Below, one piece after another: positions 1 to 64,000 of a stretch of DNA of 64,000 nt. A program made the translations under genes and the position numbers. Position 1 is the first letter of the stretch. Each line of letters opens with the position of its first letter. This DNA comes from Dyella sp. RRB7 (lineage in GTDB: Bacteria > Pseudomonadota > Gammaproteobacteria > Xanthomonadales > Rhodanobacteraceae), in the NCBI RefSeq assembly GCF_022761115.1, contig NZ_JAKWJS010000002.1, positions 62,001 through 126,000 on the forward strand. Reading direction: 5' to 3'. The notes under the pieces are model-generated. The model ran no database searches and had not been told where the DNA came from. It saw only the letters and a list, made by a program, of their open reading frames with translations.

Positions 1-121
1 GTCGTCCCCGGGCCTGTGCCGATGTCGACTATCCGAGCCAGAGCTCGTTGTCAGTTTGATCGATAGCGAAACAGGTTGGCACGCACCGACTGTCTGTTTC
101 ACTTTCTGGATGATCCCCGCC

Positions 122-1615
122 ATGCGTCCTGTCGCACTTCCCGCCGCCATTGCGTTCTGTGTTGTTTTGGCTGGCTGCGCCACCAGCCGAGGGCTGCATA
201 CCACGGGCAAGCTGACCGACCCGGGGTCGCTCAAATCGCAGCAAAGCCTGGCCGATACGCAGCTCAGCCCGACTGCGTGGCCCGAGCAGGATTGGTGGGT
301 GGGCTTTGGCGATCCGCAGCTCACCGCGCTGATCGATGAGGCGCTGAAGAACAATCCCAGCCTCGACCAGGCCCAAGCGCGCGCGCGCCAGGCGCAGGCG
401 GTGGCAGACAGCTACAACGCCGGCCGCCAGCCGCAAGGGCAGTTGGATGCATCGGTCATCGGTGCGCGACTGTCCGGCAAGGACCCGGTCTATCCCGAGT
501 ACGCCATCGGCACGTTTGCCTGGAGCAAATCGGTCACCGCCGGTTTTTCCTGGGATCTCGACCTGTGGGGCGGCAAGCGTGACGCCTGGGAAGCGGCGCT
601 TGGCCGTAGCCGTGCCGCGCAGATCGATGCACACGCAGCGCGCATCCAGCTGTCGGTCAACGTGGCGCGTGCCTATGTGCGCCTCGGTTATGCGTTTGCC
701 CAGAAGGATGTGGCCGAGGCCGAGCTGCAGCGCGCCAGCCAGACGCTGGAAGTTACGCGCCGCTTGGTCGCAGGCGGTCTTGGCACGCCTCAACAGGAAC
801 ACCTGGCCGATTCGCAGGTAGCCGGCGCCGAGCAGCAGAAGGTCGCCGCGGACCGTGCCATCGACGCCGCGCGCAGCAGTCTTTCGATCCTGCTGGGGCA
901 GGGGCCTGATCGTGGCCTGGCGATCGACCGGCCGCACATGCTCGACCGCGGCCCGGCCGTGCTGCCCGACAAGTTGCCGGTGGACCTGGTGGGTCGTCGC
1001 GCCGACCTGGTCGCCGCGCGCTGGGAGATCGAGGCCGCCAACAAGAACGTCAAGGCCGCCAAGACCGAGTTCCTGCCCAATATCAGCCTGAGCGCCATGG
1101 CCGGCGTCATCGCGGTGGGTGGCAGCACCAATGTGCTGCAGTTGCCCGCACGCACGTATGCATTTGGCCCGGCGCTCAGCCTGCCGATCTTCGACGGCGG
1201 TCGCCGCCGTGCCCAGCTGGCGATGGCCGATGCCGACTACGATGCGCTGGTGGCGCGCTACAACGGCTTGCTGGTCAGCGCCTTGAATGATGTCTCCGAC
1301 GAGGTATCCGCGCTGTCCTCGGTGCGCGAGCAGATCGTGCTCGAGAAGCGCTCGGTGGACGATGCCCAGAAAAGCTGGGATGACGCCATGAAGGCCTACA
1401 AGGGCGGCCTGAAGGGACCGCTGACGCCGCTCACCAGTCGCCAGCAGTTGCTGGCGGCGCAGCAGCGGCTCGCCTTGCTGCAGAGCGAGCAGACCGATAT
1501 CTCGGTGCGATTGATCGAGGCGCTTGGCGGCGGTTTCGACGGTAGCGCCGATGTGGCGGAAGTGTCTTCCGCGCAGCCGCCGCAGGCTTCGGCCATCAAG
1601 GATGGGGCACGCTGA
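122..1615 (+). CDS. NodT-family RND efflux outer membrane lipoprotein
   Basis: This is an outer membrane channel of the TolC/NodT family, the exit duct of a tripartite drug or metabolite efflux pump. The start chosen gives a lipoprotein signal peptide ending in the lipobox LAGC with Cys19; an upstream in-frame ATG at 56 would bury it. At 497 aa the length is normal. Two OEP repeats are visible, with the family signatures PEQDWWVGFGDPQL near the N-terminus, NNPSLDQAQARARQAQA, and VDLVGRRADLVAARWEIEAAN at the start of the second repeat. Its pump and adaptor genes are not downstream, so they may lie before the window. The next gene is convergent. A second NodT-like protein is encoded at 47234. 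Family assignment is secure; substrate is unknown. Confidence 0.9.
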   Translation: MRPVALPAAIAFCVVLAGCATSRGLHTTGKLTDPGSLKSQQSLADTQLSPTAWPEQDWWVGFGDPQLTALIDEALKNNPSLDQAQARARQAQAVADSYNAGRQPQGQLDASVIGARLSGKDPVYPEYAIGTFAWSKSVTAGFSWDLDLWGGKRDAWEAALGRSRAAQIDAHAARIQLSVNVARAYVRLGYAFAQKDVAEAELQRASQTLEVTRRLVAGGLGTPQQEHLADSQVAGAEQQKVAADRAIDAARSSLSILLGQGPDRGLAIDRPHMLDRGPAVLPDKLPVDLVGRRADLVAARWEIEAANKNVKAAKTEFLPNISLSAMAGVIAVGGSTNVLQLPARTYAFGPALSLPIFDGGRRRAQLAMADADYDALVARYNGLLVSALNDVSDEVSALSSVREQIVLEKRSVDDAQKSWDDAMKAYKGGLKGPLTPLTSRQQLLAAQQRLALLQSEQTDISVRLIEALGGGFDGSADVAEVSSAQPPQASAIKDGAR

Positions 1616-1643
1616 CCGGTACGGCGCATCGCCATGGTCCGCC

Positions 1644-2273
1644 TTATACGGGGTGGATCATGTCCCGCGCATAGGCCAGCCCGATGCCGTAGCCGCCGCC
1701 GTACGATTCGACGATGGCGCGTGCGCCGTCATAGGTTTCGTGGCGGGTCCAGTCGCGCTGCAATTCCAGCAGTACCTGGATCCACGAAGTCAGCTTGACG
1801 CCGGCCGCTTCCAGCCGGCGCAGGGCGAGTTCGTGGCTGGTGGCGGTCAGGCCGCCACAGGCGTCGGCCACGACCAGCACGTCATAGCCGTCGGCCAGCG
1901 CGGAGAGTGCGCAGAAAGTCACGCAGGCCTCGCTCAGCAGGCCCGAGATCAATAGCCGCTTGCGGCCGGTAGCGACCACGGCCGCCTGCGCCGAGGCGTC
2001 CTCCCACACATTCATGTTGCGTCGCTCGATGGGTTGCACGTCGGGAATGGCGGCATGTATCGCGGGCATCAGCGGGCCGCTGTAGACCTTCGATGCCGAT
2101 GTGGACGCGACGACGGGCAGGCCGAACACCGCGGCCGTGCGCGCCAGCGCCACCGTGTTGTTCAGCAGCACCTGTCGATCGATCGAGCCCACCCCAAAGG
2201 CCAGCCCGGCCTGCTGGTCGATCAGCAGCAGGGCGCAATCGGCGGGGGTGAGCAGCGCGGTGGCGAGGGACAT
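1644..2273 (-). CDS. Isochorismatase-family cysteine hydrolase (YcaC-like)
   Basis: A 209-residue member of the isochorismatase-like hydrolase superfamily, closest by eye to the YcaC group of small cytosolic hydrolases with unknown physiological substrate. The expected Asp-Lys-Cys arrangement is visible: Asp in LLIDQQ near the N-terminus, a Lys in the ASKVYSG stretch, and Cys in GLLSEACVTFCA. The start is set by an AGGAG ribosome site about 8 bases upstream; the open frame continues farther upstream but that part has no family similarity. It converges on the NodT gene and is divergent from the zinc-finger gene at 2543. Family is clear, substrate is not. Confidence 0.85.
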   Translation of the reverse strand: MSLATALLTPADCALLLIDQQAGLAFGVGSIDRQVLLNNTVALARTAAVFGLPVVASTSASKVYSGPLMPAIHAAIPDVQPIERRNMNVWEDASAQAAVVATGRKRLLISGLLSEACVTFCALSALADGYDVLVVADACGGLTATSHELALRRLEAAGVKLTSWIQVLLELQRDWTRHETYDGARAIVESYGGGYGIGLAYARDMIHPV

Positions 2274-2542
2274 GACGACACTCCTGGTGGTTTCGCGGCA
2301 AGTGATCCCGCCGTGGCTGGGCGGGGTGGTCTGCGTGATTCGTCCAGCGCGTTCTAGCCGGCCCGTTGTCAACGGGGCGTCGCAGCGCCAGCTCCCGATC
2401 GCGCGCCGTAGGCTGAATGCATGGATGGGCGAGCTACCTTGAAACATGGAAGTCGCCCATGGCATCCCCATATGGGTAGAAATGCGCGGTCCGGCGAGGC
2501 CGCGGCGCTTGCGCCCGACGAGGCGCAATAACGGAGGCGACC

Positions 2543-2806
2543 ATGGCGACGGGCTGGGCTGGCGACAACGCGGTGCAGGATCAGATCGATGCCACGGTCG
2601 AGGACGCGGTGAAGCGCGCGCGCAGCCAGCTCAACCAGGGGCCCAGCCTGACCCACTGCGAGGAATGCGCCGCGCCCATACCTACGGCACGGCGCCAGGC
2701 GGTGCCCGGCGTGCGCTTGTGCGTGGGCTGCCAGGAAGTGCGCGATCAGCAGGCCGCGTTCAGCGGCTACAACCGGCGTGGCAGCAAGGATAGCCAGCTG
2801 CGCTGA
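2543..2806 (+). CDS. DksA/TraR-family C4 zinc-finger protein
   Basis: An 87-residue protein with a C4 zinc finger made by Cys39, Cys42, Cys60 and Cys63 (HCEECAAPIP ... LCVGC), preceded by a helical N-terminal half. This is the layout of the short YbiI/TraR-type relatives of DksA, which bind RNA polymerase through the secondary channel or are of unknown role. It lacks the long coiled coil of full DksA. A GGAGG ribosome site lies 7 bases before the ATG. Phosphoglucomutase follows 130 bases downstream in the same direction. Family call is strong, function inferred. Confidence 0.85.
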   Translation: MATGWAGDNAVQDQIDATVEDAVKRARSQLNQGPSLTHCEECAAPIPTARRQAVPGVRLCVGCQEVRDQQAAFSGYNRRGSKDSQLR

Positions 2807-2935
2807 CGCTGGCGGTATTGACACCGGCGGGTGAGGCGGTGGTCAATGCTCGTTTTCTCCCACAGCGCGCCATCGCATGACGAATCCTTCCCGCCTCCTC
2901 CCGTGCCTCCCGTCGACGATCGGCAAGGTGCACCC

Positions 2936-4588
2936 ATGAGCGCCCGAATCAGCCCGCTGGCCGGCAAGCCGGCCCCCGAATCGCTGTGGGTGGACGTATC
3001 CCGGCTGCGCGACGCCTATGCTGATCTGCGCCCCGACCCGGCCGTGCCGGCGCAGCGCGTGGCGTTCGGCACCTCGGGGCATCGTGGCAGTTCGTTCGAG
3101 CGCAGCTTCAACGAGTGGCATGTGCTGGCGATCACCCAGGCGATCTGCGAGTACCGCAAGGACAAGGGCATCGATGGTCCGCTGTATATCGGCATCGATA
3201 CGCATGCCTTGTCGCAACCGGCCTTTGAAAGCGCGCTGGAGGTGCTGGCCGCCAACGGCGTGGAAACCCTGATCGCCAAGGGGGGCGAATACACGCCGAC
3301 GCCGGCGATTTCGCATGCCATTCTCACCTACAACCGGGGACGCAGCGGTGGCCTGGCTGACGGCATCGTGGTCACGCCGTCGCACAACCCGCCGGATGGT
3401 GGCGGCTTCAAGTACAACCCGCCCAACGGCGGCCCGGCTGATACCGACGTTACCGGCTGGATCCAGAAGCGTGCCAATGCCCTGATCGAGGGCGGCCTGC
3501 GCGACGTGCGCCGCGTGCCGTTCGCGCAGGCGCTGCGTGCATCGACCACGCATGAGCACGACTTCATCGATGCCTACGTGGGCGACCTCGGCCAGGTGGT
3601 GGACTTCGACGCGATCCGCGGCAGCGGCGTGCACCTGGGCGTCGATCCGCTGGGCGGCTCGGGGGTGCACTACTGGGCGCCGATCGCCGAGCGCTACGGC
3701 ATCGACCTGACCGTGGTGAGCGATGAGGTGGATCCCACCTTCCGCTTCATGAGCGTGGACTGGGACGGCAAGATCCGCATGGATCCGTCCTCTTCCCATG
3801 CGATGCAGCGCCTGATCGAACTGAGGAGCCAGTACGACGTGGCATTCGCCTGCGACACCGACCATGACCGCCATGGCATCGTGACGCGCAGCAGCGGCTT
3901 GTTGCTGCCCAATCACTACCTGTCGGTACTGGTCGATTACCTGTTCCAGCACCGCCCGCAGTGGCGTGCCGATGCGGCAGTGGGCAAGACGCTGGTGAGC
4001 AGTGCGTTGATCGATCGCGTGGCCCGTCGCATCGGTCGCCGGCTGTATGAAGTGCCGGTGGGTTTCAAATGGTTTGTGGATGGCCTGTTCGACGGCTCGC
4101 TGGGCTTCGGCGGTGAGGAGAGCGCCGGTGCGTCGTTCCTGCGCCGCGACGGCTCGGTGTGGAGCACCGACAAGGACGGCATTGCCTCGGCGCTGATGTC
4201 CGCCGAAATCACCGCGCGCACCGGTCGCGATCCGGGCGAGCTGTACCGCAAGTTGACCGACGAACTGGGGCGCCCGTTGTCGGAACGGGTCGACGCGCCC
4301 GCCACGGTGGAGCAGAAGGCCAGGCTTTCCAAGCTTTCGCCGCAGCAGGTCAGTAGCACCGAGCTGGCTGGCGAGAAGATTGAAAGCGTGCTCGATCGCG
4401 CTCCGGGCAATGGCGCGCCGATCGGCGGCATCAAGGTGGTGTCGGCCAACGGATGGTTTGCCGCGCGCCCCTCGGGCACCGAGGACATCTACAAGATCTA
4501 CGCCGAAAGCTTCAAGGACGAAGCGCACCTGCAGTCGCTGCTGCAGGAAGCGCAGCACATGGTCGACGCCGCGCTCAACGCGGCGTGA
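2936..4588 (+). CDS. pgm: Phosphoglucomutase (alpha-D-glucose phosphate-specific)
   Basis: Interconverts glucose 1-phosphate and glucose 6-phosphate in the cytosol, linking glycolysis with UDP-glucose, glycogen and envelope polysaccharide synthesis. The 550 residues match the E. coli Pgm length (546). The N-terminal FGTSGHRG stretch, the phosphoserine loop [20 protein letters not shown] with Ser149, the metal loop DTDHDRHG, the sugar loop GGEESAGAS and the C-terminal phosphate loop RPSGTED are all present. The start is the ATG giving the [15 protein letters not shown] family N-terminus; an upstream in-frame start at 2831 is unlikely. It converges with the aldo/keto reductase gene. A UDP-glucose supply role fits the cyclic glucan synthase at the other end of the window, though that link is inference. 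Confidence 0.96.
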
Positions 4589-4607
4589 CCCATGCCGCCC
4601 GTCGCCG

Positions 4608-5633
<1,026 letters not shown>

Positions 5634-6048
5634 GGAAGAACCCCTCAAGCGTGGTGGATACACATGATCATTGGGGGTGGGCACGCCGGTTCCAAGGTGG
5701 CCCGCAGGGATGACGCCCTGGTCATCCGGGGCTCTTCACGTCACGCATGAAGCGCGTGTGCTAGCCGCGCCGCAAGATTGACTTTTGCCTGCCATAACTT
5801 GTACCAAGACCATGACTGCCTGCAGGTGGGCAGCCGGATTTGCGCACGACCCTTAGGTTCTGCCCACGCGACGTACTCGAAGGTGGAAATGACCGGACTT
5901 GCCAGGCGCGTATCTGTCATGCCAACCCCTGTCCGGGCAGGCGCCGGTGATCGTGCGCGACCACCGCAGTTGGCGGCGCATGCCGGCGACAGGCCGACTT
6001 TCCACTGCTTCTCCGTAAACCTTCCCTCCTATTCGAAGGGTGACCGTC
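5634..6048. other. Intergenic region with a perfect 7-bp hairpin
   Basis: This 415-base space separates the divergent aldo/keto reductase and fpr genes, so it should hold both promoters. GGATGAC at 5708-5714 and GTCATCC at 5721-5727 form a perfect inverted repeat around a six-base loop, about 75 bases upstream of the reductase start; it has no T tract and could be an operator rather than a terminator. No convincing sigma-70 pair or small gene was found. Confidence 0.4.
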
Positions 6049-6825
6049 ATGGTGGCATTGGCGACGGAGCACGTGATCGACGTGCACCACTGGAACGACA
6101 GTCTTTTCAGCTTTCGCACGACGCGGGACCAGAGCTTCCGGTTCGATAGCGGCCACTTCGTGATGATCGGCCTGGAGGTGGAGGGACGCCCGTTGTTGCG
6201 CGCCTACTCCATTGCCAGCGCGAACTACGAGGAACACCTGGAGTTCGTCAGCATCAAGGTGCCCAACGGCCCGCTGACGTCGCGACTGCAACTCCTGAAG
6301 CCGGGCGACCCCATCATCGTCAGTCGCAAGCCGACCGGCACGCTGGTGCTCAGCGACCTGCGACCGGGCAAGCATCTGTATCTGCTGGGCACCGGCACCG
6401 GCCTGGCGCCGTTCCTGAGCATCGTGCGCGATCCGGAAACCTACCAGCGGTTCGACAAGATCGTGCTGGCCCATGGTGTGCGCCACGTCAGCGATCTCGT
6501 CTACGCCCAGTACCTGGAACACCGGCTGCCGCAGCACGAATTGCTGGGTGAACTGGTGCGGGAGAAGCTGGTTTACTATCCCAGCGTCACGCGTGAACCG
6601 TTCCGTCATCGCGGCCGGCTTACCGACGCCATCGCCGACGGCCTGATGAATGAGGCTGCCGGGTTGCCTCCGCTGAACCCGGACACCGACCGGGTGATGC
6701 TGTGTGGCAGCCCGTCGATGCTGGACGATACATGCGCGTTGCTGGACGGTCGCGGCTTCCAGGCCTCGCCGCGCACGCGCGAGCCGGGTGACTATGTGAT
6801 TGAACGCGCGTTTGTTGAAAGATAG
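6049..6825 (+). CDS. fpr: Ferredoxin--NADP(+) reductase
   Basis: FAD enzyme moving electrons between NADPH and ferredoxin or flavodoxin, used in oxidative stress defence and iron-sulfur enzyme support. The 258 residues match the Azotobacter/Pseudomonas subclass. The FAD-binding RAYSIASANYEEHLEF, the diphosphate-binding GTGTGLAPFLSI and the NADPH-site VMLCGSPSML are present, with the C-terminal GDYVIERAFVER typical of the family. The ATG at 6049 is preferred because AAGGG sits 9 bases before it; a GTG at 6040 is the alternative. It is separated from dxs by 190 bases. Ferredoxin reduction could serve IspH and the radical SAM enzymes encoded nearby, which is inference. Confidence 0.93.
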   Translation: MVALATEHVIDVHHWNDSLFSFRTTRDQSFRFDSGHFVMIGLEVEGRPLLRAYSIASANYEEHLEFVSIKVPNGPLTSRLQLLKPGDPIIVSRKPTGTLVLSDLRPGKHLYLLGTGTGLAPFLSIVRDPETYQRFDKIVLAHGVRHVSDLVYAQYLEHRLPQHELLGELVREKLVYYPSVTREPFRHRGRLTDAIADGLMNEAAGLPPLNPDTDRVMLCGSPSMLDDTCALLDGRGFQASPRTREPGDYVIERAFVER

Positions 6826-6883
6826 CGGAAGGTCGAGCGCCGCACGATGAATCGGCGCGAGACATCGGCACGATGGCAGCTGC

Positions 6884-6889
6884 TATAGT
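6884..6889 (+). promoter_or_regulatory. Candidate -10 element for the dxs operon
   Basis: TATAGT fits the sigma-70 -10 consensus at five of six bases and lies about 127 bases before the dxs GTG. The hexamer 17 bases upstream (GACATC) is a poor -35, so this is only a candidate. Confidence 0.3.
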
Positions 6890-7015
6890 TTTTCCGCGGC
6901 AGCGCGAACGGACATGCGCGCTGCCGATGCTGATCGGATGAGGTTGCCAGGGCCGGCGCAAGTGCAAAACTAAAACGACTGCAGAAGACTCCGGCAGCCC
7001 CGAGGAGAGTCCGTC

Positions 7016-8953
7016 GTGTACGATTTGCTGCGAACGATCAATTCGCCCACCGATTTGCGCAGGCTCGACATGCCTGCGCTGCACCGTTTGGCGAGTGAGT
7101 TGCGCGCCTTCATTCTTGAAAGCGTGTCGAAAACCGGCGGTCACCTGTCATCCAACCTGGGCAGCGTGGAACTGGCCATTGCGCTGCACTACGTGTTCGA
7201 TACACCCCAGGATCGCCTGGTCTGGGATGTCGGGCACCAGTCTTACCCGCATAAGATTCTTACCGGTCGTCGTGACGACATGGCGCACATCCGCCAGCTC
7301 GGTGGCATCTCCGGCTTTCCCCGCCGCAGCGAGTCGATCTACGACAGCTTCGGTACCGCGCATTCGAGCACCTCCATTTCCGCTGCGCTGGGCATGGCCC
7401 ATGCGGCGCGCATCAACGGCGAACAGCGGCACAGCATTGCGGTGATCGGCGACGGCGCGCTGAGCGCGGGCATGGCGTTCGAGGCCATGAACAACGCAGG
7501 CATCGCCGAGGACATGCCGCTGCTGGTGGTGCTCAACGACAACGACATGTCGATCTCGCCGCCGGTGGGCGCCTTGCGCCATTACTTCGGTCGGCTGATC
7601 GCCGGCCGTTTCTATCAGCAGGCAAGGCAGGGCGTGCAGTACGCACTGCGCACGTTGCCGCCGATCAGGCATCTGGCCCGCCGCCTGGAGTCGCAGGTGA
7701 AGGGCATGCTGGTGCCGGCGACGCTGTTCGAGGAATTCGGCTTCAACTACACCGGCCCCATCGATGGCCACAACCTTGATGAGCTGATTCCGGCCATGCA
7801 GCGCCTGCGCCATATGCAGGGGCCGCAGTTCCTGCATGTGGTCACCCAGAAAGGGCATGGCTACAAGCTTGCCGAGGCCGACCCCATCCAGTATCACGGC
7901 CCCGGCAAGTTCGATCCCGCGGTGGGGCTGGTGGCCGTCAAGCCGGCCCGCAAGAGCTATGTCCAGGTCTTTTCCGAGTGGCTGTGCGACGAGGCGGAGC
8001 GCGACCCGCGCATCGTGGCGATTACGCCGGCGATGCGCGAGGGCTCCGGGCTGGTGGCCTTCGAGCAGCGCTTTCCAGAACGCTACTTCGACGTGGCCAT
8101 TGCCGAGCAGCATGCGGTGACCTTTGCCGCCGGGTTGGCGACGGAAGGCTTGCGCCCGGTGGTGGCGATCTATTCCACCTTCCTGCAGCGCGGCTACGAC
8201 CAGCTTATCCATGACGTGGCCTTGCAGAACCTGCCGGTGACCTTCGCCATCGATCGCGCCGGCATCGTCGGCGCCGATGGCGCCACCCATATGGGTGCTT
8301 TCGATCTGGCCTATCTGCGCTGCGTGCCCAACATGGTGGTGATGGCGGCCTCCGACGAGAACGAATGCCGGCAGATGCTGCATACCGCAGTTGGCTACGA
8401 AGGGCCGTGCGCGGTGCGTTATCCGCGCGGCAACGGCCCGGGCGTCGCCACCGTGGCGGAGATGACGGCGCTGCCCATCGGCAAGGGCGAAGTGCGCCGT
8501 CATGGCGGTGCGCTGGCGGGCCGGCGGGTGGCGATCCTGGCGTTCGGCACCATGGTGGCGCCGAGCCTTGCCGCTGCGGAAGCGCTGGACGCCACGGTCG
8601 CCAATATGCGCTTCGTCAAGCCATTGGACGAGGCCCTGGTGCACCAGCTCGCGCGGACCCACGATGTGCTGGTGACGGTGGAGGAGGGCTGCCTGCAAGG
8701 CGGTGCCGGCTCGGCCTGTCTGGAATGCCTGGCCGACGCGGGCCTGGGAGTCCCGGTGCTGCGCCTGGGGCTGCCGGATGAATTCATCGAGCATGGTGAT
8801 CCGGCCGCCTTGCTCAATCACTACGGGCTCGATGCGGACGGTATCCGCGCGTCGATCCTGCGCTTCGTCGATCGCATGAAGGCCCAGGCTGGCGAGCCCG
8901 CCGTGACGTCTTATGGAGCGGTGCCGGCGACACGGGAGGTGCGTTCGCTATGA
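7016..8953 (+). CDS. dxs: 1-deoxy-D-xylulose-5-phosphate synthase
   Basis: First and flux-controlling step of the MEP pathway: a thiamine-diphosphate enzyme condensing pyruvate with glyceraldehyde 3-phosphate. The 645 residues match the family. Visible are the [14 protein letters not shown]-terminus, the [16 protein letters not shown] cofactor motif near residue 145, the catalytic-Glu region [16 protein letters not shown], and the C-terminal transketolase domain. The start is GTG with GAGGAGA 7 bases upstream. It overlaps ispH by 4 bases (ATGA), opening a dxs-ispH-dxr-ispA operon. Clustering with hopanoid genes suggests that this copy feeds hopanoid synthesis; whether another dxs exists elsewhere cannot be seen. 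Confidence 0.97.
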
Positions 8954-9879
8954 AGGTGCTGCTCGCCCAGCCCCGTGGTTTCTGCGCCGGCGTGGTGCGC
9001 GCCATCGATATCGTGGAGCGCGCACTGCAGCGTTTCGGGGCGCCGGTCTACGTGCATCACGAAATCGTGCACAACCGGCATGTGGTGGATGACCTCCGGC
9101 GCAAGGGCGCGGTGTTCGTCGAGGATCTCGTCGACGTGCCCGAAGGCGCGCATGCCATCTTCAGCGCTCATGGCGTGGGGCGTTCGGTGGAGGCATTGGC
9201 GCGGCGGCGCCAGCTGCAGGTGCTCGATGCCACCTGTCCGCTGGTGAGCAAGGTGCACGGCCAGGGTCGTCGCTACGCGGCGGAAGGGCGCACGGTGCTG
9301 CTGATCGGGCATGCCGGTCATCCCGAGGTGGTCGGCACCATGGATCAGATTCCCGGCACCGTGGTGCTGGTGCAGAGTGTTGCCGAGGCCGAGGCGCTCG
9401 ACCTGCCGGCGGACACGCCACTGGCGTACATCTCGCAGACCACGTTGAGCGTGGACGACACGCACCGCATCATCGAAGTGCTTACGCGCCGCTTCCCCGG
9501 GCTGATTGGGCCGGATGTCGGCGATATCTGCTACGCCACGCAAAATCGCCAGGGCGCCGTGCGCGAACTCATGGGGCAGGTCGACGTGATGCTGGTGGTG
9601 GGTTCTCCCAACAGTTCCAACTCGCGACGGTTGCAGGAGATTGCCGCCGAGGCCGGCTTGCCCAGCTACCTGCTCGCCGACGGCAGCGAGCTGCGCCCGG
9701 AATGGGTCAGCGGTGCGCGCCGCGTGGGACTGACGGCCGGGGCTTCGGCACCGGAGGCATCGGTCAACGACGTCATCGATGCCCTGCGCCGGTTGGCTCC
9801 GGTCGAGCTGGTGCCGATGGATGGTCGCCGGGAGAAGGCGGTTTTCCCCTTGCCAGTCGAACTGGAGGTCGTTGGATGA
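8950..9879 (+). CDS. ispH: 4-hydroxy-3-methylbut-2-enyl diphosphate reductase
   Basis: Last step of the MEP pathway, making IPP and DMAPP with a [4Fe-4S] cluster. The three cluster cysteines are Cys12 (QPRGFCAGV), Cys96 ([11 protein letters not shown]) and Cys194 ([10 protein letters not shown]); the catalytic-Glu region is present in TTLSVDD and the neighbouring blocks. The 309 residues fit the family. Start and stop overlap both neighbours by 4 bases, so translation is probably coupled. It needs reduced ferredoxin or flavodoxin; fpr lies two genes upstream. Confidence 0.97.
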
Positions 9880-11093
9880 GCGAGCGCAAGGCAAGTCATG
9901 GCCGGCAACGTCTCGCCATCCTCGGCTCCACCGGTTCGATTGGCGGCAGCACGCTGGATGTGGTTGCGCGCCATCCCGAACGCTTCGAGGTGGTGACGCT
10001 TACCGCGCATCGACGCATCGACCGGCTGTTCGAGCAGTGCCTCGCGTTTCATCCCCGTCTTGTGGTGGTCAGTGGCCCCGGGGATGCCGCCCGTCTCGAA
10101 GCCCAGCTGCGTTCCGCCCAATTGCGCACCGAGGTGGCCCATGGCCCGGCCGCGTTGTGCGCCGCCGCCAGCGCGGACGACTGCGATACCGTGGTGGCGG
10201 CCATCGTCGGTGCGGCGGGGCTGCCTTCGTCGCTGGCGGCCGCCCGTGCCGGCAAGAAGATCCTGCTGGCGAACAAGGAAGCCCTGGTCATGTCGGGCAT
10301 GCTGTTCATGCGCACCGTTGCCGAATGCGGCGCCACCTTGCTGCCACTGGATAGCGAGCACAATGCGATCTTCCAGTGCCTGGGTGACGGCGGCGGCGTC
10401 GAGCGGCTGATTCTCACGGCATCCGGCGGCCCGTTTCTCACGCGTGCGCTGGATAGCCTCGACGACATCACGCCCGACCAGGCCTGTGCCCATCCCAACT
10501 GGGTGATGGGACGCAAGATCTCGGTCGATTCGGCCACCATGATGAACAAGGGGCTGGAAGTGATCGAGGCGCGCTGGCTGTTCGACATGCCGGCCGAGCG
10601 CATCGAAGTGGTCATTCACCCGCAGAGCGTGATCCATTCGATGGTGGCCTACGCGGATCAGTCGGTGCTGGCGCAGATGGGGCGCCCCGATATGCGCACG
10701 CCCATCGCCCATGCGCTGGCGTACCCCGAGCGCATCGACTCGGGCGTGGCGCCGCTGGATCTGACGCGCCTGGCCCATCTCAGTTTCACCGCGCCGGACC
10801 TGGTGCGCTTCCCTTGCCTGCGCCTTGCGCTGGAGGTATTGCGTGACGGCTGCGGGGCCAGCGTGACGCTCAATGCCGCCAACGAAATCGCCGTGGAGGC
10901 CTTTCTGCAGGAGCAGATTCGCTTCACCGAAATCGCCATGGTCGTCGAGGAAGTACTGGAGCGCTTGCCGGCGCTGGCCGAGCATCATCAGCTCGACGAC
11001 ATCCTGGCAGCCGATGGCCGCGCGCGCGCCATGGCGCAGCAGATCATTCATGACTTGCCTGCCCATCGGGTGAGGCAGGTCGCCATTCATTAG
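9876..11093 (+). CDS. dxr: 1-deoxy-D-xylulose 5-phosphate reductoisomerase
   Basis: Second MEP pathway step, turning DXP into MEP with NADPH and a divalent metal. Evidence is the NADPH-binding GSTGSIG at residues 17-23, the metal/substrate block [36 protein letters not shown] and [12 protein letters not shown]. The 405 residues are near the E. coli length of 398. The ATG overlaps the ispH stop codon by 4 bases; an upstream in-frame extension reaching 9702 is inside ispH and is rejected. ispA follows after 12 bases. Confidence 0.97.
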
Positions 11094-11105
11094 CGGAGGA
11101 TCGTC

Positions 11106-12038
11106 GTGAGTGAAGTCCTGCAGTTGTGGCCAGGCTCGTTGGATTCGGCCCCAGAGCCGCTCGATACCTGGCTGCCGGCGATCGTCGAGCGCACCGAGCG
11201 CGCGCTGGACAGGTACCTGCCCGCTGCCGACATTCCTCCGGCGACGCTGCACGAGGCGATGCGCTACGCGACCATGGGTGGCGGCAAGCGCCTGCGCGCC
11301 TTGCTTTGCCACGCGGCGGGCGAACTGGTGGGCGCCGAGCCTGTCGTGCTCGATGGCGTCGCCAGCGCGATCGAAATGATCCACGCCTATTCGCTGGTGC
11401 ATGACGACTTGCCGGCGATGGACAACGACTTGCTGCGGCGTGGCCAGCCCACCGTGCACGTGCGCTATGGCGAGGCGGTGGCCGTGCTGGTGGGCGATGC
11501 ACTGCAGGCGGAGGCTTTCGTGGTGATCGGGGAGCTGGCGGTATCGGCGACCCAGCGGGTGGCCCTGCTGCAGGAGCTTGCCCGGGCCAGCAGTTCGCAG
11601 GGATTGGTAGGCGGCCAGGCCATCGACCTGGCCAGCGTCGGTCATGTACTGCCGCGCGATGAACTGGAGCGCATGCATCGCATGAAGACCGGTGCCTTGC
11701 TGCGCGCCGCCGTGTTCATGGGTGCGCACAGCGGGACGGTGCCGCTGGCGCCCGAGGTGCGCTCCGCCCTGGATGATTATCAGCGCGCCGTCGGCCTGGC
11801 CTTCCAGGTGGTCGATGATGTGCTGGACGTCACCACCGACGCCGCCACGCTGGGCAAGACGCCAGGCAAGGATGCCCAGGACCACAAGCCCACCTATGTG
11901 TCGCTGCTGGGCCTCGACGCATCACGCGAACTGGCCCGGCAGCTGGGCGATCGCGCGCACGCGGCGCTGGCGCCGCTTGGGCGCCAGGCGGCGCATCTGG
12001 ACGCGCTGGTCGAGATGATCGTCCACCGCGTTCGTTGA
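11106..12038 (+). CDS. ispA: Farnesyl diphosphate synthase (polyprenyl synthetase family)
   Basis: Condenses IPP with DMAPP and GPP to give farnesyl diphosphate, the substrate of squalene synthase. The 310-residue protein has the first aspartate-rich motif DDLPAMDND beginning near Asp100 and the second DDVLD near residue 237, plus GGGKRLRALL at the IPP site. The two-residue insertion in the first motif (DDxxxxD) is typical of bacterial IspA. Start is GTG with GGAGG 6 bases upstream. It is the last gene of the MEP operon and converges with copD. Chain length is inferred from family and context. Confidence 0.93.
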   Translation: MSEVLQLWPGSLDSAPEPLDTWLPAIVERTERALDRYLPAADIPPATLHEAMRYATMGGGKRLRALLCHAAGELVGAEPVVLDGVASAIEMIHAYSLVHDDLPAMDNDLLRRGQPTVHVRYGEAVAVLVGDALQAEAFVVIGELAVSATQRVALLQELARASSSQGLVGGQAIDLASVGHVLPRDELERMHRMKTGALLRAAVFMGAHSGTVPLAPEVRSALDDYQRAVGLAFQVVDDVLDVTTDAATLGKTPGKDAQDHKPTYVSLLGLDASRELARQLGDRAHAALAPLGRQAAHLDALVEMIVHRVR

Positions 12039-12065
12039 GATCGCCTTGCCGGGAAGCGCGCGAAT

Positions 12066-13721
12066 TCAGGCTTCGCGATACCACAGCAGGATCATGCCGA
12101 TCAGCATGAAGCACACTGGCCATACCGCGCCGGCGATGCGCCCGCCACGCCCCGGCAGGCGCAGCTCCAGCCAGCGCGCCCAGCCCGCCGCCACGCCGGC
12201 GAGGGCGAGGGGCGTGTGGGTCAGCTCGATCAGCATCTGATCCTTGACGTTGGAGATCTGGTGGCTGTGGGTGAGCAGCATCGCGCCGCCCACCGCCACC
12301 AACAGCGGAAACACCAGCGCGGCTTTCTCGTTGCGCAAGCGGCCGGTGCGCACCGACCATTCGAAGGCGCCGAACAGCAGGATCAGCAGCACGAAGAAGC
12401 GATGCTGGGCCACTTCCACATCGCGCCATGCCGCCCAGAATCCTTCGCTGCCCAGCGGCCACACCTCCGGGTCGGAGCGCACCAGCAGAAAACCGGCCAT
12501 GGCCAGGAACAGCAGCGGCCAGTGCCGGGCCCAGCGCATGCCCGCGCGATTGAGCAGGGCCAGCAGGCCGATCAGCAGCACGAAGATGCCGGCCCAGTGA
12601 TGGTTGTATTCCGACCACGCAATGTCCTCCGCATTGCGCGGCGGCAACACGCCCGAGCCCGGCACCGTGGCGGATTGGGCCACTTGGTGGCTGCGTGCTG
12701 CGTCCTGGTCCAGCTGGGCCTGCAGCTGCGAGATGGCGAGGCTGCCGTGGTCGGGTGAGCTGAGCCTGGGCCATGACGGTGCATTGCGCACGGCGATTTC
12801 GTGCAGGCTCACGCGATCGGTGGTGAGGTCGATCGCGGGCGGCACCGAGGTGAGTGATGCCGCCGCAAAGAAAATGGTGAAGCCGATGCCGATTTCCACC
12901 TCGGCAAAACGGCGCAAGCGGATGACCGGCGCGTCCTGCCGTTTGCGCAGCCGCTCGGTCACCATGAAGTTGCCCAAGCCCAGCGCCAGCAGTGCCAGGA
13001 ACATGGCGATCTTGGCGCCGACCATCACGCCATAGGCGGTGCCGTAGAAGCCGGGCAGGTCGCCGATATAGAACACGCACATGGTGATGCCCGAAAGCAG
13101 GATGCAGGCGACACCGATCATCGACATGCGTGAAAAGCGCGCGCCGACCGCGCGCAGGCCTTCGGCATCCTGCAGCTGGCGCAGCACCAGCACGAAGCTG
13201 GGAATGGCGCCGATCCATATGGCCGCGCCGAACTGGTGCAGCCCCTCGACGACCAGCAGCAGGGCGTTGTCACCCAGTCGCGCGTAGGCATGCGTGGTGA
13301 GCGTGGCGGAAGCCAGCTCGACCAGGCCGACGCACAGCAGCAGTGCGCGCGAAACGCGCCCGGCCAGGATCCCGCGCCGAAGACCGATGAAAATCAGCAG
13401 GGCGCTCAGCGCCTTCACCACGCCGGAGAGCGCGAACGACGCCTGCATCACGTTGGAGAACGGCAGCTCCACGGTCGACATCAGCACCGATACCTGCAGG
13501 CCCGTGCTGGCCAGTTCGGCGATGACCAGGCCGAGCGCGCTCCAGCGGGTGAGGCGCAGCACGCGTTGTTCCAGCACGTCGCCCTGCGTCAGCATAGGTA
13601 GCAACGGATGCAGCAGGAAAACCAGGAACAGCAGGCCGCCCAGCATCATCGATTGCGCGACGATGACCAGGCCATGCAGGATGATGCTGAGATATCCGAA
13701 GATATCGACGAGCAGGCTCAC
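12066..13721 (-). CDS. copD: CopD-family copper resistance/transport membrane protein
   Basis: A 551-residue polytopic inner membrane protein whose N-terminal half has the CopD core: repeated hydrophobic helices with HGLVIVAQSMMLGGLLFLV at the start and GLHQFGAAIWIGAIPSFVLVL carrying the conserved His. A later block (HRFFVLLILLFGAFEWSV, LVFPLLVAVGGAMLLTHSHQ, MLIELTHTPLALAGVAAG) gives further His-bearing helices. CopD proteins are thought to move copper across the inner membrane together with periplasmic CopC, which is encoded 61 bases upstream. Start is GTG. The pair lies at the distal end of the squalene/hopanoid transcription unit. Copper specificity is family-based. Confidence 0.85.
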   Translation of the reverse strand: MSLLVDIFGYLSIILHGLVIVAQSMMLGGLLFLVFLLHPLLPMLTQGDVLEQRVLRLTRWSALGLVIAELASTGLQVSVLMSTVELPFSNVMQASFALSGVVKALSALLIFIGLRRGILAGRVSRALLLCVGLVELASATLTTHAYARLGDNALLLVVEGLHQFGAAIWIGAIPSFVLVLRQLQDAEGLRAVGARFSRMSMIGVACILLSGITMCVFYIGDLPGFYGTAYGVMVGAKIAMFLALLALGLGNFMVTERLRKRQDAPVIRLRRFAEVEIGIGFTIFFAAASLTSVPPAIDLTTDRVSLHEIAVRNAPSWPRLSSPDHGSLAISQLQAQLDQDAARSHQVAQSATVPGSGVLPPRNAEDIAWSEYNHHWAGIFVLLIGLLALLNRAGMRWARHWPLLFLAMAGFLLVRSDPEVWPLGSEGFWAAWRDVEVAQHRFFVLLILLFGAFEWSVRTGRLRNEKAALVFPLLVAVGGAMLLTHSHQISNVKDQMLIELTHTPLALAGVAAGWARWLELRLPGRGGRIAGAVWPVCFMLIGMILLWYREA

Positions 13722-13782
13722 GGAAACACCCCATGGTTAGCGGTGGCGATCAGGATGGATGGGCGTTGCGAGGTATGTCGGC

Positions 13783-14151
13783 CTACGGCTGGGTGACCGT
13801 GAATGCCAGGTCGCCGCGGGTGATGTGTCCGTCCAGCGCAAGCGCCTGCCAGTGGATCACATAGGCGCCAGGCTTGAGGTCGGCCGTGCTGTCCAGCTCA
13901 CTGGGCTTGTCGGCGTTGTTGGCGATGGCCAGCGGCGTTTCGCTGTGATCCGGCGCCACCAGCACCAGTTTCGAGCGGCCCTGGTCAATCTTGCTGTTGT
14001 ACTTGAGCGTCAGTGCCGTGTGGCCGGCCGGCACGCTGCCATTGGCCTTGGGCGAGCTGTCCACCAGGATGGCATGGGCGCTGGCGGCCATGCTGACGAC
14101 CATGCCAGCCATGGCGAGGGTGATGATTCCGAAACGGCGGTAACGACGCAT
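13783..14151 (-). CDS. copC: CopC-domain periplasmic copper-binding protein
   Basis: A 122-residue secreted protein. A cleavable signal peptide ends at ASA, leaving HAILVDSSPKANG as mature N-terminus; an N-terminal His is the Cu(II) ligand in CopC proteins, and a second ligand region ALDGHITRGDLAF is near the C-terminus. It belongs with the downstream copD. It begins 39 bases after hpnN on the same strand. Methionine-rich Cu(I) sites of classical plasmid CopC are absent, as in many short chromosomal forms. Confidence 0.9.
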   Translation of the reverse strand: MRRYRRFGIITLAMAGMVVSMAASAHAILVDSSPKANGSVPAGHTALTLKYNSKIDQGRSKLVLVAPDHSETPLAIANNADKPSELDSTADLKPGAYVIHWQALALDGHITRGDLAFTVTQP

Positions 14152-14190
14152 GCGGGAAGCTCCGACGGGTGAGGGAATGGGCGAATGCGA

Positions 14191-16803
14191 TCAATGCCTG
14201 GTCTTGGCGGGATCGCGCGGCGAGATCGCGTACAGCACGGCGGGCAGGAAGGCGAAGGTCGACAGCAGCACCGCCAGCAGGCTCAGCATCAACACCGAGC
14301 CCATGCTCGCGGTGCCCGGGTGACGGGCAATCGCCAGGCTGCCAAACGCCGTGCCGGTGGTCAGCGCCGAGAACAGGATGGCGCGCGCCACCGGCGATCC
14401 CAAAAACTGCCGCATGCCGTTGTGCCAGTTCATCACGAAGTAGATGTTGAACGACACGCCTACGCCCAGCAGCAAGGGCAGCGCGATGATGTTGGCGAAG
14501 TTGATCGAGATGCCGAACAGTCGCGCCAGCAGCGCCGTCAACAGCGATGACATCAGCAGCGTGGCCAGCACCAGGCTGACGTCGCGCAAGCGTCGTAGCA
14601 CCAGGGCCAGCACCACGCCGATGGCCAGCGTGGCGTAGATGGCCGCCGCGCGGAAGGCATCGAGGATTGTGTCGGCCGCCTTGATGGTGTCCACTGCCGA
14701 ACCCACCGCCTGCGGCGCCACGCGCTGCACGGCCGAGACGAACCGGCGCAGGCCGGCAGTGTTCTGCGCTTGCGCGGTGGGCGTCGCCTGCACGCGTACC
14801 TGGCCATCGGCGGTGAACCAGTCCCGCCGCAGGTCGGCCGGCAGGCTCTGCAGCGTGATGGGTTCGGCGGACAGCGAATCACCCAGCTGGTTGAGCGTAT
14901 AGGGCAGGAATTCGGTCAGGGCCTGGTTGGCGGTCGCCATCTCGGCGTCGGAGCCTTGGGCCAGAAGACCCAGTGCCTTGCCGATGCGCCGCAACGGCGA
15001 ACTGGGGGCCAGCTTGTCGGCGACGCTGGCGATGCCCTCGCTGGTGTCGCGGGCCGCCTCGCGCATGTCGGCGTAGCTCGGCGCTGCCGCCTTCTCGCCG
15101 GGATTGAGCACCGCATACATCAGGTCGGATGCCTGCTGCAGCTGCTCCAGCTTGTCGGACTGCTGATCGGGAATGAAATCGGCGCCGGATACCACCTGCG
15201 CCACCTCGGGCAGCTTTCCCAGCTGCTCGCTGAGGCGGCGCGCCGCGGGCAGGTCGCTGACCAGCATGTCCATGGTGAACGGATTGGTGGTGGGATCGTC
15301 CATCAGCGACGTCAGCGTGCGCATGGCTTCGGTGTCGCTTCGCTTGGTATGCAGCGGATTGGCATCGAAGGGGATGGTGATGGCGGCCCACAGGCCCACC
15401 ACGCCCGCCAGGGCAAAGACGATCAGCACGCCCTTGCGATGCCGCTCCAGCCAGCGATCAGCCTCGGCGCCACCCGGCAGTGCCACCTCGGCATGCCGCG
15501 AGCCTTTGCTCAGCAGGGCCAGCAGGGCGGGCAGCAACGTCATGGTGCACAGCAAGGCCAGCAGCATGCCCACGCCGGCGATGATGCCCAGCTCGGCCAC
15601 CCCGGTGAAGTCGGTGGGAGCGAAGGCGAGGAAGCCGCAGGAGGTCGCCAGCGCGGCCAGGCCGATCTGGCTGACGACGCGGTTGGCCGTCTCGTGCAGG
15701 GAGTCGGCGAAGGCGCGATCGCTGTATTGCCTGGCATGCAGGCGCACGCCGAACTGGATGCCGAAATCCACCGCCAGGCCCACGAACAACACCGCGAACG
15801 CCACCGAGACGAGATTCAGGCGGCCCACCGCAAACGCCGCAAAGCCCAGGGTGTAGATCAGCCCCACGATCAGCGTGAGCAACACCGGCACGATCAGGCG
15901 CCACGAGCCCAGCGCCAGCACCAGCCAGATGATCAGCACCACGCTGCTGCCCAGGGCGATGGGGCCGGCGCGATCGGTCAGCGAGGCGAATTCCTCGTCC
16001 GCCAGCGGCACCGACCCGGTGTAATTCACGCGCACGCGTCCCGACTTCACGCCGGGCAATTCGGCGGCGATGCGCAGCATCGCCTGGGTGGCTTCCTGTC
16101 CCGGCTCAAGCACGTTGTGGTGCAGCACCGGATGGATCAGCACGAACTCCTGGCCGCCGTTGGTGCCCACCAGCCTGGGCGTCAGCAGCGCCTGCCAGGA
16201 CAGTGGCGACGCGTGTCCGGCGCGGGCGTCCTCCAGCGTCTGTGCCACATTGCCCAGCGCGGCATCGTAAGAGGACAGGTCGTCGGCCATGCCGCGCCGC
16301 ACGCCTTCCACCATCAGGTCGATGCCCTTGAACAGGCCCCGCGCCGATGGATCGGTCGCCAATGGTCCCAGCAGCGGCTGGGCTTGCAGCATGGTGTCCA
16401 GCACGCCGGACAGCTCGTCGGGCGGCAGCAGCAACAGGCCTTCGCGATTGAGGAACGGACTGATGCCCGGCGTGGTCGCCGAATGGAAATGAACGTGATC
16501 GGCCGCCAGCTTCTCGCGCAGCGCCTGCGCGGTGGTGCGTGCCTCTTCCGCCGTGGGCGCGCGTACCACGGCGGTGAGGGTGTCGCTGAACTGGGGAAAC
16601 TGGCGGGCGAAGGCCAGGCTCTGTTGCCGCCACGGCAATTGCGCGGAAAACAGGTGGTCGGAATCCGTGTCGATACTCAGGTGAGTGGAGGTGCCGTACA
16701 GGCTGACCACCGTAAGCAGCGCCGCCAGCAGCAACACGATGAGTGGGTGGCGGCCACTTTGGTCGACCAGCCGTACCAGGGCGTAATGGATCGCTTTGAA
16801 CAC
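14191..16803 (-). CDS. hpnN: HpnN, RND/MMPL-family hopanoid transporter
   Basis: An 870-residue RND superfamily permease of the HpnN type, which moves hopanoids from the inner to the outer membrane in Rhodopseudomonas. It has a first transmembrane helix after LVRLVDQSGRHPLIVLLL, a large periplasmic domain, a five-helix block with FVGLAVDFGIQFGVRL, a second periplasmic domain and a second helix block with LLGVGVSFNIYFVMNW. Start is the GTG at 16803 because AGGAGA sits 8 bases upstream; a longer GTG start at 16842 is less likely. It lies 79 bases after hpnG and upstream of copC in what looks like one leftward unit. Confidence 0.92.
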   Translation of the reverse strand: MFKAIHYALVRLVDQSGRHPLIVLLLAALLTVVSLYGTSTHLSIDTDSDHLFSAQLPWRQQSLAFARQFPQFSDTLTAVVRAPTAEEARTTAQALREKLAADHVHFHSATTPGISPFLNREGLLLLPPDELSGVLDTMLQAQPLLGPLATDPSARGLFKGIDLMVEGVRRGMADDLSSYDAALGNVAQTLEDARAGHASPLSWQALLTPRLVGTNGGQEFVLIHPVLHHNVLEPGQEATQAMLRIAAELPGVKSGRVRVNYTGSVPLADEEFASLTDRAGPIALGSSVVLIIWLVLALGSWRLIVPVLLTLIVGLIYTLGFAAFAVGRLNLVSVAFAVLFVGLAVDFGIQFGVRLHARQYSDRAFADSLHETANRVVSQIGLAALATSCGFLAFAPTDFTGVAELGIIAGVGMLLALLCTMTLLPALLALLSKGSRHAEVALPGGAEADRWLERHRKGVLIVFALAGVVGLWAAITIPFDANPLHTKRSDTEAMRTLTSLMDDPTTNPFTMDMLVSDLPAARRLSEQLGKLPEVAQVVSGADFIPDQQSDKLEQLQQASDLMYAVLNPGEKAAAPSYADMREAARDTSEGIASVADKLAPSSPLRRIGKALGLLAQGSDAEMATANQALTEFLPYTLNQLGDSLSAEPITLQSLPADLRRDWFTADGQVRVQATPTAQAQNTAGLRRFVSAVQRVAPQAVGSAVDTIKAADTILDAFRAAAIYATLAIGVVLALVLRRLRDVSLVLATLLMSSLLTALLARLFGISINFANIIALPLLLGVGVSFNIYFVMNWHNGMRQFLGSPVARAILFSALTTGTAFGSLAIARHPGTASMGSVLMLSLLAVLLSTFAFLPAVLYAISPRDPAKTRH

Positions 16804-16882
16804 GCCGTCGTCTCTCCTAAGTATCGATTCGACCTGGTGCACGTCGAGGCTTGGCCTGACATCCGAAACGCATGTTTCAAGA

Positions 16883-17620
16883 CTAGCAGGCCCCCTGCGC
16901 CGTACGGCCCAGATTCATGCCCGCCGCCGTCGCCGCCGTGCGCAACGCGCGCGTCGCCTTGCGCATGCGGCGGGACAGGCTGGGCACGTGCGCCAACAGG
17001 CCGGGATGTCGACCCAAGAGCGCCAGCATGTCCAGCGGACGCGGCCGTCCCCATGCATCGATGCCGGCTTGCAAGGCGGCCGGAATGTCGTCGTCGTGCT
17101 CATCGATGATGGCGCGCAACACCACAAAGGGCAGTCGCCGTTCGCTGGCCACCGCCGCTACGGCGGCGCTTTCCATATCCACGGCCACCGCCATGTGACG
17201 TTGGCGCATGGCCATCTTCGCGGTGGCGTTGAGCAGTGGTTCCGGCAGGCTGAGCAAGCTGCCGCCCGCCATGAACGGCACCGATGAAGCGGTGAGGCAC
17301 CGCTGCAGCTGTTCGCGCCAGGCCGGTGCGGGGTGGTAATCGTTGCCGCGCTCATCGATGACGCAGGCAGGGCAGAGCAGGGTGCCACTGTGCACGCCAG
17401 GCGCCAGTGCGCCAGCCACGCCGAATACGGCCAGCGCCGTGGCGCCGGCATCCGCCAGGCCCAGTGCCGCCTCGCGCGCCGCCTCGGGTCCCATGCCGCT
17501 CAGCCACAGGCCGCAGCCGTCGCCGAGCGCGATCAGCTGCCGTGGCCGCAGTGGCTGTGGGGTCAGTGTCCTGGCTTCGGCGGCCAGGGCGGTCACGATG
17601 CCTACCGAATGAAGATTCAC
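16883..17620 (-). CDS. hpnG: Hopanoid-associated phosphorylase HpnG
   Basis: Removes adenine from adenosylhopane to give phosphoribosyl/ribosylhopane, a step toward bacteriohopanetetrol. The 245 residues resemble nucleoside phosphorylases: GIVTALAAEARTL N-terminus, SGMGPEAAREAALGLADAGA, GVAGALAPGVHSGTLLCP, and the base/ribose-site motif VDMESAAVAAVA. The start is a GTG overlapping the shc stop by 4 bases (GTGA), so translation is coupled; a longer frame upstream overlaps shc out of frame and is rejected. Gene order sqs-shc-hpnG-hpnN supports the assignment. Confidence 0.92.
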   Translation of the reverse strand: MNLHSVGIVTALAAEARTLTPQPLRPRQLIALGDGCGLWLSGMGPEAAREAALGLADAGATALAVFGVAGALAPGVHSGTLLCPACVIDERGNDYHPAPAWREQLQRCLTASSVPFMAGGSLLSLPEPLLNATAKMAMRQRHMAVAVDMESAAVAAVASERRLPFVVLRAIIDEHDDDIPAALQAGIDAWGRPRPLDMLALLGRHPGLLAHVPSLSRRMRKATRALRTAATAAGMNLGRTAQGAC

Positions 17621-19623
17621 TGCGTGGCCCGGGCCTGGGCCGATTGCATCAGCCGTCGATAGCGGGTCAGCGCCCACAAAGGGAAATACGCGGTGTAACC
17701 GTGGTACTTGAGGAAGAACACGCGGGGAAAGCCCGGCGCGTTGTAGCTGGAGTGATACCACAGCCCGGCTTCACGCTCGCCGCTTTCCTGCTGGTCGTCG
17801 AGCAGCCACTGGATGCCGCGGCGTACCGCGCCGCACGCGTATTCGCCGGCGGCAAGCAGGCCGAGCAGGGCCCAGGCCGTGCTGTGCGCGGTGCTGACGC
17901 CGTGGTTGCTGCCGCGCAAGGCGGGGTCGTAGTAGCTGTCGTTGGTTTCGCCCCAGCCACCATCAGGGTGTTGCCTGGATTTCAGCCAGTCGATGGATTT
18001 GCGTATCCACGGCTGGCTCATGTCCTCGCCCACCAGTGCCAGGCCGGCCAGCACCGACCAGGTGCCATAGATATAGTTGGTGCCCCAGCGGCCCCAGTAG
18101 GAGCCATCCGGTTGCTGCACGCGTCGCAGGTAGTCGACGCAGCGTGCGATCGCTTCGCGATCCTGCTCGCGCTTGAGCACGCCCAGGCAAGCGAGTACCC
18201 GGCCCGATACGTCTTCGGTGGGCGGGTCGAGCATGGCGCCGTGGTCGGCGAAGGGAATCTGGTTGATGTGGTAGTGGGTGTTGTTGCGGTCGAAGGCCGC
18301 GAAGCCGCCATTGTCCGACTGCATGCCCACCAGCCAGTCGGCGGCGCGTTCGATGCGCGCGCGGTAAGGGTGGTCCGGTGGCATGTCCGGCATGGCGACG
18401 TGCATCAGGCCGGCGACCAGTGCGGTGTCGTCGAGATCGGGATAGTAGGCATTGGCGTACTGGAAGGCCCAGCCACCCGGGCGCAGCTGCGGTGCCTGCA
18501 CGGCCCAGTCGCCCTTGAGTTCAAGTTCCTGCAACGGGGCCAGCCAGTCCAGCGCGCGCGTCACGGCGGCCTGGGTGGTGCTGTCGTCGGATGCGCGCAA
18601 CAGCGCCATGGTCGCCCAGCCGGTATCCCAAACGGGAGACACGCAGGGTTGGCAATAGGCGGTGCCGTCGTCGCGGTACACGATCAGCTTCTGCAAGGCC
18701 TTGAGGCAGGTGGCACGAGCAGGGTGATCCTTGGCGTAGCCAAGCAGGTCCATCGCTTCGAGCGCGTTGACCATGGGCGGAAAGATCGCCCCGAGGCCAT
18801 CCTCGCCGTTGAGGCGCGGCAGGAACCATTGTTCGGCCTTCTTTACGGCCCTGCGCCGCAAGGCGCGAGGCACCAGCGGATCGCAGGCGCGACCGAGCTT
18901 GTCCAGCGCCAGGAAGAGCTTGCTGGTGAATCCGGAGGCGGTGAAATAGTGCCGCTCCTGCTCGGGTGGCGTCACGAACAGTTCGCGCACGCCGACCTGT
19001 CGCGGATTGCGTGCCTGCGCCTTGAGCGAGCACAGGATGAACAGCGGCACCATGGTGCCGCGCGCCCAGTACGACACCTTGTCGAGGTGGAACGGTGCCC
19101 AGCGCGGGAACAGCATGATTTCCACGGGAACATACGGCGCCGCGCGCCACGGCACCTGTTCGAACATCGCCAGCAGGATGCGGGTGAACACATTGCTTTT
19201 GGCCGCGCCGCCCAGTGCAAGGATCGCCTCGCGCGCGCGGCGCATATGCGGCGCATCGGCATCGTCGCCCGCGGCCTTGAGTGCGTAATACGCCTTCACG
19301 GTGCAGGACAGGTCGATGGCGCCGTCCTGGTACAGCGGCCAGCCGCCGTGCGTATCCTGCCGCTGCTTGAGCCGGATGTAGCGAGCCAGCTTCTCCTGCA
19401 GCACATCGTCGATCTCGTCGAGGAAGTGCATCATCAGGATGTATTCGGCGGAAATGGTGCAGTCGGTCTCGAACTCGAAGCACCAGTGGCCATCCGCCTG
19501 CTGGCGTGCAAGCAATGCCTTGCGCGCGCGATCGATCGCCTGGTCCAGCCGGGTCGTCAAAGGCTCCCGCCGGCGCTGCTCCAGGTCGACCACGGTATCG
19601 GCGGGAGCGGGGCGGTCGGTCAT
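17617..19623 (-). CDS. shc: Squalene-hopene cyclase
   Basis: Cyclises squalene to hopene/hopanol at the membrane, the committed hopanoid step (HpnF). The 668 residues match the family. The catalytic DXDD motif is DLDDTA at about residues 396-399, and repeated QW motifs (for example QPDGSYWGRWG, HPDGGWGE) line both barrel domains. The N-terminus begins MTDRPAPADTVVDLEQ; the ATG overlaps the squalene synthase stop by 4 bases. Substrate is made by the upstream gene and product is used by HpnH and HpnG encoded nearby. Assignment is secure. Confidence 0.97.
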   Translation of the reverse strand: MTDRPAPADTVVDLEQRRREPLTTRLDQAIDRARKALLARQQADGHWCFEFETDCTISAEYILMMHFLDEIDDVLQEKLARYIRLKQRQDTHGGWPLYQDGAIDLSCTVKAYYALKAAGDDADAPHMRRAREAILALGGAAKSNVFTRILLAMFEQVPWRAAPYVPVEIMLFPRWAPFHLDKVSYWARGTMVPLFILCSLKAQARNPRQVGVRELFVTPPEQERHYFTASGFTSKLFLALDKLGRACDPLVPRALRRRAVKKAEQWFLPRLNGEDGLGAIFPPMVNALEAMDLLGYAKDHPARATCLKALQKLIVYRDDGTAYCQPCVSPVWDTGWATMALLRASDDSTTQAAVTRALDWLAPLQELELKGDWAVQAPQLRPGGWAFQYANAYYPDLDDTALVAGLMHVAMPDMPPDHPYRARIERAADWLVGMQSDNGGFAAFDRNNTHYHINQIPFADHGAMLDPPTEDVSGRVLACLGVLKREQDREAIARCVDYLRRVQQPDGSYWGRWGTNYIYGTWSVLAGLALVGEDMSQPWIRKSIDWLKSRQHPDGGWGETNDSYYDPALRGSNHGVSTAHSTAWALLGLLAAGEYACGAVRRGIQWLLDDQQESGEREAGLWYHSSYNAPGFPRVFFLKYHGYTAYFPLWALTRYRRLMQSAQARATQ

Positions 19624-20774
19624 AGCGTGCGCGCGTCGTTGGCGTCGATGCCGTTCACATACGAAGCCACGCGCCGGGGGCGGACGAACGGCGGGTCGCG
19701 GGGCTCGTCCCATTCCGGTGAGAGCGGCGTCAGTGGCAGCTTGCGCGCCGCCGCGGCGAACAGCCAGCGCACACCGTTGTCGTAGCGGTCGGTAAGCCGG
19801 GTCAGTCCCATGGTCTGGGCCACCGCGGTGCGCGACACCTTGATCTGCGTGCCGGACGAGAAGTCCAGCCGATCCTGCAAGTTGCGCAAGGTCAGCACGG
19901 CCAGGCCGATGCTCCACAGGCAGAAGCGTCGAAAGCCGGCGTGCCTGGCAGGCACGATGAGCGTGTATTCGACCGCGCGGCAAAGATGCGAGTGCGCCAC
20001 GCCAATGAGTTCGATCATCGCCTTGGCATAGTTGTCGTCCTGCTCGCCGGGGCGAAGCTCCTGCAATTGCACGCCGCGGCGCGCGAATACGTCCTGCGGC
20101 AACCAGCACACGCCGTGGCTGCGATCCTCCCACTGGTCCTTGAGGATGTTGGTCATCTGCAGCCCCTGGCCGAACGACACGGCAAGCCGCATCAGCAGCT
20201 TCGACTGTGGCGCCAGGCTGGGCTCGAAATCGATGAGCATGCGGGTGAGCATTTCGCCGACCACGCCTGCCACGCAATAACAGTAACGATCCATGTCGCG
20301 CAGTGTCGCCAGCCCCTGGAGGCCGACCACGCGCTGAAAATCGTGCATGCCATGCGACATCACGCGCAGGCAGTCGACGATGGCCGCGCGCTGGTTCGGA
20401 TTGAGCGAATGGGTGATCTCCAGCACCAGCGGCAACTGGAGCAGCAGCTCGCGCTCGCTCGCGGAGGTGGCTTCGGAAAGCTTGGGCCCCAGTTCATCGG
20501 CGAAAGGCCGGGGATCGGTGCGGCCGGTGACCGCATCGACGAACGCGTTCTCGTAGAAACCCTTCTCTTCGATGGAGAGGGTGGGTTCGTCCTCGATGGT
20601 ATCGGCGATGCGGCAGAGCAGATACGCATTGGCTACCGCCTCGCGAAGCGCGGGCGGTAGTTGCGGTATCGTCAGTGCAAACGTTCGCGATACCTTGGGA
20701 AGAATGGCTTCCTGATAGACGCTGGCGTGGCTCGGGGCAACAGCAGCGGCTCGCTTCGATACGAACATTGACAT
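19620..20774 (-). CDS. Squalene synthase (eukaryote-like, single-enzyme type)
   Basis: Farnesyl-diphosphate farnesyltransferase of 384 residues making squalene from two FPP. It resembles eukaryotic squalene synthases rather than HpnC or HpnD: VSRTFALTIPQLP, LLCRIADTIEDE (first aspartate motif), YCYCVAGVVGEMLTRML, and LQMTNILKDQWEDRSHGVCWLPQDVF (second aspartate motif). No C-terminal membrane anchor is evident. No hpnC, hpnD or hpnE was found in the window, which supports a one-enzyme route. The first of two closely spaced ATGs is used; MFVSK at 20768 is equally possible because GAGG lies 7 bases before it. The gene opens the leftward unit with shc. Confidence 0.88.
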   Translation of the reverse strand: MSMFVSKRAAAVAPSHASVYQEAILPKVSRTFALTIPQLPPALREAVANAYLLCRIADTIEDEPTLSIEEKGFYENAFVDAVTGRTDPRPFADELGPKLSEATSASERELLLQLPLVLEITHSLNPNQRAAIVDCLRVMSHGMHDFQRVVGLQGLATLRDMDRYCYCVAGVVGEMLTRMLIDFEPSLAPQSKLLMRLAVSFGQGLQMTNILKDQWEDRSHGVCWLPQDVFARRGVQLQELRPGEQDDNYAKAMIELIGVAHSHLCRAVEYTLIVPARHAGFRRFCLWSIGLAVLTLRNLQDRLDFSSGTQIKVSRTAVAQTMGLTRLTDRYDNGVRWLFAAAARKLPLTPLSPEWDEPRDPPFVRPRRVASYVNGIDANDARTL

Positions 20775-20829
20775 GCCTCGGCTTTCCTTATGTATTGCTT
20801 GCACATACAGAGAAACGCGCGACAACGGC

Positions 20830-20857
20830 ATGTTATCACCCCGATCTCGATGGACAA
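20830..20857 (-). promoter_or_regulatory. Candidate sigma-70 promoter of the squalene/hopene unit
   Basis: On the minus strand TTGTCC (20852-20857) and TAACAT (20830-20835) are separated by 16 bases, each matching the -35/-10 consensus at four of six positions. The predicted start of transcription is about 45 bases before the squalene synthase ATG. The score is modest, so it is only a candidate. Confidence 0.35.
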
Positions 20858-21061
20858 GCCATCTGAGCAGACGTCATGTCTCGGATGTGTCTAAGAGCCA
20901 GCGTGATATGTCACGATTCGGTACCGCCTTTGGGGGCGGCGGCTCGCGTCGCGTTCGTCCATAATGCAACCTCAACCATCCCCATGGTCATGGAACTCCA
21001 GCCGTATGCATTCAGGGTTGCTACTGGCGAAGCACGGGCGCGCTCTTGAGGCGGCGTCACC

Positions 21062-22039
21062 ATGAAGGCCGTCGTCACGGGTGCCACCGGTTTTGTCGGC
21101 TCGGCGGTCGCGCGGCGGCTGTTGCGTGATGATCATCACGTCCGCGTACTGGCTCGCCCCGGTTCGGACCGCCGCAACCTGCAAGGTCTTGAGGTGCAGG
21201 TGGTGGAAGGTGACCTCACCGACGCCGCGTCGCTGGCCCGGCTTTGCGAGGGCTGCGATGCCCTGTTCCACGTGGCGGCCGATTACCGTTTGTGGGCTCC
21301 CGAGCCGGAGCAGCTCTACAAGACGAATGTCGAGGGTACGCGCAGCCTGCTTGAGGCCGCCGGCCGGGCCGGCGTGTCGCGCATCGTCTACACCAGCAGC
21401 GTGGCGACGCTAGGCATTCCCGCGGACGGTCGCCCGGGCGACGAGGATTCGCCAGTGTCATTGGCCGACATGGTCGGCCACTACAAGCGTTCGAAGTTCC
21501 TGGCCGAGGCCTTGGTATTGGACTATGCCGCCAAGGGCTTGCCGGTGGTGATCGTCAATCCGTCCACGCCGGTGGGGCCGCGCGACATCAAGCCCACGCC
21601 GACGGGACGCATGTTGCGCGATGCGGTGGCCGGGCGCCTGCCGGCCTATGTCGATACCGGCCTCAACATCGTGCACGTGGACGATGTGGCCGATGGGCAT
21701 TGGCTGGCCTTTCAGCGCGGTGTGGTGGGTGAACGCTACATCCTCGGCGGCAGCAACCTCACTCTGCGCGAATTGTTGACCGAGATCGCGGACATCGTCG
21801 GGGGATCGCCCCCGCGCTGGCGCCTGCCGCATGCGGCCGTGATGCCGGTGGCCTATGTGGCCGAGGCCTGGGCAAGGATTAGCGGAACGCCACCGATCGC
21901 TACGGTGGAAGAAGTGCGCATGTCGAAGAAGCGGATGTTCTTTTCCAGCGCCAAGGCCGAGCGCGATCTTGGTTATGCCGCCGGCCCGGTCCGCCTCGCC
22001 CTCGAGGATGCCGTGGCCTGGTTCAGCCTGCATCGATGA
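21062..22039 (+). CDS. hpnA: Hopanoid-associated sugar epimerase HpnA
   Basis: A 325-residue extended short-chain dehydrogenase of the NAD-dependent epimerase type found with hopanoid genes. The nucleotide-binding GATGFVGSAVARRLL is at residues 7-21, followed by VEGDLTD, the FHVAADYRLWAPEP block that is distinctive for HpnA, the catalytic Tyr/Lys in YKRSKFLAE, and NPSTPVGPRDIKPTPTGR. GAGG precedes the ATG by about 10 bases. It is divergent from squalene synthase across a 287-base space and converges with the ferritin-like gene. Its exact substrate in hopanoid synthesis is not established. Confidence 0.92.
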   Translation: MKAVVTGATGFVGSAVARRLLRDDHHVRVLARPGSDRRNLQGLEVQVVEGDLTDAASLARLCEGCDALFHVAADYRLWAPEPEQLYKTNVEGTRSLLEAAGRAGVSRIVYTSSVATLGIPADGRPGDEDSPVSLADMVGHYKRSKFLAEALVLDYAAKGLPVVIVNPSTPVGPRDIKPTPTGRMLRDAVAGRLPAYVDTGLNIVHVDDVADGHWLAFQRGVVGERYILGGSNLTLRELLTEIADIVGGSPPRWRLPHAAVMPVAYVAEAWARISGTPPIATVEEVRMSKKRMFFSSAKAERDLGYAAGPVRLALEDAVAWFSLHR

Positions 22040-22045
22040 CGCTTT

Positions 22046-22939
22046 TCAGCGCACGAAGCGCCGCACCAGCCGGGCCATCCGGGGAACCAACGTAGGGCGC
22101 AGCAGGCGCGCGTCATAGCCGTCCATACGGTAGCGGTCCTGGGTCAGGCATAGATCCAGCAGTTCGCCCAGCTTCAAGTCCAGGCCGATCTGTTGGTGGC
22201 CGGTCAGGGTGAAGTTGGCATCCTGCATCTCACCCTGGCTGTCCAGGCCCTTGGCGATGCCGATGCGCTCCCAGATCAGAAACAGCCACACGCGCATGAC
22301 CTTCAGCTCAAACCCCGGTCGACGCCACCACGGCAACTGACGTCGATACCACGCCACCCAATTGGCGAAAAACAGGATATGCCGGGCCTCTTCCTGCATC
22401 ACCGGCTCAAACGTCTCCACCAGTTCCTCCGGGAAATAACCGGTACGTCGCGCCGATTCGAACAGGCCGAAGGCAAAGAAGCTGTCGATGCATTCGCTGT
22501 AGCCGGTGACCAGCCATCCCCATTCGGGGTCCTTGGGCACTTCGTAGGCCGGCTCGGGCGCAAGCGCAATGCCGTAGGCCTCGACCATCTTGCTCAACAC
22601 CACCTTGTGGCGGGCTTCTTCGCCGCCGTCCATGGTCAACGCTTCGCGCAGTAGCGGATCGCTGACCGTCCTGGTGTAGGTGTCCACGCGCAGGGTGGCG
22701 CGGCCTTCGGTCTGCACGGCGATATCCCAGATCGGCAGCGAGGTGATGCGATGCAGGGCCTCAGGGCTGAGTTCGGGCCATTCGATGACCGCGGGCTTGT
22801 AGGGGTTGTGGGTATCCAGCAGCATGCGGCAGAACAGCCGCTTGTGCGCGTCCGAGCCGACCTTGATGCGGCCGGGCTCGGCGCCTAGCCAGTGACGCAT
22901 GGCGTGATCGGCAGCTGCTACGGTGGCGTCGCTGGGCAT
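22046..22939 (-). CDS. Ferritin-like di-iron protein in the hopanoid cluster
   Basis: A 297-residue soluble helical protein with two EExxH-type metal motifs, GGEEARHKVVL and MQEEARHILFFANW, spaced as in ferritin-like di-iron carboxylate proteins (oxidases, oxygenases, desaturases). A further acidic/aromatic helix is SECIDSFFAFGLFE. The GGAGG ribosome site lies 6 bases before the ATG, and the gene follows hpnL after only 16 bases, so it is probably co-transcribed with hpnI-hpnJ-hpnK-hpnL. I know of no assigned function. A role in oxidative modification of hopanoids, or in oxygen or iron handling for this pathway, is inference. The fold is fairly clear; the reaction is not. Confidence 0.7.
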   Translation of the reverse strand: MPSDATVAAADHAMRHWLGAEPGRIKVGSDAHKRLFCRMLLDTHNPYKPAVIEWPELSPEALHRITSLPIWDIAVQTEGRATLRVDTYTRTVSDPLLREALTMDGGEEARHKVVLSKMVEAYGIALAPEPAYEVPKDPEWGWLVTGYSECIDSFFAFGLFESARRTGYFPEELVETFEPVMQEEARHILFFANWVAWYRRQLPWWRRPGFELKVMRVWLFLIWERIGIAKGLDSQGEMQDANFTLTGHQQIGLDLKLGELLDLCLTQDRYRMDGYDARLLRPTLVPRMARLVRRFVR

Positions 22940-22955
22940 CCATCACCTCCCGGGT

Positions 22956-23990
22956 TCATAAAGACTTGCTGTCTGGTGCTTTGGAAAGCGCCGTGGCGGC
23001 GGCTACCAATCGCCTCGCGCGCAAGCGGCGGGCTTCGGCCCATTGCCACGACACCAGTGCCGGCAGGCCAAAGCCCACCTCGCGTGCGCGCTTGACCAGC
23101 GACAAGGCAATGGCGGCATCGGCGGGCAGGCCGATCAGGTTGCCGAACAACACCAGGCCGCCCTCCTGCACGCCCAATCCGGCCGGCACCACGAAAATAA
23201 TGTGGCGCACGGATTGGGTCACTGCCTCGATCGCGATGGCGTCCCATACGCTGATGGGGTAACCCAGCAGTTGCAAGGCCAGCCAGCTTTCGAAGCTGCC
23301 CACCACGAAGCCGAAGAACTGCCACATGCAGGACGTGGCGAGCCGCAGCGGCTGCGCATAGAGCGCGCGCACCTCCTGGTCCAGCCGCGCGCCGTCGAGC
23401 AGTTCGGTCAGGCGTGAACGCCCGCCCAGCAACTTTTCCGCAAAGGCTTCCAGCCGCGAAAACAGCTGGCCGTGATGAAGCAGGTAGAACAGGCCTATCG
23501 GCAGCGGCAGGCTTGCCGCCAGCGCGCCAAGTACCGAGTTGAGCGTGCCGATATGCTCGGTGAGGCCGATCAGCAGCAGGATGCCCAAGGCGGCAAACAG
23601 ATACTGGCTCACCAGGGTCAGCAAGACTTCCATGATGACGCTGGCAGCCACCGGCGTACCGCCCAGGCCGCGCCATTTGACCAGGCGGATGCCGACGATT
23701 TCCCCGCCGATATTGGCCACGGGCAGCAGCCGGTTGCAGGCTTCGCGAATCGTCGCCACCCAGAACAGGAACGGTACGCCGGCCCGTCGCTGCGGATCGC
23801 TGGGCGCCAGCAGGACGCGCCAGCCCAATACATCCAGCAGCAGCGGCAGCGCATGGAACGGCAGCAGCCACAGCAGCGCCCAGCCGGCATGATCGAACGC
23901 CTGGCGAATGGCCGCCCAGTCCTGTCGCAGCACCAGCACGATGGCGGCGGTCAGGCCCAGCAGGCCGGCGATATAGACCAGTCGCTTCAT
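22956..23990 (-). CDS. hpnL: HpnL-like membrane protein (LPG synthase/flippase TM family)
   Basis: A 344-residue polytopic inner membrane protein of the lysylphosphatidylglycerol synthase transmembrane-domain (UPF0104) family, which in hopanoid clusters is called HpnL. Several hydrophobic helices are visible, with the family blocks CNRLLPVANIGGEIVGIRL and SVRHIIFVVPAGLGVQEGGLVLFG. The start ATG overlaps the hpnK stop by 4 bases. Function is thought to be lipid flipping or membrane modification, without proof for hopanoids. Confidence 0.85.
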   Translation of the reverse strand: MKRLVYIAGLLGLTAAIVLVLRQDWAAIRQAFDHAGWALLWLLPFHALPLLLDVLGWRVLLAPSDPQRRAGVPFLFWVATIREACNRLLPVANIGGEIVGIRLVKWRGLGGTPVAASVIMEVLLTLVSQYLFAALGILLLIGLTEHIGTLNSVLGALAASLPLPIGLFYLLHHGQLFSRLEAFAEKLLGGRSRLTELLDGARLDQEVRALYAQPLRLATSCMWQFFGFVVGSFESWLALQLLGYPISVWDAIAIEAVTQSVRHIIFVVPAGLGVQEGGLVLFGNLIGLPADAAIALSLVKRAREVGFGLPALVSWQWAEARRLRARRLVAAATALSKAPDSKSL

Positions 23991-24817
23991 GCCGCCGCCG
24001 GATCGCCGAAGCCATGACACAGCTGGCAACGTTCGTCGATGGCGTGCCGCACGCGTGGCGAAAGCAGGGCGGCCAGCTCATCGGCGTGGCGGTAGTCGGT
24101 CATGCCGGCGGTCAGGTCGCCGTGCACGGCGGGATGCAGGTACAGCTCGGACAGGCCACTGGGCAGTTGCCGCAGCAGGTTCAACACGGTGGTCTCGTCC
24201 ATGCCGCCGCTATGGCGGATGCCGAAGACGTGGTCGTTGCAGCGCACGCCAGCGCGCCGGAGGCGTCGTCGCATCAGCGCCAGCCATGGTCGCAGCCATG
24301 GCCCCATGCCCGGTTCGGCCGGCAGTCGCACCGCCCGCAGGCCGAAATCGCGGCCGATGGAGAGCAGCAGCGACAGCACGGTCGGGTGCAGGTGAAAATG
24401 CTTGTGGGCGTTCACGTGATCCAGCGACAGGCCGGTGGCGGCGTAGCGCTCGAACTGGGCGCGGATTTCCGCAGCCAGCTGGCGTCGTACCGAGGGCAGG
24501 AAAAAGAAGCGGAAGCCGGCGCGCACCATGGCGTTGTCGAAACGGCCCTGTGCGTCGACCAGGTCGGGGATGCGCGCTGGCGACAACGCCGACTGGCCAT
24601 CCGCGAGCACCAGATGCAGGCCCACCGCCAGGCCGGGCAGGCGGCGCGCCAGGGCGACGGCTTCGTCCGCCGCCGGCGCGGTCACCATCAGGCTGGCCGC
24701 GCGCAACACGCCCTCGCGGTAACCGCGCTCGACCGCCTGGTTGACGGCCGCGTGCAGGCCGAAGTCGTCAGCGGTCACGATCAGGCGCGGTCGCGCCGCT
24801 ACGGGCTGGGCACTCAT
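23987..24817 (-). CDS. hpnK: HpnK, YdjC-like deacetylase
   Basis: Carbohydrate-deacetylase-fold protein (YdjC/ChbG family) that removes the acetyl group from N-acetylglucosaminyl-bacteriohopanetetrol, the step after HpnI. The 276 residues show LIVTADDFGLHAAVNQAV with the metal Asp pair, VGLHLVL, and the metal-binding HVNAHKHFHLHP. Start is the ATG giving MSAQPVAARP; a TTG at 24844 overlapping the hpnJ stop is possible but has poor spacing. The order hpnI-hpnJ-hpnK-hpnL is retained. Confidence 0.92.
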   Translation of the reverse strand: MSAQPVAARPRLIVTADDFGLHAAVNQAVERGYREGVLRAASLMVTAPAADEAVALARRLPGLAVGLHLVLADGQSALSPARIPDLVDAQGRFDNAMVRAGFRFFFLPSVRRQLAAEIRAQFERYAATGLSLDHVNAHKHFHLHPTVLSLLLSIGRDFGLRAVRLPAEPGMGPWLRPWLALMRRRLRRAGVRCNDHVFGIRHSGGMDETTVLNLLRQLPSGLSELYLHPAVHGDLTAGMTDYRHADELAALLSPRVRHAIDERCQLCHGFGDPAAA

Positions 24818-24840
24818 CTTCGAAACCGCGAATGGCCCAC

Positions 24841-26268
24841 TCAAGCCTCGTGCGCATGCAGGAAGCGGAAGAACTCCACGCCTTCGCGCAGCCGTCGCTT
24901 GGTCATCTCCCAGCTTCCCAGCATCTCCTTGACGATCTCCCAGATCTTGGAGGGGCGGAAGTAGAAGCTTCGGTAGAACGTCTCGACGCCATGGAAAATG
25001 TCTTCCCGCGACAGGTGCGGATAGCTGATCAAGGCCAGCTGCACGCCCTTGTCGTTGACCAGGTTCACCGCCTGGTTGGGTTCGAGCCAGCCATTCTCGA
25101 TGGCCTGCTTGTATAGCGAGGTGCCGGGATAGGGCGCCGCCAGCGACACCTGGATGGTGTGCGGGTTGATTTCCTTGGCGTACTGGATGGTCTTGGCGAT
25201 GGTTTCCTTGGTCTCGCCCGGCAGGCCCAGGATGAAGGTGCCGTGCACGGTGATGCCCAGCTTGCGGCAGTTCTCGGTGAACGTGCGCGCGATGTCGGTG
25301 CGCAGGCCCTTCTTGATGTTGTGCAGGATCTGGTCGTCGCCCGATTCGTAACCCACCAGCAGCAGGCGCAGGCCGTTCTCCTTCATGATCTTCAATGACT
25401 CATAGGGAACGTTGGCCTTGGCGTTGCAGCTCCATGTCCAGCCCAGCGCGTGCAGGCCGCGCGCGATCTCGTGCACGCGCTCCATGTTGGAGCTGTCGGT
25501 AAAGGTGTCGTCATCGAACATCAGCTCCCGCACCTCGGGCATGTTCTCCTTGATCCACTTCGCCTCGGCGATCACGTTGGCGGCCGAGCGGACGCGGTAG
25601 CGATGGCCGCCCACGGTCTGCGGCCACAGGCAGAACGTGCATTTGGAACGGCAGCCGCGCCCGGTATAGATCGACACGTAGGGGTGCAGGAGATAGCCGA
25701 TGAAGTAGCGATCGATCTTCAGGTCGCGCTTGTACACTGGCGACACGAACGGCAGGTCGTCCATCTGCTCGATGGTGGCTCGCGGCGGGTTGTGCTGCAC
25801 GGCGCCATCGGCAAGCTTGTAGCTGAGCCCGTTGATGTCCTTGAAGGGGCGGCCTTCGGCGACTTCCTTGCAGGTGTAGTCGAATTCCTCGCGGGCCACG
25901 AAGTCGATGGCCGGCGATGCCCGCAACGAGTCGGCCGGGTCGACGGCGACCTTGGCGCCCACCATGCCAATGAGGATGTCCGGGCGCCGCTCCTTGAGCA
26001 GCTCGGCGAACTTGGCGTCGGTGGGGAAGGAAGGGGTACTGGTATGGATGATCACCAGGTCGTAATCGGCGGCGATAGCCAGGGTGTCGTGCACCGAGAG
26101 TTCTTCCACCGGAGCATCCAATACCCGTGAGTCCGGCACCATCGCCGCTGGCTGAGCCAGCCAGGTGGGGTACCAGAAACTCTTGATCTCGCGTTTGGCC
26201 TGGTATCGGGAACCGGCCCCGCCATCAAAACCGTCAAACGACGGAGCCTGCAGAAAAAGCGTCTTCAT
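24841..26268 (-). CDS. hpnJ: HpnJ, B12-binding-like radical SAM enzyme
   Basis: Radical SAM protein of 475 residues that converts the glucosaminyl head group to the cyclitol ether of bacteriohopanetetrol. The [4Fe-4S] motif CxxxCxxC is seen in GRGCRSKCTFCLWPQ near residue 205. The N-terminal third has the cobalamin-binding-type Rossmann layout seen in many class B radical SAM proteins (PSFDGFDGGAG, then LVIIHTSTPSFPTD). ELMFDDDTFTDS and GYESGDDQILHNIKKG are further family blocks. Reductant could come from a ferredoxin system served by fpr (inference). Confidence 0.92.
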   Translation of the reverse strand: MKTLFLQAPSFDGFDGGAGSRYQAKREIKSFWYPTWLAQPAAMVPDSRVLDAPVEELSVHDTLAIAADYDLVIIHTSTPSFPTDAKFAELLKERRPDILIGMVGAKVAVDPADSLRASPAIDFVAREEFDYTCKEVAEGRPFKDINGLSYKLADGAVQHNPPRATIEQMDDLPFVSPVYKRDLKIDRYFIGYLLHPYVSIYTGRGCRSKCTFCLWPQTVGGHRYRVRSAANVIAEAKWIKENMPEVRELMFDDDTFTDSSNMERVHEIARGLHALGWTWSCNAKANVPYESLKIMKENGLRLLLVGYESGDDQILHNIKKGLRTDIARTFTENCRKLGITVHGTFILGLPGETKETIAKTIQYAKEINPHTIQVSLAAPYPGTSLYKQAIENGWLEPNQAVNLVNDKGVQLALISYPHLSREDIFHGVETFYRSFYFRPSKIWEIVKEMLGSWEMTKRRLREGVEFFRFLHAHEA

Positions 26269-26347
26269 GGGAGTAATGAGCTCCTGGAGCCGTTCAGCCT
26301 ATGTCCGCAATGACTTGCCCAGCACATCTTATGCAACGTACTTCACT

Positions 26348-27505
26348 TCAAGAATACCGCGTAGGCGCGTGATTGCGCGCGTGCAGCACCTGTCCACGCC
26401 ACTCCACCCGCCAGCGAACCAGGGCGGCTGCCCATTCCAGCAGCAGCAGCACATCGCGCCACGGGCTTAACCATAGGTCACGCCAAGGTGAAGATGGCGT
26501 CGTCGTGCGACGCTGCAGAACATACCGCAAAACCCGGGCGCCGCCGCCAAGCAGGGCTATCGCGAGATTCAGCGGCGACCAGGCCAGCCCCAGCCCGAGC
26601 ACCAGCAACGGCCAGGTGAAGCAGACGAAACTCATCACGAAGCCGGCCGGGGCGATCGCCCGGATCGTGCGCAGCCAGCGCAGCTCGTGCGTCCACAGGC
26701 TGGACAGGCGGGTCTCGCTTACTTCGGTGCCCACTTCCAGCTCCGACAGCACCGTGCTCAAGCCGGCGCGGCGACTCAGTTCGCCCAGCCAGAAATCATC
26801 CGCCAGCGTGTCGCGCAACGCCTCGAAGCCGCCGAGGGCGGCCAGGGTATCGCGACGCAGGGCAAGGGTGGAGCCGAACGCGAAGCGGGTCGAGCCAAAG
26901 GCGTGGGCCAGCCTCACCGAAGGCGCAAACCAGTCATCGATGAACAGGCAGCCGAGGCGCGACCATACGCTGTCCTGCGGCACCCCGTGATACAGGCAGG
27001 TGACGATGCCCACCCCGGCATCGGCCAAGGGCGCCGTCACGCGCGCCAGATAATCCGGCGACACGCTGATGTCGCTGTCCGCCAGTACGAGCCAGTCATG
27101 GATGGCGTACGGCAACAGGTTCATCAGGTTGCTGACCTTGAGGTTGGCGCCATGCACGCGCGGGTCGACCACGAGCTGGATGGCCAACTGGGGAAACTCC
27201 GCGCGCAGGCGCTCCACCACGGCGATGGCGGGGTCGCCGGGCTCGCGCACGCCAAACAGAAGCTGGTAGCAGGGATGTGCCTGCTGGCAAAAGCCGCGCA
27301 AGTTTTCGTACAGGCGGGGTTCGGCGCCATGAAGGGGCTTGAGTACGCTGACCGGATGCATGGCGGCCGCTTGAGGCTTGGCTGCGCGCTGGCGGGTGCT
27401 TTTGAGCAAGGCCCACAGGCTGACGGCGGCATAGCCCGTCGCCGCCAGGTTGAGCGCAGTGCCCAGCCAGGTCGGAATCATGGCGACGACTTGAGGAGTC
27501 AGCAT
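26348..27505 (-). CDS. hpnI: HpnI, hopanoid glycosyltransferase
   Basis: Family 2 glycosyltransferase of 385 residues that attaches N-acetylglucosamine to bacteriohopanetetrol. An N-terminal helix (WLGTALNLAATGYAAVSLWAL) precedes the GT domain with VSVLKPLHGAEPRLYENL, the DxD-type LVLADSDISVSP, and the acceptor-site DDFWLGELSRRAGL; two or more C-terminal helices anchor it. The start at 27505 is taken; MIPTWLG at 27481 is an alternative and neither has a clear ribosome site. It begins the leftward hpnI-J-K-L unit and is divergent from the DUF2147 gene. Confidence 0.9.
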   Translation of the reverse strand: MLTPQVVAMIPTWLGTALNLAATGYAAVSLWALLKSTRQRAAKPQAAAMHPVSVLKPLHGAEPRLYENLRGFCQQAHPCYQLLFGVREPGDPAIAVVERLRAEFPQLAIQLVVDPRVHGANLKVSNLMNLLPYAIHDWLVLADSDISVSPDYLARVTAPLADAGVGIVTCLYHGVPQDSVWSRLGCLFIDDWFAPSVRLAHAFGSTRFAFGSTLALRRDTLAALGGFEALRDTLADDFWLGELSRRAGLSTVLSELEVGTEVSETRLSSLWTHELRWLRTIRAIAPAGFVMSFVCFTWPLLVLGLGLAWSPLNLAIALLGGGARVLRYVLQRRTTTPSSPWRDLWLSPWRDVLLLLEWAAALVRWRVEWRGQVLHARNHAPTRYS

Positions 27506-27608
27506 GGCAGGGGTGCCTGGCGCGATCCGCGTTTCCTCCTAAAATTAACCCATGAGCCTGTCAAATGCCCGGCCTTGGGTCGCAGCTCACCCGGCGGCAG
27601 CACGTGAC

Positions 27609-28148
27609 ATGCTGTGCCGGGTGTTCACGTATGTGCTGGCGGGGTTGGTTGGGGCCATGGCCGCCGTGCCTGTAGCCGTCCGGGCTGCAGACGAGCCAAC
27701 CCCGTCCATCGAAGGGGATTGGCTGGTGGAAAGCCGTGACGCGGTGATCCGCATTCAGCAGCAGGGCGACCAGTACGAGGGACATATCGTGTGGCAGCTC
27801 CACGACACCTATGGTCCCGAGGACGGGCCCGATCTCGATGGCAAGACCGTCACGGATCGCAAGAATCCCGATCCCTCGCTGCGCTCACAGCCGCTGACCG
27901 GGCTTCGCCTGCTCTGGGGGCTGCGCTACGACGCCGCCAGTGGCGCCTGGCTGGACGGTCACGTATACGACACCGACAACGGCAAGGTCTATCAGTGCGA
28001 GGTACGCCTGCTCGATGCCAATCATCTGAAATTGCGCGGTTATATCGGCATCAGCCTGCTCGGCGGCAACACCGTATGGAGCCGGGTGCCGGCAGGGACC
28101 ACGCCTGTCGGACCGGCACGGCCGGCGACGGTTGCGCCGGGTCGTTGA
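27609..28148 (+). CDS. DUF2147 family secreted protein
   Basis: A small secreted protein of 179 residues from the chosen start; a start at 27552 adds 19 residues. The signal peptide is LAGLVGAMAAVPVAVRA. The mature part has the DUF2147 beta-barrel pattern: IEGDWLVESRDAVIRIQQQGDQYEGHIVW, DRKNPDPSLRSQPLTGLRLLWGL, GHVYDTDNGKVYQCEVRL and KLRGYIGISLLGGNTVW. The family is widespread in proteobacteria and its role is unknown. It sits between hpnI and idi, divergent from hpnI, so a hopanoid connection is possible only by position. Confidence 0.82.
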   Translation: MLCRVFTYVLAGLVGAMAAVPVAVRAADEPTPSIEGDWLVESRDAVIRIQQQGDQYEGHIVWQLHDTYGPEDGPDLDGKTVTDRKNPDPSLRSQPLTGLRLLWGLRYDAASGAWLDGHVYDTDNGKVYQCEVRLLDANHLKLRGYIGISLLGGNTVWSRVPAGTTPVGPARPATVAPGR

Positions 28149-28293
28149 CGCGCCGATGACTCTAGCCACCGCAACCTTTGCTAACCTACGCCTTGCGAGC
28201 GCGGTGCGCCGTTTTCTTGCGGCGCCACCTGTGGATCCAGGGAAATAACGACCCGAGCCAGCTGGATGGCCATCGAGCGAGAGAGGTTTGACC

Positions 28294-28902
28294 TTGGTTA
28301 ACCGAGAGTTGGACGGCAACGCATGGCAATGGTCGAAGGACATCGTTTCCTTTCACGACGAGCCCTTGGTGCTCGTTGACGAGCACGATCACGAGACGGG
28401 TTTTCTGGACAAGCTGGCTGCGCACAGCGGGCAGGGCGTGCTGCATCGGGCGTTCTCGCTGTTCGTGTTCAACTCGCAAGGCGAGCTGTTGTTGCAGCAG
28501 CGTGCCGCGGACAAGCGGCTATGGCCGGGCTTCTGGTCCAATACCTGTTGCAGCCATCCCCGCCGCGGCGAGGCCATGGACAAGGCGATCCATCGACGCC
28601 TGGGCGAAGAGCTGGGCATGCAGTGCGAGCTGGATTACCTGTTCAAGTTCCAGTACCAGGCGCAGTTCGATGACGAAGGCGCCGAGCACGAACTATGCTG
28701 GGTCTACGCAGGTCATAGCGACGCCACGCCGGTAGTCAACGTCAACGAGATTTCCGCGCTGCGCTATCTTTCGCCGGCCGCGCTCGATCAGGAAATGGCG
28801 AGCGAGCCACAGGCGTTCACGCCCTGGTTCAGGATCGAATGGGAGCGTTTGCGCCGGGAGCATCCGCAGGTGCTCGTGCCAAGGGCCATACTTCCCGCCT
28901 GA
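28294..28902 (+). CDS. idi: Isopentenyl-diphosphate delta-isomerase, type I
   Basis: Interconverts IPP and DMAPP. It is a Nudix-fold type I enzyme: SNTCCSHP carries the catalytic Cys at about residue 85-86, with metal His and Glu in the neighbouring blocks HRAFSLFVFN and AIHRRLGEELGM. About 202 residues. No ATG is available; TTG at 28294 is chosen because GAGAGG is 7 bases upstream, while the TTG at 28288 is too close to it. With IspH making both isomers, Idi balances their ratio for prenyl synthesis. It precedes hpnH by 116 bases on the same strand. Confidence 0.94.
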   Translation: MVNRELDGNAWQWSKDIVSFHDEPLVLVDEHDHETGFLDKLAAHSGQGVLHRAFSLFVFNSQGELLLQQRAADKRLWPGFWSNTCCSHPRRGEAMDKAIHRRLGEELGMQCELDYLFKFQYQAQFDDEGAEHELCWVYAGHSDATPVVNVNEISALRYLSPAALDQEMASEPQAFTPWFRIEWERLRREHPQVLVPRAILPA

Positions 28903-29018
28903 AGGTGCACGACTTCCACAAGTGGCTATACTCGGCCTCAACCACTGAACCGCTTCGGTGCGCGTCCGCCTTATGGCAGCGCCGAAGCGATCGAACGATA
29001 TGCGACGAGGAGAATCCG

Positions 29019-30161
29019 TTGGGCATTCCTCTTATTCAGCAGATCAAGATCGGGCGCTACATCCTCGGCAAGAGGATCAGCGGACAGGCACGCTACCCGC
29101 TGGCGATGATGTTGGAGCCCCTGTTCCAGTGCAATCTGGCCTGCGCCGGTTGCGGCAAGATCGATCATCCCAAGGAAATCCTGCAGAAGCGCCTGAGCGT
29201 CGAGGATGCGCTGCGCGCGGTGGACGAATGCGATGCCCCGGTGGTTTCCATTCCGGGCGGCGAGCCGTTGATCCACAAGGAGATGCCGCAGATCGTGCAG
29301 GGCATCGTGGCCCGCGAGAAATTCGTCTACCTGTGCACCAATGCGATTCTGCTGGTCAAGCATATCGACGAATACACGCCGTCGCCGTACTTCACCTGGT
29401 CGGTCCACCTGGACGGCCTGCAGAAGCGCCACGACGAATCGGTGTGCATGGAGGGAGTGTTCGACAAGGCGGTCGCGGCGATCAAGCTGGCGCTGTCGCG
29501 TGGTTTCCGCGTCACCATCAACTGCACGCTGTTCAACAACGAGCGGCCGGAGGAAATCGCGGAGTTCTTCGATTTCGCCATGTCGTTAGGGATAGAGGGC
29601 ATTACGGTGTCGCCGGGCTACAGCTACCAGCATGCGCCGCGACAGGACGTGTTTCTCGGGCGCACCGAAAGCAAGCAGCTTTTCCGCGATGTCTTCCGCA
29701 TCGGCAAGGCGCGCAAGAGCCGCTGGGTGTTCAACCAGTCGTCGATGTTCCTGGACTTCATCGCGGGCAACCAGAGCTACCAGTGCACGCCGTGGTCCAA
29801 CCCCACCTACAACATCTTCGGCTGGCAGAAGCCGTGCTACCTGCTGGTCGACGAGGGCTATGCCAAGACCTACAAGGAGCTGATGGAAGACACCGAGTGG
29901 GACAAGTACGGTGTCGGCATCAACCCCAAGTGCGATAACTGCATGGCGCATTGCGGCTTTGAGGGCAGCGCGGTCAGCGATACGTTTGCGCACCCCTTGA
30001 AGGCGGCGCGCGTGGCCATGTTCGGCCCGCGGACGGAGGGCGCCATGGCGCCTGAATTGCCGGTGCAGTATGGCGATCGGGCGGATGCCACCGCCGTGCA
30101 TATTCCGATCAGCGCGATCCAGCGGCGCAGTGCCACCACGGGCGCGGATGCCGGTCACTGA
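29019..30161 (+). CDS. hpnH: HpnH, adenosylhopane synthase (radical SAM)
   Basis: Adds the 5'-deoxyadenosyl group to the hopene side chain. The 380-residue protein begins with the family N-terminus GIPLIQQIKIGRYILG and has the radical SAM motif CNLACAGC with Cys38, Cys42 and Cys45, followed by SIPGGEPLIHKEMP. A late cysteine group CDNCMAHCG near the end is typical of HpnH. The start is TTG at 29019 with GAGGAGA 6 bases upstream; an open extension back to 28839 overlaps idi and has no similarity. hpnB follows after 5 bases, so the two are co-transcribed. Confidence 0.95.
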   Translation: MGIPLIQQIKIGRYILGKRISGQARYPLAMMLEPLFQCNLACAGCGKIDHPKEILQKRLSVEDALRAVDECDAPVVSIPGGEPLIHKEMPQIVQGIVAREKFVYLCTNAILLVKHIDEYTPSPYFTWSVHLDGLQKRHDESVCMEGVFDKAVAAIKLALSRGFRVTINCTLFNNERPEEIAEFFDFAMSLGIEGITVSPGYSYQHAPRQDVFLGRTESKQLFRDVFRIGKARKSRWVFNQSSMFLDFIAGNQSYQCTPWSNPTYNIFGWQKPCYLLVDEGYAKTYKELMEDTEWDKYGVGINPKCDNCMAHCGFEGSAVSDTFAHPLKAARVAMFGPRTEGAMAPELPVQYGDRADATAVHIPISAIQRRSATTGADAGH

Positions 30162-30166
30162 GTTCG

Positions 30167-31270
30167 ATGTTCACCCTGGCATGCGCGCTGGTGGCGGCCG
30201 TGATGTGGGTCGGGCTGCTGTTGGCGCCATGGCGACCGTGGAGTACGCGCGAGCGGCTTGAGGCAGATCCCGCTGCCGAAGGCGTCGACCTTGCCGGGAT
30301 CACCGTGTTGATCCCGGCGCGCAACGAAGCCGACGTGATCGGCAGCGTGCTGGCCGGCCTGCAGGCGCAGGGCAAGGGCCTGCAGATCATCGTGGTGGAT
30401 GACCAGTCCGGCGATGCCACGGCGGCCATCGCCGCCTCGTTTCCGCATACCCGCGTAATCAGTGGTGAACCTTTGCCGCCCGGCTGGGCCGGCAAGCTAT
30501 GGGCGTTGGAGCAAGGCAGCCGGCACGTGCAGACGCCGATGACGCTGCTGCTCGATGCCGATATCCAGTTGCAGCACGGCCTGCTGCCGACGCTGCTCGA
30601 ACACAAGCGGCGCGAACAACGCCAGCTGGTATCGCTGATGGCGGACCTGCGTCGAACCAGCTTCTGGGATCGCCTGCTGCTGCCCGTGTTCGTGTATTAC
30701 TTCAAGCTGCTTTATCCCTTCGCACTGTCCAATTCCCGTCATCGCGCCGTGGCGGCTGCGGCGGGTGGATGCATCCTGGTCGATACCGACGTATTGCATC
30801 GCATCGGTGCGTTCGCCAGCCTGCGCGATGCGCTGATCGACGACTGTACGCTGGCCCGCCAGGTCAAGCAGGCGGGCTACCGCACCTGGCTGGGGCTGAG
30901 TCGCGATGTCGTCAGCCTGCGCCCTTACGGAAGCCTGGGTTCCATCCACCAGATGGTGGCGAGATCCGCCTTCACCCAGCTGGGTTATTCCACCGGGATG
31001 CTGCTGCTGGTGACCGCCGTCTTCGCGCTCGCCTATGGCGCGCCGCTGGCCTTGCTGGCGTCGCCGCATGTCTGGCCATTGGCCTGGACGGCCTGGGCCG
31101 CCATGACGGTAAGCTATCTGCCGATGCTGCGCTATTACCGCATGTCGGGCTGGTGGTCCCTGCTGCTTCCACTCAGTGCCTTGCTGTATCTGGGCATGAC
31201 CTGGAGTTCGGCCATGCGCTACTGGCGCGGCGTGCGCTCGCAATGGAAGGGGCGCGTGTATAGCCACTGA
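30167..31270 (+). CDS. hpnB: HpnB, hopanoid-associated glycosyltransferase
   Basis: A 367-residue family 2 glycosyltransferase with an N-terminal membrane helix, the nucleotide-binding VLIPARNEADVIGSVL, VVDDQSGDATAAIA, GWAGKLWALEQG, the DxD-like LLLDADIQL and the catalytic-type block IDDCTLARQVKQAG, then C-terminal membrane helices. HpnB is a regular member of hopanoid clusters but its sugar donor and acceptor are not firmly known. It directly follows hpnH and converges with the metallo-hydrolase gene, marking the end of the hopanoid region. Confidence 0.92.
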   Translation: MFTLACALVAAVMWVGLLLAPWRPWSTRERLEADPAAEGVDLAGITVLIPARNEADVIGSVLAGLQAQGKGLQIIVVDDQSGDATAAIAASFPHTRVISGEPLPPGWAGKLWALEQGSRHVQTPMTLLLDADIQLQHGLLPTLLEHKRREQRQLVSLMADLRRTSFWDRLLLPVFVYYFKLLYPFALSNSRHRAVAAAAGGCILVDTDVLHRIGAFASLRDALIDDCTLARQVKQAGYRTWLGLSRDVVSLRPYGSLGSIHQMVARSAFTQLGYSTGMLLLVTAVFALAYGAPLALLASPHVWPLAWTAWAAMTVSYLPMLRYYRMSGWWSLLLPLSALLYLGMTWSSAMRYWRGVRSQWKGRVYSH

Positions 31271-31275
31271 CTGGT

Positions 31276-32679
31276 TCAGGCAAGCGCCACCGGGGTGTTC
31301 AGTTCCGGCAATGCGACCTGGAATGCGCGGGCCGTCAGGGTGTCGTTCATCACGCGCATGCCGCGCTCCTGCTCGCCGTGCACCAGCATCACCAGACGAC
31401 GAGCCGAATCGCCAAGCCAGTTCAGCAGGCCATCGTGATCGGCATGCGCGGAAAAGCCGTTGATCGTATGGATGCTGGCATTGACCTGGATGATTTCGTC
31501 GAATATGCGCACGCGGCGGGCGCCATCGACGATGCGGCGGCCCAGCGTGCCGTTCGCGGCATAGCCTACGAACACCACGCTGCTTTTGTCGCGCCACAGG
31601 TTGTGCTTCAGGTGATGGCGCACGCGCCCGCCCGTGCACATGCCCGAACCGGCGATGATGATGGCGCCGCCTTCGATCCGGTTGATGGCCATCGACTCCG
31701 ACGCGTCGCGGGTGAAATGCAGGTTGGGTGTGGCAAACGGGTCGTCATGGCTGAGTTCTTCGGCAAAGGCTTCCCTGAGACCTTCGGGATGGCGCCGGAA
31801 TATTTCCGTGGCCGAGATGGCCATGGGTGAGTCGAGGAAGATCGGCGTGCCCTGCGGAAGGTGGCCGTCCTTGGTGCCTCGATGCAGGTAATAGAGAATC
31901 TCTTGCGCCCGCTCCAGCGCAAAGCTTGGTATGACGACATTGCCTCCGCGTGCCAGCGTCCGGCTGATTGCTTCGTAGAATTCGTCGATGGATTCGGCCA
32001 GCGAGCGATGGTTTCGGTCGCCGTAGGTGGACTCCATCACGACATAGTCTGCCGCGGGCGCCGGGTTGGGGTCGCGCAGAATGTCGCGCCCACTGCAGCC
32101 AACGTCGCCGGAAAAGACGATGCGTCGCGTCGCGTCGCCGTCCTCCAGGCTGAGCAGGATGCAGGCCGAGCCAAGGATATGCCCTGCATCGATGAATTCC
32201 GCATGGATGCCGCCGGTGATCTGGATGGCTTGGTTATAGGGCACTGCTTCAGCGAACAGGTCGAGGGTTCGCAGGACATCTTCGAGGGTGAAGAGTGGAT
32301 CGCGCTCGGCCTCGCCGCGTCGATGGCGCAAGCGCGACGCGCGTGCGGCGTCTTCCTCCTGCAGCCGGGCCGCGTCCATCAGCACGACGCGCGCCAGCTC
32401 ACGGGTTGCCGCAGTCGCGTAGATGGGGCCCTTGAAGCCCTGCTTGACCAGGCGGGGGATGCGTCCGCAATGATCGAGATGCGCGTGGGTCAACAGCAAC
32501 GCGTCGATGCCGTGGGGATCGAAACCGAAAGCTTCGGCGTTGGCCGCCTCCTCGTCGCGCCGCCCCTGGAACAGGCCGCAGTCGACCAGTACCTGGTGAT
32601 CGCCGCACTGGATGCGATGGCATGATCCGGTGACCTCTCTGGCGGCACCATGGCAGCTGTACACGATCTTCGACGGCAT
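31276..32679 (-). CDS. MBL-fold beta-CASP RNA-metabolising hydrolase
   Basis: A 467-residue metallo-beta-lactamase-fold protein with the beta-CASP insertion, the family of CPSF-73 and RNase J-like nucleases. The N-terminus GAAREVTGSCHRI, the metal motif THAHLDHCGRIP, FSGDVGCSGRDIL, ESTYGDRNH, the beta-CASP Lys/Arg block IPSFALERAQEILYYL, and the C-terminal GFSAHADHDGLLNWL are present. GAAGG precedes the ATG. It lies 68 bases downstream of a universal stress protein gene on the same strand and may be the last gene of that unit. Similar genes occur in low-oxygen clusters of other proteobacteria; its RNA target is unknown. Confidence 0.9.
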   Translation of the reverse strand: MPSKIVYSCHGAAREVTGSCHRIQCGDHQVLVDCGLFQGRRDEEAANAEAFGFDPHGIDALLLTHAHLDHCGRIPRLVKQGFKGPIYATAATRELARVVLMDAARLQEEDAARASRLRHRRGEAERDPLFTLEDVLRTLDLFAEAVPYNQAIQITGGIHAEFIDAGHILGSACILLSLEDGDATRRIVFSGDVGCSGRDILRDPNPAPAADYVVMESTYGDRNHRSLAESIDEFYEAISRTLARGGNVVIPSFALERAQEILYYLHRGTKDGHLPQGTPIFLDSPMAISATEIFRRHPEGLREAFAEELSHDDPFATPNLHFTRDASESMAINRIEGGAIIIAGSGMCTGGRVRHHLKHNLWRDKSSVVFVGYAANGTLGRRIVDGARRVRIFDEIIQVNASIHTINGFSAHADHDGLLNWLGDSARRLVMLVHGEQERGMRVMNDTLTARAFQVALPELNTPVALA

Positions 32680-32747
32680 CGGTGATGGCCTTCTATGGAA
32701 TGCCTGAAGCTGGCGGCTCAAGCGGTGGGTGCGCCGAGGCTTTCGCC

Positions 32748-33620
32748 TCAATGCTGCACCAGCATGGGAATGGAAGCGTGATGCAACAGATAGCGGGTGG
32801 CCCCGCCCAGCGCTCGCTCGCGCAGGCGTGATCGTCCGTAGGCGCCGGTCACCAGCAAGTCGGCACGCTCCTGTACCGCCAGCCGCCAGATGGCACTGCC
32901 CGCCTCGCGCGGCGTCACATGGATTCGATGTGTCTTTGCCGGCACATCGTGCGTAAGCAGGTAGTTCAGGGGAAAGAAGGGTGGATCCTGCCCCGGGTCA
33001 TCATCGTAATGCGGAGTCTCGCCATCGATCAGGATGACTTCCCGGGCGGCCTTGGCGAAGGGCAGGGCGGCGTGAATGGCGCGAACGGATTCAATGCTGC
33101 CGTTCCAGGCGATGACGACGCGCTTGAAGTCAGCGTTGCCATCCCAGAAGGGCGGCAATACGAGGCACGGCGACCGGCAGGCCACCAGGGCTTCGCCCAG
33201 GGCATCAAACAGCGAAGGTTCCTGCAGAATATCCCGTTCGAGCACGATGAGATCATGCCAGGCGCCCACCTGGCGCATGGTGCTGGCGATGCTGGCGCGA
33301 GTCACCGACCAGGAGGCGGAGCGCACCCCCATGCTCCTCGCGGTTGCCCGAAATGCGTCGCGGTCGGCATGGTTTTCCTGGGGCACGTCCATCAGCATGG
33401 CCAGCGCGCTCGGGTCGATGTCGCTGCCATGGATACCGCGAAGCGAGATATCGACGTAGCAGCCGGTGACATGGCCGCCGAATCTGGCCGATAGCGCCAG
33501 CGCGGTCAGGGCGGCCGAACTCCAGGGCCCTGTCGAGGTGACCAGGGCGACGATATCTTCCATGGGGCCACTGCTGCGATTGTCCATGGTGTGCATTGCC
33601 TCCGGGGCGGCATCGCTCAT
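32748..33620 (-). CDS. Tandem-domain universal stress protein
   Basis: A 290-residue protein with two UspA domains. The first (about residues 20-145) lacks a clear nucleotide loop. The second (about 160-290) begins VVIAWNGSIESVRAI and ends with GAYGRSRLRERALGGATRYLL, a partly changed GxxGxxxxxxxxxG(S/T) site. GGGGG lies before the ATG of MSDAAPEAM; upstream in-frame starts overlap the spacer and are unlikely. It follows the GNAT gene by 34 bases, probably in one unit under the FNR-like box at 34311. Usp proteins bind ATP or act as dimers in starvation and oxygen limitation. Confidence 0.88.
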   Translation of the reverse strand: MSDAAPEAMHTMDNRSSGPMEDIVALVTSTGPWSSAALTALALSARFGGHVTGCYVDISLRGIHGSDIDPSALAMLMDVPQENHADRDAFRATARSMGVRSASWSVTRASIASTMRQVGAWHDLIVLERDILQEPSLFDALGEALVACRSPCLVLPPFWDGNADFKRVVIAWNGSIESVRAIHAALPFAKAAREVILIDGETPHYDDDPGQDPPFFPLNYLLTHDVPAKTHRIHVTPREAGSAIWRLAVQERADLLVTGAYGRSRLRERALGGATRYLLHHASIPMLVQH

Positions 33621-33654
33621 GCAGCTACCCCCGATGTGAGAAATGACGTGGAGG

Positions 33655-34233
33655 TCATAGATCGAGCGTATGAACCACCTGGGTGGCATCCGATGGATCC
33701 ATCTCACGATGGAAGCCAAGATAGTCGGCCAGGTCACGCATGCGCTGATTGCTGGCGGCGTCCAGCGAAAGCATGCGCTTGAATCCGTTTCGGCGGGCGA
33801 CATCGATGAGATGACGCATCAGCAGCACGCCAAGGCCCTTTTGCTGCCAGTCGTCCGCCACGGTGACCGCGCACTCGCAGCACTTGTCGTCATCGGTGGC
33901 GCTGTAGCGACTGACCCCGATCTCTTTCAGCACGCCGTTGTCGTGAACAAGTGCGATGAATGCCGTTCGCTTTGGGTAGTCCAGGTCCATCAGCTGATCG
34001 ATCTGCGCCACGCTCACCTGCTTGAAGTCGCCAAGGAAGCGCAGGCGCCGCGCGTGATGCGACAGGCCATTGACGAAAGCCAATTCGCGTTCCCTGTCGG
34101 CTTCTCGCAGCGGGCGGATCAGCACAGGCGTGCCATCGCGGAGCGTATCGGTCCAGTGATCACCCGCGATGGCTTCCGGAAAGTTGGAAAAGGGGCTGGC
34201 CTGGTGCTGGTTGCTATCGCTGGGGCTGGACAT
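33655..34233 (-). CDS. GNAT-family N-acetyltransferase
   Basis: A 192-residue acetyltransferase with a DGTPVLIRPLREADRERE beginning and the acetyl-CoA loop WQQKGLGVLLMRHLIDVARRNGFKRM (Q/RxxGxG/A). The fold resembles the catalytic domain of the protein acetyltransferase Pat/YfiQ, without the large acyl-CoA synthetase-like part. It is first in a probable unit with the stress protein and the beta-CASP hydrolase. A perfect FNR-type palindrome lies about 85 bases upstream of the start. Its target (protein or small molecule) is unknown. Confidence 0.85.
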   Translation of the reverse strand: MSSPSDSNQHQASPFSNFPEAIAGDHWTDTLRDGTPVLIRPLREADRERELAFVNGLSHHARRLRFLGDFKQVSVAQIDQLMDLDYPKRTAFIALVHDNGVLKEIGVSRYSATDDDKCCECAVTVADDWQQKGLGVLLMRHLIDVARRNGFKRMLSLDAASNQRMRDLADYLGFHREMDPSDATQVVHTLDL

Positions 34234-34310
34234 GGCACGCTCTCGGTTTGATCGGATGACGGGACGGCTTACCGGTATGTCTAGTTCTATCGTCCGCGGC
34301 GGCGCGCGGA

Positions 34311-34324
34311 TTGATCCGCATCAA
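34311..34324 (-). promoter_or_regulatory. FNR/Anr/Dnr box, perfect
   Basis: TTGATCCGCATCAA is a perfect match to the TTGAT-N4-ATCAA consensus. Its centre is about 85 bases before the GNAT start. A TAGAAC hexamer at 34284-34289 (minus strand) lies about 31 bases downstream of the centre, near the place expected for a -10 element in a class II FNR promoter. Confidence 0.75.
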
Positions 34325-34357
34325 TGACCTGCCGCCGCGGCGGGCCGGTTGTCGCCA

Positions 34358-34786
34358 TTAGCGGCAGATCAGTACGGGGATATTGCTATGAAGCAGAACG
34401 CTCTGGGTCTCGCTGCCCAGCAGCAAGCGCGTCAAGCCTCTTCGTCCATGCGCACCCATGACGATCAAGTCGCAGGACTTTTCGCGGGCCACCTGGACGA
34501 TAACGTCCCATGGCTCGCCGCCATGCATGGCCAGGCAGTCGCAGGGCACGCCGGCCCTGTCGGTTTCCGCCTGTACGGCCGATAGGCAGTGCTCGGCGCG
34601 ATCCGTGCCGTCCTGGACGGAAAAGGGCCGGCTTTGGCCGGAAACATACGGCTCGGCCAGCTCGGGCAATATCACGTAAAGCGCGAACAGCCGCGCGCCG
34701 CAGAGCCTGGCCAGTTCGATCGCCTTTTCGGTAGCCCGCGTGGAGATGTCAGATCCGTCCACAGGAAGAAGAATGCGCTTGAACAT
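34358..34786 (-). CDS. Universal stress protein (single domain, ATP-binding type)
   Basis: A 142-residue UspA-domain protein. MFKRILLPVDGSDIS starts the fold with the conserved Asp, and the C-terminal GAHGRRGLTRLLLGSETQSVLL is the full ATP-binding motif (GxxGxxxxxxxxxG(S/T)). AAGAGG sits 5 bases before the ATG. The gene stands alone between the GNAT promoter and the PRPP synthetase-like gene; an FNR-like box lies 168 bases upstream. Confidence 0.93.
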   Translation of the reverse strand: MFKRILLPVDGSDISTRATEKAIELARLCGARLFALYVILPELAEPYVSGQSRPFSVQDGTDRAEHCLSAVQAETDRAGVPCDCLAMHGGEPWDVIVQVAREKSCDLIVMGAHGRRGLTRLLLGSETQSVLLHSNIPVLICR

Positions 34787-34947
34787 ATAGCCTCTTGCCA
34801 GCTCGGATGCCTTGCCGGCGCCGGTGGGCCTAATCGCCGGAGACGCCGGTTTGCTTTTTCGCCGCGGGCGTCCAGGTCGGCCTGTCAGGGCGAATGCAGT
34901 GGTGGAACCATTCGCGTGCCATCGTGCGCCCGGGACATCAGGCCGTA

Positions 34948-34961
34948 TTGATGGATGTCAA
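34948..34961 (-). promoter_or_regulatory. FNR-like box (one mismatch)
   Basis: TTGATGGATGTCAA differs from TTGAT-N4-ATCAA at one base. It lies in the 240-base gap upstream of the universal stress protein gene at 34786, centre about 168 bases from its start, which would imply a long leader of about 125 bases. Confidence 0.6.
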
Positions 34962-35026
34962 TGTCTGCTTGATCTTCAGCGTGAGCACTGGGCTCGTGCT
35001 GGGCGATTTCATCCGTCTGGGCGGCA

Positions 35027-35914
35027 TCAGAAGCCGGCGATGGCCTGGGCTACCAGGTGAGTGATATCGATGACTCCATTTTCCTGGACGATGCTGTTGG
35101 TCGTGACGATCCGCGATGCGCCGGCATTCAAGATGAGCTGCCTTGCCCCCGCCTCGAAGATGCCATGGACGGCGATGCAGATCGATGGTGGAAGATTCAA
35201 TAGCCTCAGTTGCGCTGCGTTTTCGGCCATGGTGTGACCGCTCGATATGATGTCGTCGACCAGTACCGGGGTGTGATTGGCGAACTGCGCGGCATGTGGA
35301 ATGGGCAGGTTGACCGATACATGCCTATCGTCCTTGCGGACCTTGCTGGCGACGATGAGCGGGGCGTCCACCAATGTTGCTATCTCGCCCGCCCACTGCG
35401 CACTTTCTTCGTCAGGGCCAATAATGAGCGGCCGCACGACGTTGGTTAGGATCCAGTCGGCGATGGTTGGGGCCACATGCAGCGTGTGGCCATGGGCCAG
35501 CCCCGCTTCGGCCAAGGTCGCATGGCGGTGAAGGTGCGGGTCGGCAGCAAGCACCCAGTCGAAATAGGGGGTAAGCAGTTTGCCCAGGATGCGCGAAGAC
35601 ACCGCCTCTCCCGGATGAAAGCGCGCGTCTTGCCTCATATAGGCGAGGTAAGGCGCTACCAGGCCGACGCGCGATGCGCCAAGTTCCCGTAGCGTGTCCG
35701 CCGCCTGAAGCAACGGAAAGATCTTGGGGTCCGGGCGATCGAGCGTGCACACCAGCAAGGCTTCACCCTTGTCTTCCGGCTCGGCCAACGTAATGAGCGC
35801 CTCGTCATCGGGAAAGCGGTGCAGGGAAAGTGCCCGCCTTGGCCAGCTTCCATGGATGGCGATCTGGTCGGCAAAGGCTTCATTGCCTGGCATCGCGTAA
35901 ACGGCATAGCTCAT
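35027..35914 (-). CDS. Ribose-phosphate pyrophosphokinase-like protein
   Basis: A 295-residue PRPP synthetase homologue. FPDDEALI corresponds to the ATP-site FPDGE block, PYLAYMRQDARFHPGEAVSSRILGKLL to the catalytic YxRQD...RE region, SKVRKDDRHVSV to the flexible catalytic loop, and VLVDDIISSGHTMAENAAQL to the PRPP-binding loop. It is shorter and more divergent than housekeeping Prs (about 315 residues), so the genome probably has another true Prs. It overlaps the phosphorylase stop by 4 bases (ATGA) and should act with it. Catalysis of PRPP synthesis or use of a related pentose bisphosphate is inferred. Confidence 0.85.
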   Translation of the reverse strand: MSYAVYAMPGNEAFADQIAIHGSWPRRALSLHRFPDDEALITLAEPEDKGEALLVCTLDRPDPKIFPLLQAADTLRELGASRVGLVAPYLAYMRQDARFHPGEAVSSRILGKLLTPYFDWVLAADPHLHRHATLAEAGLAHGHTLHVAPTIADWILTNVVRPLIIGPDEESAQWAGEIATLVDAPLIVASKVRKDDRHVSVNLPIPHAAQFANHTPVLVDDIISSGHTMAENAAQLRLLNLPPSICIAVHGIFEAGARQLILNAGASRIVTTNSIVQENGVIDITHLVAQAIAGF

Positions 35915-37458
35915 GGCGTACCCACCTCGACGATGTTCGGATGGCGCGAGACAAACTCCAGTGCATAGGCCAGTTCACCCTGGGTTTGCGCGTGCAGGGT
36001 GAAGAGCGGTTGGTCCTTGCTCACCCGGCTTCCCAATGAGGCGTCCAGCGTCAACCCGGCCAGTGGAGAGTGCGGCGCGCCGGCCAGCTTCGCGGCCTGG
36101 GCCAGGCGGCGATTGTCGATGCAGGTGACACGCCCTTCGAGGGACGTCGTCACGGGATGCTGAAAAGCCGCGACTCCCGGCGTGCGCAACCCGCCCTGTG
36201 CCTCGCAGATGGCCAGGAACTGGGTCAGTGCCTTGCCGCTGTCCAGCGTGTTGCGGGCCATCGCCATCGCGTCGATGGGCAAGGTGGCGAGCCCGGCCAG
36301 CTCGATCACCTGGGCAGCCAGCAGCAATGAGCGTTCCCGCAGATCGGCTGGGGCGGTCTTGTCCCGCGCGAGCACCGCCATGACATCGTGGGCTTCCAGG
36401 GCTGGGCCAATCCCGCGGCCGACGGGCGCGCGGCCATCCGAAAGAACCGTCCTTACCTGCAGGCCAAGACGCGATCCCACGCGCTGGATCAGCGCCGAGA
36501 GCGAGTCGGCCTCCTGCTGGCTGCGCACCTTGGCCGTAGGGCCCACGGGAATATCGATCACTACGTGGGTCGAGCCCGCCGCAATTTTCTTGGACAGTAC
36601 CGACGCGACGAGCTGCCCTTCGCCATCCACGCCCAGGGCGCGCTCGATGCGAATAAGCACATCGTCCGCCGGACTGAAGTTCACGCTACCGCCCCAGATG
36701 ATGCATCCGCCGGTGCGCTCCACCACGCGTCGCATCGCCTCAATGCCAATATCCACGGGGGCGAGCATCTCCATGGTGTCGGCCGTTCCCGCCGGCGAAG
36801 TGATGGCGCGGGAAGATGTCTTGGGCATGACCAGGCCAAGCGCGGTGGCGATGGACACCACGATGGGCGTGGTGCGATTGCCGGGCAGGCCGCCGACACA
36901 GTGTTTGTCCACGATCACGGCGCCGGGCCAGTGAAGCCGGCTCCCGCTGGCGACCATGGCCTGGGTCAGGTAGCCCACCTCCGGCTCGCTCAGGCGACCG
37001 TTGGCGCACGCCGCAATAAATGCAGCCAGTTCGATGCCGGAGTAGCGGCGCCCGGCGATGTCGCTCACGACGGCCTGGAACTGTGCGCTGTCCAGTTCAT
37101 GGCCATAAATTTTCCGGCGAACGAAGGCCAGCGATTCGACCGTGGGCGCGTGGGAAAAATAGGCCCGTTCGTTGGGTTTCGGCGCCAGTGCCCGCCAAGC
37201 CGATTCGGATAGCCCTGCCTCGTCGACGGCGAGCAGGTCGCCGTGCACGACCTCGAGCGTGGCGACCAAGCGCCGGTCGGCCACGTGCAGTTCGACGCGG
37301 CTGCGCGCAATAAAGCCCTCGCTGCTGCAGATGGGCGAATCGCTTTGAAGGAACACCACGTGCTCGTCACCGGTATCGATGCCCAGGCGCCGCAGGCGGC
37401 TGTTTTCTTGTTCGATATGGCCTCGGGAGTCGTCCGGCTGTTCAAGCGGCATCTGCAT
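35911..37458 (-). CDS. Thymidine/AMP phosphorylase family protein
   Basis: A 515-residue member of the thymidine phosphorylase superfamily that carries the extra N-terminal domain (about residues 20-95, LRRLGIDTGDEHVVF to LLAVDEAGLSE) of archaeal AMP phosphorylase. Core blocks are VDKHCVGGLPGNRTTPIVV, MPKTSSRAITSPAGTADTMEML, and GGSVNFSPADD. The family splits nucleosides or nucleoside monophosphates with phosphate, giving ribose 1-phosphate or ribose 1,5-bisphosphate. The start is uncertain: a GTG at 37512 overlapping the CBS gene stop is the alternative. It lies between a CBS protein and a PRPP synthetase-like protein in one leftward unit. Confidence 0.87.
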   Translation of the reverse strand: MQMPLEQPDDSRGHIEQENSRLRRLGIDTGDEHVVFLQSDSPICSSEGFIARSRVELHVADRRLVATLEVVHGDLLAVDEAGLSESAWRALAPKPNERAYFSHAPTVESLAFVRRKIYGHELDSAQFQAVVSDIAGRRYSGIELAAFIAACANGRLSEPEVGYLTQAMVASGSRLHWPGAVIVDKHCVGGLPGNRTTPIVVSIATALGLVMPKTSSRAITSPAGTADTMEMLAPVDIGIEAMRRVVERTGGCIIWGGSVNFSPADDVLIRIERALGVDGEGQLVASVLSKKIAAGSTHVVIDIPVGPTAKVRSQQEADSLSALIQRVGSRLGLQVRTVLSDGRAPVGRGIGPALEAHDVMAVLARDKTAPADLRERSLLLAAQVIELAGLATLPIDAMAMARNTLDSGKALTQFLAICEAQGGLRTPGVAAFQHPVTTSLEGRVTCIDNRRLAQAAKLAGAPHSPLAGLTLDASLGSRVSKDQPLFTLHAQTQGELAYALEFVSRHPNIVEVGTP

Positions 37459-37508
37459 TCTCTGATGAGCGGTGGGTAAGGGCGTTTGCCTGCGCGATGC
37501 CAGCGACG

Positions 37509-37997
37509 TCACTCGCCGTTGCCGTCGCGAGTTCCGTGGTGGTTTGACGCGAGGGCGGTGTGCTTTTCCAGCGGCGGCTCGATCAGCATCACCTCGGTCA
37601 GTTGCTGCAGCAGCGCGGTCACTGCCACCAGGGCGTCATCGGCGGTCACGATGCCGGCCAGCAAACCTTCCTCGTCGATCACCGGCAGTCGACGCACGCC
37701 GCTGCCGTGCATGATGGCAATGAGTTGCGCGAGCGTGGCGTCGTGGCGGCATACGACGACGGGTTGCGACATGACCGAGGCCATCGGCGTGGCTTGGACA
37801 TCGCAGCCCTCGCTCAGCCAGGACCTGCTGAGATCACGGTCGGTCACGATGCCCACCGGAGTTTGGCCGGACTCGTTGGCATGGACTACCACGAGGCAAC
37901 CGGTCAAATGCTGTTGCATGAGACGGGCTGCCTCATGAATGGACTGAAGCGGGGTGGCGACAATGACCCTGGAGGTGCCGATATCGATGGCTCGCAC
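37509..37997 (-). CDS. CBS-domain pair protein
   Basis: A 162-residue protein made only of two CBS domains (ATPLQSIHEAARLMQQHLTGCLVVV and the second repeat PVVVCRHDATLAQLIAIMHGSGVRRLPVIDEEG). Such pairs bind adenine nucleotides and act as energy-state sensors. The start is GTG with AGGAG 7 bases upstream. It heads a unit with the phosphorylase and the PRPP synthetase-like gene and has an FNR-like box 64 bases upstream. A regulatory role over the two downstream nucleotide enzymes is plausible but inferred. Confidence 0.88.
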   Translation of the reverse strand: MRAIDIGTSRVIVATPLQSIHEAARLMQQHLTGCLVVVHANESGQTPVGIVTDRDLSRSWLSEGCDVQATPMASVMSQPVVVCRHDATLAQLIAIMHGSGVRRLPVIDEEGLLAGIVTADDALVAVTALLQQLTEVMLIEPPLEKHTALASNHHGTRDGNGE

Positions 37998-38054
37998 GGC
38001 TTTGCTCCTGCTGCAACGACTGCACCCAGCCTAGATGGGTGATGGCAGGCGCCA

Positions 38055-38068
38055 TTGACGAACATCAA
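38055..38068 (-). promoter_or_regulatory. FNR-like box (one mismatch)
   Basis: TTGACGAACATCAA differs from TTGAT-N4-ATCAA at one base. It lies in the 126-base space between the alcohol dehydrogenase stop and the CBS gene start, centre about 64 bases from the GTG, so it probably controls the CBS-phosphorylase-PRPP synthetase unit. Confidence 0.65.
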
Positions 38069-38123
38069 CAAACCCATTCAGGCATCAAACTGGATGCGCC
38101 GGTTCGCGAGCAGCCGGCGAAAC

Positions 38124-39113
38124 TCAGGGCAGCAACACGGCGGCACCTTGCAGGCGGCCGAGGCGCAAATCCTGCAAGGCCCGATTCGCATCGCTCAGTG
38201 GATACGGCGTCACGTGCGGGATGATGCGCGCGCGTCCGGCGACCTCAAGGAAATCATGGCCGTCCGCGCGGGTAAGATTGGCGACGGAAAGCAACCGGCG
38301 TTCTTCCCATAGCAGGCGATAGGGGAAGCGCGGAATGTCGGACATATGGATGCCGCCGCAGACCACGCTGCCGCCCTTGCGGACAGCGCGCAAGGCGCTG
38401 GGAACGAGTTCGCCCGCCGCGGCAAAAATGATGGCCGCATCCAGTGGCTCCGGGGGGGATTCGTCCGAGCTGCCGGCCCATTCGGCGCCAAGCTCGCGCG
38501 CGAACGCCTGGGACGCCGCATCGCCAGGCCGGGTGAACGCATAGAACGGGCGCCCTTGATGGCGCAGCAGTTGGGCCAGGATATGCGCGGCGGCGCCAAA
38601 GCCATACAAGCCGACACTGGCGACATCGCCAGCAAGCCGAAGCGCGCGGGAACCGATCAACCCGGCACAGAGCAGCGGGGCGGCCGCGGCTGCGTCCGGA
38701 TAGTCACTGATGGGCAAGGGCAGGCAGAAAGCGGCCCGCGCGGTCATGTGCGTCGCATAGCCGCCGTCGCGATTGCATCCGGTGAAGACCGGCGTGTCGC
38801 ATAGATTCTCGCGTCCGCCAAGGCAATAGGCGCATCGGCCGCACGTACCTCCCAACCAGGGCACGCCGACGCGGTCACCGATGCCCGGGGCGTTGACGTC
38901 ACGCCCCACCGTGTCGATGACGCCGATGACCTCGTGGCCGGGAATCACCGGGTAACGAGCCTGTGGCAGCTCGCCGTCGATGAGATGAAGATCCGTGCGG
39001 CACACACCGCAGGCTTCGACCCGGATACGAACCTCGTCCGGTCCGGGCAACGGGTCCTCACGGTGCTCCGGAACCAGCGCCATGCCGACGCCCCTGGCAA
39101 CCATGGCTTGCAT
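38124..39113 (-). CDS. Zinc-dependent alcohol dehydrogenase
   Basis: A 329-residue medium-chain dehydrogenase of the AdhP/AdhA type. Catalytic zinc ligands are seen in GVCRTDLHLIDGE and PGHEVIGVID; the structural zinc site CGRCAYCLGGRENLC has four cysteines. The nucleotide fold is VGLYGFGAAAHILAQLL. The start ATG has GGAAGGAGA 8 bases upstream. Two stress protein genes lie just before it on the same strand (62 bases), which suggests co-transcription from the FNR-like box at 40367. A role in fermentative NADH reoxidation is inferred. Confidence 0.92.
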   Translation of the reverse strand: MQAMVARGVGMALVPEHREDPLPGPDEVRIRVEACGVCRTDLHLIDGELPQARYPVIPGHEVIGVIDTVGRDVNAPGIGDRVGVPWLGGTCGRCAYCLGGRENLCDTPVFTGCNRDGGYATHMTARAAFCLPLPISDYPDAAAAAPLLCAGLIGSRALRLAGDVASVGLYGFGAAAHILAQLLRHQGRPFYAFTRPGDAASQAFARELGAEWAGSSDESPPEPLDAAIIFAAAGELVPSALRAVRKGGSVVCGGIHMSDIPRFPYRLLWEERRLLSVANLTRADGHDFLEVAGRARIIPHVTPYPLSDANRALQDLRLGRLQGAAVLLP

Positions 39114-39175
39114 AAGCGGCTTCTCCTTCCTGTAGCAATGCCCCCGGGACGGGCAGGGTCGCCGCGCCGGTCGCC

Positions 39176-39613
39176 TCAGGGACAGACCATGACGGGGAGG
39201 TCCGAGCGCAGCAGTACCCGATGCGTCACGCTGCCAAGCAGCAGGCGGCCGACGCCGTGCCGGCCGTGCGACCCCATCACAATCAGGTCGCAGCCGCGCT
39301 CCTTGGCCACGTCGATGATCGCCTGATAGGGATGCTCGGCAAAGCGGTATTCGCACTCGCATGCCACGCCACTCGCCTGTGCCGTCTGTTCAATGTATTG
39401 GAGGTAGCGCTTTGCGCGTTCAGCGGCTTCGGTCTCATATGCCAGCTGTTTCGACTCGACCACTTCGATCAGGTAGGAGAGCGTGAAGAACGGCGGTACC
39501 GCATGAAAACCCAGCACGCGCGCACCCAGGGTCTTGGCCAGCTCGATACCCACGGCGGCGGATTTTTCCGAGCTTGAAGATCCATCGGTAGGAAGCAGGA
39601 TATGTTGAAACAT
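39176..39613 (-). CDS. Universal stress protein (ATP-binding type)
   Basis: A 145-residue UspA-domain protein starting MFQHILLPTDGSSSSEKSA and ending with the complete nucleotide motif GSHGRHGVGRLLLGSVTHRVLL. A short upstream in-frame ATG at 39643 is rejected because family members start at MFQHIL. It follows another stress protein gene by 20 bases and precedes the alcohol dehydrogenase gene. Confidence 0.93.
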   Translation of the reverse strand: MFQHILLPTDGSSSSEKSAAVGIELAKTLGARVLGFHAVPPFFTLSYLIEVVESKQLAYETEAAERAKRYLQYIEQTAQASGVACECEYRFAEHPYQAIIDVAKERGCDLIVMGSHGRHGVGRLLLGSVTHRVLLRSDLPVMVCP

Positions 39614-39633
39614 GGGAAACCTCATGGATTCGC

Positions 39634-40071
39634 TTAATGGCATACCAGCACGGGAACGCCAGCGTCGCCTAGTAGCTTTACCACCTCATGACTCAACTGG
39701 ACGCGATGGCCGTGAGCGTATTCACTGGCGCCCACCACGATCAGATCGCAGCCTGACAGGTTCGCCGCGGCGACAATGGCGGTATACGGGCGATGATCGA
39801 ACACATAGCCATCCTTGAAATCCACCCTGGCCTCGCGCGCGATGGTCGCGAGACTGGCCAGGTGTTCCTTTGCATGCTCAACGGCCTTGCCGGCGTAGCC
39901 GCCGTTCGCGTGCACGATGAAATCACTTGCCAGCGACACCGCCGCCAGGGGCGAAAGGATTTCCAGGCCCACGGCCGAGGCACCGCTGTGGGTGGCCATG
40001 TCGATGCCCACGGCGGCGGCACGCAGGGATTGATCACTGCCATCGATCGGCAAGAGGATGCGCTTGAACAT
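39634..40071 (-). CDS. Universal stress protein, ATP motif degenerate
   Basis: A 145-residue UspA-domain protein starting MFKRILLPIDGSDQSLRAA. Its C-terminal loop reads GASEYAHGHRVQLSHEVVKLLGDAGVPVLV, so the usual GxxGxxxxxxxxxGS motif is lost although the fold is kept; it is probably a non-ATP-binding Usp. It sits 21 bases after a small membrane protein gene and 20 bases before the next Usp gene. Confidence 0.9.
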   Translation of the reverse strand: MFKRILLPIDGSDQSLRAAAVGIDMATHSGASAVGLEILSPLAAVSLASDFIVHANGGYAGKAVEHAKEHLASLATIAREARVDFKDGYVFDHRPYTAIVAAANLSGCDLIVVGASEYAHGHRVQLSHEVVKLLGDAGVPVLVCH

Positions 40072-40092
40072 AGGGGCGATCTCACATGACGG

Positions 40093-40305
40093 TTAGGGGC
40101 GGCGCCAATCGGCGATGATGCTGATCAGCAGCAGGACGGCACTGGTGCCGCAGATCCACTCGATGATGGGAATAGCCTGTTTTCCCCAGTCATGCACCAA
40201 GGCCAGGGAGCTGACCACCGCCACGACGGCGAGCACCGACGTGAGCGTGGAAAAGGCGAAGCGCGTCGGCGTCTTCCGCTTGTCCGGTGACAGTCCAGAT
40301 GCCAT
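40093..40305 (-). CDS. Small two-helix membrane protein
   Basis: A 70-residue protein of unknown function. After a short basic N-terminus (MASGLSPDKRKTPTRFA) it has two hydrophobic stretches, STLTSVLAVVAVVSSLALV and WICGTSAVLLLISIIA, with a short polar link, ending in DWRRP. GGAG lies 8 bases before the ATG. It is the first gene of the run with two stress proteins and the alcohol dehydrogenase, and an FNR-like box lies 68 bases upstream. I do not recognise a family. Confidence 0.65.
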   Translation of the reverse strand: MASGLSPDKRKTPTRFAFSTLTSVLAVVAVVSSLALVHDWGKQAIPIIEWICGTSAVLLLISIIADWRRP

Positions 40306-40366
40306 GAGATCGACTCCGCAGGCGTGACCATGGATGGGCAGGTTAGTGAGCGGCCTCCGGGTCGGA

Positions 40367-40380
40367 TTGACGCATGTCAA
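40367..40380 (-). promoter_or_regulatory. FNR-like box (two mismatches, perfect palindrome)
   Basis: TTGACGCATGTCAA is a perfect inverted repeat (TTGAC/GTCAA) and differs from TTGAT-N4-ATCAA at the two inner bases. Its centre is about 68 bases before the start of the small membrane protein gene that opens the Usp-Usp-alcohol dehydrogenase run. Confidence 0.55.
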
Positions 40381-40486
40381 CTTCGCTCGTCTTTGGCTTG
40401 GCGCAGATCAGCTGGATCATCGCGTGCTTGCGGATGTCGCGAGGTGTTCGTTGCGCCAGCGCTGCACATGCATGGTGGCGTGCCCT

Positions 40487-41509
40487 CTACATGACTAGCG
40501 GGTCAAGTGCTTCGCCGTGCGTGGCATTACCGCTTAGTGGGTAGAGGATAGGCTGGTCGATCCACATTTGCATGGCTGCACGCAGCTCGATCTGCGCCTC
40601 CAAGGATGCCGCGGCGGCTTCCATGAGCATGGCCTGGACCGGCGGCGGCAACACCATTCGACGCATCATCTCCATGGTATAGCCGGACGAGTGGATGGAG
40701 CGCGGCGGCGTCTCGCTGGAGACGATCTGCTGCCGCCTTTCGGTGGGCAGCGGATCGACCGCATTGCTTACGTTGTTGGCGAGCAGGGCGAGTCGTGGCT
40801 GCGAGGTGATCGCGGTGAGCCTGGCCTGTCGCAGGCCGAAGCGTTCCGCATCCGCCGCCAACTCGGTGGAAAGTTCCCTCAGCTTGTAGCCCAGCGTGAG
40901 GCACTCGGAAACATCGCGCCGGGCCCCTCGCTCACGTGCGAGGCGCAGGTTGCCGTACAGGCAGCCGCTGGTGAGATGGCGCGCGACGTCACGGGCGACT
41001 TTGCGACCCGTGTCGCTGTCGTAGCGCAACCCCAATAGCGCCAGCGCATCGGCCAGTCCTATCAGTCCGATGCGAAGATGCATGCCTGAATGACCGGAGG
41101 CACCCGCGGACAGCGCCGCAGCATTGTCCAGGGCGTTGACGGCAAGCTCGGCGACGGATTCAAAGGCTTCGAGATTCAGGCTCGCCTGGCTGGTGCCGGG
41201 GGCGCGCACAAAGCTGACCACATTCAGTACGGCGACAAGTTCATCGTCCGGCCAGCCGGCATCGCCCGTGCCGGCCGCGACCAGTATGCGTTCGTCAAGC
41301 AACACCTGCCATTCGCCGAGCGCATCGCAAAGGCGCCGCCCAAAAGCCCCGGTGCGCCCCGGCCTTTCTGCGCAGGCCAGCGTGCGCGCCACGCGTGACC
41401 AGGTGTCATGGATGGAGATGTCGCGCAGTTCATCGCGCAGGCGCCAGCGGAACCAGGCATCCCAGGCCTCCACGGCGGCCAGGTCGATGAATGCTGATGT
41501 TTCACTCAT
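40487..41509 (-). CDS. Degenerate ribonucleotide reductase-like protein
   Basis: A 340-residue protein related to the large-chain barrel region of class II/I ribonucleotide reductases. GTSQASLNLEAFESVAELAVNALDNAA aligns by eye with the CNLxSLNL...LDN block, and HLRIGLIGLADALALLGLRYDS with the RriGLGvmGLAdaL..lGi.YdS block. The Cys of CNLxS is replaced and no NLCxE thiyl-radical motif or N-terminal ATP cone is present, so it should not be an active reductase. Start is the ATG of MSETSAFIDL; the frame stays open farther upstream without similarity. It is divergent from the FNR-type regulator gene. Role unknown; a nucleotide-binding or regulatory job is possible. Confidence 0.65.
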   Translation of the reverse strand: MSETSAFIDLAAVEAWDAWFRWRLRDELRDISIHDTWSRVARTLACAERPGRTGAFGRRLCDALGEWQVLLDERILVAAGTGDAGWPDDELVAVLNVVSFVRAPGTSQASLNLEAFESVAELAVNALDNAAALSAGASGHSGMHLRIGLIGLADALALLGLRYDSDTGRKVARDVARHLTSGCLYGNLRLARERGARRDVSECLTLGYKLRELSTELAADAERFGLRQARLTAITSQPRLALLANNVSNAVDPLPTERRQQIVSSETPPRSIHSSGYTMEMMRRMVLPPPVQAMLMEAAAASLEAQIELRAAMQMWIDQPILYPLSGNATHGEALDPLVM

Positions 41510-41708
41510 GGCAAGAAGACATCCCTGACGTTGGCCGGAGTGTCGCCGGGTACGGCGCTCCGGGGATTGCGTTGGGTCAATGTTCCTTGCGATGCGCCCT
41601 CCGTTACCTACTGTTACAAATCGTTGCTGACGCGAACTCGCCCGGTAACAGGCGCGCATTACCGTCCACTCCACAAGCCAAGTGTCGTGATCACATAGGG
41701 GTGTCGCC

Positions 41709-42431
41709 ATGAACGTGCGCTTTGAACCCAATCCTTCCGAATTGCGGCCAGCAGGCTTTCTCGCCGAGGATGTCGAAGAGGCAGCCGACAGCCTGGATGT
41801 CGATCTTCTTCGCCGGTATGTCCCCGTGTTTCGCCACAAGCTTGCCGCGGGGCAGTCGCTTTACCACGCGGGCCAGCCGTTCAAGTCGCTGTTTCTCGTC
41901 CATGCGGGCTTTCTAAAGACGATTGAACTGGCTGATGATGGACGCGAGCAGATCACGGGCTTCCGGATGCGCGGGGATTTCCTGGGCATCGAGTCCATCG
42001 GGCTGGCGAGCCATGCCTGCGGTGCCATATCGCTGGAAAGTGGCGAAGCCTGGGAGCTGCCGTACCCGGCCATGCTCGGCGCCTGCCGCGACATTCCCGA
42101 ACTGCAGGCCCGCCTTACGGCTGCGTTGGCGCGGGAGATTCGCGCCGATCACGCCTGGATGCTGGCCATTGGAACCTTGAACGCGGAGCAGCGCGTGGCG
42201 ACATTCCTGCTGGATGTCGCCAGGCGCTATGCCCGGCTGGGATTCAGCGCCAGGCATTTCGTGCTGCGCATGCGTCGCGCCGATATCGCGAGCTTCCTGG
42301 CGCTGACGAACGAAACCGTGTGCCGCGTCATGACCAAGCTGCACGATATGCGCATGATCGACGTCGCCCGGCGCGAGATCCAGGTGCTGGACGCGGGTGC
42401 ACTGCACGCGCTGGCCAACCAGTACGCCTGA
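41709..42431 (+). CDS. FNR-type transcriptional regulator lacking the Fe-S cysteines
   Basis: A 240-residue Crp/Fnr-family regulator. The sensory barrel has the FNR-lineage block GREQITGFRMRGDFLGIESIG, followed by a dimer helix and a winged helix-turn-helix. The recognition helix TNETVCRVMTKLHDM keeps Glu202 and Arg206 of the FNR ExxSR pattern but has Cys205 where Ser is usual. The N-terminus lacks the cysteine cluster that binds [4Fe-4S] in FNR/Anr, so it is Dnr-like in layout or senses another signal. AGGGG precedes the ATG. It sits in the middle of eight FNR-like boxes and is the obvious candidate to bind them (inference). Confidence 0.88.
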   Translation: MNVRFEPNPSELRPAGFLAEDVEEAADSLDVDLLRRYVPVFRHKLAAGQSLYHAGQPFKSLFLVHAGFLKTIELADDGREQITGFRMRGDFLGIESIGLASHACGAISLESGEAWELPYPAMLGACRDIPELQARLTAALAREIRADHAWMLAIGTLNAEQRVATFLLDVARRYARLGFSARHFVLRMRRADIASFLALTNETVCRVMTKLHDMRMIDVARREIQVLDAGALHALANQYA

Positions 42432-42448
42432 ATGCAACGGGGCATCCG

Positions 42449-44497
42449 TCAAGAAGTACGGGCGGCCTTGAGCGCTCGATGCACGGCGTCGGCCAGATCC
42501 TCTTTGCGATATGGCTTGGGCAGCAATTCGAATCGCTTCAGGGTCGCTTCGTTGACGCCCGGCGCAAGCGCCGCGTAGCCCGAAGTGAGCAATACGGGAA
42601 TCCCTGGGCGAAGCTGCCGGGCCGATTCGGCCAACTCGGCGCCGGTGATGCCGGTGCCGAGCACGACATCGGAAAAGAGCAGATCGATCTCCGGGTGTTC
42701 GCGCAGGATACGAAGCGCCTCGTCCGCGTTGCCCGCCTCATGGGCGGTGTAGCCGAGCGAGCGTAGGAAGGCGAGGGCCACGCCGCGTACCTCGGATTCG
42801 TCCTCGACGACGAGAATGGCTTCATGGCCGGTCTGGCAGGAAGCCGTGGCCATTCGGGCAGAGGACGCCGCAGCTTCCGTGGGGGCTACGGGAAAGTACA
42901 GCTCAACGCTGGTGCCGTAGCCCAGCCGGCTCTCGATGGTCATGCTGCCACCGGACTGCTTTACAAAGCCATAGACCATGCTGAGGCCCAGGCCACTGCC
43001 CTTGCCGATATCCTTGGTGGTGTAGAAGGGCTCCAGCGCGTGCGCCAGCGTCTCCGGAGTCATGCCCAGCCCCGCATCCTGGATCCGAAAGACGATCTGT
43101 TCGCGAGCGAGCGGCCCCGCCTTGGCGCCCGGGACGGTATCCCGCACCAGCCGCGCCGTGATATCCAGCCTTCCGCCGCGCGGCATGGCGTCGCGTGCAT
43201 TGACGGCCAGGTTGACCAGGGCGGCATCGAACTCCGCTGGATCGACGTGGATGAAGGGCAGGTCATCCGCGCAGTCCGTTCCGACCACGATGCGTTCGCC
43301 CAGCGTGCGGCCGAGCATTTCCTTGAGCTCGGCGAGCAGCTGCGCCGGCCGGATGGCCTGGGGTGAAAGGCGGCGGCGGCTCGCAAAGGAAAGCAGCTTG
43401 CTGGTAAGGGCGGCGCAACGGTCGGTTGCGCGCATGGCGCTATCGATGGCCTCCTTGGCCTCGGGTTCGTCAGGCAGCCCGGCGGACAGCAGCTGCAGGT
43501 TTCCGGATATGACGGTCAATAGATTATTGAAGTCATGGGCGATGCCACCGGTGAGCTGGCCAATGGCATCCAGGCGTTGCGCATGGGACAGTTTTTCCTC
43601 GCTGCGGCTGCGCTGGACGGCCGCTGCCAGAATATTGGCTACGGTCTGCAGGAAGTGCGCCTTGTCGTGGTCGAAGCTGCCAGGCTCCTTGGCCATGACC
43701 AGCAACAGGCCCATCGGTTCGTAACGATCAAGCAGGGGCACCATGATCGCGTCGACGAAGCCCGCATCGACAAGTGCGCCATGCGTGTTCGCGAATGTAT
43801 CGCGCATCTGTTCGAAACCAGTGACGCCAGGCTCACGCTTCGCTGGAAGGATGCTTTCCTCCCTGCCGGAGAGTTCACGGCATACGATTTTCTGCAGGGT
43901 TCGTCCCATGCCGGTGGCGGCACGGCTATGCCATCCTCGTCCGTGACTGTCCCGAAACAGGATGGCAGCCGCCTCCGTATTCAAGGCCGCGGCCATCAGC
44001 GACGGCATGCTGTCGACCGCCGTCTCGTAACTGGGCGACTCCAGCAATAGCCGGCTGACCTGGCCTACGAAAGCGTCGTAGCGCGCCCGCACCAGCGTCT
44101 GTCGCGCGCGTTGCGTTTCGGAAATGTCACGGATGGATGCGGCAAAAAGCACCCGCCCGTTCGCACGTATGGGGCTCAGCCCGATTTCCACCGGGAAAAC
44201 CTGCCCATTTCTGCGCACGCCGGTCAATTCGTAACCCGCGCCCATCGGACGAACGCGCGGGGTGGCCATGTAGTTTGCCCGATGCGACTGATGCGCCGCG
44301 CGCACGCGTTCGGGCAGCAGCTCCTCGACCTGCCGGTCATGCAGCTCGTGCGCCCCATAGCCAAACAGGCGCTCCGCTTGCGGATTGGCGAGCACGATGC
44401 GGCCGTCGTGATCCACCACGATCATGGCGTCGGGAGCGGTGTCGAAAAGCGCCTTGAACAGATCGGCCTCGGTGGCCTGGTCCGGTGTTGTGCTCAT
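42449..44497 (-). CDS. PAS-GAF hybrid sensor histidine kinase with receiver domain
   Basis: A 682-residue cytosolic sensor kinase. Domains in order: PAS (about 12-125, FDTAPDAMIVVDHDGRIVLAN), GAF (about 150-300), HisKA with phospho-His321 in GGIAHDFNNLL, ATPase with VNLAVNARDAMPRG, DAGLGMTPE and GKGSGLGLSMV, and a C-terminal receiver (about 565-675, LVVEDESEV, LLFSDVVLGTG, PKPYRKEDL). No membrane helices are seen. Its start overlaps the response regulator stop by 4 bases (ATGA). The PAS and GAF parts could bind a redox or small-molecule ligand; no heme-ligating motif could be proved. It converges with the FNR-type regulator gene. Confidence 0.93.
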   Translation of the reverse strand: MSTTPDQATEADLFKALFDTAPDAMIVVDHDGRIVLANPQAERLFGYGAHELHDRQVEELLPERVRAAHQSHRANYMATPRVRPMGAGYELTGVRRNGQVFPVEIGLSPIRANGRVLFAASIRDISETQRARQTLVRARYDAFVGQVSRLLLESPSYETAVDSMPSLMAAALNTEAAAILFRDSHGRGWHSRAATGMGRTLQKIVCRELSGREESILPAKREPGVTGFEQMRDTFANTHGALVDAGFVDAIMVPLLDRYEPMGLLLVMAKEPGSFDHDKAHFLQTVANILAAAVQRSRSEEKLSHAQRLDAIGQLTGGIAHDFNNLLTVISGNLQLLSAGLPDEPEAKEAIDSAMRATDRCAALTSKLLSFASRRRLSPQAIRPAQLLAELKEMLGRTLGERIVVGTDCADDLPFIHVDPAEFDAALVNLAVNARDAMPRGGRLDITARLVRDTVPGAKAGPLAREQIVFRIQDAGLGMTPETLAHALEPFYTTKDIGKGSGLGLSMVYGFVKQSGGSMTIESRLGYGTSVELYFPVAPTEAAASSARMATASCQTGHEAILVVEDESEVRGVALAFLRSLGYTAHEAGNADEALRILREHPEIDLLFSDVVLGTGITGAELAESARQLRPGIPVLLTSGYAALAPGVNEATLKRFELLPKPYRKEDLADAVHRALKAARTS

Positions 44498-45246
44498 TCC
44501 CGCCGCACCCGCTCGGTGAAGATGTACCCCGTGCCGCGAATCGCCTTGAGCAGGGCAGGTCGCGTCGGGTCCCCTTCGATCTTCCGGCGCAGACGACCGA
44601 TCTGGACATCGATGGCGCGGTCATAAGGGCCGGCGTCGTGACCGTGCAGGCGCGTCATGATGTCGTTGCGCGAGAGCACGCGGTTGGGATGTTCGAGAAA
44701 CAGCTTCAGCAGCTCGTACTCGCCGGTGGTCAGTGGCACCGCGATGCCCTGCGCATCGAACAGCGCATGCGCCACCGTATCCATGCGATACCCGTTGAAG
44801 GCCAGCGTGGAGCGGGGCTCGGTGGGTGCTTCCATCATGGCCTGGCGGTCCGACCGCCGCAGCACGCTGCGCACGCGGGCAAGCAGTTCGCGCAGCTCGA
44901 ACGGCTTGGTGATGTAGTCGTCCGCGCCAAGCTCCAGGCCAACGATGCGATCCACCGATTCGCCCCTGCCTGACACGATGATGACGGGACCTCGCCAGTG
45001 CCCGTGCAGGTATCGCGTCAGTTCCAGTCCGTCCTCGCCCGGAAGGCCAAGGTCCAGCAGTACCAGGTCCACGTGGGTCGACTTGAGGACTTCCTTCAGC
45101 TGCGCGCCGCTTTCGGCCGTGCTTACCGAAAAGCCCTGCGGCCCCAGATAGCGTTTGACCAGTCCGGAGATTTCCGTGTCGTCATCCACCACGAGCAGAT
45201 GCGGAGGTCGGGACGATGCGGGCGTTTCGAGATCGGCAACAGGCAT
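44494..45246 (-). CDS. OmpR/KdpE-type response regulator
   Basis: A 250-residue response regulator. The receiver has acidic residues Asp21-23, phospho-acceptor Asp65 in LVLLDLGLPGEDG and Lys in YITKPFELRELLAR. The C-terminal winged helix shows LTTGEYELLKLFLEHPNRVLSR and AIDVQIGRLRRKIEGDP, then GTGYIF. The start is the ATG of MPVADLETP; an upstream extension has no similarity. It is co-translated with the hybrid kinase. Its promoter region is shared with the divergent ABC exporter operon and contains an FNR-like box. Confidence 0.92.
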   Translation of the reverse strand: MPVADLETPASSRPPHLLVVDDDTEISGLVKRYLGPQGFSVSTAESGAQLKEVLKSTHVDLVLLDLGLPGEDGLELTRYLHGHWRGPVIIVSGRGESVDRIVGLELGADDYITKPFELRELLARVRSVLRRSDRQAMMEAPTEPRSTLAFNGYRMDTVAHALFDAQGIAVPLTTGEYELLKLFLEHPNRVLSRNDIMTRLHGHDAGPYDRAIDVQIGRLRRKIEGDPTRPALLKAIRGTGYIFTERVRRE

Positions 45247-45431
45247 AGGCAGCAACCGCCTAGAGAAGGTCCGAAGTGAAATGACTTGTCCCGCTCGGCT
45301 GGCTCCAGGGGCATCGCGCGAGCACCGATGCAAGATACATCCAGCCCGGGCCGGTGAACATCGGGGGAGGGGACTTAATTGCGCCGGTCGTGAATTCTTG
45401 CGGCATTAGTGGCAAACGAACGGCGCATTGA

Positions 45432-45445
45432 TTGACGGGCGTCAA
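45432..45445 (+). promoter_or_regulatory. FNR-like box (two mismatches, perfect palindrome)
   Basis: TTGACGGGCGTCAA is a perfect TTGAC/GTCAA inverted repeat. It lies between the divergent response regulator and ABC exporter genes, centre 40 bases before the ATPase ATG and about 192 bases before the regulator start. If it acts at -41.5 for the exporter, the transcript would begin at the start codon. Confidence 0.5.
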
Positions 45446-45478
45446 CATCGCCCGGAAACCCCTCGATAGCCTCGACAC

Positions 45479-46174
45479 ATGAGCCGAACAGCCATCAGTG
45501 CCAAGGACTTGACCAAGTCTTTCGGGGAAGGGTCTGCCATGACCATGGCAGTGAATGGGGCGAGCTTCGAGGTCGAGTTCGGCAAGATGCTGATGATCGT
45601 AGGCCCTTCGGGAAGCGGAAAGACCACGCTGCTGAGCATGATCTCCGGCATCCTGCGTCCCAACTCGGGAAGCGTGCTGGTCAAGGACACCGATCTGTGG
45701 ACCCTCAGCGCCGATGCGCTGGCGGATTTCAGGCTCAACACCATTGGCTTCGTGTTCCAGGACTTCCACCTGTTTCCGCGCCTGACCACGGCGGAGAACG
45801 TCGCCATTCCGCTCATTCTCAAGCACCAGAACTGGGACAAGGCGGTTGTCGAAGGCCGGAGTGATCTTGAAGTGGTGGGGCTGGGAGATCGTGCCGACCT
45901 GCCACCGGTAAAGCTCAGCGGCGGCGAGCAGCAAAGGGTTGCCATTGCCAGGGCGCTGGTCAGCCGGCCGGACATTCTGATCCTGGATGAGCCCACGGCA
46001 TCGCTCGACGGCGATACGGGCAGGAAGATTCTTCAGTTCATTCGGGAAAAAGTCCTGAGCCCCGAGCGATGCATCCTTATCGTTACCCACGATGCGCGCA
46101 TCTTCGAGTTCGCCGACCGCATCATGCACATGGAAGATGGCAAGGTCACCGGCTTCGAGGAGGGTCACGCATGA
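45479..46174 (+). CDS. ABC exporter ATPase (LolD/MacB/DevA-like)
   Basis: A 231-residue ATP-binding subunit. Walker A GPSGSGKTT is at residues 42-50, the signature LSGGEQQRVAIARAL follows, and Walker B plus D-loop is ILILDEPTASLDG. The start at 45479 is kept because the first strand (ISAKDLTKSF) is needed for nucleotide binding, although no ribosome site is visible. It overlaps the adaptor gene by 4 bases and is the first of four linked genes: ATPase, adaptor, outer membrane channel, permease. This is the set of a DevBCA-like exporter. Confidence 0.92.
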   Translation: MSRTAISAKDLTKSFGEGSAMTMAVNGASFEVEFGKMLMIVGPSGSGKTTLLSMISGILRPNSGSVLVKDTDLWTLSADALADFRLNTIGFVFQDFHLFPRLTTAENVAIPLILKHQNWDKAVVEGRSDLEVVGLGDRADLPPVKLSGGEQQRVAIARALVSRPDILILDEPTASLDGDTGRKILQFIREKVLSPERCILIVTHDARIFEFADRIMHMEDGKVTGFEEGHA

Positions 46175-47256
46175 AGACCCGCTATGTGTTTGGGCTGGCC
46201 GCCCTGGGAGCGCTGCTAGCGGTAGCCAGCGCAGTGGTTTCCAGCCTTCCGAAGAAGGCCATGCCGCCGGAGTTCACGCCGGCCACCAATCCCTACGAGC
46301 ATGGCATCTATGCCAACGGCATCGTGGAGAGCTACCTCGCCAGCGGCGAGAACATCAACATCTATCCCGAGGTGGCCGGCAAGGTGGCGCGCGTGCTGGT
46401 GCACGAAGGCGCCTCGGTCAAAGCCGGAACGCCCCTGCTGCAGATCGACGACTCCGTGCAGCGCGCCACCGTGGCGCAGCAGCAACAGCAGGCCGCGGCG
46501 GCCCTTGCCACGCTGCAGGAACTCCAGTCGATGCCGCGCAAGGAGACGCTCGATGTGGCCAAGGCACAGGTGCTGCTTGCCCAGGCCAATCGAAAAACGG
46601 CGGCCGATGAGTTTGACAAGCAGAAGCGCTCATTCGATACCGACCCGCGCTCGGTAAGCCGCGATGCCCTGGACAGTGCGCATAACGCGTTGTTGGCGGC
46701 CGACGCCAACCTGCAGGTGGCGACCCGGCAATATGACCTGACCCGGGCCGGCGCCTGGGTATACGACATCAACAACCAGCAGATGCAATACAACGCGCTG
46801 GTGGAATCGTACAAGGCATCGAGCGCGCTGCTCGACAAATATGCCGTCGCCGCCACCACCGATGGCGTGGTGCTGGCCGTCAACACGGCGGTGGGCAGCT
46901 TCGTTTCGACGCAGGGCGTCTATGACAGCTATACCCAGGCGTTCAATCCCGTGGTGGTCATGGGAGCCTCGCAGGATTACTTCGCCGTTCGCTGCTATAT
47001 CGACGAGATCCTGGTCAGCCGGCTGCCCGCACCCGAGCACATGCGCGCGCAGATGTCCGTCCGCGGCACCGACCTGAAGATTCCCCTGGAGTTCGTGCGC
47101 ACGCAGCCGTACGTCACGCCCAAGATCGAGCTGGCCGACCAGCGCCAGGAGCGCGTGGACCTTCGCGTATTGCCGGTCATTTTCCGTTTCAAGAATCCCT
47201 CCAACTCGCGGATCTATCCCGGGGAACTGGTGGATGTGTATGTGGGCGAGAAGTAG
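46171..47256 (+). CDS. HlyD-type periplasmic adaptor (DevB-like)
   Basis: A 361-residue membrane fusion protein. An N-terminal helix (YVFGLAALGALLAVASAVVSSL) anchors it in the inner membrane. The lipoyl-like half-motifs YPEVAGKVARVLVHEGASVKAGTPLLQID and YAVAATTDGVVLAVNTAVGSFV flank an alpha-helical hairpin rich in Ala and Gln (about residues 95-215). It bridges the permease and outer membrane channel encoded next to it. The ATG overlaps the ATPase stop, and its 3' end overlaps the channel gene by 23 bases. Confidence 0.9.
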   Translation: MKTRYVFGLAALGALLAVASAVVSSLPKKAMPPEFTPATNPYEHGIYANGIVESYLASGENINIYPEVAGKVARVLVHEGASVKAGTPLLQIDDSVQRATVAQQQQQAAAALATLQELQSMPRKETLDVAKAQVLLAQANRKTAADEFDKQKRSFDTDPRSVSRDALDSAHNALLAADANLQVATRQYDLTRAGAWVYDINNQQMQYNALVESYKASSALLDKYAVAATTDGVVLAVNTAVGSFVSTQGVYDSYTQAFNPVVVMGASQDYFAVRCYIDEILVSRLPAPEHMRAQMSVRGTDLKIPLEFVRTQPYVTPKIELADQRQERVDLRVLPVIFRFKNPSNSRIYPGELVDVYVGEK

Positions 47257-48721
47257 CCGCTGGCTGTGGCTGGCAACCGCGCTGTTGAGCGCCTGCGCCG
47301 CGGGGCCTGACTTCGTGCGGCCGGCGGCGCCCGGCGATACGACCTATGTGCCGGCATCCAGCCAGCCAGGCAAGCTCGATGCGCTGGGGCAGGCCCAGCA
47401 GCTCGACGTACACGCGACGCTGTCAGCCGACTGGTGGCGTTTGTTCGGATCGCCCTCGATCGATACGATGGTCGACACGGCGCTGGCGAACAACCCTGGC
47501 ATTCAAGGTGCCGAGGCGACCTTGCGCGAAAGCCAGGACAACCTGCGCGCCGGCTACGGGGTTTTCTTTCCCCAGGTTGGCCTGGGCGTCAGCGCGACGC
47601 GCCAGCGTGAAACGTTGTCGCGGCTGGGGCTCAGCGGGGCAGGCAGCATCTTCAACTTGTTTACGCTGGGGCCGACGATCAGCTATGCGCTGGATCTGTT
47701 CGGGGCCCAGCGGCGCACTGTGGAAGGGCTGCGGGCCAGCATGGATTATCAGCGCTATACGCTATTGGCCGCCGACATCACGCTGACGGGCAACGTGGTC
47801 AACACCGCCGTTGCGCGGGAAGCTTATGCCGAGCAGATGGAGATTACGCAGGACCTGATCGCCCTGCAGCGCGATCAACTGGGCATCACGCGAACGCGCG
47901 CCGATGCGGGCACGGTGCCGTACTCGGCGGTGGAGTCGGTGCGCAGCGCGCTGGCAACGACCGAGGCCGCGCTGCCGGCGCTGGAACAGCATCGCGACCA
48001 GGCGGACCATATGCTTTCCGCGTTGCTGGGTCATACGACAGCGCAGGAGAGCGCGCCTGGATTTCGCCTGGACGACCTGCATCTTCCCGGCGACTTGCCG
48101 CTCAGCCTGCCCTCGGCGCTGGTGCGGCAGCGCCCCGACATTCTTGCGGCCGAAGCGCAGCTGCATGTCGCCAACGCCAATGTCGGCGTGGCCACCGCAG
48201 CGCTGTTTCCCAGCTTCAGCCTCAGTGGCAGCTATGGCACGAATGGCAATACGGTCAGTTCCCTGTCCCAGGCGCAAAGCAAATTCTGGAGCGCGGGCGT
48301 GTCGGGCGATTGGCCGGCATTCCAGGGCGGCACCGCCTGGTTCAACCGCAAGGCCGCCATGGAGGGCTACAGCAAGTCGCTCAGCGATTACCGCCAGACG
48401 GTGCTTGGCGCATTCGAGCAAGTTGCCGATACCTTGAAGGCCCTGGAGCACGATGCCCTTGAACTCAGCGCCCAGAACGAGGCCATGCAGGCCGCCCAGG
48501 AGGCGTTGAAGCTCACGCAGGCCAACTATGCCGCCGGCCTCGCCGGATATCTCGACGTACTCAGCGCCGACCAGCAATACCAGCAGTCGCGCATGGCTTA
48601 CGTGCAGGCGATGGCGCAGCGCTACCAGGACACGGTGGGGTTGTACGTCGCCCTGGGCGGTGGCTGGTGGAATGCGCCGCCGGCGAGCGACATGGCGAAA
48701 GCGGCGGGGAGTTCCCCATGA
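47234..48721 (+). CDS. NodT-family outer membrane efflux lipoprotein
   Basis: A 495-residue TolC-like channel with a lipobox LSAC (Cys21) after a short signal peptide. Family blocks are LSADWWRLFGSPSIDTMVDTALANNPGIQGAE, RAGYGVFFPQVG and SALVRQRPDILAAEAQLHVANANVGVA. It is placed between adaptor and permease genes, overlapping both, so all four products should be made together. An internal ATG at 47240 is an alternative start. The related protein at 122 shares family but not context. Confidence 0.93.
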   Translation: MCMWARSSRWLWLATALLSACAAGPDFVRPAAPGDTTYVPASSQPGKLDALGQAQQLDVHATLSADWWRLFGSPSIDTMVDTALANNPGIQGAEATLRESQDNLRAGYGVFFPQVGLGVSATRQRETLSRLGLSGAGSIFNLFTLGPTISYALDLFGAQRRTVEGLRASMDYQRYTLLAADITLTGNVVNTAVAREAYAEQMEITQDLIALQRDQLGITRTRADAGTVPYSAVESVRSALATTEAALPALEQHRDQADHMLSALLGHTTAQESAPGFRLDDLHLPGDLPLSLPSALVRQRPDILAAEAQLHVANANVGVATAALFPSFSLSGSYGTNGNTVSSLSQAQSKFWSAGVSGDWPAFQGGTAWFNRKAAMEGYSKSLSDYRQTVLGAFEQVADTLKALEHDALELSAQNEAMQAAQEALKLTQANYAAGLAGYLDVLSADQQYQQSRMAYVQAMAQRYQDTVGLYVALGGGWWNAPPASDMAKAAGSSP

Positions 48722-49860
48722 AGCTGCCCGGCATACTTCGTCTTGCCTACAAGCTGCTGGTCAACGACAAGGGGAAGTTCGCCGCCTTGTTGATCGGCGT
48801 GACGTTCGCCGCCTTCCTGATGGTGCAGATGACCTCGATGTTCGCCGGCATCCTGTCGCGATCGTCTTCCACGGTGGCCAATATCGGAGCGAGCATCTGG
48901 GTCATGGATCCCGCCGTCCAGACGGTTGCCAATACCATCCCCATGCCCGATTACCTGCTCGACGCCATCCGCAGCATCGATGGCGTCCGCTATGCGGCGC
49001 CGCTCTATTCGGGCGGGGCGCTGGTCAAGCTCAACAATGGCGTGTACCAGTCGGTCAGCGTGCTCGGCCTGGACGACACCAGCCTGGTCGGCCGGCCGGC
49101 GCTGGAGAAGGGCGATATCGACAATATCTACGCGGACAATGCGTTTATCGTCGTCGACGATGCCGAATACCCGAAGCTCGACAATCCGCAGATCGGCACG
49201 GAGTTCGAGCTCAACGATTTCCGCGGCGTGATCGTGGGCGTGGCCAAGGTCAACTCGTTCGGCTTGTTCGGCGTCCCCACGCTCTACACCACCTACAGCC
49301 GCGCGATCCAGTACATACCCAACAGCCGCTTCACCCTGTCGTACATACTGGTCGAGCCCAAGAAGGCCAGCGATGTCGCCTTGATCAAGGCGGCCGTGGC
49401 AAAGCTCGGTTACCTGGCGCTGACCAACGAGGAGTTCGACGATCGCATCGCCGATTTCTACAAGTACCAGACCGGCATCGGCACCAACATCATGCTGATG
49501 ACCATCATCAGCTTCATCGTGGGTCTATCGATCTCGGCGCAGACCTTCTACACGTTCATCCTCGAGAATCTCGACAAGTTCGGTGCGCTCAAGGCGATCG
49601 GCGCCAAGGGGCGCGAGCTGGTGTACATGATCCTGTTCCAGGTGACCTTCACCAGCTTGGCGGGCTATGGACTGGGCGTGGGCTTGTGCACGCTGCTGAT
49701 CGCCGTGGCGCGCCTGCGCCTGCCGGATTACGCCGCGATCATCACGTTCGCCAACCTGGGGATGGCCTTTGCCATGGTGCTGTTGATTGCCGCCATCTCC
49801 AGCTACATCGGCATCCGCAGGGTCATCAAGATCGAGCCGTTCGATATCTTCCGCGGCTGA
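48718..49860 (+). CDS. ABC exporter permease (FtsX/DevC-like)
   Basis: A 380-residue inner membrane permease with one N-terminal helix (FAALLIGVTFAAFLMVQMTSMF), a periplasmic domain of about 230 residues, and three C-terminal helices (IMLMTIISFIVGLSISAQTFYTFI, LVYMILFQVTFTSLAGYGLGVGLCTLL, and MAFAMVLLIAAISSYIGI), the FtsX/MacB layout. Length and N-terminus resemble cyanobacterial DevC. The ATG overlaps the channel stop by 4 bases. Substrate is unknown: DevBCA exports glycolipids and MacB-like systems export siderophores, lipids or peptides. It converges with a stress protein gene. Confidence 0.9.
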   Translation: MKLPGILRLAYKLLVNDKGKFAALLIGVTFAAFLMVQMTSMFAGILSRSSSTVANIGASIWVMDPAVQTVANTIPMPDYLLDAIRSIDGVRYAAPLYSGGALVKLNNGVYQSVSVLGLDDTSLVGRPALEKGDIDNIYADNAFIVVDDAEYPKLDNPQIGTEFELNDFRGVIVGVAKVNSFGLFGVPTLYTTYSRAIQYIPNSRFTLSYILVEPKKASDVALIKAAVAKLGYLALTNEEFDDRIADFYKYQTGIGTNIMLMTIISFIVGLSISAQTFYTFILENLDKFGALKAIGAKGRELVYMILFQVTFTSLAGYGLGVGLCTLLIAVARLRLPDYAAIITFANLGMAFAMVLLIAAISSYIGIRRVIKIEPFDIFRG

Positions 49861-49864
49861 CAGG

Positions 49865-50689
49865 TCAGTGCCGCATGAGTACCGGGATCGCCGCCTTTTC
49901 CAGCGCCGTGCGCGTGGCGCCGCCGAGTATCCATTCGCTGAAACGGGTGTGCCCGTAGGCGCCCATCACCAACAGGTTGGCCTCGACGTCGGCGGCGGCG
50001 TTCAGCAATGCGCCGCCGATCAGCTCGTCCGGCTCCGACAGCATGAGGAACTCGTGCCGGATGGCGTGCCTGGCCAGATAGTTCGATAGATCAAACGGCG
50101 GCTTCCAGGCGGACATGCTGGCCGATGGCCTCTGTTGTCCATGAAGTACGACGACCTGGCGCGCCCTGGCCAGCAGGGGCAGGGCGGCGTGGATGGCCCC
50201 GATGGCTTCGGATGATCCATTCCACGCCACGGCGACACGATCCAGCGTCGACGTGGCACCCTCGGGCGGTACCACGATGCATGGCATGTGGGTGCCCAGT
50301 ACGAGACTGCCCACGGCCGACGGCAGGCCCCAGGAGCCCTGCGTGCCGCGCCCGAGCACCAGCAGGTCGTGCCAGTTTCCCGCCAGCTCCAGCGCCCTTG
50401 GCACGTTCTCTTCCGCCATCTGCCAAGCGGCCCTGGTGACGCCACGCTCATGCGCAAAGGCCAGGAACGAGGCTTCCGCGCGACTGGCATGCTCTTCAAG
50501 TTCGCGTGATGCCTCCATCAGTTCCGTGATCAGCTCTGGCGCCTCATAAGGCGTGACCAACGAGCTTGGCGATGGGCAGACGAAGATCCCGGTCAACGCC
50601 GCCTCCACGGTGGCGGCGAGCCGCGCGGCGTAGTCAACCGCGGGCGACCAGTGCTTGAAGCTCTCACAGTTAACCAGGATGTCGCACAT
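49865..50689 (-). CDS. Tandem-domain universal stress protein
   Basis: A 274-residue protein with two UspA domains; the first begins MCDILVNCESFKHWSPAVDYAARL and the second VAVAWNGSSEAIGAIHAALPLL, ending GAYGHTRFSEWILGGATRTALEKAAIPVLMRH. It resembles the tandem protein encoded at 32748 in length and ending. CGGAGA lies 7 bases before the ATG. It is divergent from the CBS-BON gene, with two FNR-like sites in the shared region. Confidence 0.9.
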   Translation of the reverse strand: MCDILVNCESFKHWSPAVDYAARLAATVEAALTGIFVCPSPSSLVTPYEAPELITELMEASRELEEHASRAEASFLAFAHERGVTRAAWQMAEENVPRALELAGNWHDLLVLGRGTQGSWGLPSAVGSLVLGTHMPCIVVPPEGATSTLDRVAVAWNGSSEAIGAIHAALPLLARARQVVVLHGQQRPSASMSAWKPPFDLSNYLARHAIRHEFLMLSEPDELIGGALLNAAADVEANLLVMGAYGHTRFSEWILGGATRTALEKAAIPVLMRH

Positions 50690-50776
50690 CGTCCGTCTCC
50701 GCAGGGGCTGGGAAATGCAGCGCTCGCCGGCCGCGCGCGGCCGCAAAACACGCTAACCCCTCATAGGGGCGCCATG

Positions 50777-50790
50777 CTGATATGCGTCAA
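50777..50790 (-). promoter_or_regulatory. Weak FNR-like site
   Basis: CTGATATGCGTCAA differs from TTGAT-N4-ATCAA at two bases. It lies about 95 bases upstream of the tandem stress protein start (minus strand) and 60 bases from the better site at 50844, so each divergent gene could have its own site. Confidence 0.35.
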
Positions 50791-50843
50791 CAAGGAGTAA
50801 GCCATGCGGTGGGCTTCCAACAGGCAGCCGATGGTGGATGGCA

Positions 50844-50857
50844 TTGACGAAAATCAA
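50844..50857 (+). promoter_or_regulatory. FNR-like box (one mismatch)
   Basis: TTGACGAAAATCAA differs from TTGAT-N4-ATCAA at one base. Its centre is 58 bases before the CBS-BON ATG, which leaves room for a promoter at -41.5 and the GGAGG ribosome site at 50896-50900. Confidence 0.65.
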
Positions 50858-50908
50858 TCCGCAGAGGCCGCCCGGGCAGATACTCAAATCTTTCCGGAGG
50901 GACGGACC

Positions 50909-51628
50909 ATGAAAGTAAGCGATGCAATGTCAGGTGGCGTAAAAACCGTCTTCGTCGACGATTCGGTCACCTTTGCCATGCGGCTGATGCTGGATAACCA
51001 CCTGAGCGGGCTCCCCGTCGTCGACCGGCAAGGCCACCTGGTCGGCATGCTCACCGAGGGCGACCTCATGCGGCGGGCCGAGCTTGGCACGGAGCGCAAG
51101 CACCCGCATTGGCTCGAGTTCATTCTCGGCCCGGGGCGTCTGGCCCAGGAATATGTCGACACCCATGGGCGACGGGTCGAGGAAGTCATGACCGCCGACG
51201 TGGTGTCGATCGACAAGTCGATGCCGCTGAAGGAGGCCGTGACCCTGATGGAGGGCAGGCATATCAAGCGCCTGCCGGTATTGGATCATGGCCGGCTCGT
51301 GGGCATCATCAGCCGGGCCGATCTGCTGCGAACGTTCCTGGCTACGTCCCTCGAACCAGATATCGCCCAAGGGGTATCGGATGACGTCATCCGGCAGCGC
51401 ATCGACAGGGAGATCGACCGGCAGCCCTGGAATCCGCGAGCCACGGTGGGCATCAAGGTGGATCGGGGAGTGGTTGACCTGAGTGGCATCGTCACCAGCG
51501 AGGCCATGCGCGATGCGCTACGCGTTCTCGTCGAAAATACGCCAGGGGTCATCCGTATTCGCGATGACATCACGACGGTTGAACCGATCAGCGGCCTGGT
51601 GGTGCGATCTCCCACCGACGCGGCCTGA
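50909..51628 (+). CDS. CBS-pair and BON-domain protein
   Basis: A 239-residue protein with two CBS domains (about residues 1-60, MKVSDAMSGGVKTVFVDDSVTFAM, and 90-150, VEEVMTADVVSIDKSMPLKEAVTLM) and a C-terminal BON domain (about 165-230, IRQRIDREIDRQPWNPRATVGIKVDRGVVDLSGIV). CBS pairs sense adenine nucleotides; BON domains are thought to bind phospholipid. The ATG has GGAGG 8 bases upstream; an upstream in-frame ATG at 50804 covers the FNR-like box and is rejected. It converges with phosphoketolase. Confidence 0.92.
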   Translation: MKVSDAMSGGVKTVFVDDSVTFAMRLMLDNHLSGLPVVDRQGHLVGMLTEGDLMRRAELGTERKHPHWLEFILGPGRLAQEYVDTHGRRVEEVMTADVVSIDKSMPLKEAVTLMEGRHIKRLPVLDHGRLVGIISRADLLRTFLATSLEPDIAQGVSDDVIRQRIDREIDRQPWNPRATVGIKVDRGVVDLSGIVTSEAMRDALRVLVENTPGVIRIRDDITTVEPISGLVVRSPTDAA

Positions 51629-51648
51629 GCAGGAAATCCGCACCGTTA

Positions 51649-54012
51649 TCACAACGTCCACCGCCAATCACGAACTTCCGGCATGTCTTCGCCGTGTTCG
51701 CTGATATAGAGCTTGTGCCGTTCCATGATCGACCAATAGCGCTCCGCGGCATCCTTGGCATGGGCCTGCAGCCGCGGGGTACGCTGGATGACATCGAGTG
51801 CCAGTTGATAGCGATCGAGGTTATTCAGCACCACCATGTCGAACGGCGTGGTCGTGGTGCCTTCGTCTTTGTAGCCCCGCACATGGAACTGGTGGTGATT
51901 CCGGCGGCGGTAGGTCAGCTTGTGTATGAGCGTGGGATAGCCATGGAAGGCGAAGATGACGGGCCTGTCCGTGGTGAACAATTCATCGAAATCCTGGTCC
52001 TGCAGCCCATGCGGGTGCTCGGAGGGTGGCTGCAACACCATCAGGTCGACCACGTTGACGACGCGAATGCGGATGTCCGGGATGTAGCTTCTCAGCAACG
52101 TCACCGCGGCCAGCGTCTCCAGGGTCGGTACGTCCCCGGCGCAGGCCATGACCACGTCGGGATTCCCCTCGTCGTTGCTGGCCCAGTCCCATATGCCGGC
52201 GCCCGCGGCGCAGTGGCGCACGGCCGCATCCATGTCGAGCCACTGCCATTCGGGCTGTTTGCCCGCGACGATCAGGTTGATGTAGTTGCGGCTGCGCAGG
52301 CAATGATCGGCGACGGAGAGAAGACAGTTGGCGTCGGGCGGGAGATAGATGCGGACGACATCGGCCTTCTTGTTGGCCACATGGTCGATGAAGCCGGGGT
52401 CCTGGTGCGAGAACCCGTTGTGATCCTGGCGCCACACGTGGGAGGTGAGCAGGTAGTTCAACGATGCGATGGGCTTGCGCCAGGGGATCGCTCGACTCAC
52501 CTTGAGCCATTTGGCGTGCTGGTTGAACATCGAATCGATGATATGGATGAAGGCCTCATAACATGAGAACAGGCCATGGCGTCCGGTGAGCAGATAGCCT
52601 TCGAGCCAGCCCTCGCACAGGTGCTCGCTCAACACCTCCATGACCCGGCCATTCGGGCTGAGATCGATATCGACGGCCTCCGTTCTCGCCATCCACTCCT
52701 TGCCGGATACCTCGTAGACCGCCTCCAGCCGGTTCGATGCCGTTTCGTCGGGACCAAACAGCCGGAAGTTCGCCGTATCCAGATTGAATCGCATCACCTC
52801 GCGCAGAAACTGGCCAAGCACCCGCGTCGACTCCGCGCTGACGCTGCCCGGCGACGGCACCGCAACCGCGTGCTGGAATACGTGCGGCATCACCAGCGGC
52901 CGCAGCAGCTCGCCTCCATTGGCATGCGGGTTTGAGCCCATGCGGCGATGGCCGGTGGGCGCGAGTGCGGCGATGTCTTCGTGCAGCTGTCCGGTGGCGT
53001 CGAACAATTCCTCCGGTCGGTAGCTTTTCAGCCAATCCTCAAGCTGCTTCAGGTGCTCCGGATTTTCAAAGTTGGCGATCGGCACCTGGTGCGCGCGCCA
53101 GGTGCCTTCGACAGGCTTGCCGTCCACGATTTTTGGACCGGTCCATCCCTTGGGCGTGCGCAGGATGATCATGGGCCAGCTGGGCCGCTCGATGTCGTCC
53201 GCATCGGCATGCGCGCGTGCCTGGCGCTTGATGCGGTCGATCTTGTCCATCACCACGTCGAGCGTTCCGGCAAGCAACTGATGCACCACGGCCGGATCGC
53301 TGCCCTCGACGAGGTGCGGGTCGTATCCATAGCCGCGCATCAGCTCGAACAGTTCGCGGTCACCGATGCGTGCCAGTACCGTCGGGTTGGCGATCTTGAA
53401 GCCATTGAGGTGAAGAATGGGCAGCACCACCCCATCCCGCGCCGGATTGAGGAATTTGTTGGAATGCCAGCTGGTGGCCAGCGCGCCGGTCTCGGCTTCG
53501 CCATCGCCGATAACGCAGGCGACGATCAGCTCGGGGTTGTCGAACGCGGCGCCATACGCATGCGCCAGTGAATAGCCGAGTTCGCCGCCCTCATGGATGG
53601 ACCCCGGCGTGTCCGGCGACACATGGCTGGGTACGCCATACGGCCAGGAAAACTGCCGGAACAGCCGCGAAAGCCCGTTACGGCTGCGTTCGATGGCCGG
53701 GTAACGCTCGGTATACGAGCCTTCCAGATAGGTTTGCGCCACCAGGCCGGGGCCGCCATGGCCGGGGCCGGTGACAAAGATCATGTCCAGGTCGCGCTGC
53801 TTGATAAGACGATTGAAATGAACGTAAAGCAGGTTCAGGCCAGGAGTCGTCCCCCAGTGGCCAAGCAGGCGTGGCTTTATGTGTTCGAGCTTGAGTGGCA
53901 CCTCAAGCAATGGATTGTCGCGAAGGTAGATTTGCCCGACGGAAAGGTAATTCGCCGCACGCCAATAGGCATGCATGCGCTCCAGCAGCTGATTGGACAA
54001 CGGGCCCTTCAT
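51649..54012 (-). CDS. xfp: Xylulose 5-phosphate/fructose 6-phosphate phosphoketolase
   Basis: A 787-residue thiamine-diphosphate enzyme cleaving xylulose 5-phosphate or fructose 6-phosphate with phosphate to acetyl phosphate and a triose or tetrose phosphate. Family blocks are [46 protein letters not shown], the cofactor site [25 protein letters not shown], and the C-terminal [32 protein letters not shown] lies 6 bases before the ATG. A perfect FNR-type box lies 114 bases upstream. No acetate kinase or phosphotransacetylase is seen nearby, so the fate of acetyl phosphate is handled elsewhere. Confidence 0.96.
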
Positions 54013-54119
54013 CGTAGCCTCCGGATAAGGCACCACTGTTGGACGTGATGGCAAGCGTCTCGCCATGGCTTGAGCATCACTCAATACAGGATAGGTTGTC
54101 CTCGATCCGTGGATCCGAA

Positions 54120-54133
54120 TTGATGGAGATCAA
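54120..54133 (-). promoter_or_regulatory. FNR/Anr/Dnr box, perfect
   Basis: TTGATGGAGATCAA matches TTGAT-N4-ATCAA exactly. It lies in the 385-base gap (54013-54397) upstream of phosphoketolase, centre about 114 bases from the ATG. The rest of that gap shows no further gene or signal that I can support. Confidence 0.75.
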
Positions 54134-54397
54134 CTTTTGGTGAAACCGGGCGAATGCAGGCGCCGGCCAGACGATGGGTCTGCCAGCGGCGCTTGCGCCG
54201 TGATCATGGCTCGACCGGCGGCAGGGCGTTCATCGCGTTGATCAAGATGAGTGCCATGTGCATGGGCACTGCGGCACACGTGAACCCAACGACAGCGGCA
54301 ACGGAGGGTCGCCGTGACCGCCCGTTGCCGCCTTGGTCTTCGGACTATCGTGATGGGTTGTCGGCGGACGCCGCTGCTGGCGCCAACCGCCGCCCCG

Positions 54398-54853
54398 TCA
54401 CTTTATCGGCGAGAGGGTAACCTCGCCGACGTCGACACCAAGATCGATGCCTTCGCCGGTGCCGGACAAGGCCAGGGAGACCTCGCCCTTGGTGAGCACC
54501 TGCGCCTCGCTGGCCTTGCCGGCGCCGGCATGGGCCTCGGCATCACCGTAGTCGCCGAGAATCTCCGACATCGAATGCACGTCGGTGAAGCGACCCGTTC
54601 CGTTGTCGATGTGCGACTTGCCAACCGTCAGGCCGCCGCCCTTGGCGACGATCTTGACGTGCATGGACTGGCCATTGGCGCAGGTAACCACGCCGTGTCC
54701 CTCGGACTGCTTGTAGATCAGCGACCAGGTTGAAAGGGAGAACTGCATCTTGCAGCCCAGGTCGGCGGGCTGCTCGGCGCGAGCCTGGCCCGGATGAACG
54801 GCCAGGGCCGTGACGATCAAGATCGAACTCAGTGCGAATAGATGGCGTTTCAT
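54398..54853 (-). CDS. Secreted protein of unknown function
   Basis: A 151-residue protein with a clear signal peptide (KRHLFALSSILIVTALAVHPGQARA) and a beta-rich mature part starting EQPADLGCKMQFSLSTWSLIYKQSEGHGVVTC. Two cysteines in the first third (GCKMQF, VTCANG) could form a disulfide. Gly-rich alternating segments (KIVAKGGGLTVGKSHIDNGTGRF, LALSGTGEGIDLGVDVGEVTL) suggest an antiparallel barrel or a lipid-binding fold. I do not recognise a family with confidence. It stands alone, with 385 bases on one side and 480 on the other. Confidence 0.7.
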   Translation of the reverse strand: MKRHLFALSSILIVTALAVHPGQARAEQPADLGCKMQFSLSTWSLIYKQSEGHGVVTCANGQSMHVKIVAKGGGLTVGKSHIDNGTGRFTDVHSMSEILGDYGDAEAHAGAGKASEAQVLTKGEVSLALSGTGEGIDLGVDVGEVTLSPIK

Positions 54854-55333
54854 GATGTTTGTCCTGTGTTCGCCTTGCCACAACCACAGCGCACACAAGT
54901 GGTGACAGGGACGTGCTGGGAGTATGCAGACCGTTCCACTTGCGTGGCAGCGCCGGTCAGTGGATGTACTGTCCCGTACGAACGCCCGTTGTTGGAGCTT
55001 GGCGCCAGGGTCGGCGCCCGGGACGGCGAGTACGTGCAGGCATGATCGGGTATCCCGTGCCGGCTGTATGTACGATGCGACACACAGCGACCTTGCCCAT
55101 GCCGGGACTGATGTGCGATGGCGCACCGAGCGGGCGAGGCCAAGCGGGTACATTGACTGCTGAACACCACGGCAGTACCTGCGAAACACGGCTTCCGGGG
55201 TGTATTCCATCGTGAATGTCATCCACGATGGCCTGATGGGTGTGTGTGCATGGCGCACTTCCATCCACCCAAGGGCAGCTCCCGGCGTGAGCCGATGTGA
55301 TGATGCCGCTTGATCACCGTTGGGAGTGACGTC
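54854..55333. other. Intergenic region, nothing recognised
   Basis: This 480-base stretch separates the divergent secreted protein and DUF1328 genes. Short open frames exist on both strands but none has a ribosome site, a recognisable product or a credible start. It presumably carries the two promoters; no FNR-like palindrome was found in it. Confidence 0.4.
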
Positions 55334-55498
55334 ATGTTGTATTACGCGTTGGTATTTCTGGTCATCGCACTGATTGCGGGTTTCCTTGGTTTTGCGGGCA
55401 TCGCGGGTGCCACGTACGGCATTGCCAAGATCCTGTTCTTCGTATTCCTCATCCTGTGCGTGGTTTCCTTCTTCATGGGACGGCGGAACCGAACCTGA
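55334..55498 (+). CDS. DUF1328 small membrane protein (YtjA-like)
   Basis: A 54-residue protein with two hydrophobic helices, [19 protein letters not shown] and [17 protein letters not shown], separated by [12 protein letters not shown], ending in GRRNRT. This is the DUF1328/YtjA pattern, found widely in proteobacteria and often stress induced. GGGAG lies 8 bases before the ATG. The phospholipase-type gene follows on the same strand after 89 bases. Confidence 0.9.
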
Positions 55499-55587
55499 AG
55501 AATGGCTTGGGCCACCTCGATGGAACGTTCCAGGCGTCTGACCTATGGCGCATGTACGTGACCCCGGGGCCCCGATTCGTTGCCGGC

Positions 55588-57177
55588 ATGTTGCGCACGA
55601 GATTCATTGCCTGCTTGCCAGCGGTGCTGGCCGTGGGGCTTGCGCTGGCAGGTTGCTCGTCCTTGCGAAAGGGCTTCGTCAAGCAGCCCAGCAGCGGATT
55701 GCCCCAAGTGTCCGACACTGCTTCGGCACGTTATATCGGGGCCCAGCTGAGCCAGCATGCTTCCGGCGTATCGGGTTTTCGACTTCTCACCCGTAGCTCC
55801 AACGCCTTGATGAGCCGTATTGCGATCATCGACCAGGCCAGGCATTCGATCGACCTGCAGTACTACATCTTCAAGAACGATGCGACCGGGCGGCTGGTGG
55901 CACAACATCTGCTGGCGGCGGCGGATCGCGGCGTTCGCGTGCGCATGCTGCTGGATGCGATGGACCTGACCAACGAGGACCGGATGCTGGGCGCGCTGGA
56001 CGCGCACCCGGGCATCGAGGTGCGGCTGTTCAACCCCTTCGGTACCCGCTCGCCGTCGATGCTTTCGAAGATGAGCCAATTCATCGTGGAAGGCCGTCGA
56101 CTCAATCGCCGGATGCACAACAAGTCCCTCATCGTCGACGGCACGGTGGCGATCATCGGCGGGCGAAACATCGGCGATGACTACTTCGACGCGAGCAATG
56201 ACACCAACTTCCGCGATGTCGACCTGATCGCGATCGGGCCGGTAGTGCCGCAGGCATCGCATGCGTTCGACGCCTACTGGAACTGCGATGCCGCCTATCC
56301 CGTGGAGGCCTTTCGCGATGCCCGCGATACACAGGATGATCTGGCCAAGCTGAGGATCGCCCTGGCCAAGGATGCAAGATCGTTCGCGCAGTCCGATTAT
56401 GCGGCAGCCGCCCTGGAGGCGTTTCCTGATGGCGCCACGTCCGATCGGAGCGGTGAGTGGTTCTGGGGCAGCGCCGAGCTGGTTTCCGATAGTCCGGAGA
56501 AAATCAACATGGAAGGCGATGTGCCGTCCCTGCGCATTGGTCCGAAGCTCAAGGCGATGATCGGGGGCGCACAGCGCCAGGTGCTGTTGATATCGCCGTA
56601 TTTTTTGCCCGGCAACGACGGCTCGCAGTTTCTTGCCGGCATTGTCCGGCGCGGGGTGCCGGTGAAGGTGCTTACCAATTCGCTCGCGTCGAACGATGAG
56701 CCTGCAGCATATTCGGGTTATGCGCGGTATCGGGTTCAGTTGCTGGAGGGTGGGGTGGCCCTCTACGAATTGCGGCCGGATCAAGGCGCGGCCCAGCCGA
56801 TGACGGCGCGTGGGCGATCATCGGGCATCAGCCTTCATGCAAAGGCCATGGTGGTGGACAGCGAGCACGTGTTCATCGGTTCGCTCAACATGGATCAGCG
56901 CTCCAAGCTGCTCAATACCGAGATGGGGCTTATCGTCGACTCGGCTCCCCTGGCGCAGGCTGTCGAGCAATTCTTCAATACGGCCACCCTGCCGGAGAAC
57001 GCGTTTCACGTCGTGTTGCAGCAGGTGCCGGTAGGGGCAGGGTATCCCTGGCAGATGCGGTGGCTCTATCGCGACAAGGGGGTGGATATCAACGCCAGCC
57101 GCGAGCCTGGTGCGACCGAGGGGCGACGCATCGAAGTGTTTTTCCTGCGCATGCTTCCGCTTGAGAACCTGCTCTGA
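55588..57177 (+). CDS. Phospholipase D/cardiolipin synthase-like lipoprotein
   Basis: A 529-residue protein with a lipoprotein signal (LAVGLALAGCSSLRKGF) and two phospholipase D domains. The HKD motifs are HNKSLIVDGTVAIIGGRNIGDDYFD and HAKAMVVDSEHVFIGSLNMDQRS. This is the layout of the ClsC-like, signal-bearing PLD proteins that act in the envelope on phosphatidylglycerol or phosphatidylethanolamine. The start is not certain: MLRTRF at 55588 gives the best signal peptide; MYVTPG at 55552 is the alternative. It follows the DUF1328 gene and converges with a Crp/Fnr-type regulator. Confidence 0.88.
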   Translation: MLRTRFIACLPAVLAVGLALAGCSSLRKGFVKQPSSGLPQVSDTASARYIGAQLSQHASGVSGFRLLTRSSNALMSRIAIIDQARHSIDLQYYIFKNDATGRLVAQHLLAAADRGVRVRMLLDAMDLTNEDRMLGALDAHPGIEVRLFNPFGTRSPSMLSKMSQFIVEGRRLNRRMHNKSLIVDGTVAIIGGRNIGDDYFDASNDTNFRDVDLIAIGPVVPQASHAFDAYWNCDAAYPVEAFRDARDTQDDLAKLRIALAKDARSFAQSDYAAAALEAFPDGATSDRSGEWFWGSAELVSDSPEKINMEGDVPSLRIGPKLKAMIGGAQRQVLLISPYFLPGNDGSQFLAGIVRRGVPVKVLTNSLASNDEPAAYSGYARYRVQLLEGGVALYELRPDQGAAQPMTARGRSSGISLHAKAMVVDSEHVFIGSLNMDQRSKLLNTEMGLIVDSAPLAQAVEQFFNTATLPENAFHVVLQQVPVGAGYPWQMRWLYRDKGVDINASREPGATEGRRIEVFFLRMLPLENLL

Positions 57178-57208
57178 AGTGTCGTGGTCATTCCGATGCA
57201 GCCGGTAT

Positions 57209-57925
57209 TCAGTCCGTCTCCGCGGGCAGCAGGCGATCGTATTCCTTCTTGACCACGGCATAGCATTCGCAGGTGCGTTTTTCGAGGCCGGCGCGATCCA
57301 GCACGGTGATGTGCCCGCGCTGGTAGCGGATCAGCCCGGCCTGCTGCAGGTTGCCGGCCGCCTCGGTAACGCCTTCACGACGCACGCCCAGCATGTTGGC
57401 GATAAGTTCCTGCGTCATCACCAGCTCCCTGGAATGCAGGCGGTCGAGGCTCAGCAACAGCCAGCGGCACAATTGTTGGTCCAGCGAGTGATGGCGATTG
57501 CATACCGCCGTCTGCGACATCTGGGTGATCAGCGCCTGGGTGTAGCGCAGCAACAAGTGAAGCGCCGGGCCGGCGCGGTTGAACTCCTGCAGCATCAGGT
57601 CCGCCTTCAGCCGGAATCCCAGGCCGGCGCTTTGCACCAGTGCCCGGCTCGTGGTGGACTGGCCGCCCATGAACAGCGAGATGCCGACGATGCCATCGTT
57701 GCCGACCACGGCGATCTCGGCCGAGGCGCCGTCTTCCATCACGTAGAGCAACGAGACGATCGAGGTCGTTGGAAAGTACACATGGCTCAGTCGGCTGCCG
57801 GACTCGTAGAGCACTTTGCCGAGCGGCATGTCGACCGGCTCAAGATGCGGTGCCCAACGGACCCATTCGGCATCGGGCAGGGCCGCAAGCAGCCGGTTCT
57901 GTCGCGGGTCGGAAGCTGCGGCCAT
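57209..57925 (-). CDS. Crp/Fnr-family regulator (cNMP-binding fold)
   Basis: A 238-residue regulator from the ATG with GAGGA 5 bases upstream; an ATG at 57937 adds 4 residues. The N-terminal barrel has YFPTTSIVSLLYVMEDGASAEIAVVGNDGIVGISLFMGG and the C-terminal winged helix ELVMTQELIANMLGVRREGVTEAAGNLQQAGLI. The recognition helix (RREGVTEAA) lacks the ExxSR pattern of FNR, so it is unlikely to bind the FNR-like boxes of this window. No iron-sulfur cysteine cluster is present. The ligand is unknown. It is divergent from the CsbD gene. Confidence 0.9.
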   Translation of the reverse strand: MAAASDPRQNRLLAALPDAEWVRWAPHLEPVDMPLGKVLYESGSRLSHVYFPTTSIVSLLYVMEDGASAEIAVVGNDGIVGISLFMGGQSTTSRALVQSAGLGFRLKADLMLQEFNRAGPALHLLLRYTQALITQMSQTAVCNRHHSLDQQLCRWLLLSLDRLHSRELVMTQELIANMLGVRREGVTEAAGNLQQAGLIRYQRGHITVLDRAGLEKRTCECYAVVKKEYDRLLPAETD

Positions 57926-58139
57926 ACTTGTCCTCATCGCGCTCTTTCGCGGATTTTAGCATTGGAATGCCCGGTTTCGCCGGAGATGGGATCTTGCGGG
58001 GGCCATTCCCGCCGGCGCCTTGCGGAACACGCGGCGCGACTGTCACTCCAATGTGTGTGCCGACGTACAGAGCCGCAGCCGGTCAAGGTGTAGGTTGGTT
58101 GATGTCATTGATGTCGCAATCCGGCGACAGGAGTTCATC

Positions 58140-58313
58140 ATGGACAAGAACCGAATCGAAGGCACCAAGCACGAGGTCAAGGGCGCACTGAAAGAAGCTG
58201 CAGGCAAGGTGACCGGCAATCCCGCCAAAGAGGCGGCTGGTCGTTTCGAAAAGGATGCGGGAAAGCTGCAGAAGGACGTAGGCAAGGCGCGTGACGAGTA
58301 CAAAAAGCACTGA
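58140..58313 (+). CDS. CsbD-family stress protein
   Basis: A 57-residue, highly charged helical protein: MDKNRIEGTKHEVKGALKEA followed by GKVTGNPAKEAAGRFEKDAGKLQKDVGKARDEY. This is the CsbD/YjbJ pattern, small abundant proteins induced by general stress, with no known biochemical activity. AGGAG lies 7 bases before the ATG. A strong hairpin ends the transcript 58 bases downstream. Confidence 0.93.
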   Translation: MDKNRIEGTKHEVKGALKEAAGKVTGNPAKEAAGRFEKDAGKLQKDVGKARDEYKKH

Positions 58314-58370
58314 TTAGTGTGAAGGACAGATGAGATTTCACCCATCTCTCCATCCCAAGCGCGGCAAGAC

Positions 58371-58406
58371 CACGAAGCCTCCGGCAGGGACGCCGGGGGC
58401 TTTCGT
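58371..58406 (+). terminator. Probable intrinsic terminator after csbD
   Basis: CACGAAGCCTCCGGC and GCCGGGGGCTTTCGTG pair over about 15 bases with one bulge and one G-U pair around an AGGGAC loop. The T run after it is short (the stem itself ends in TTTCGTG), so termination could be partial. The 250-base gap to the desaturase gene holds nothing else recognised. Confidence 0.7.
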
Positions 58407-58562
58407 GTGTGGTCGGTACGGCAAATTCCAGGCGTACTGCGCCTGGTTTTCATGCCGTCGTGGCGATGTGCCGTACGTACCAGCGAAGCAGCGGCCGCAG
58501 CGCCGCGCCGCACCGTGCACAAGAATGGAGGTCGCCACGGATGCTTGCTACGCGCGGGATGT

Positions 58563-59768
58563 TCATTCGCCCAGGCGGCGAAGAGGAGCGCGCGGCACGG
58601 CCCTGCTTTCGCTGAGGGACAGGGCGAACCGTTGGAGCGCGCCAATGCCGCTGGCCTGGGCCGCGCGCACCCATTGGGAAAGGGCCTCCGCCGCACGTTC
58701 CGCATTGCGCATCTCCATCAACGCCGCAAGCTGGCCCCGTAGCTGGCAAATGGTGCGCAGGCATGGCTGAGTCTCGATCCAGGCATTGAGACGCTCGCGC
58801 TCGTCCGCCGAAAGCCAGCGCCCGCCATCGGCCAGTGCGCGACGCAGGCGTATCGCCAGCTTAGGGTGGCGGCTGCCCTGGCGCCTGGCCTCATCGCGCA
58901 CGACCGGCAAGGTGACCTTGCGGAAGAATTCCGTCATCACTTTCACCCGTGGGGACAGTGCCACGGCGCGCGCCGTTCCGGCGGCCATATGCGCCTGCTC
59001 GGCGACGGCGATACGCCTGACGCGTGCGAGCCCGAGCAAGGAGAGAGTCTGGATCACCAGCCAACCGGCGTCGAACTCGAAGCGACGTACCGAAAACTTG
59101 GCCGAACTCGGAAAGGCGTGATGGTTGTTGTGCAGCTCCTCGCCTCCCACCCAGATCGCCAGAGGCATCATGTTGGCCGACTTGTCTGGTGTTTCGAAGT
59201 TGCGATAACCCCACCAGTGGCCAATGCCATTGACCACGCCGGCGCCCCAAAACGGAATCCACATCATCTGCACCGCCCATATCGCCATGCCGCCAACACC
59301 GAACAGGGCAAGGCTGATGACGGCCAGCAGGGTGGGGCCCCAGTTGCAGTGCGGTGTATAGAGATGGCGCTCGATCCAGTCATCCGGCGTGCCGCGGCCA
59401 TAGGTCGCCAGCAGCTGGCGGTCTTGGCGCGCCGCGGTGTACAGCTCCGTGCCCCGCCAGAGCAACGAATGGATACCGACAATGTACGGACTGTGCGGGT
59501 CTTGCCCGGTATCCGCGTACGCATGGTGCTTGCGATGCACCGCGACCCAATCCCGGGTCACCATCGCGGTCGTCAGCCAGCTCCAGAACCGAAACGCATG
59601 CGCGAGCGCGGGATGGAAATCGACGGATCGATGGGTCTGGCTACGATGCAGGTACAGCGTCACGGTGAGTATGGTGAGCTGGGTCATCACCAGCAGATAC
59701 ACAAGCATCACGCCCAGCCCAGCATGGAGCAGGCCGTGCGATGCCAGATCTAGCAAGCGGTCGAACAT
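58563..59768 (-). CDS. Acyl-CoA/acyl-lipid fatty acid desaturase
   Basis: A 401-residue membrane di-iron desaturase of the delta-9 type. The three histidine boxes are HRSQTHRSVDFH (first), HRKHHAYADTG (second) and ELHNNHHAFPSSAKFS (third), with hydrophobic helices before and between. The start is the ATG of MFDRLLDLASHG. A C-terminal extension of about 120 residues after the third box (from about WLVIQTLSLLGLARVRRIAV) is helical and ends in ALRRLGE; DesA-like proteins of similar length are known. It makes unsaturated acyl chains and, with hopanoids, would tune membrane fluidity. Confidence 0.92.
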   Translation of the reverse strand: MFDRLLDLASHGLLHAGLGVMLVYLLVMTQLTILTVTLYLHRSQTHRSVDFHPALAHAFRFWSWLTTAMVTRDWVAVHRKHHAYADTGQDPHSPYIVGIHSLLWRGTELYTAARQDRQLLATYGRGTPDDWIERHLYTPHCNWGPTLLAVISLALFGVGGMAIWAVQMMWIPFWGAGVVNGIGHWWGYRNFETPDKSANMMPLAIWVGGEELHNNHHAFPSSAKFSVRRFEFDAGWLVIQTLSLLGLARVRRIAVAEQAHMAAGTARAVALSPRVKVMTEFFRKVTLPVVRDEARRQGSRHPKLAIRLRRALADGGRWLSADERERLNAWIETQPCLRTICQLRGQLAALMEMRNAERAAEALSQWVRAAQASGIGALQRFALSLSESRAVPRAPLRRLGE

Positions 59769-60379
59769 AGGGGTTGCCTGGCATGAGGGGGACATCTACC
59801 GTTGCATTGCCACACGTCATGGATAACACGATGCGCCGACGTTGCGTCGGACGCGGGAAATAGCTTGTTCCTTTAGTCTATTGGGCCTTGAGACATCCGT
59901 TTCTCGGCGCGCAATGAAGCCCGTGTCATGGTGCGAAAAGCCCGGATGGGCGTCTGTTCTCGACCACACATAGGTTTTTCAGCTTTCCCGAATCGCGGCA
60001 TCATCGCCCAGCGTTCGTTGCCGAACAGTACAGGGCGAGTGACAGCGGTATCTTCCATTCAGCAAAGCACGCATGGCGGATCGAAGCATCTGCGATCCAG
60101 ATGCCTCGTTGGCAACGAGGGGGAGGGAGATGCGGCGTCTGCTTCGTAGATCTGAAGGAGAGCCGTCACGACCATTGGCACGGGGAAAACAGTCTTCGCT
60201 GCCCGCAAGGGCGGCGAGGGTTGTGTCGTCGCCACGTCATGAGTCGTGGCCGCCACAATGGGGCCGCTTCCGGCTGAAATCGGCAAGCCACCCGCGACAC
60301 TGCGGCTGTGCGCGCCAGCGCACCGTGATGAATGCGTCAACCGCGTATAGCTGCTACTCAAGATCACGAGGGCAAGCCG
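59769..60379. other. Long intergenic region with consecutive hairpins
   Basis: This 611-base space between the divergent desaturase and SH3-protein genes has three perfect inverted repeats on the right side: GCATCT/AGATGC (60086-60104), CCTCGTT/AACGAGG with a three-base loop (60104-60120), and GCCACG/CGTGGC around an eight-base loop (about 60235-60254). They lie upstream of the SH3 gene and could be a structured leader or a small RNA. No convincing protein-coding gene was found; open frames here lack ribosome sites or run out of frame into the next gene. Confidence 0.4.
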
Positions 60380-61183
60380 ATGAAACGCATTCTTTCCATC
60401 ACTGCACTGAGCTTCTCCATGGTTGCATTCGCATCGGCCATGGCGGCCGATGGCTATGTCACGGGGCAAGTGAATATGCGCGCCGGGCCGGACACCAGCT
60501 ATCCCAGCGTCATCGTGCTGGGTACGGGCACCGAGGTTTCCATCCAGGGTTGTGTCGATGGCTGGTCGTGGTGCGATGTCATCACGGGAGGCAATCGCGG
60601 CTGGGTCGCCGGCAGTTACCTGCAGGAAAATTACCAGGGGCAGCGGGTTCTCGTCCCGGCCTATGGCGTGCAGATCGGCATTCCCATCATCACCTTCGTG
60701 TTTGGCACCTACTGGGACGACTATTACCGTAATCGTCCTTGGTACAGCCAGCGAGAACATTGGAGCCAGGTAACGCCCAACTATCGTCCTGTCGCGGCAA
60801 GCGATGACCATCGCCGTGACGCGGGCGCCGGTTCGCCCGACCATGGACATGGCGCTTCGGCGAACGACGCGGAGCCATCACGTGCCGCCCATGTTCCGGC
60901 AGCCAACGAGCCAAGATCATCAGACCTGGCTGCCGCGCGACCGGCGCAACATGCCGAGCCGTCCGCAACGGCTGCCCGACCTGTGCGACAGGCTGCAACG
61001 TCGTCTACCGTGGCCTCCCAGCATCACGCCGCCCCGGCTGAACGCCATGTGGCACAGGCGCGAGTGACTGCACCGCACGCAACTGCATCGCATGCCGCTC
61101 CCGCTGCAAGGGCATCCCGGCCGGCATCGCCCGAAAGGTCAGCCCCGAAGGAAGAGGGCGGCAATGACAAGAGCCAGCACTGA
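60380..61183 (+). CDS. Secreted SH3-domain protein with a low-complexity tail
   Basis: A 267-residue exported protein. The signal peptide is KRILSITALSFSMVAFASAMA. A bacterial SH3 (SH3b) domain occupies about residues 22-85 (GYVTGQVNMRAGPDTSYPSVIVLGTGTEVSI ... GWSWCDVITGGNRGWVAGSYL), a fold used to bind peptidoglycan or cell-wall peptides. A Tyr/Trp-rich block (YWDDYYRNRPWYSQREHW) follows, then a long Ala/His/Pro-rich tail that looks disordered. GAGGG lies 7 bases before the ATG. The role is not known; neighbours do not form an operon with it. Confidence 0.85.
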   Translation: MKRILSITALSFSMVAFASAMAADGYVTGQVNMRAGPDTSYPSVIVLGTGTEVSIQGCVDGWSWCDVITGGNRGWVAGSYLQENYQGQRVLVPAYGVQIGIPIITFVFGTYWDDYYRNRPWYSQREHWSQVTPNYRPVAASDDHRRDAGAGSPDHGHGASANDAEPSRAAHVPAANEPRSSDLAAARPAQHAEPSATAARPVRQAATSSTVASQHHAAPAERHVAQARVTAPHATASHAAPAARASRPASPERSAPKEEGGNDKSQH

Positions 61184-61489
61184 GTGTGCATGAGCACGCC
61201 TGCGACCATGGCGATTCCGGCGGTGAGGTCTTCGCTCCAATGGACCTCGCTGGCGGCCCCGCGATTCCCGGTGGCTCGCGCGGGCGTTGACCCGCGCGGA
61301 AGTCGGCCCGTGCATGCCGGCCTTCATGGTGCCCGTGGGTAGGGCACGGGGCGGTGCAGCACGTCTTCACATGGTTCTTCCCGCCGACAAGGTAGAAGAG
61401 ATAACTCAGGGTGACGCCGCCGCGATGGTCTGCGTGCGAGTTTCCATGGGTTTGCCGCTCTGCATGATCGCTTAAGGAAAAGGTGACTT
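61184..61489. other. Intergenic region with two GC-rich hairpins
   Basis: CGCGCGGG/CCCGCGCG (61277-61298, six-base loop) and GTGCCC/GGGCAC (61329-61347) are perfect inverted repeats after the SH3 gene. Neither has a T tract, so they may be transcript-end structures rather than classical terminators. Otherwise only the AAAGG ribosome site of the next gene is recognised. Confidence 0.4.
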
Positions 61490-64000
61490 TTGAAGATCAG
61501 CAATCCGCTCTCTTCGGTACGGCTTCATCGCCTCAGGGCCACTTTCCGCCGCCAACCGTCGTGGCGGCGACACATCGAACACACCCCGGAGCCGACCCTG
61601 CGCTCGGAGTTGTTCAGCGCCGACCAGATGGATCTGTATGGCGCCGCGCTGGCCAGCACGCATCGGTCCAGTGCGAACTCGCGTGACAATTCGCTATTGG
61701 CTCGCCTGGCCGACAACGAGGCCGTGCTTGCGCATTCCTGCGACATGCTCACGCGGGCGCATCGCGCGGATCGCCGCATCACCCCCGCCGCCGAATGGCT
61801 GCTCGACAACTATTACCTGATCGAAGAGCAGATCCGCACGGCGCAGCGACATCTGCCCAAGAGCTACAGCCGCGAGCTGCCACGCCTGCTCAGCGGGCCA
61901 TCCGCCCGCCTGCCGCGCGTCTACGATATTGCGCTGGAAACCATTTCCCATGGCGATGGCCGCGTCGACAACGAAAGCCTGAGCCGTTTCGTCGCCTCCT
62001 ACCAGACCGTCACGCCACTGACGCTCGGTGAGTTGTGGGCCATCCCGATCATGCTGCGGTTGGCCTTGATCGAGAACCTTCGTCGCGTCGCATCCCGCGT
62101 GATGGTGGATTGGAACGATCGCAACCTGGCCGACCAGTGGGCCGATCGAATGACGGAGATCGCCGAGCGCGACCCCAAGAGCGTCGTGCTTGCCGTCGCG
62201 GACATGGCGCGATCACACCCGCCGATGGCCAGCTCTTTCGTGGCGGAGCTGACGCGGCGGCTGCAAGGGCAGGGGCCCGCGCTGGCGTTGCCCCTGAACT
62301 GGATCGAGCAGCACCTGGCCGAATCGGGCTTGAGCATCGAACGCTTGGTGCAGATGGAGGCGCAGCAACAGGCAGCCGACCAGGTTTCCATCGGCAACAG
62401 CATCGGCAGCCTGCGCATGCTGTCCGCGTTGGACTGGCAGGAGTTCGTGGAAAGCACCAGTGTCGTCGAGCGCATCTTGCGAGACGATCCGGCGGCCATC
62501 TACACAGCGATGGATTTCGCCACGCGCGATCACTATCGCCACGTGGTGGAGTGGCTGGCCCGCCATAGCGCGCTGTCCGAGGCCGAGGTGGCGCAGGCCG
62601 CCGTCGAGCTTGCCAGGCAGCACGCGCAAGCTGGCAAAGACACGGATGTCGAGGCCCATGTCGGCTTCTATCTGGTCGACCGCGGATTGCCCGCGCTGGA
62701 ACAGCACATCGCCGTGCGGCATCCCTTGGCGGAGGTCTGGCAGCAACGCATCAAGCGGTCGCCGCTGACGTTCTATCTCGGTTCGATCGCACTGCTCACG
62801 GGGTTGTTCGCCTGGCCACTGTTGTCCAGCCTCGGGGGCAGCGGCATACACGGCCTATGGCGCCTGCTGATCGCCCTGCCCATTGTCGTGGTCACCAGCC
62901 AGCTGTCGATCAGCCTGGTGAACTGGCTGGTGTCCATCGTGATGAAGCCGCAGATGTTGCCACGCATGGACTATTCCGAGGGTTTGCCGAGCCAGGTGCG
63001 CAGCTTGGTGGTGGTGCCCTCGATGTTCTCCTGCGTTGAGGACGTCAACGAACTCGTCGAGGGCCTGGAGGTTCGCTTTCTGGCCAACCGTGACCGGTAT
63101 CTTCATTTCGCCTTGCTGACCGATTTCACCGATGCCGACGCGGAAGTACTGGAACAGGACGCCGCCCTGCTCGAGCTTGCGCAACGGCGAATCAGCCAGC
63201 TCAATGAAACCTACGCCGACGCGGGTGCCGATCGCTTCTTCCTGTTTCATCGGCCGCGCCGCTGGAATGCCATCGACAAGGTCTGGATGGGGGCCGAGCG
63301 CAAGCGCGGAAAGCTGGCCGACCTCAACGCGCTGCTTCGCGACGGCGATGCCAGCCGGTTTTCCTTGATCGTCGGTCACACTGCCGCGCTGAAGGACGTG
63401 AAGTATGTGATCACCCTGGACGTCGACACGCAGCTTCCACGCGGCGCGGCGCGCCAGTTCATCGGCGCCATGGCGCATCCGCTCAATCGCCCGGTCTATG
63501 ATGCCGGCAAGCGACGGATCGTGGCCGGCTACGCCATTCTGCAGCCACGGGTCGGCATCAGCCTGCCCAGCGCCGTGCGTTCCATCTACGCGCGCTTGTT
63601 TGGCAGCGACGCGGGTATCGACCCCTATACGCGGGCTGTGTCGGATGTTTATCAGGATCTCTTCGGGGAAGGCTCCTTCATCGGCAAGGGCATCTATGAC
63701 CTGGATGCCTTCGAGCGCGCGATGGAAGGACGGTTTCCCGACAACAGCATCCTCAGCCATGACCTGATAGAGGGCTGCTATGCGCGGTCGGGCCTGATCT
63801 CCGACGTGCAGCTGTACGAGGAATATCCCTCCCGCTACAGCGCGGACGCCAATCGCCGGCATCGCTGGATCCGTGGCGACTGGCAGTTGCTGCCCTGGCT
63901 GTTGCCACGCACCCCAATACGAAGCGGGGCGATCGAGCGGAGTTCGTTGTCGGCGCTGTCGCGCTGGAAGCTGTTGGACAACCTGCGTCGCAGCCTGGTC
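61490..64000 (+). CDS. Cyclic beta-glucan synthase, NdvB type (5' part)
   Basis: The first 837 codons of a very large protein; it runs off the window end. The N-terminal part (about 1-425) is helical and cytosolic. Two hydrophobic segments follow at about 426-450 (LTFYLGSIALLTGLFAWPLL) and 460-488 (LLIALPIVVVTSQLSISLV). The GT84 glycosyltransferase domain begins with SLVVVPSMFSCVEDVNELVEGLE; it has the DxD motif LDVDTQLPRGA (Asp644, Asp646) and FGEGSFIGKGIYD ... LSHDLIEGCYARSGL ... HRWIRGDWQLLPWL. Start is TTG with AAAGG 6 bases upstream, and a stop codon in frame just before it. Such proteins make cyclic beta-1,2-glucan from UDP-glucose. Family is firm; product linkage is inferred. Confidence 0.9.
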   Translation, partial: MKISNPLSSVRLHRLRATFRRQPSWRRHIEHTPEPTLRSELFSADQMDLYGAALASTHRSSANSRDNSLLARLADNEAVLAHSCDMLTRAHRADRRITPAAEWLLDNYYLIEEQIRTAQRHLPKSYSRELPRLLSGPSARLPRVYDIALETISHGDGRVDNESLSRFVASYQTVTPLTLGELWAIPIMLRLALIENLRRVASRVMVDWNDRNLADQWADRMTEIAERDPKSVVLAVADMARSHPPMASSFVAELTRRLQGQGPALALPLNWIEQHLAESGLSIERLVQMEAQQQAADQVSIGNSIGSLRMLSALDWQEFVESTSVVERILRDDPAAIYTAMDFATRDHYRHVVEWLARHSALSEAEVAQAAVELARQHAQAGKDTDVEAHVGFYLVDRGLPALEQHIAVRHPLAEVWQQRIKRSPLTFYLGSIALLTGLFAWPLLSSLGGSGIHGLWRLLIALPIVVVTSQLSISLVNWLVSIVMKPQMLPRMDYSEGLPSQVRSLVVVPSMFSCVEDVNELVEGLEVRFLANRDRYLHFALLTDFTDADAEVLEQDAALLELAQRRISQLNETYADAGADRFFLFHRPRRWNAIDKVWMGAERKRGKLADLNALLRDGDASRFSLIVGHTAALKDVKYVITLDVDTQLPRGAARQFIGAMAHPLNRPVYDAGKRRIVAGYAILQPRVGISLPSAVRSIYARLFGSDAGIDPYTRAVSDVYQDLFGEGSFIGKGIYDLDAFERAMEGRFPDNSILSHDLIEGCYARSGLISDVQLYEEYPSRYSADANRRHRWIRGDWQLLPWLLPRTPIRSGAIERSSLSALSRWKLLDNLRRSLV

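Follow-up and report, generated by a model that had tools for sequence, protein, structure and literature searches.

The described systems with which this locus can be compared are the FixLJ-FixK cascades, the FNR/Anr regulons, and the lxa locus of Burkholderia cenocepacia (BCAM0275-0323). The FixLJ-FixK2 system of Bradyrhizobium combines, as our locus does, a PAS kinase, a response regulator, and an FNR-family activator without an Fe-S cluster, as described in the available portions of PMC6515984, PMC9104804, and PMC2908626, and has the same TTGAY-N4-RTCAA box. As here, proteins of the Usp, CBS, phosphoketolase, alcohol dehydrogenase (ADH), Hsp20, and HlyD/ABC kinds are among the FixK2 targets or microoxic proteins that the available text of these papers names (PMC2908626, PMC6515984). 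A FixLJ pair of the Burkholderia cepacia complex, with a PAS kinase, is reported to activate fixK at low oxygen; its FixJ is by that description of the LuxR type, unlike the OmpR-type regulator found here (PMC5234846, available portion). The lxa locus is described in the accessible part of PMC9733578 as a low-oxygen locus of 50 genes, six of them for Usp, and going by that description the likeness to our locus is one of gene content alone. FNR/Anr regulons share with our locus the box, class II spacing, and the Glu and Arg of the recognition helix. A narrow literature search, with most subscription journals outside it, returned no paper on the present system.

The window, meaning the whole 64-kb stretch of DNA analysed, contains an island around positions 34311-54133 for which an earlier note had claimed eight FNR-like palindromes, outside genes and forming a single low-oxygen regulon. 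We consider it probable that this island is a largely self-contained FixLJ-FixK-like regulon, running from kinase through response regulator and a Crp/Fnr-family regulator (REG) to class II promoters, and probably serving low oxygen. All eight palindromes lie where claimed, seven matching TTGAY-N4-RTCAA exactly and the one at 50777 with a single mismatch, and with the gene starts chosen here all are intergenic, from 33 to about 160 bp 5' of a start codon. The box at 50844 counts as intergenic with the CBS-BON start at 50909; an in-frame ATG at 50804 would enclose it. The boxes, with predicted promoter assignments and the distance from palindrome to -10 hexamer, and the genes that they face are as follows.

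31276-32751, minus: beta-CASP metallo-hydrolase, probably encoded last in the GNAT operon
32748-33803, minus: Usp-domain protein, an open frame whose true start is probably near 33622
33655-34233, minus: GNAT acetyltransferase, weakly Pat-like, far under that model's cut-off
34311-34324, minus: box, -10-like TAGAAC at 21 nt; promoter of the GNAT gene at 33655-34233 and probably of the Usp and beta-CASP genes that follow it
34358-34786, minus: universal stress protein (Usp)
34948-34961, minus: box, -10-like CACGAT at 21 nt; promoter of Usp 34358-34786
35027-35914, minus: ribose-phosphate diphosphokinase-like (PRPP synthase-like) protein
35911-37512, minus: archaeal-type thymidine/AMP phosphorylase family protein (open frame)
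37509-37997, minus: CBS-domain protein
38055-38068, minus: box, -10 TAGGCT at 21 nt; promoter of the CBS, thymidine/AMP phosphorylase, and PRPP synthase-like genes
38124-39113, minus: zinc alcohol dehydrogenase (adh_fam_2)
39176-39613, minus: universal stress protein
39634-40071, minus: universal stress protein
40093-40305, minus: small membrane-like ORF of 70 aa without a Pfam match
40367-40380, minus: box, -10 TAACCT at 21 nt; promoter of the small membrane ORF, the two Usp genes, and the alcohol dehydrogenase
45432-45445, plus: box, -10 TAGCCT at 21 nt; promoter of the ABC/MacB-type exporter genes, whose ATG is just 33 nt beyond, so that the leader would be very short
45479-46174, plus: ABC transporter ATPase
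46171-47256, plus: HlyD-like membrane-fusion protein
47234-48721, plus: outer-membrane efflux protein
48718-49860, plus: FtsX/MacB-type permease
49865-50689, minus: Usp protein, 275 aa, probably tandem
50777-50790, minus: box with one mismatch, -10 TAGCGT at 21 nt; promoter of Usp 49865-50689
50844-50857, plus: box, -10-like GATACT at 21 nt; promoter of the CBS-BON protein
50909-51628, plus: CBS-BON protein
51649-54012, minus: phosphoketolase
54120-54133, minus: box, -10-like CAACCT at 21 nt; promoter of phosphoketolase

The window holds no exact site outside 34311-54133, and 13 matches with up to one mismatch, as compared to 2.98 expected from shuffles. A genome-wide scan for the pattern finds the island enriched, rather than the equal density elsewhere that would have refuted the earlier note: of 14 exact sites in the 4.08-Mb genome, 7 fall within the island, which makes up 0.49% of it (binomial P = 2.1e-13). 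The 7 sites elsewhere equal the 7 genome-wide matches of the reversed-pattern control, so the genome outside the island is at about chance level; all 7 lie beneath open frames of >133 codons.

A -10-like hexamer begins 21 nt after the palindrome at all eight, on the strand of the gene faced, and a genome-wide search for box plus -10 (up to one mismatch) yields 13 matches, eight of which are the island boxes (P = 4e-16), with 1 match for the reversed control. Scored by A2 and T6 of the -10 element at 20-23 nt, seven of the eight pass and 34311 fails; none of the seven exact sites elsewhere has both bases at that distance on either strand, and one of the seven passes if one mismatch is allowed (C1:349555, TACGAC). 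Among 272 island sites from 40 genomes, read in both directions (544), TANNNT occurs 52 times at 21 nt and 18 times at 22 nt, versus 0-7 times at each other offset from 0 to 59, and A2/T6 at 20-23 nt is found for 226 of the 272 sites, versus 33-72 in seven control windows. By sequence this is the class II FNR-type spacing (box centre about 41.5 bp upstream of the transcription start, -10 about 21-22 nt after the box), and we predict that the eight boxes are class II promoters centred near -41.5.

The putative regulatory genes, with the proposed site before REG, are as follows.

41603-41627, plus: direct repeats GTTAC-N5-GTTAC-N5-GTTGC, starting 106 bp ahead of the ATG-type start of REG; candidate response-regulator site
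41709-42431, plus: REG, a regulator of the Crp/Fnr family lacking Fe-S ligands, helix ETVCR; proposed box reader
42449-44497, minus: hybrid histidine kinase, PAS-GAF-HisKA-HATPase-receiver, its PAS closest to FixL among solved structures
44494-45246, minus: OmpR-type response regulator by domain content (receiver plus Trans_reg_C)

REG retains E202 and R206 of the TTGA-reading recognition helix in 58/58 aligned rows and lacks the N-terminal Cys motif in all of them, as compared to its presence in 21/21 FNR rows; the C122 column, Cys in all 21 FNR rows, is replaced in all 58 (W 54, I 3, V 1). REG thus fits the FixK-group rule given in the available part of PMC2908626 (an FNR-like sequence in which at least one of the Fe-S Cys is missing), a rule written for alphaproteobacteria. 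In sequence comparison REG is nearer FNR than FixK2, and in a tree it stands apart from Sinorhizobium meliloti FixK, on long branches. The trees place the long rows (the genome's own FNR, FixK, and Clp) unsurely: one sets the own FNR beside the REG branch (92/88), flagged as a possible long-branch artefact, and a second joins it with FixK on the FNR side. REG falls below the cut-offs of NCBIfam TransRegFixKCaul (63.1 versus 300 bits) and NCBIfam Fnr (143.7 versus 228 bits), the latter a model that discriminates poorly, since the FNR of this genome itself reaches just 144.2. A second Crp-family protein of the window (P0001, 57209-57937) was rejected as reader, its helix REGVTEA not being of the TTGA-reading E-x2-[SCT]-R type.

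We compared 197 genomes, 64 with REG and 133 without, and fetched flanks for 39 of the 64, mostly the best-scoring on long contigs, the window serving for our own island. Box sites in 14 REG-less genomes of the same genus were drawn upon in full for eight and as 8 of 14 sites for G124 (the remaining five are G090, G144, G153, G179, and G187); in one of these relatives, G162, three boxes lie inside 4 kb (C11:156268-160355). The survey that gives island presence in the genus names all but the last 11 genomes without a match, and that of FNR all but the last 10. Open reading frames downstream of boxes, chosen by codon score, were assigned mechanically (246) and 221 were scanned, leaving aside 6 from the window, 12 in which one ORF was read a second time from a site nearby, 3 near-copies in G156, and 4 dropped by hand (two at L074, one each at L084 and L119); from one set of 80 loci, 38 were read.

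Within about 20 kb of REG in the 39 relatives there are 265 sites, versus 5.8 expected and 2 for the reversed control. Two of these islands have no box in the fetched stretch (G099, G057), and two are weak (G107, one box, P=0.16; G008, two, P=0.04). Box counts track REG within genera as well: across the 197 genomes, stratified by genus, 0/5000 permutations reached the observed association, as compared to 877/5000 for the reversed control. Box clustering, promoter geometry, and this linkage to REG strongly support, at the level of sequence, the earlier reading of one regulon. Its further proposal that the 41709 regulator reads the boxes is likewise strongly supported, by the linkage, the genus-stratified counts, and genomes without FNR. 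It is quite improbable that the arrangement is that of Anr-type regulons, in which the 4Fe-4S FNR/Anr of this genome (G000:C12:407693) would be the direct reader and REG a modifier or an unrelated neighbour. This FNR has the Cys motif and an ETVSR helix and would be expected to read the same box, and at two Cupriavidus loci (L283, L284) a similar gene kit lies beside a Cys-containing FNR-type regulator. Yet five genomes have REG and no recognisable FNR: in G047, G123, G069, and G125 only REG and a Clp-type protein exceed the Crp-HTH cut-off, and G154 adds one marginal match unlike a Crp protein. The four of these that were fetched (not G125) have boxes enriched beside REG (7, 11, 3, and 4 sites in G047, G123, G069, and G154). 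Moreover, the 14 REG-less genomes of the genus have FNR at 80-90% identity, and in the eight with complete sites the trio in G162 is the densest grouping, the boxes being otherwise scattered. On the FNR-less genomes and the genus-stratified counts we rejected FNR as sole reader; since the helix of the own FNR (L016) should read the same box, it may co-regulate. REG is therefore the likely reader, rather than the Fe-S FNR, and the label of an Anr/Dnr regulon does not hold in the strict sense: unlike in FNR/Anr regulons, REG lacks the four Fe-S ligands and the boxes persist in genomes without recognisable FNR.

Upstream of REG, the triple repeat at 41603 is the only one in the genome. GTTAC-N5-GTTAC precedes REG in 40/40 islands, and the full triple repeat is found in 50/64 genomes with REG (missing in 14) versus 8/133 without, four of the eight having it beside a REG homologue of 38-40% identity and four being unexplained. 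Kinase and response regulator are oriented against REG in all 38 islands with the three genes, the kinase adjacent to REG in 37. The earlier note had included neither the repeats nor the probable place of the pair atop the cascade. Direct-repeat sites are known for OmpR-family regulators, and we propose that the pair (42449-45246) would turn on REG through the repeats. That the pair is a linked side partner, with something else binding the repeats and driving REG, seems unlikely. The repeats are a candidate response-regulator site, and Variovorax islands lack them, three of these records having the pair without the repeats, but the synteny of the pair with REG is near-invariant, the repeats are of the OmpR-family kind, and no box-driven promoter was assigned to response regulator or kinase. 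The mechanical assignment recovered 6/8 of our own promoters and misses some, so this last result is of limited power. Autoregulation of REG from a box was rejected, a promoter being assigned to REG in just 2/40 genomes, with the same limited power.

Low oxygen is a plausible signal, judging from the gene kit and the FixL-like PAS domain of the linked kinase. FixL is the best match of that domain among solved structures (E 6e-20), followed by DosP among named sensors; the PAS type is widespread, and sensors of Streptomyces as well as a diguanylate cyclase of Legionella match it at 41-49%. In 38/38 kinases a His aligns with H200 of FixL, and the distal position, aligned with R220, is Tyr in 29/38 and Arg in none; the case for a haem in the domain is a weak one. 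It is less probable, though worth keeping in mind, that a REG that reads the boxes serves a signal other than oxygen, such as nitric oxide, redox, or energy stress, with either the PAS-GAF kinase or REG (e.g. at Cys205) as the sensor. Usp, CBS, and BON proteins count among the general stress proteins, Cys205 lies in the recognition helix of REG (5/58 rows, all from its own genus), an AhpC peroxiredoxin gene follows one of the box plus -10 candidates elsewhere in the genome, and FixK2 is described, in the available part of PMC9104804, as controlled through oxidation of a Cys near its DNA-binding domain. Limited respiration is indicated instead by the island phosphoketolase and by targets in relatives that include acetate kinase, PTA, ADH, and cytochrome oxidase genes, and a similar gene set is microoxic in Bradyrhizobium according to the portions available of PMC2908626 and PMC6515984.

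In the proposed circuit, the PAS-GAF hybrid kinase and OmpR-type response regulator would activate REG, probably at low oxygen, and REG, without an oxygen-sensing Fe-S cluster but still reading TTGAY-N4-RTCAA, would activate eight class II promoters of stress and CBS proteins, phosphoketolase, nucleotide-salvage enzymes, alcohol dehydrogenase, and an exporter. Such an arrangement would follow the rhizobial FixLJ-FixK cascade, except for an OmpR-type (Trans_reg_C) middle step in place of the LuxR-class FixJ type, and it looks like the known programme of root-nodule bacteria without being identical to it: unlike FixL, the kinase is a PAS-GAF hybrid with a receiver, and unlike in FixLJ-FixK2 the boxes cluster around the regulator in one island. 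We give roughly even chances to a separate origin, in which an FNR paralogue lost its cluster and came under an OmpR-type two-component system, the whole sensor-to-target circuit moving as a plug-in island through Rhodanobacteraceae, other Lysobacterales, and Variovorax megaplasmids, with a regulon here nearly confined to the island. As to horizontal transfer, GC is fairly even across the window, and a search for the flanking genes in 20 genomes of the genus found no insertion site: the left flank gene is a Usp that probably belongs to the island, and the right flank gene lies at varied places.

The island is present in just 4 of 18 sampled genomes of the genus, so that close relatives that have the circuit can be set against others that lack it. 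It offers a complete candidate hypoxia circuit, with named promoters, a regulator, a proposed promoter for that regulator, and a sensor, for a family of common environmental bacteria, as well as a clear example of an FNR-family activator that has apparently left sensing to a two-component system yet kept the box and gene kit of FNR.

The island at 34311-54133 is a real regulon, well beyond chance, and it probably includes both the regulon's activator and that activator's promoter. The eight FNR/FixK-type palindromes (TTGAY-N4-RTCAA, here termed boxes) that the earlier note had read there by eye, at 34311, 34948, 38055, 40367, 45432, 50777, 50844, and 54120, are all where it placed them; seven are exact and the one at 50777 has one mismatch, and no other exact box occurs in the window. 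The enrichment that the same note had proposed to test for is borne out genome-wide with the exact pattern, for which 14 sites are found in 4,079,393 bases (19 contigs), seven of them within the 19.8-kb island (P = 2.1e-13). The pattern read backwards, our reversed control, has seven exact sites in the whole genome, and the exact boxes elsewhere in it appear to be chance occurrences. Allowing one mismatch raises the genome-wide count to 230 box sites, compared to 140 for the control; degenerate matches are therefore mostly noise.

All eight boxes have a -10-like hexamer exactly 21 nt beyond them, on the strand that encodes the neighboring gene. Transcription is predicted to begin ∼34-35 nt past each box. 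Scanning the whole genome for a box followed at 21 nt by TANNNT, with at most one mismatch, retrieved 13 places, compared to one for the reversed control: the eight island sites, all of which point toward their genes, and five others:

C1:349555 (L259), exact box, beneath a 664-codon open frame
L268, within frames of more than 500 codons on both strands
C1:800143 (L260), candidate promoter ∼58 nt before the start, as read here, of an FAD-binding oxidoreductase
C12:286793 (L266), candidate promoter ∼170 nt before an AhpC/TSA peroxiredoxin
C12:379962 (L267), candidate promoter under no listed frame; the next ORF is without a Pfam match

The last three may be additional targets; the regulon is thus nearly, but not surely, confined to the island. 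The seven exact boxes elsewhere in the genome all lack the A-plus-T pair of the -10 hexamer at 20-23 nt. This pair is found at that distance in 226 of 272 sites (265 from relatives, in the flanks of REG, the Crp/Fnr-family regulator encoded here at 41709-42431 (+), plus our own seven), compared to 33-72 in seven control windows. With the 272 sites read both ways, the strict TANNNT occurs 52 times at offset 21, 18 times at offset 22, and 0-7 times at other offsets. The box-to--10 spacing of these sites is that of class II promoters activated by FNR-type proteins.

REG orthologues (E ≤ 1e-50) are present in 64 of 197 family genomes, including four of the 18 sampled from its own genus (itself counted); carriers of the island or of REG include Dyella, Rhodanobacter, Luteibacter, Dokdonella, Tahibacter, Lysobacter, and Luteimonas. 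REG flanks of up to 40 kb, two of them shortened by contig ends, were compared in 39 of the 64 genomes and contain 265 exact boxes, as compared to 5.8 predicted from the rest of the same genomes and two for the reversed control. The flanks of two genomes (G099 and G057) have no exact box, two others are weak (one box in G107, two in G008), and none was found in the Tahibacter caeni and Luteimonas stretches examined. In each of the 12 genera that include genomes of both classes, those with REG have the higher mean box count, and a genus-stratified permutation reached the observed box-REG value in 0 of 5000 trials (877 of 5000 for the reversed control, which is unremarkable). Two genomes, G096 and G118, carry an identical box, TTGATCCGTGTCAA, on several contigs, probably as part of a repeated element.

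Five proteins of our genome match the Crp HTH family and could be considered as readers of the boxes: REG; the 4Fe-4S FNR (L016, G000:C12:407693-408394; motif C-x2-C-x5-C, helix ETVSR); a Clp-type protein (L018, helix SREMVGR); L019, which looks like an HTH protein of another kind; and a neighbor of the island:

57209-57937 (-), P0001, Crp-family regulator just right of the island; its recognition helix is unlike that of REG, and it has near relatives in G010 and G008

Over the family cut-off, four relatives that are 99-100% complete (G047, G123, G069, and G125) have only REG and a Clp-type protein, and a fifth (G154) adds a marginal match, L149 (29.1 bits), that does not resemble a Crp protein. 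Each of these five yields one weak match to an FNR query (E 1e-25 to 1e-33), taken to be REG itself. Four of the five belong to the flank set, and by REG they have seven (G047), 11 (G123), three (G069), and four (G154) boxes. Same-genus genomes without REG all have FNR (14 of 14 sampled, 80-90% identity); among the eight with complete site lists, the tightest cluster is one of three boxes in 4 kb (G162:C11:156268-160355), and boxes are scattered apart from that. An FNR-like protein of G010 with the Cys motif has the helix ATVTR. Because four genomes with no recognizable FNR keep boxes by REG, the listed REG-less genomes with FNR have them mostly scattered, and stratified counts track REG, we favor REG over FNR as the reader with high confidence.

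The best solved relatives of REG are FNR (9qly, E 2.8e-34) and then FixK2 (3.9e-18). Its alignment comprises 58 rows, in which some genes appear twice under different names. The N-terminal Cys motif is absent from every row, and in place of C122 stands W in 54, I in three, and V in one, whereas all 21 FNR rows compared have both the motif and C122. E202 and R206 are invariant over the 58 rows. A branch with support 99/96 sets the REG rows apart, and after addition of three Variovorax proteins the split of REG plus Variovorax from FNR has support 96/92. In this latter tree S. meliloti FixK lies on the FNR side beside our own FNR, both on long branches, a placement suggesting that REG may have lost the Fe-S cluster independently of FixK. 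By a rule set out in PMC2908626, a protein such as REG would count as FixK-type.

REG lies tail to tail with the first of two signaling genes, and the second precedes the first on the same strand:

42449-44497 (-), PAS-GAF hybrid histidine kinase
44494-45246 (-), OmpR-type response regulator

All three genes are in the stretch in 38 of 40 islands (the exceptions are G128, whose examined copy is without the pair, and G107, without the kinase); the pair opposes REG in all 38, and the kinase adjoins REG in 37. Upstream of REG, GTTAC-N5-GTTAC is found in 40 of 40 islands, with a third repeat, GTTNC, in 32; direct repeats of ten bp commonly mark the sites of OmpR-family regulators. The triple repeat GTTAC-N5-GTTAC-N5-GTTNC has a single copy in our genome (41603-41627) and occurs in 58 of 197 genomes, 50 of the 64 with REG and eight of the 133 without (Fisher P 2e-25; two reversed-control matches). 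It starts 104-201 bp before the aligned start of 52 REG genes (two genomes having two) and of four 38-40% homologues in genus g4; four other REG-less genomes (G114, G129, G140, and G147) also have it. A second copy 3.6-3.9 kb on in G014, G036, G065, and G091 perhaps precedes the response-regulator gene, and a further copy is found far from REG in both G065 and G091. Mechanical promoter assignment, which recovered six of our own eight promoters, placed a box-driven promoter before the response-regulator gene in none of 39 genomes, before the kinase gene in none of 38, and before REG in two of 40. That no such promoter was assigned to the pair, and few to REG, together with the repeats before REG, fits a cascade in which the kinase would act on the response regulator, the latter on REG, and REG on the target genes; we consider it likely that the pair drives REG. 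A narrow literature search found no paper on this cascade.

Among solved structures, the kinase PAS domain (44078-44497) matches the haem domains of FixL best (E 6e-20), and DosP appears lower in the list. All 38 kinases compared have a His at the position of FixL H200; at that of R220, 29 of the 38 have Tyr and none has Arg. Such PAS domains are common, and some belong to proteins that are not known to sense oxygen. The domain may possibly hold haem. Low oxygen is the signal toward which we lean.

Three Variovorax megaplasmid records encode a Cys-less regulator like REG, a kinase, and a response regulator (neighbors in two records, separated by ∼13 kb in the third). Every one of these records also has Usp and ADH genes, while phosphoketolase is found in L281 and AMP phosphorylase in L282. 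Their raw counts are six, five, and three boxes in 40 kb, and GTTAC repeats were found in none of the three. Two Cupriavidus replicons (L283 and L284) have a gene kit similar to that of the Dyella island (AMP phosphorylase, CBS, and Usp) but a different sensor, a Cys-containing FNR-type regulator beside it; their boxes have TANNNT at 21 nt. The Cys motif of the L284 regulator is legible in the sequence and was missed by the automated motif test because of a long frame extension. Among the plasmid records, NZ_CP119142.1 is a 2.17-Mb Neisseria gonorrhoeae entry whose size suggests a mislabelled chromosome.

Three further features lie in or near the island:

31276-32751 (-), beta-CASP metallo-hydrolase; its matches to Cas14-type and aCPSF1 models fall short of the cut-offs
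35027-37997 (-), CBS, archaeal-type thymidine/AMP phosphorylase, and PRPP synthase-like genes under one box
40487-41509 (-), 340-aa protein divergent from REG, whose match to ribonucleotide reductase is limited to the C-terminal barrel; 16 of 39 islands encode a homologue

In Variovorax an MBL-fold gene follows a Usp gene, as with the beta-CASP gene here, and the hopanoid genes HpnH and HpnB (28839-31270, +) adjoin the island. The first genes downstream of boxes, 246 chosen mechanically, gave 221 proteins scanned for families; among the matches listed are Usp (62), CBS (17), BON (at least nine), Host_attach/baeRF (eight), acetate kinase and ADH_N (six each), cation ATPase (at least five), PTA and Hsp20 (four each), and COX1 (three). 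The Bradyrhizobium microoxic set of PMC6515984 includes Usp, CBS, phosphoketolase, AdhP, and host-attachment proteins, and the predicted FixK regulon of PMC2908626 includes phosphoketolase, CBS, Hsp20, HlyD, an ABC permease, and Zn-ADH. Acetate kinase is a box target in some relatives and is not among the proteins identified in our own island. The genes at 35027-37997 possibly serve a nucleotide-to-phosphoketolase energy route, in which nucleosides would yield ribose and pentose phosphates, phosphoketolase would convert these to acetyl phosphate, and acetate kinase would make ATP from it while respiration is stopped.
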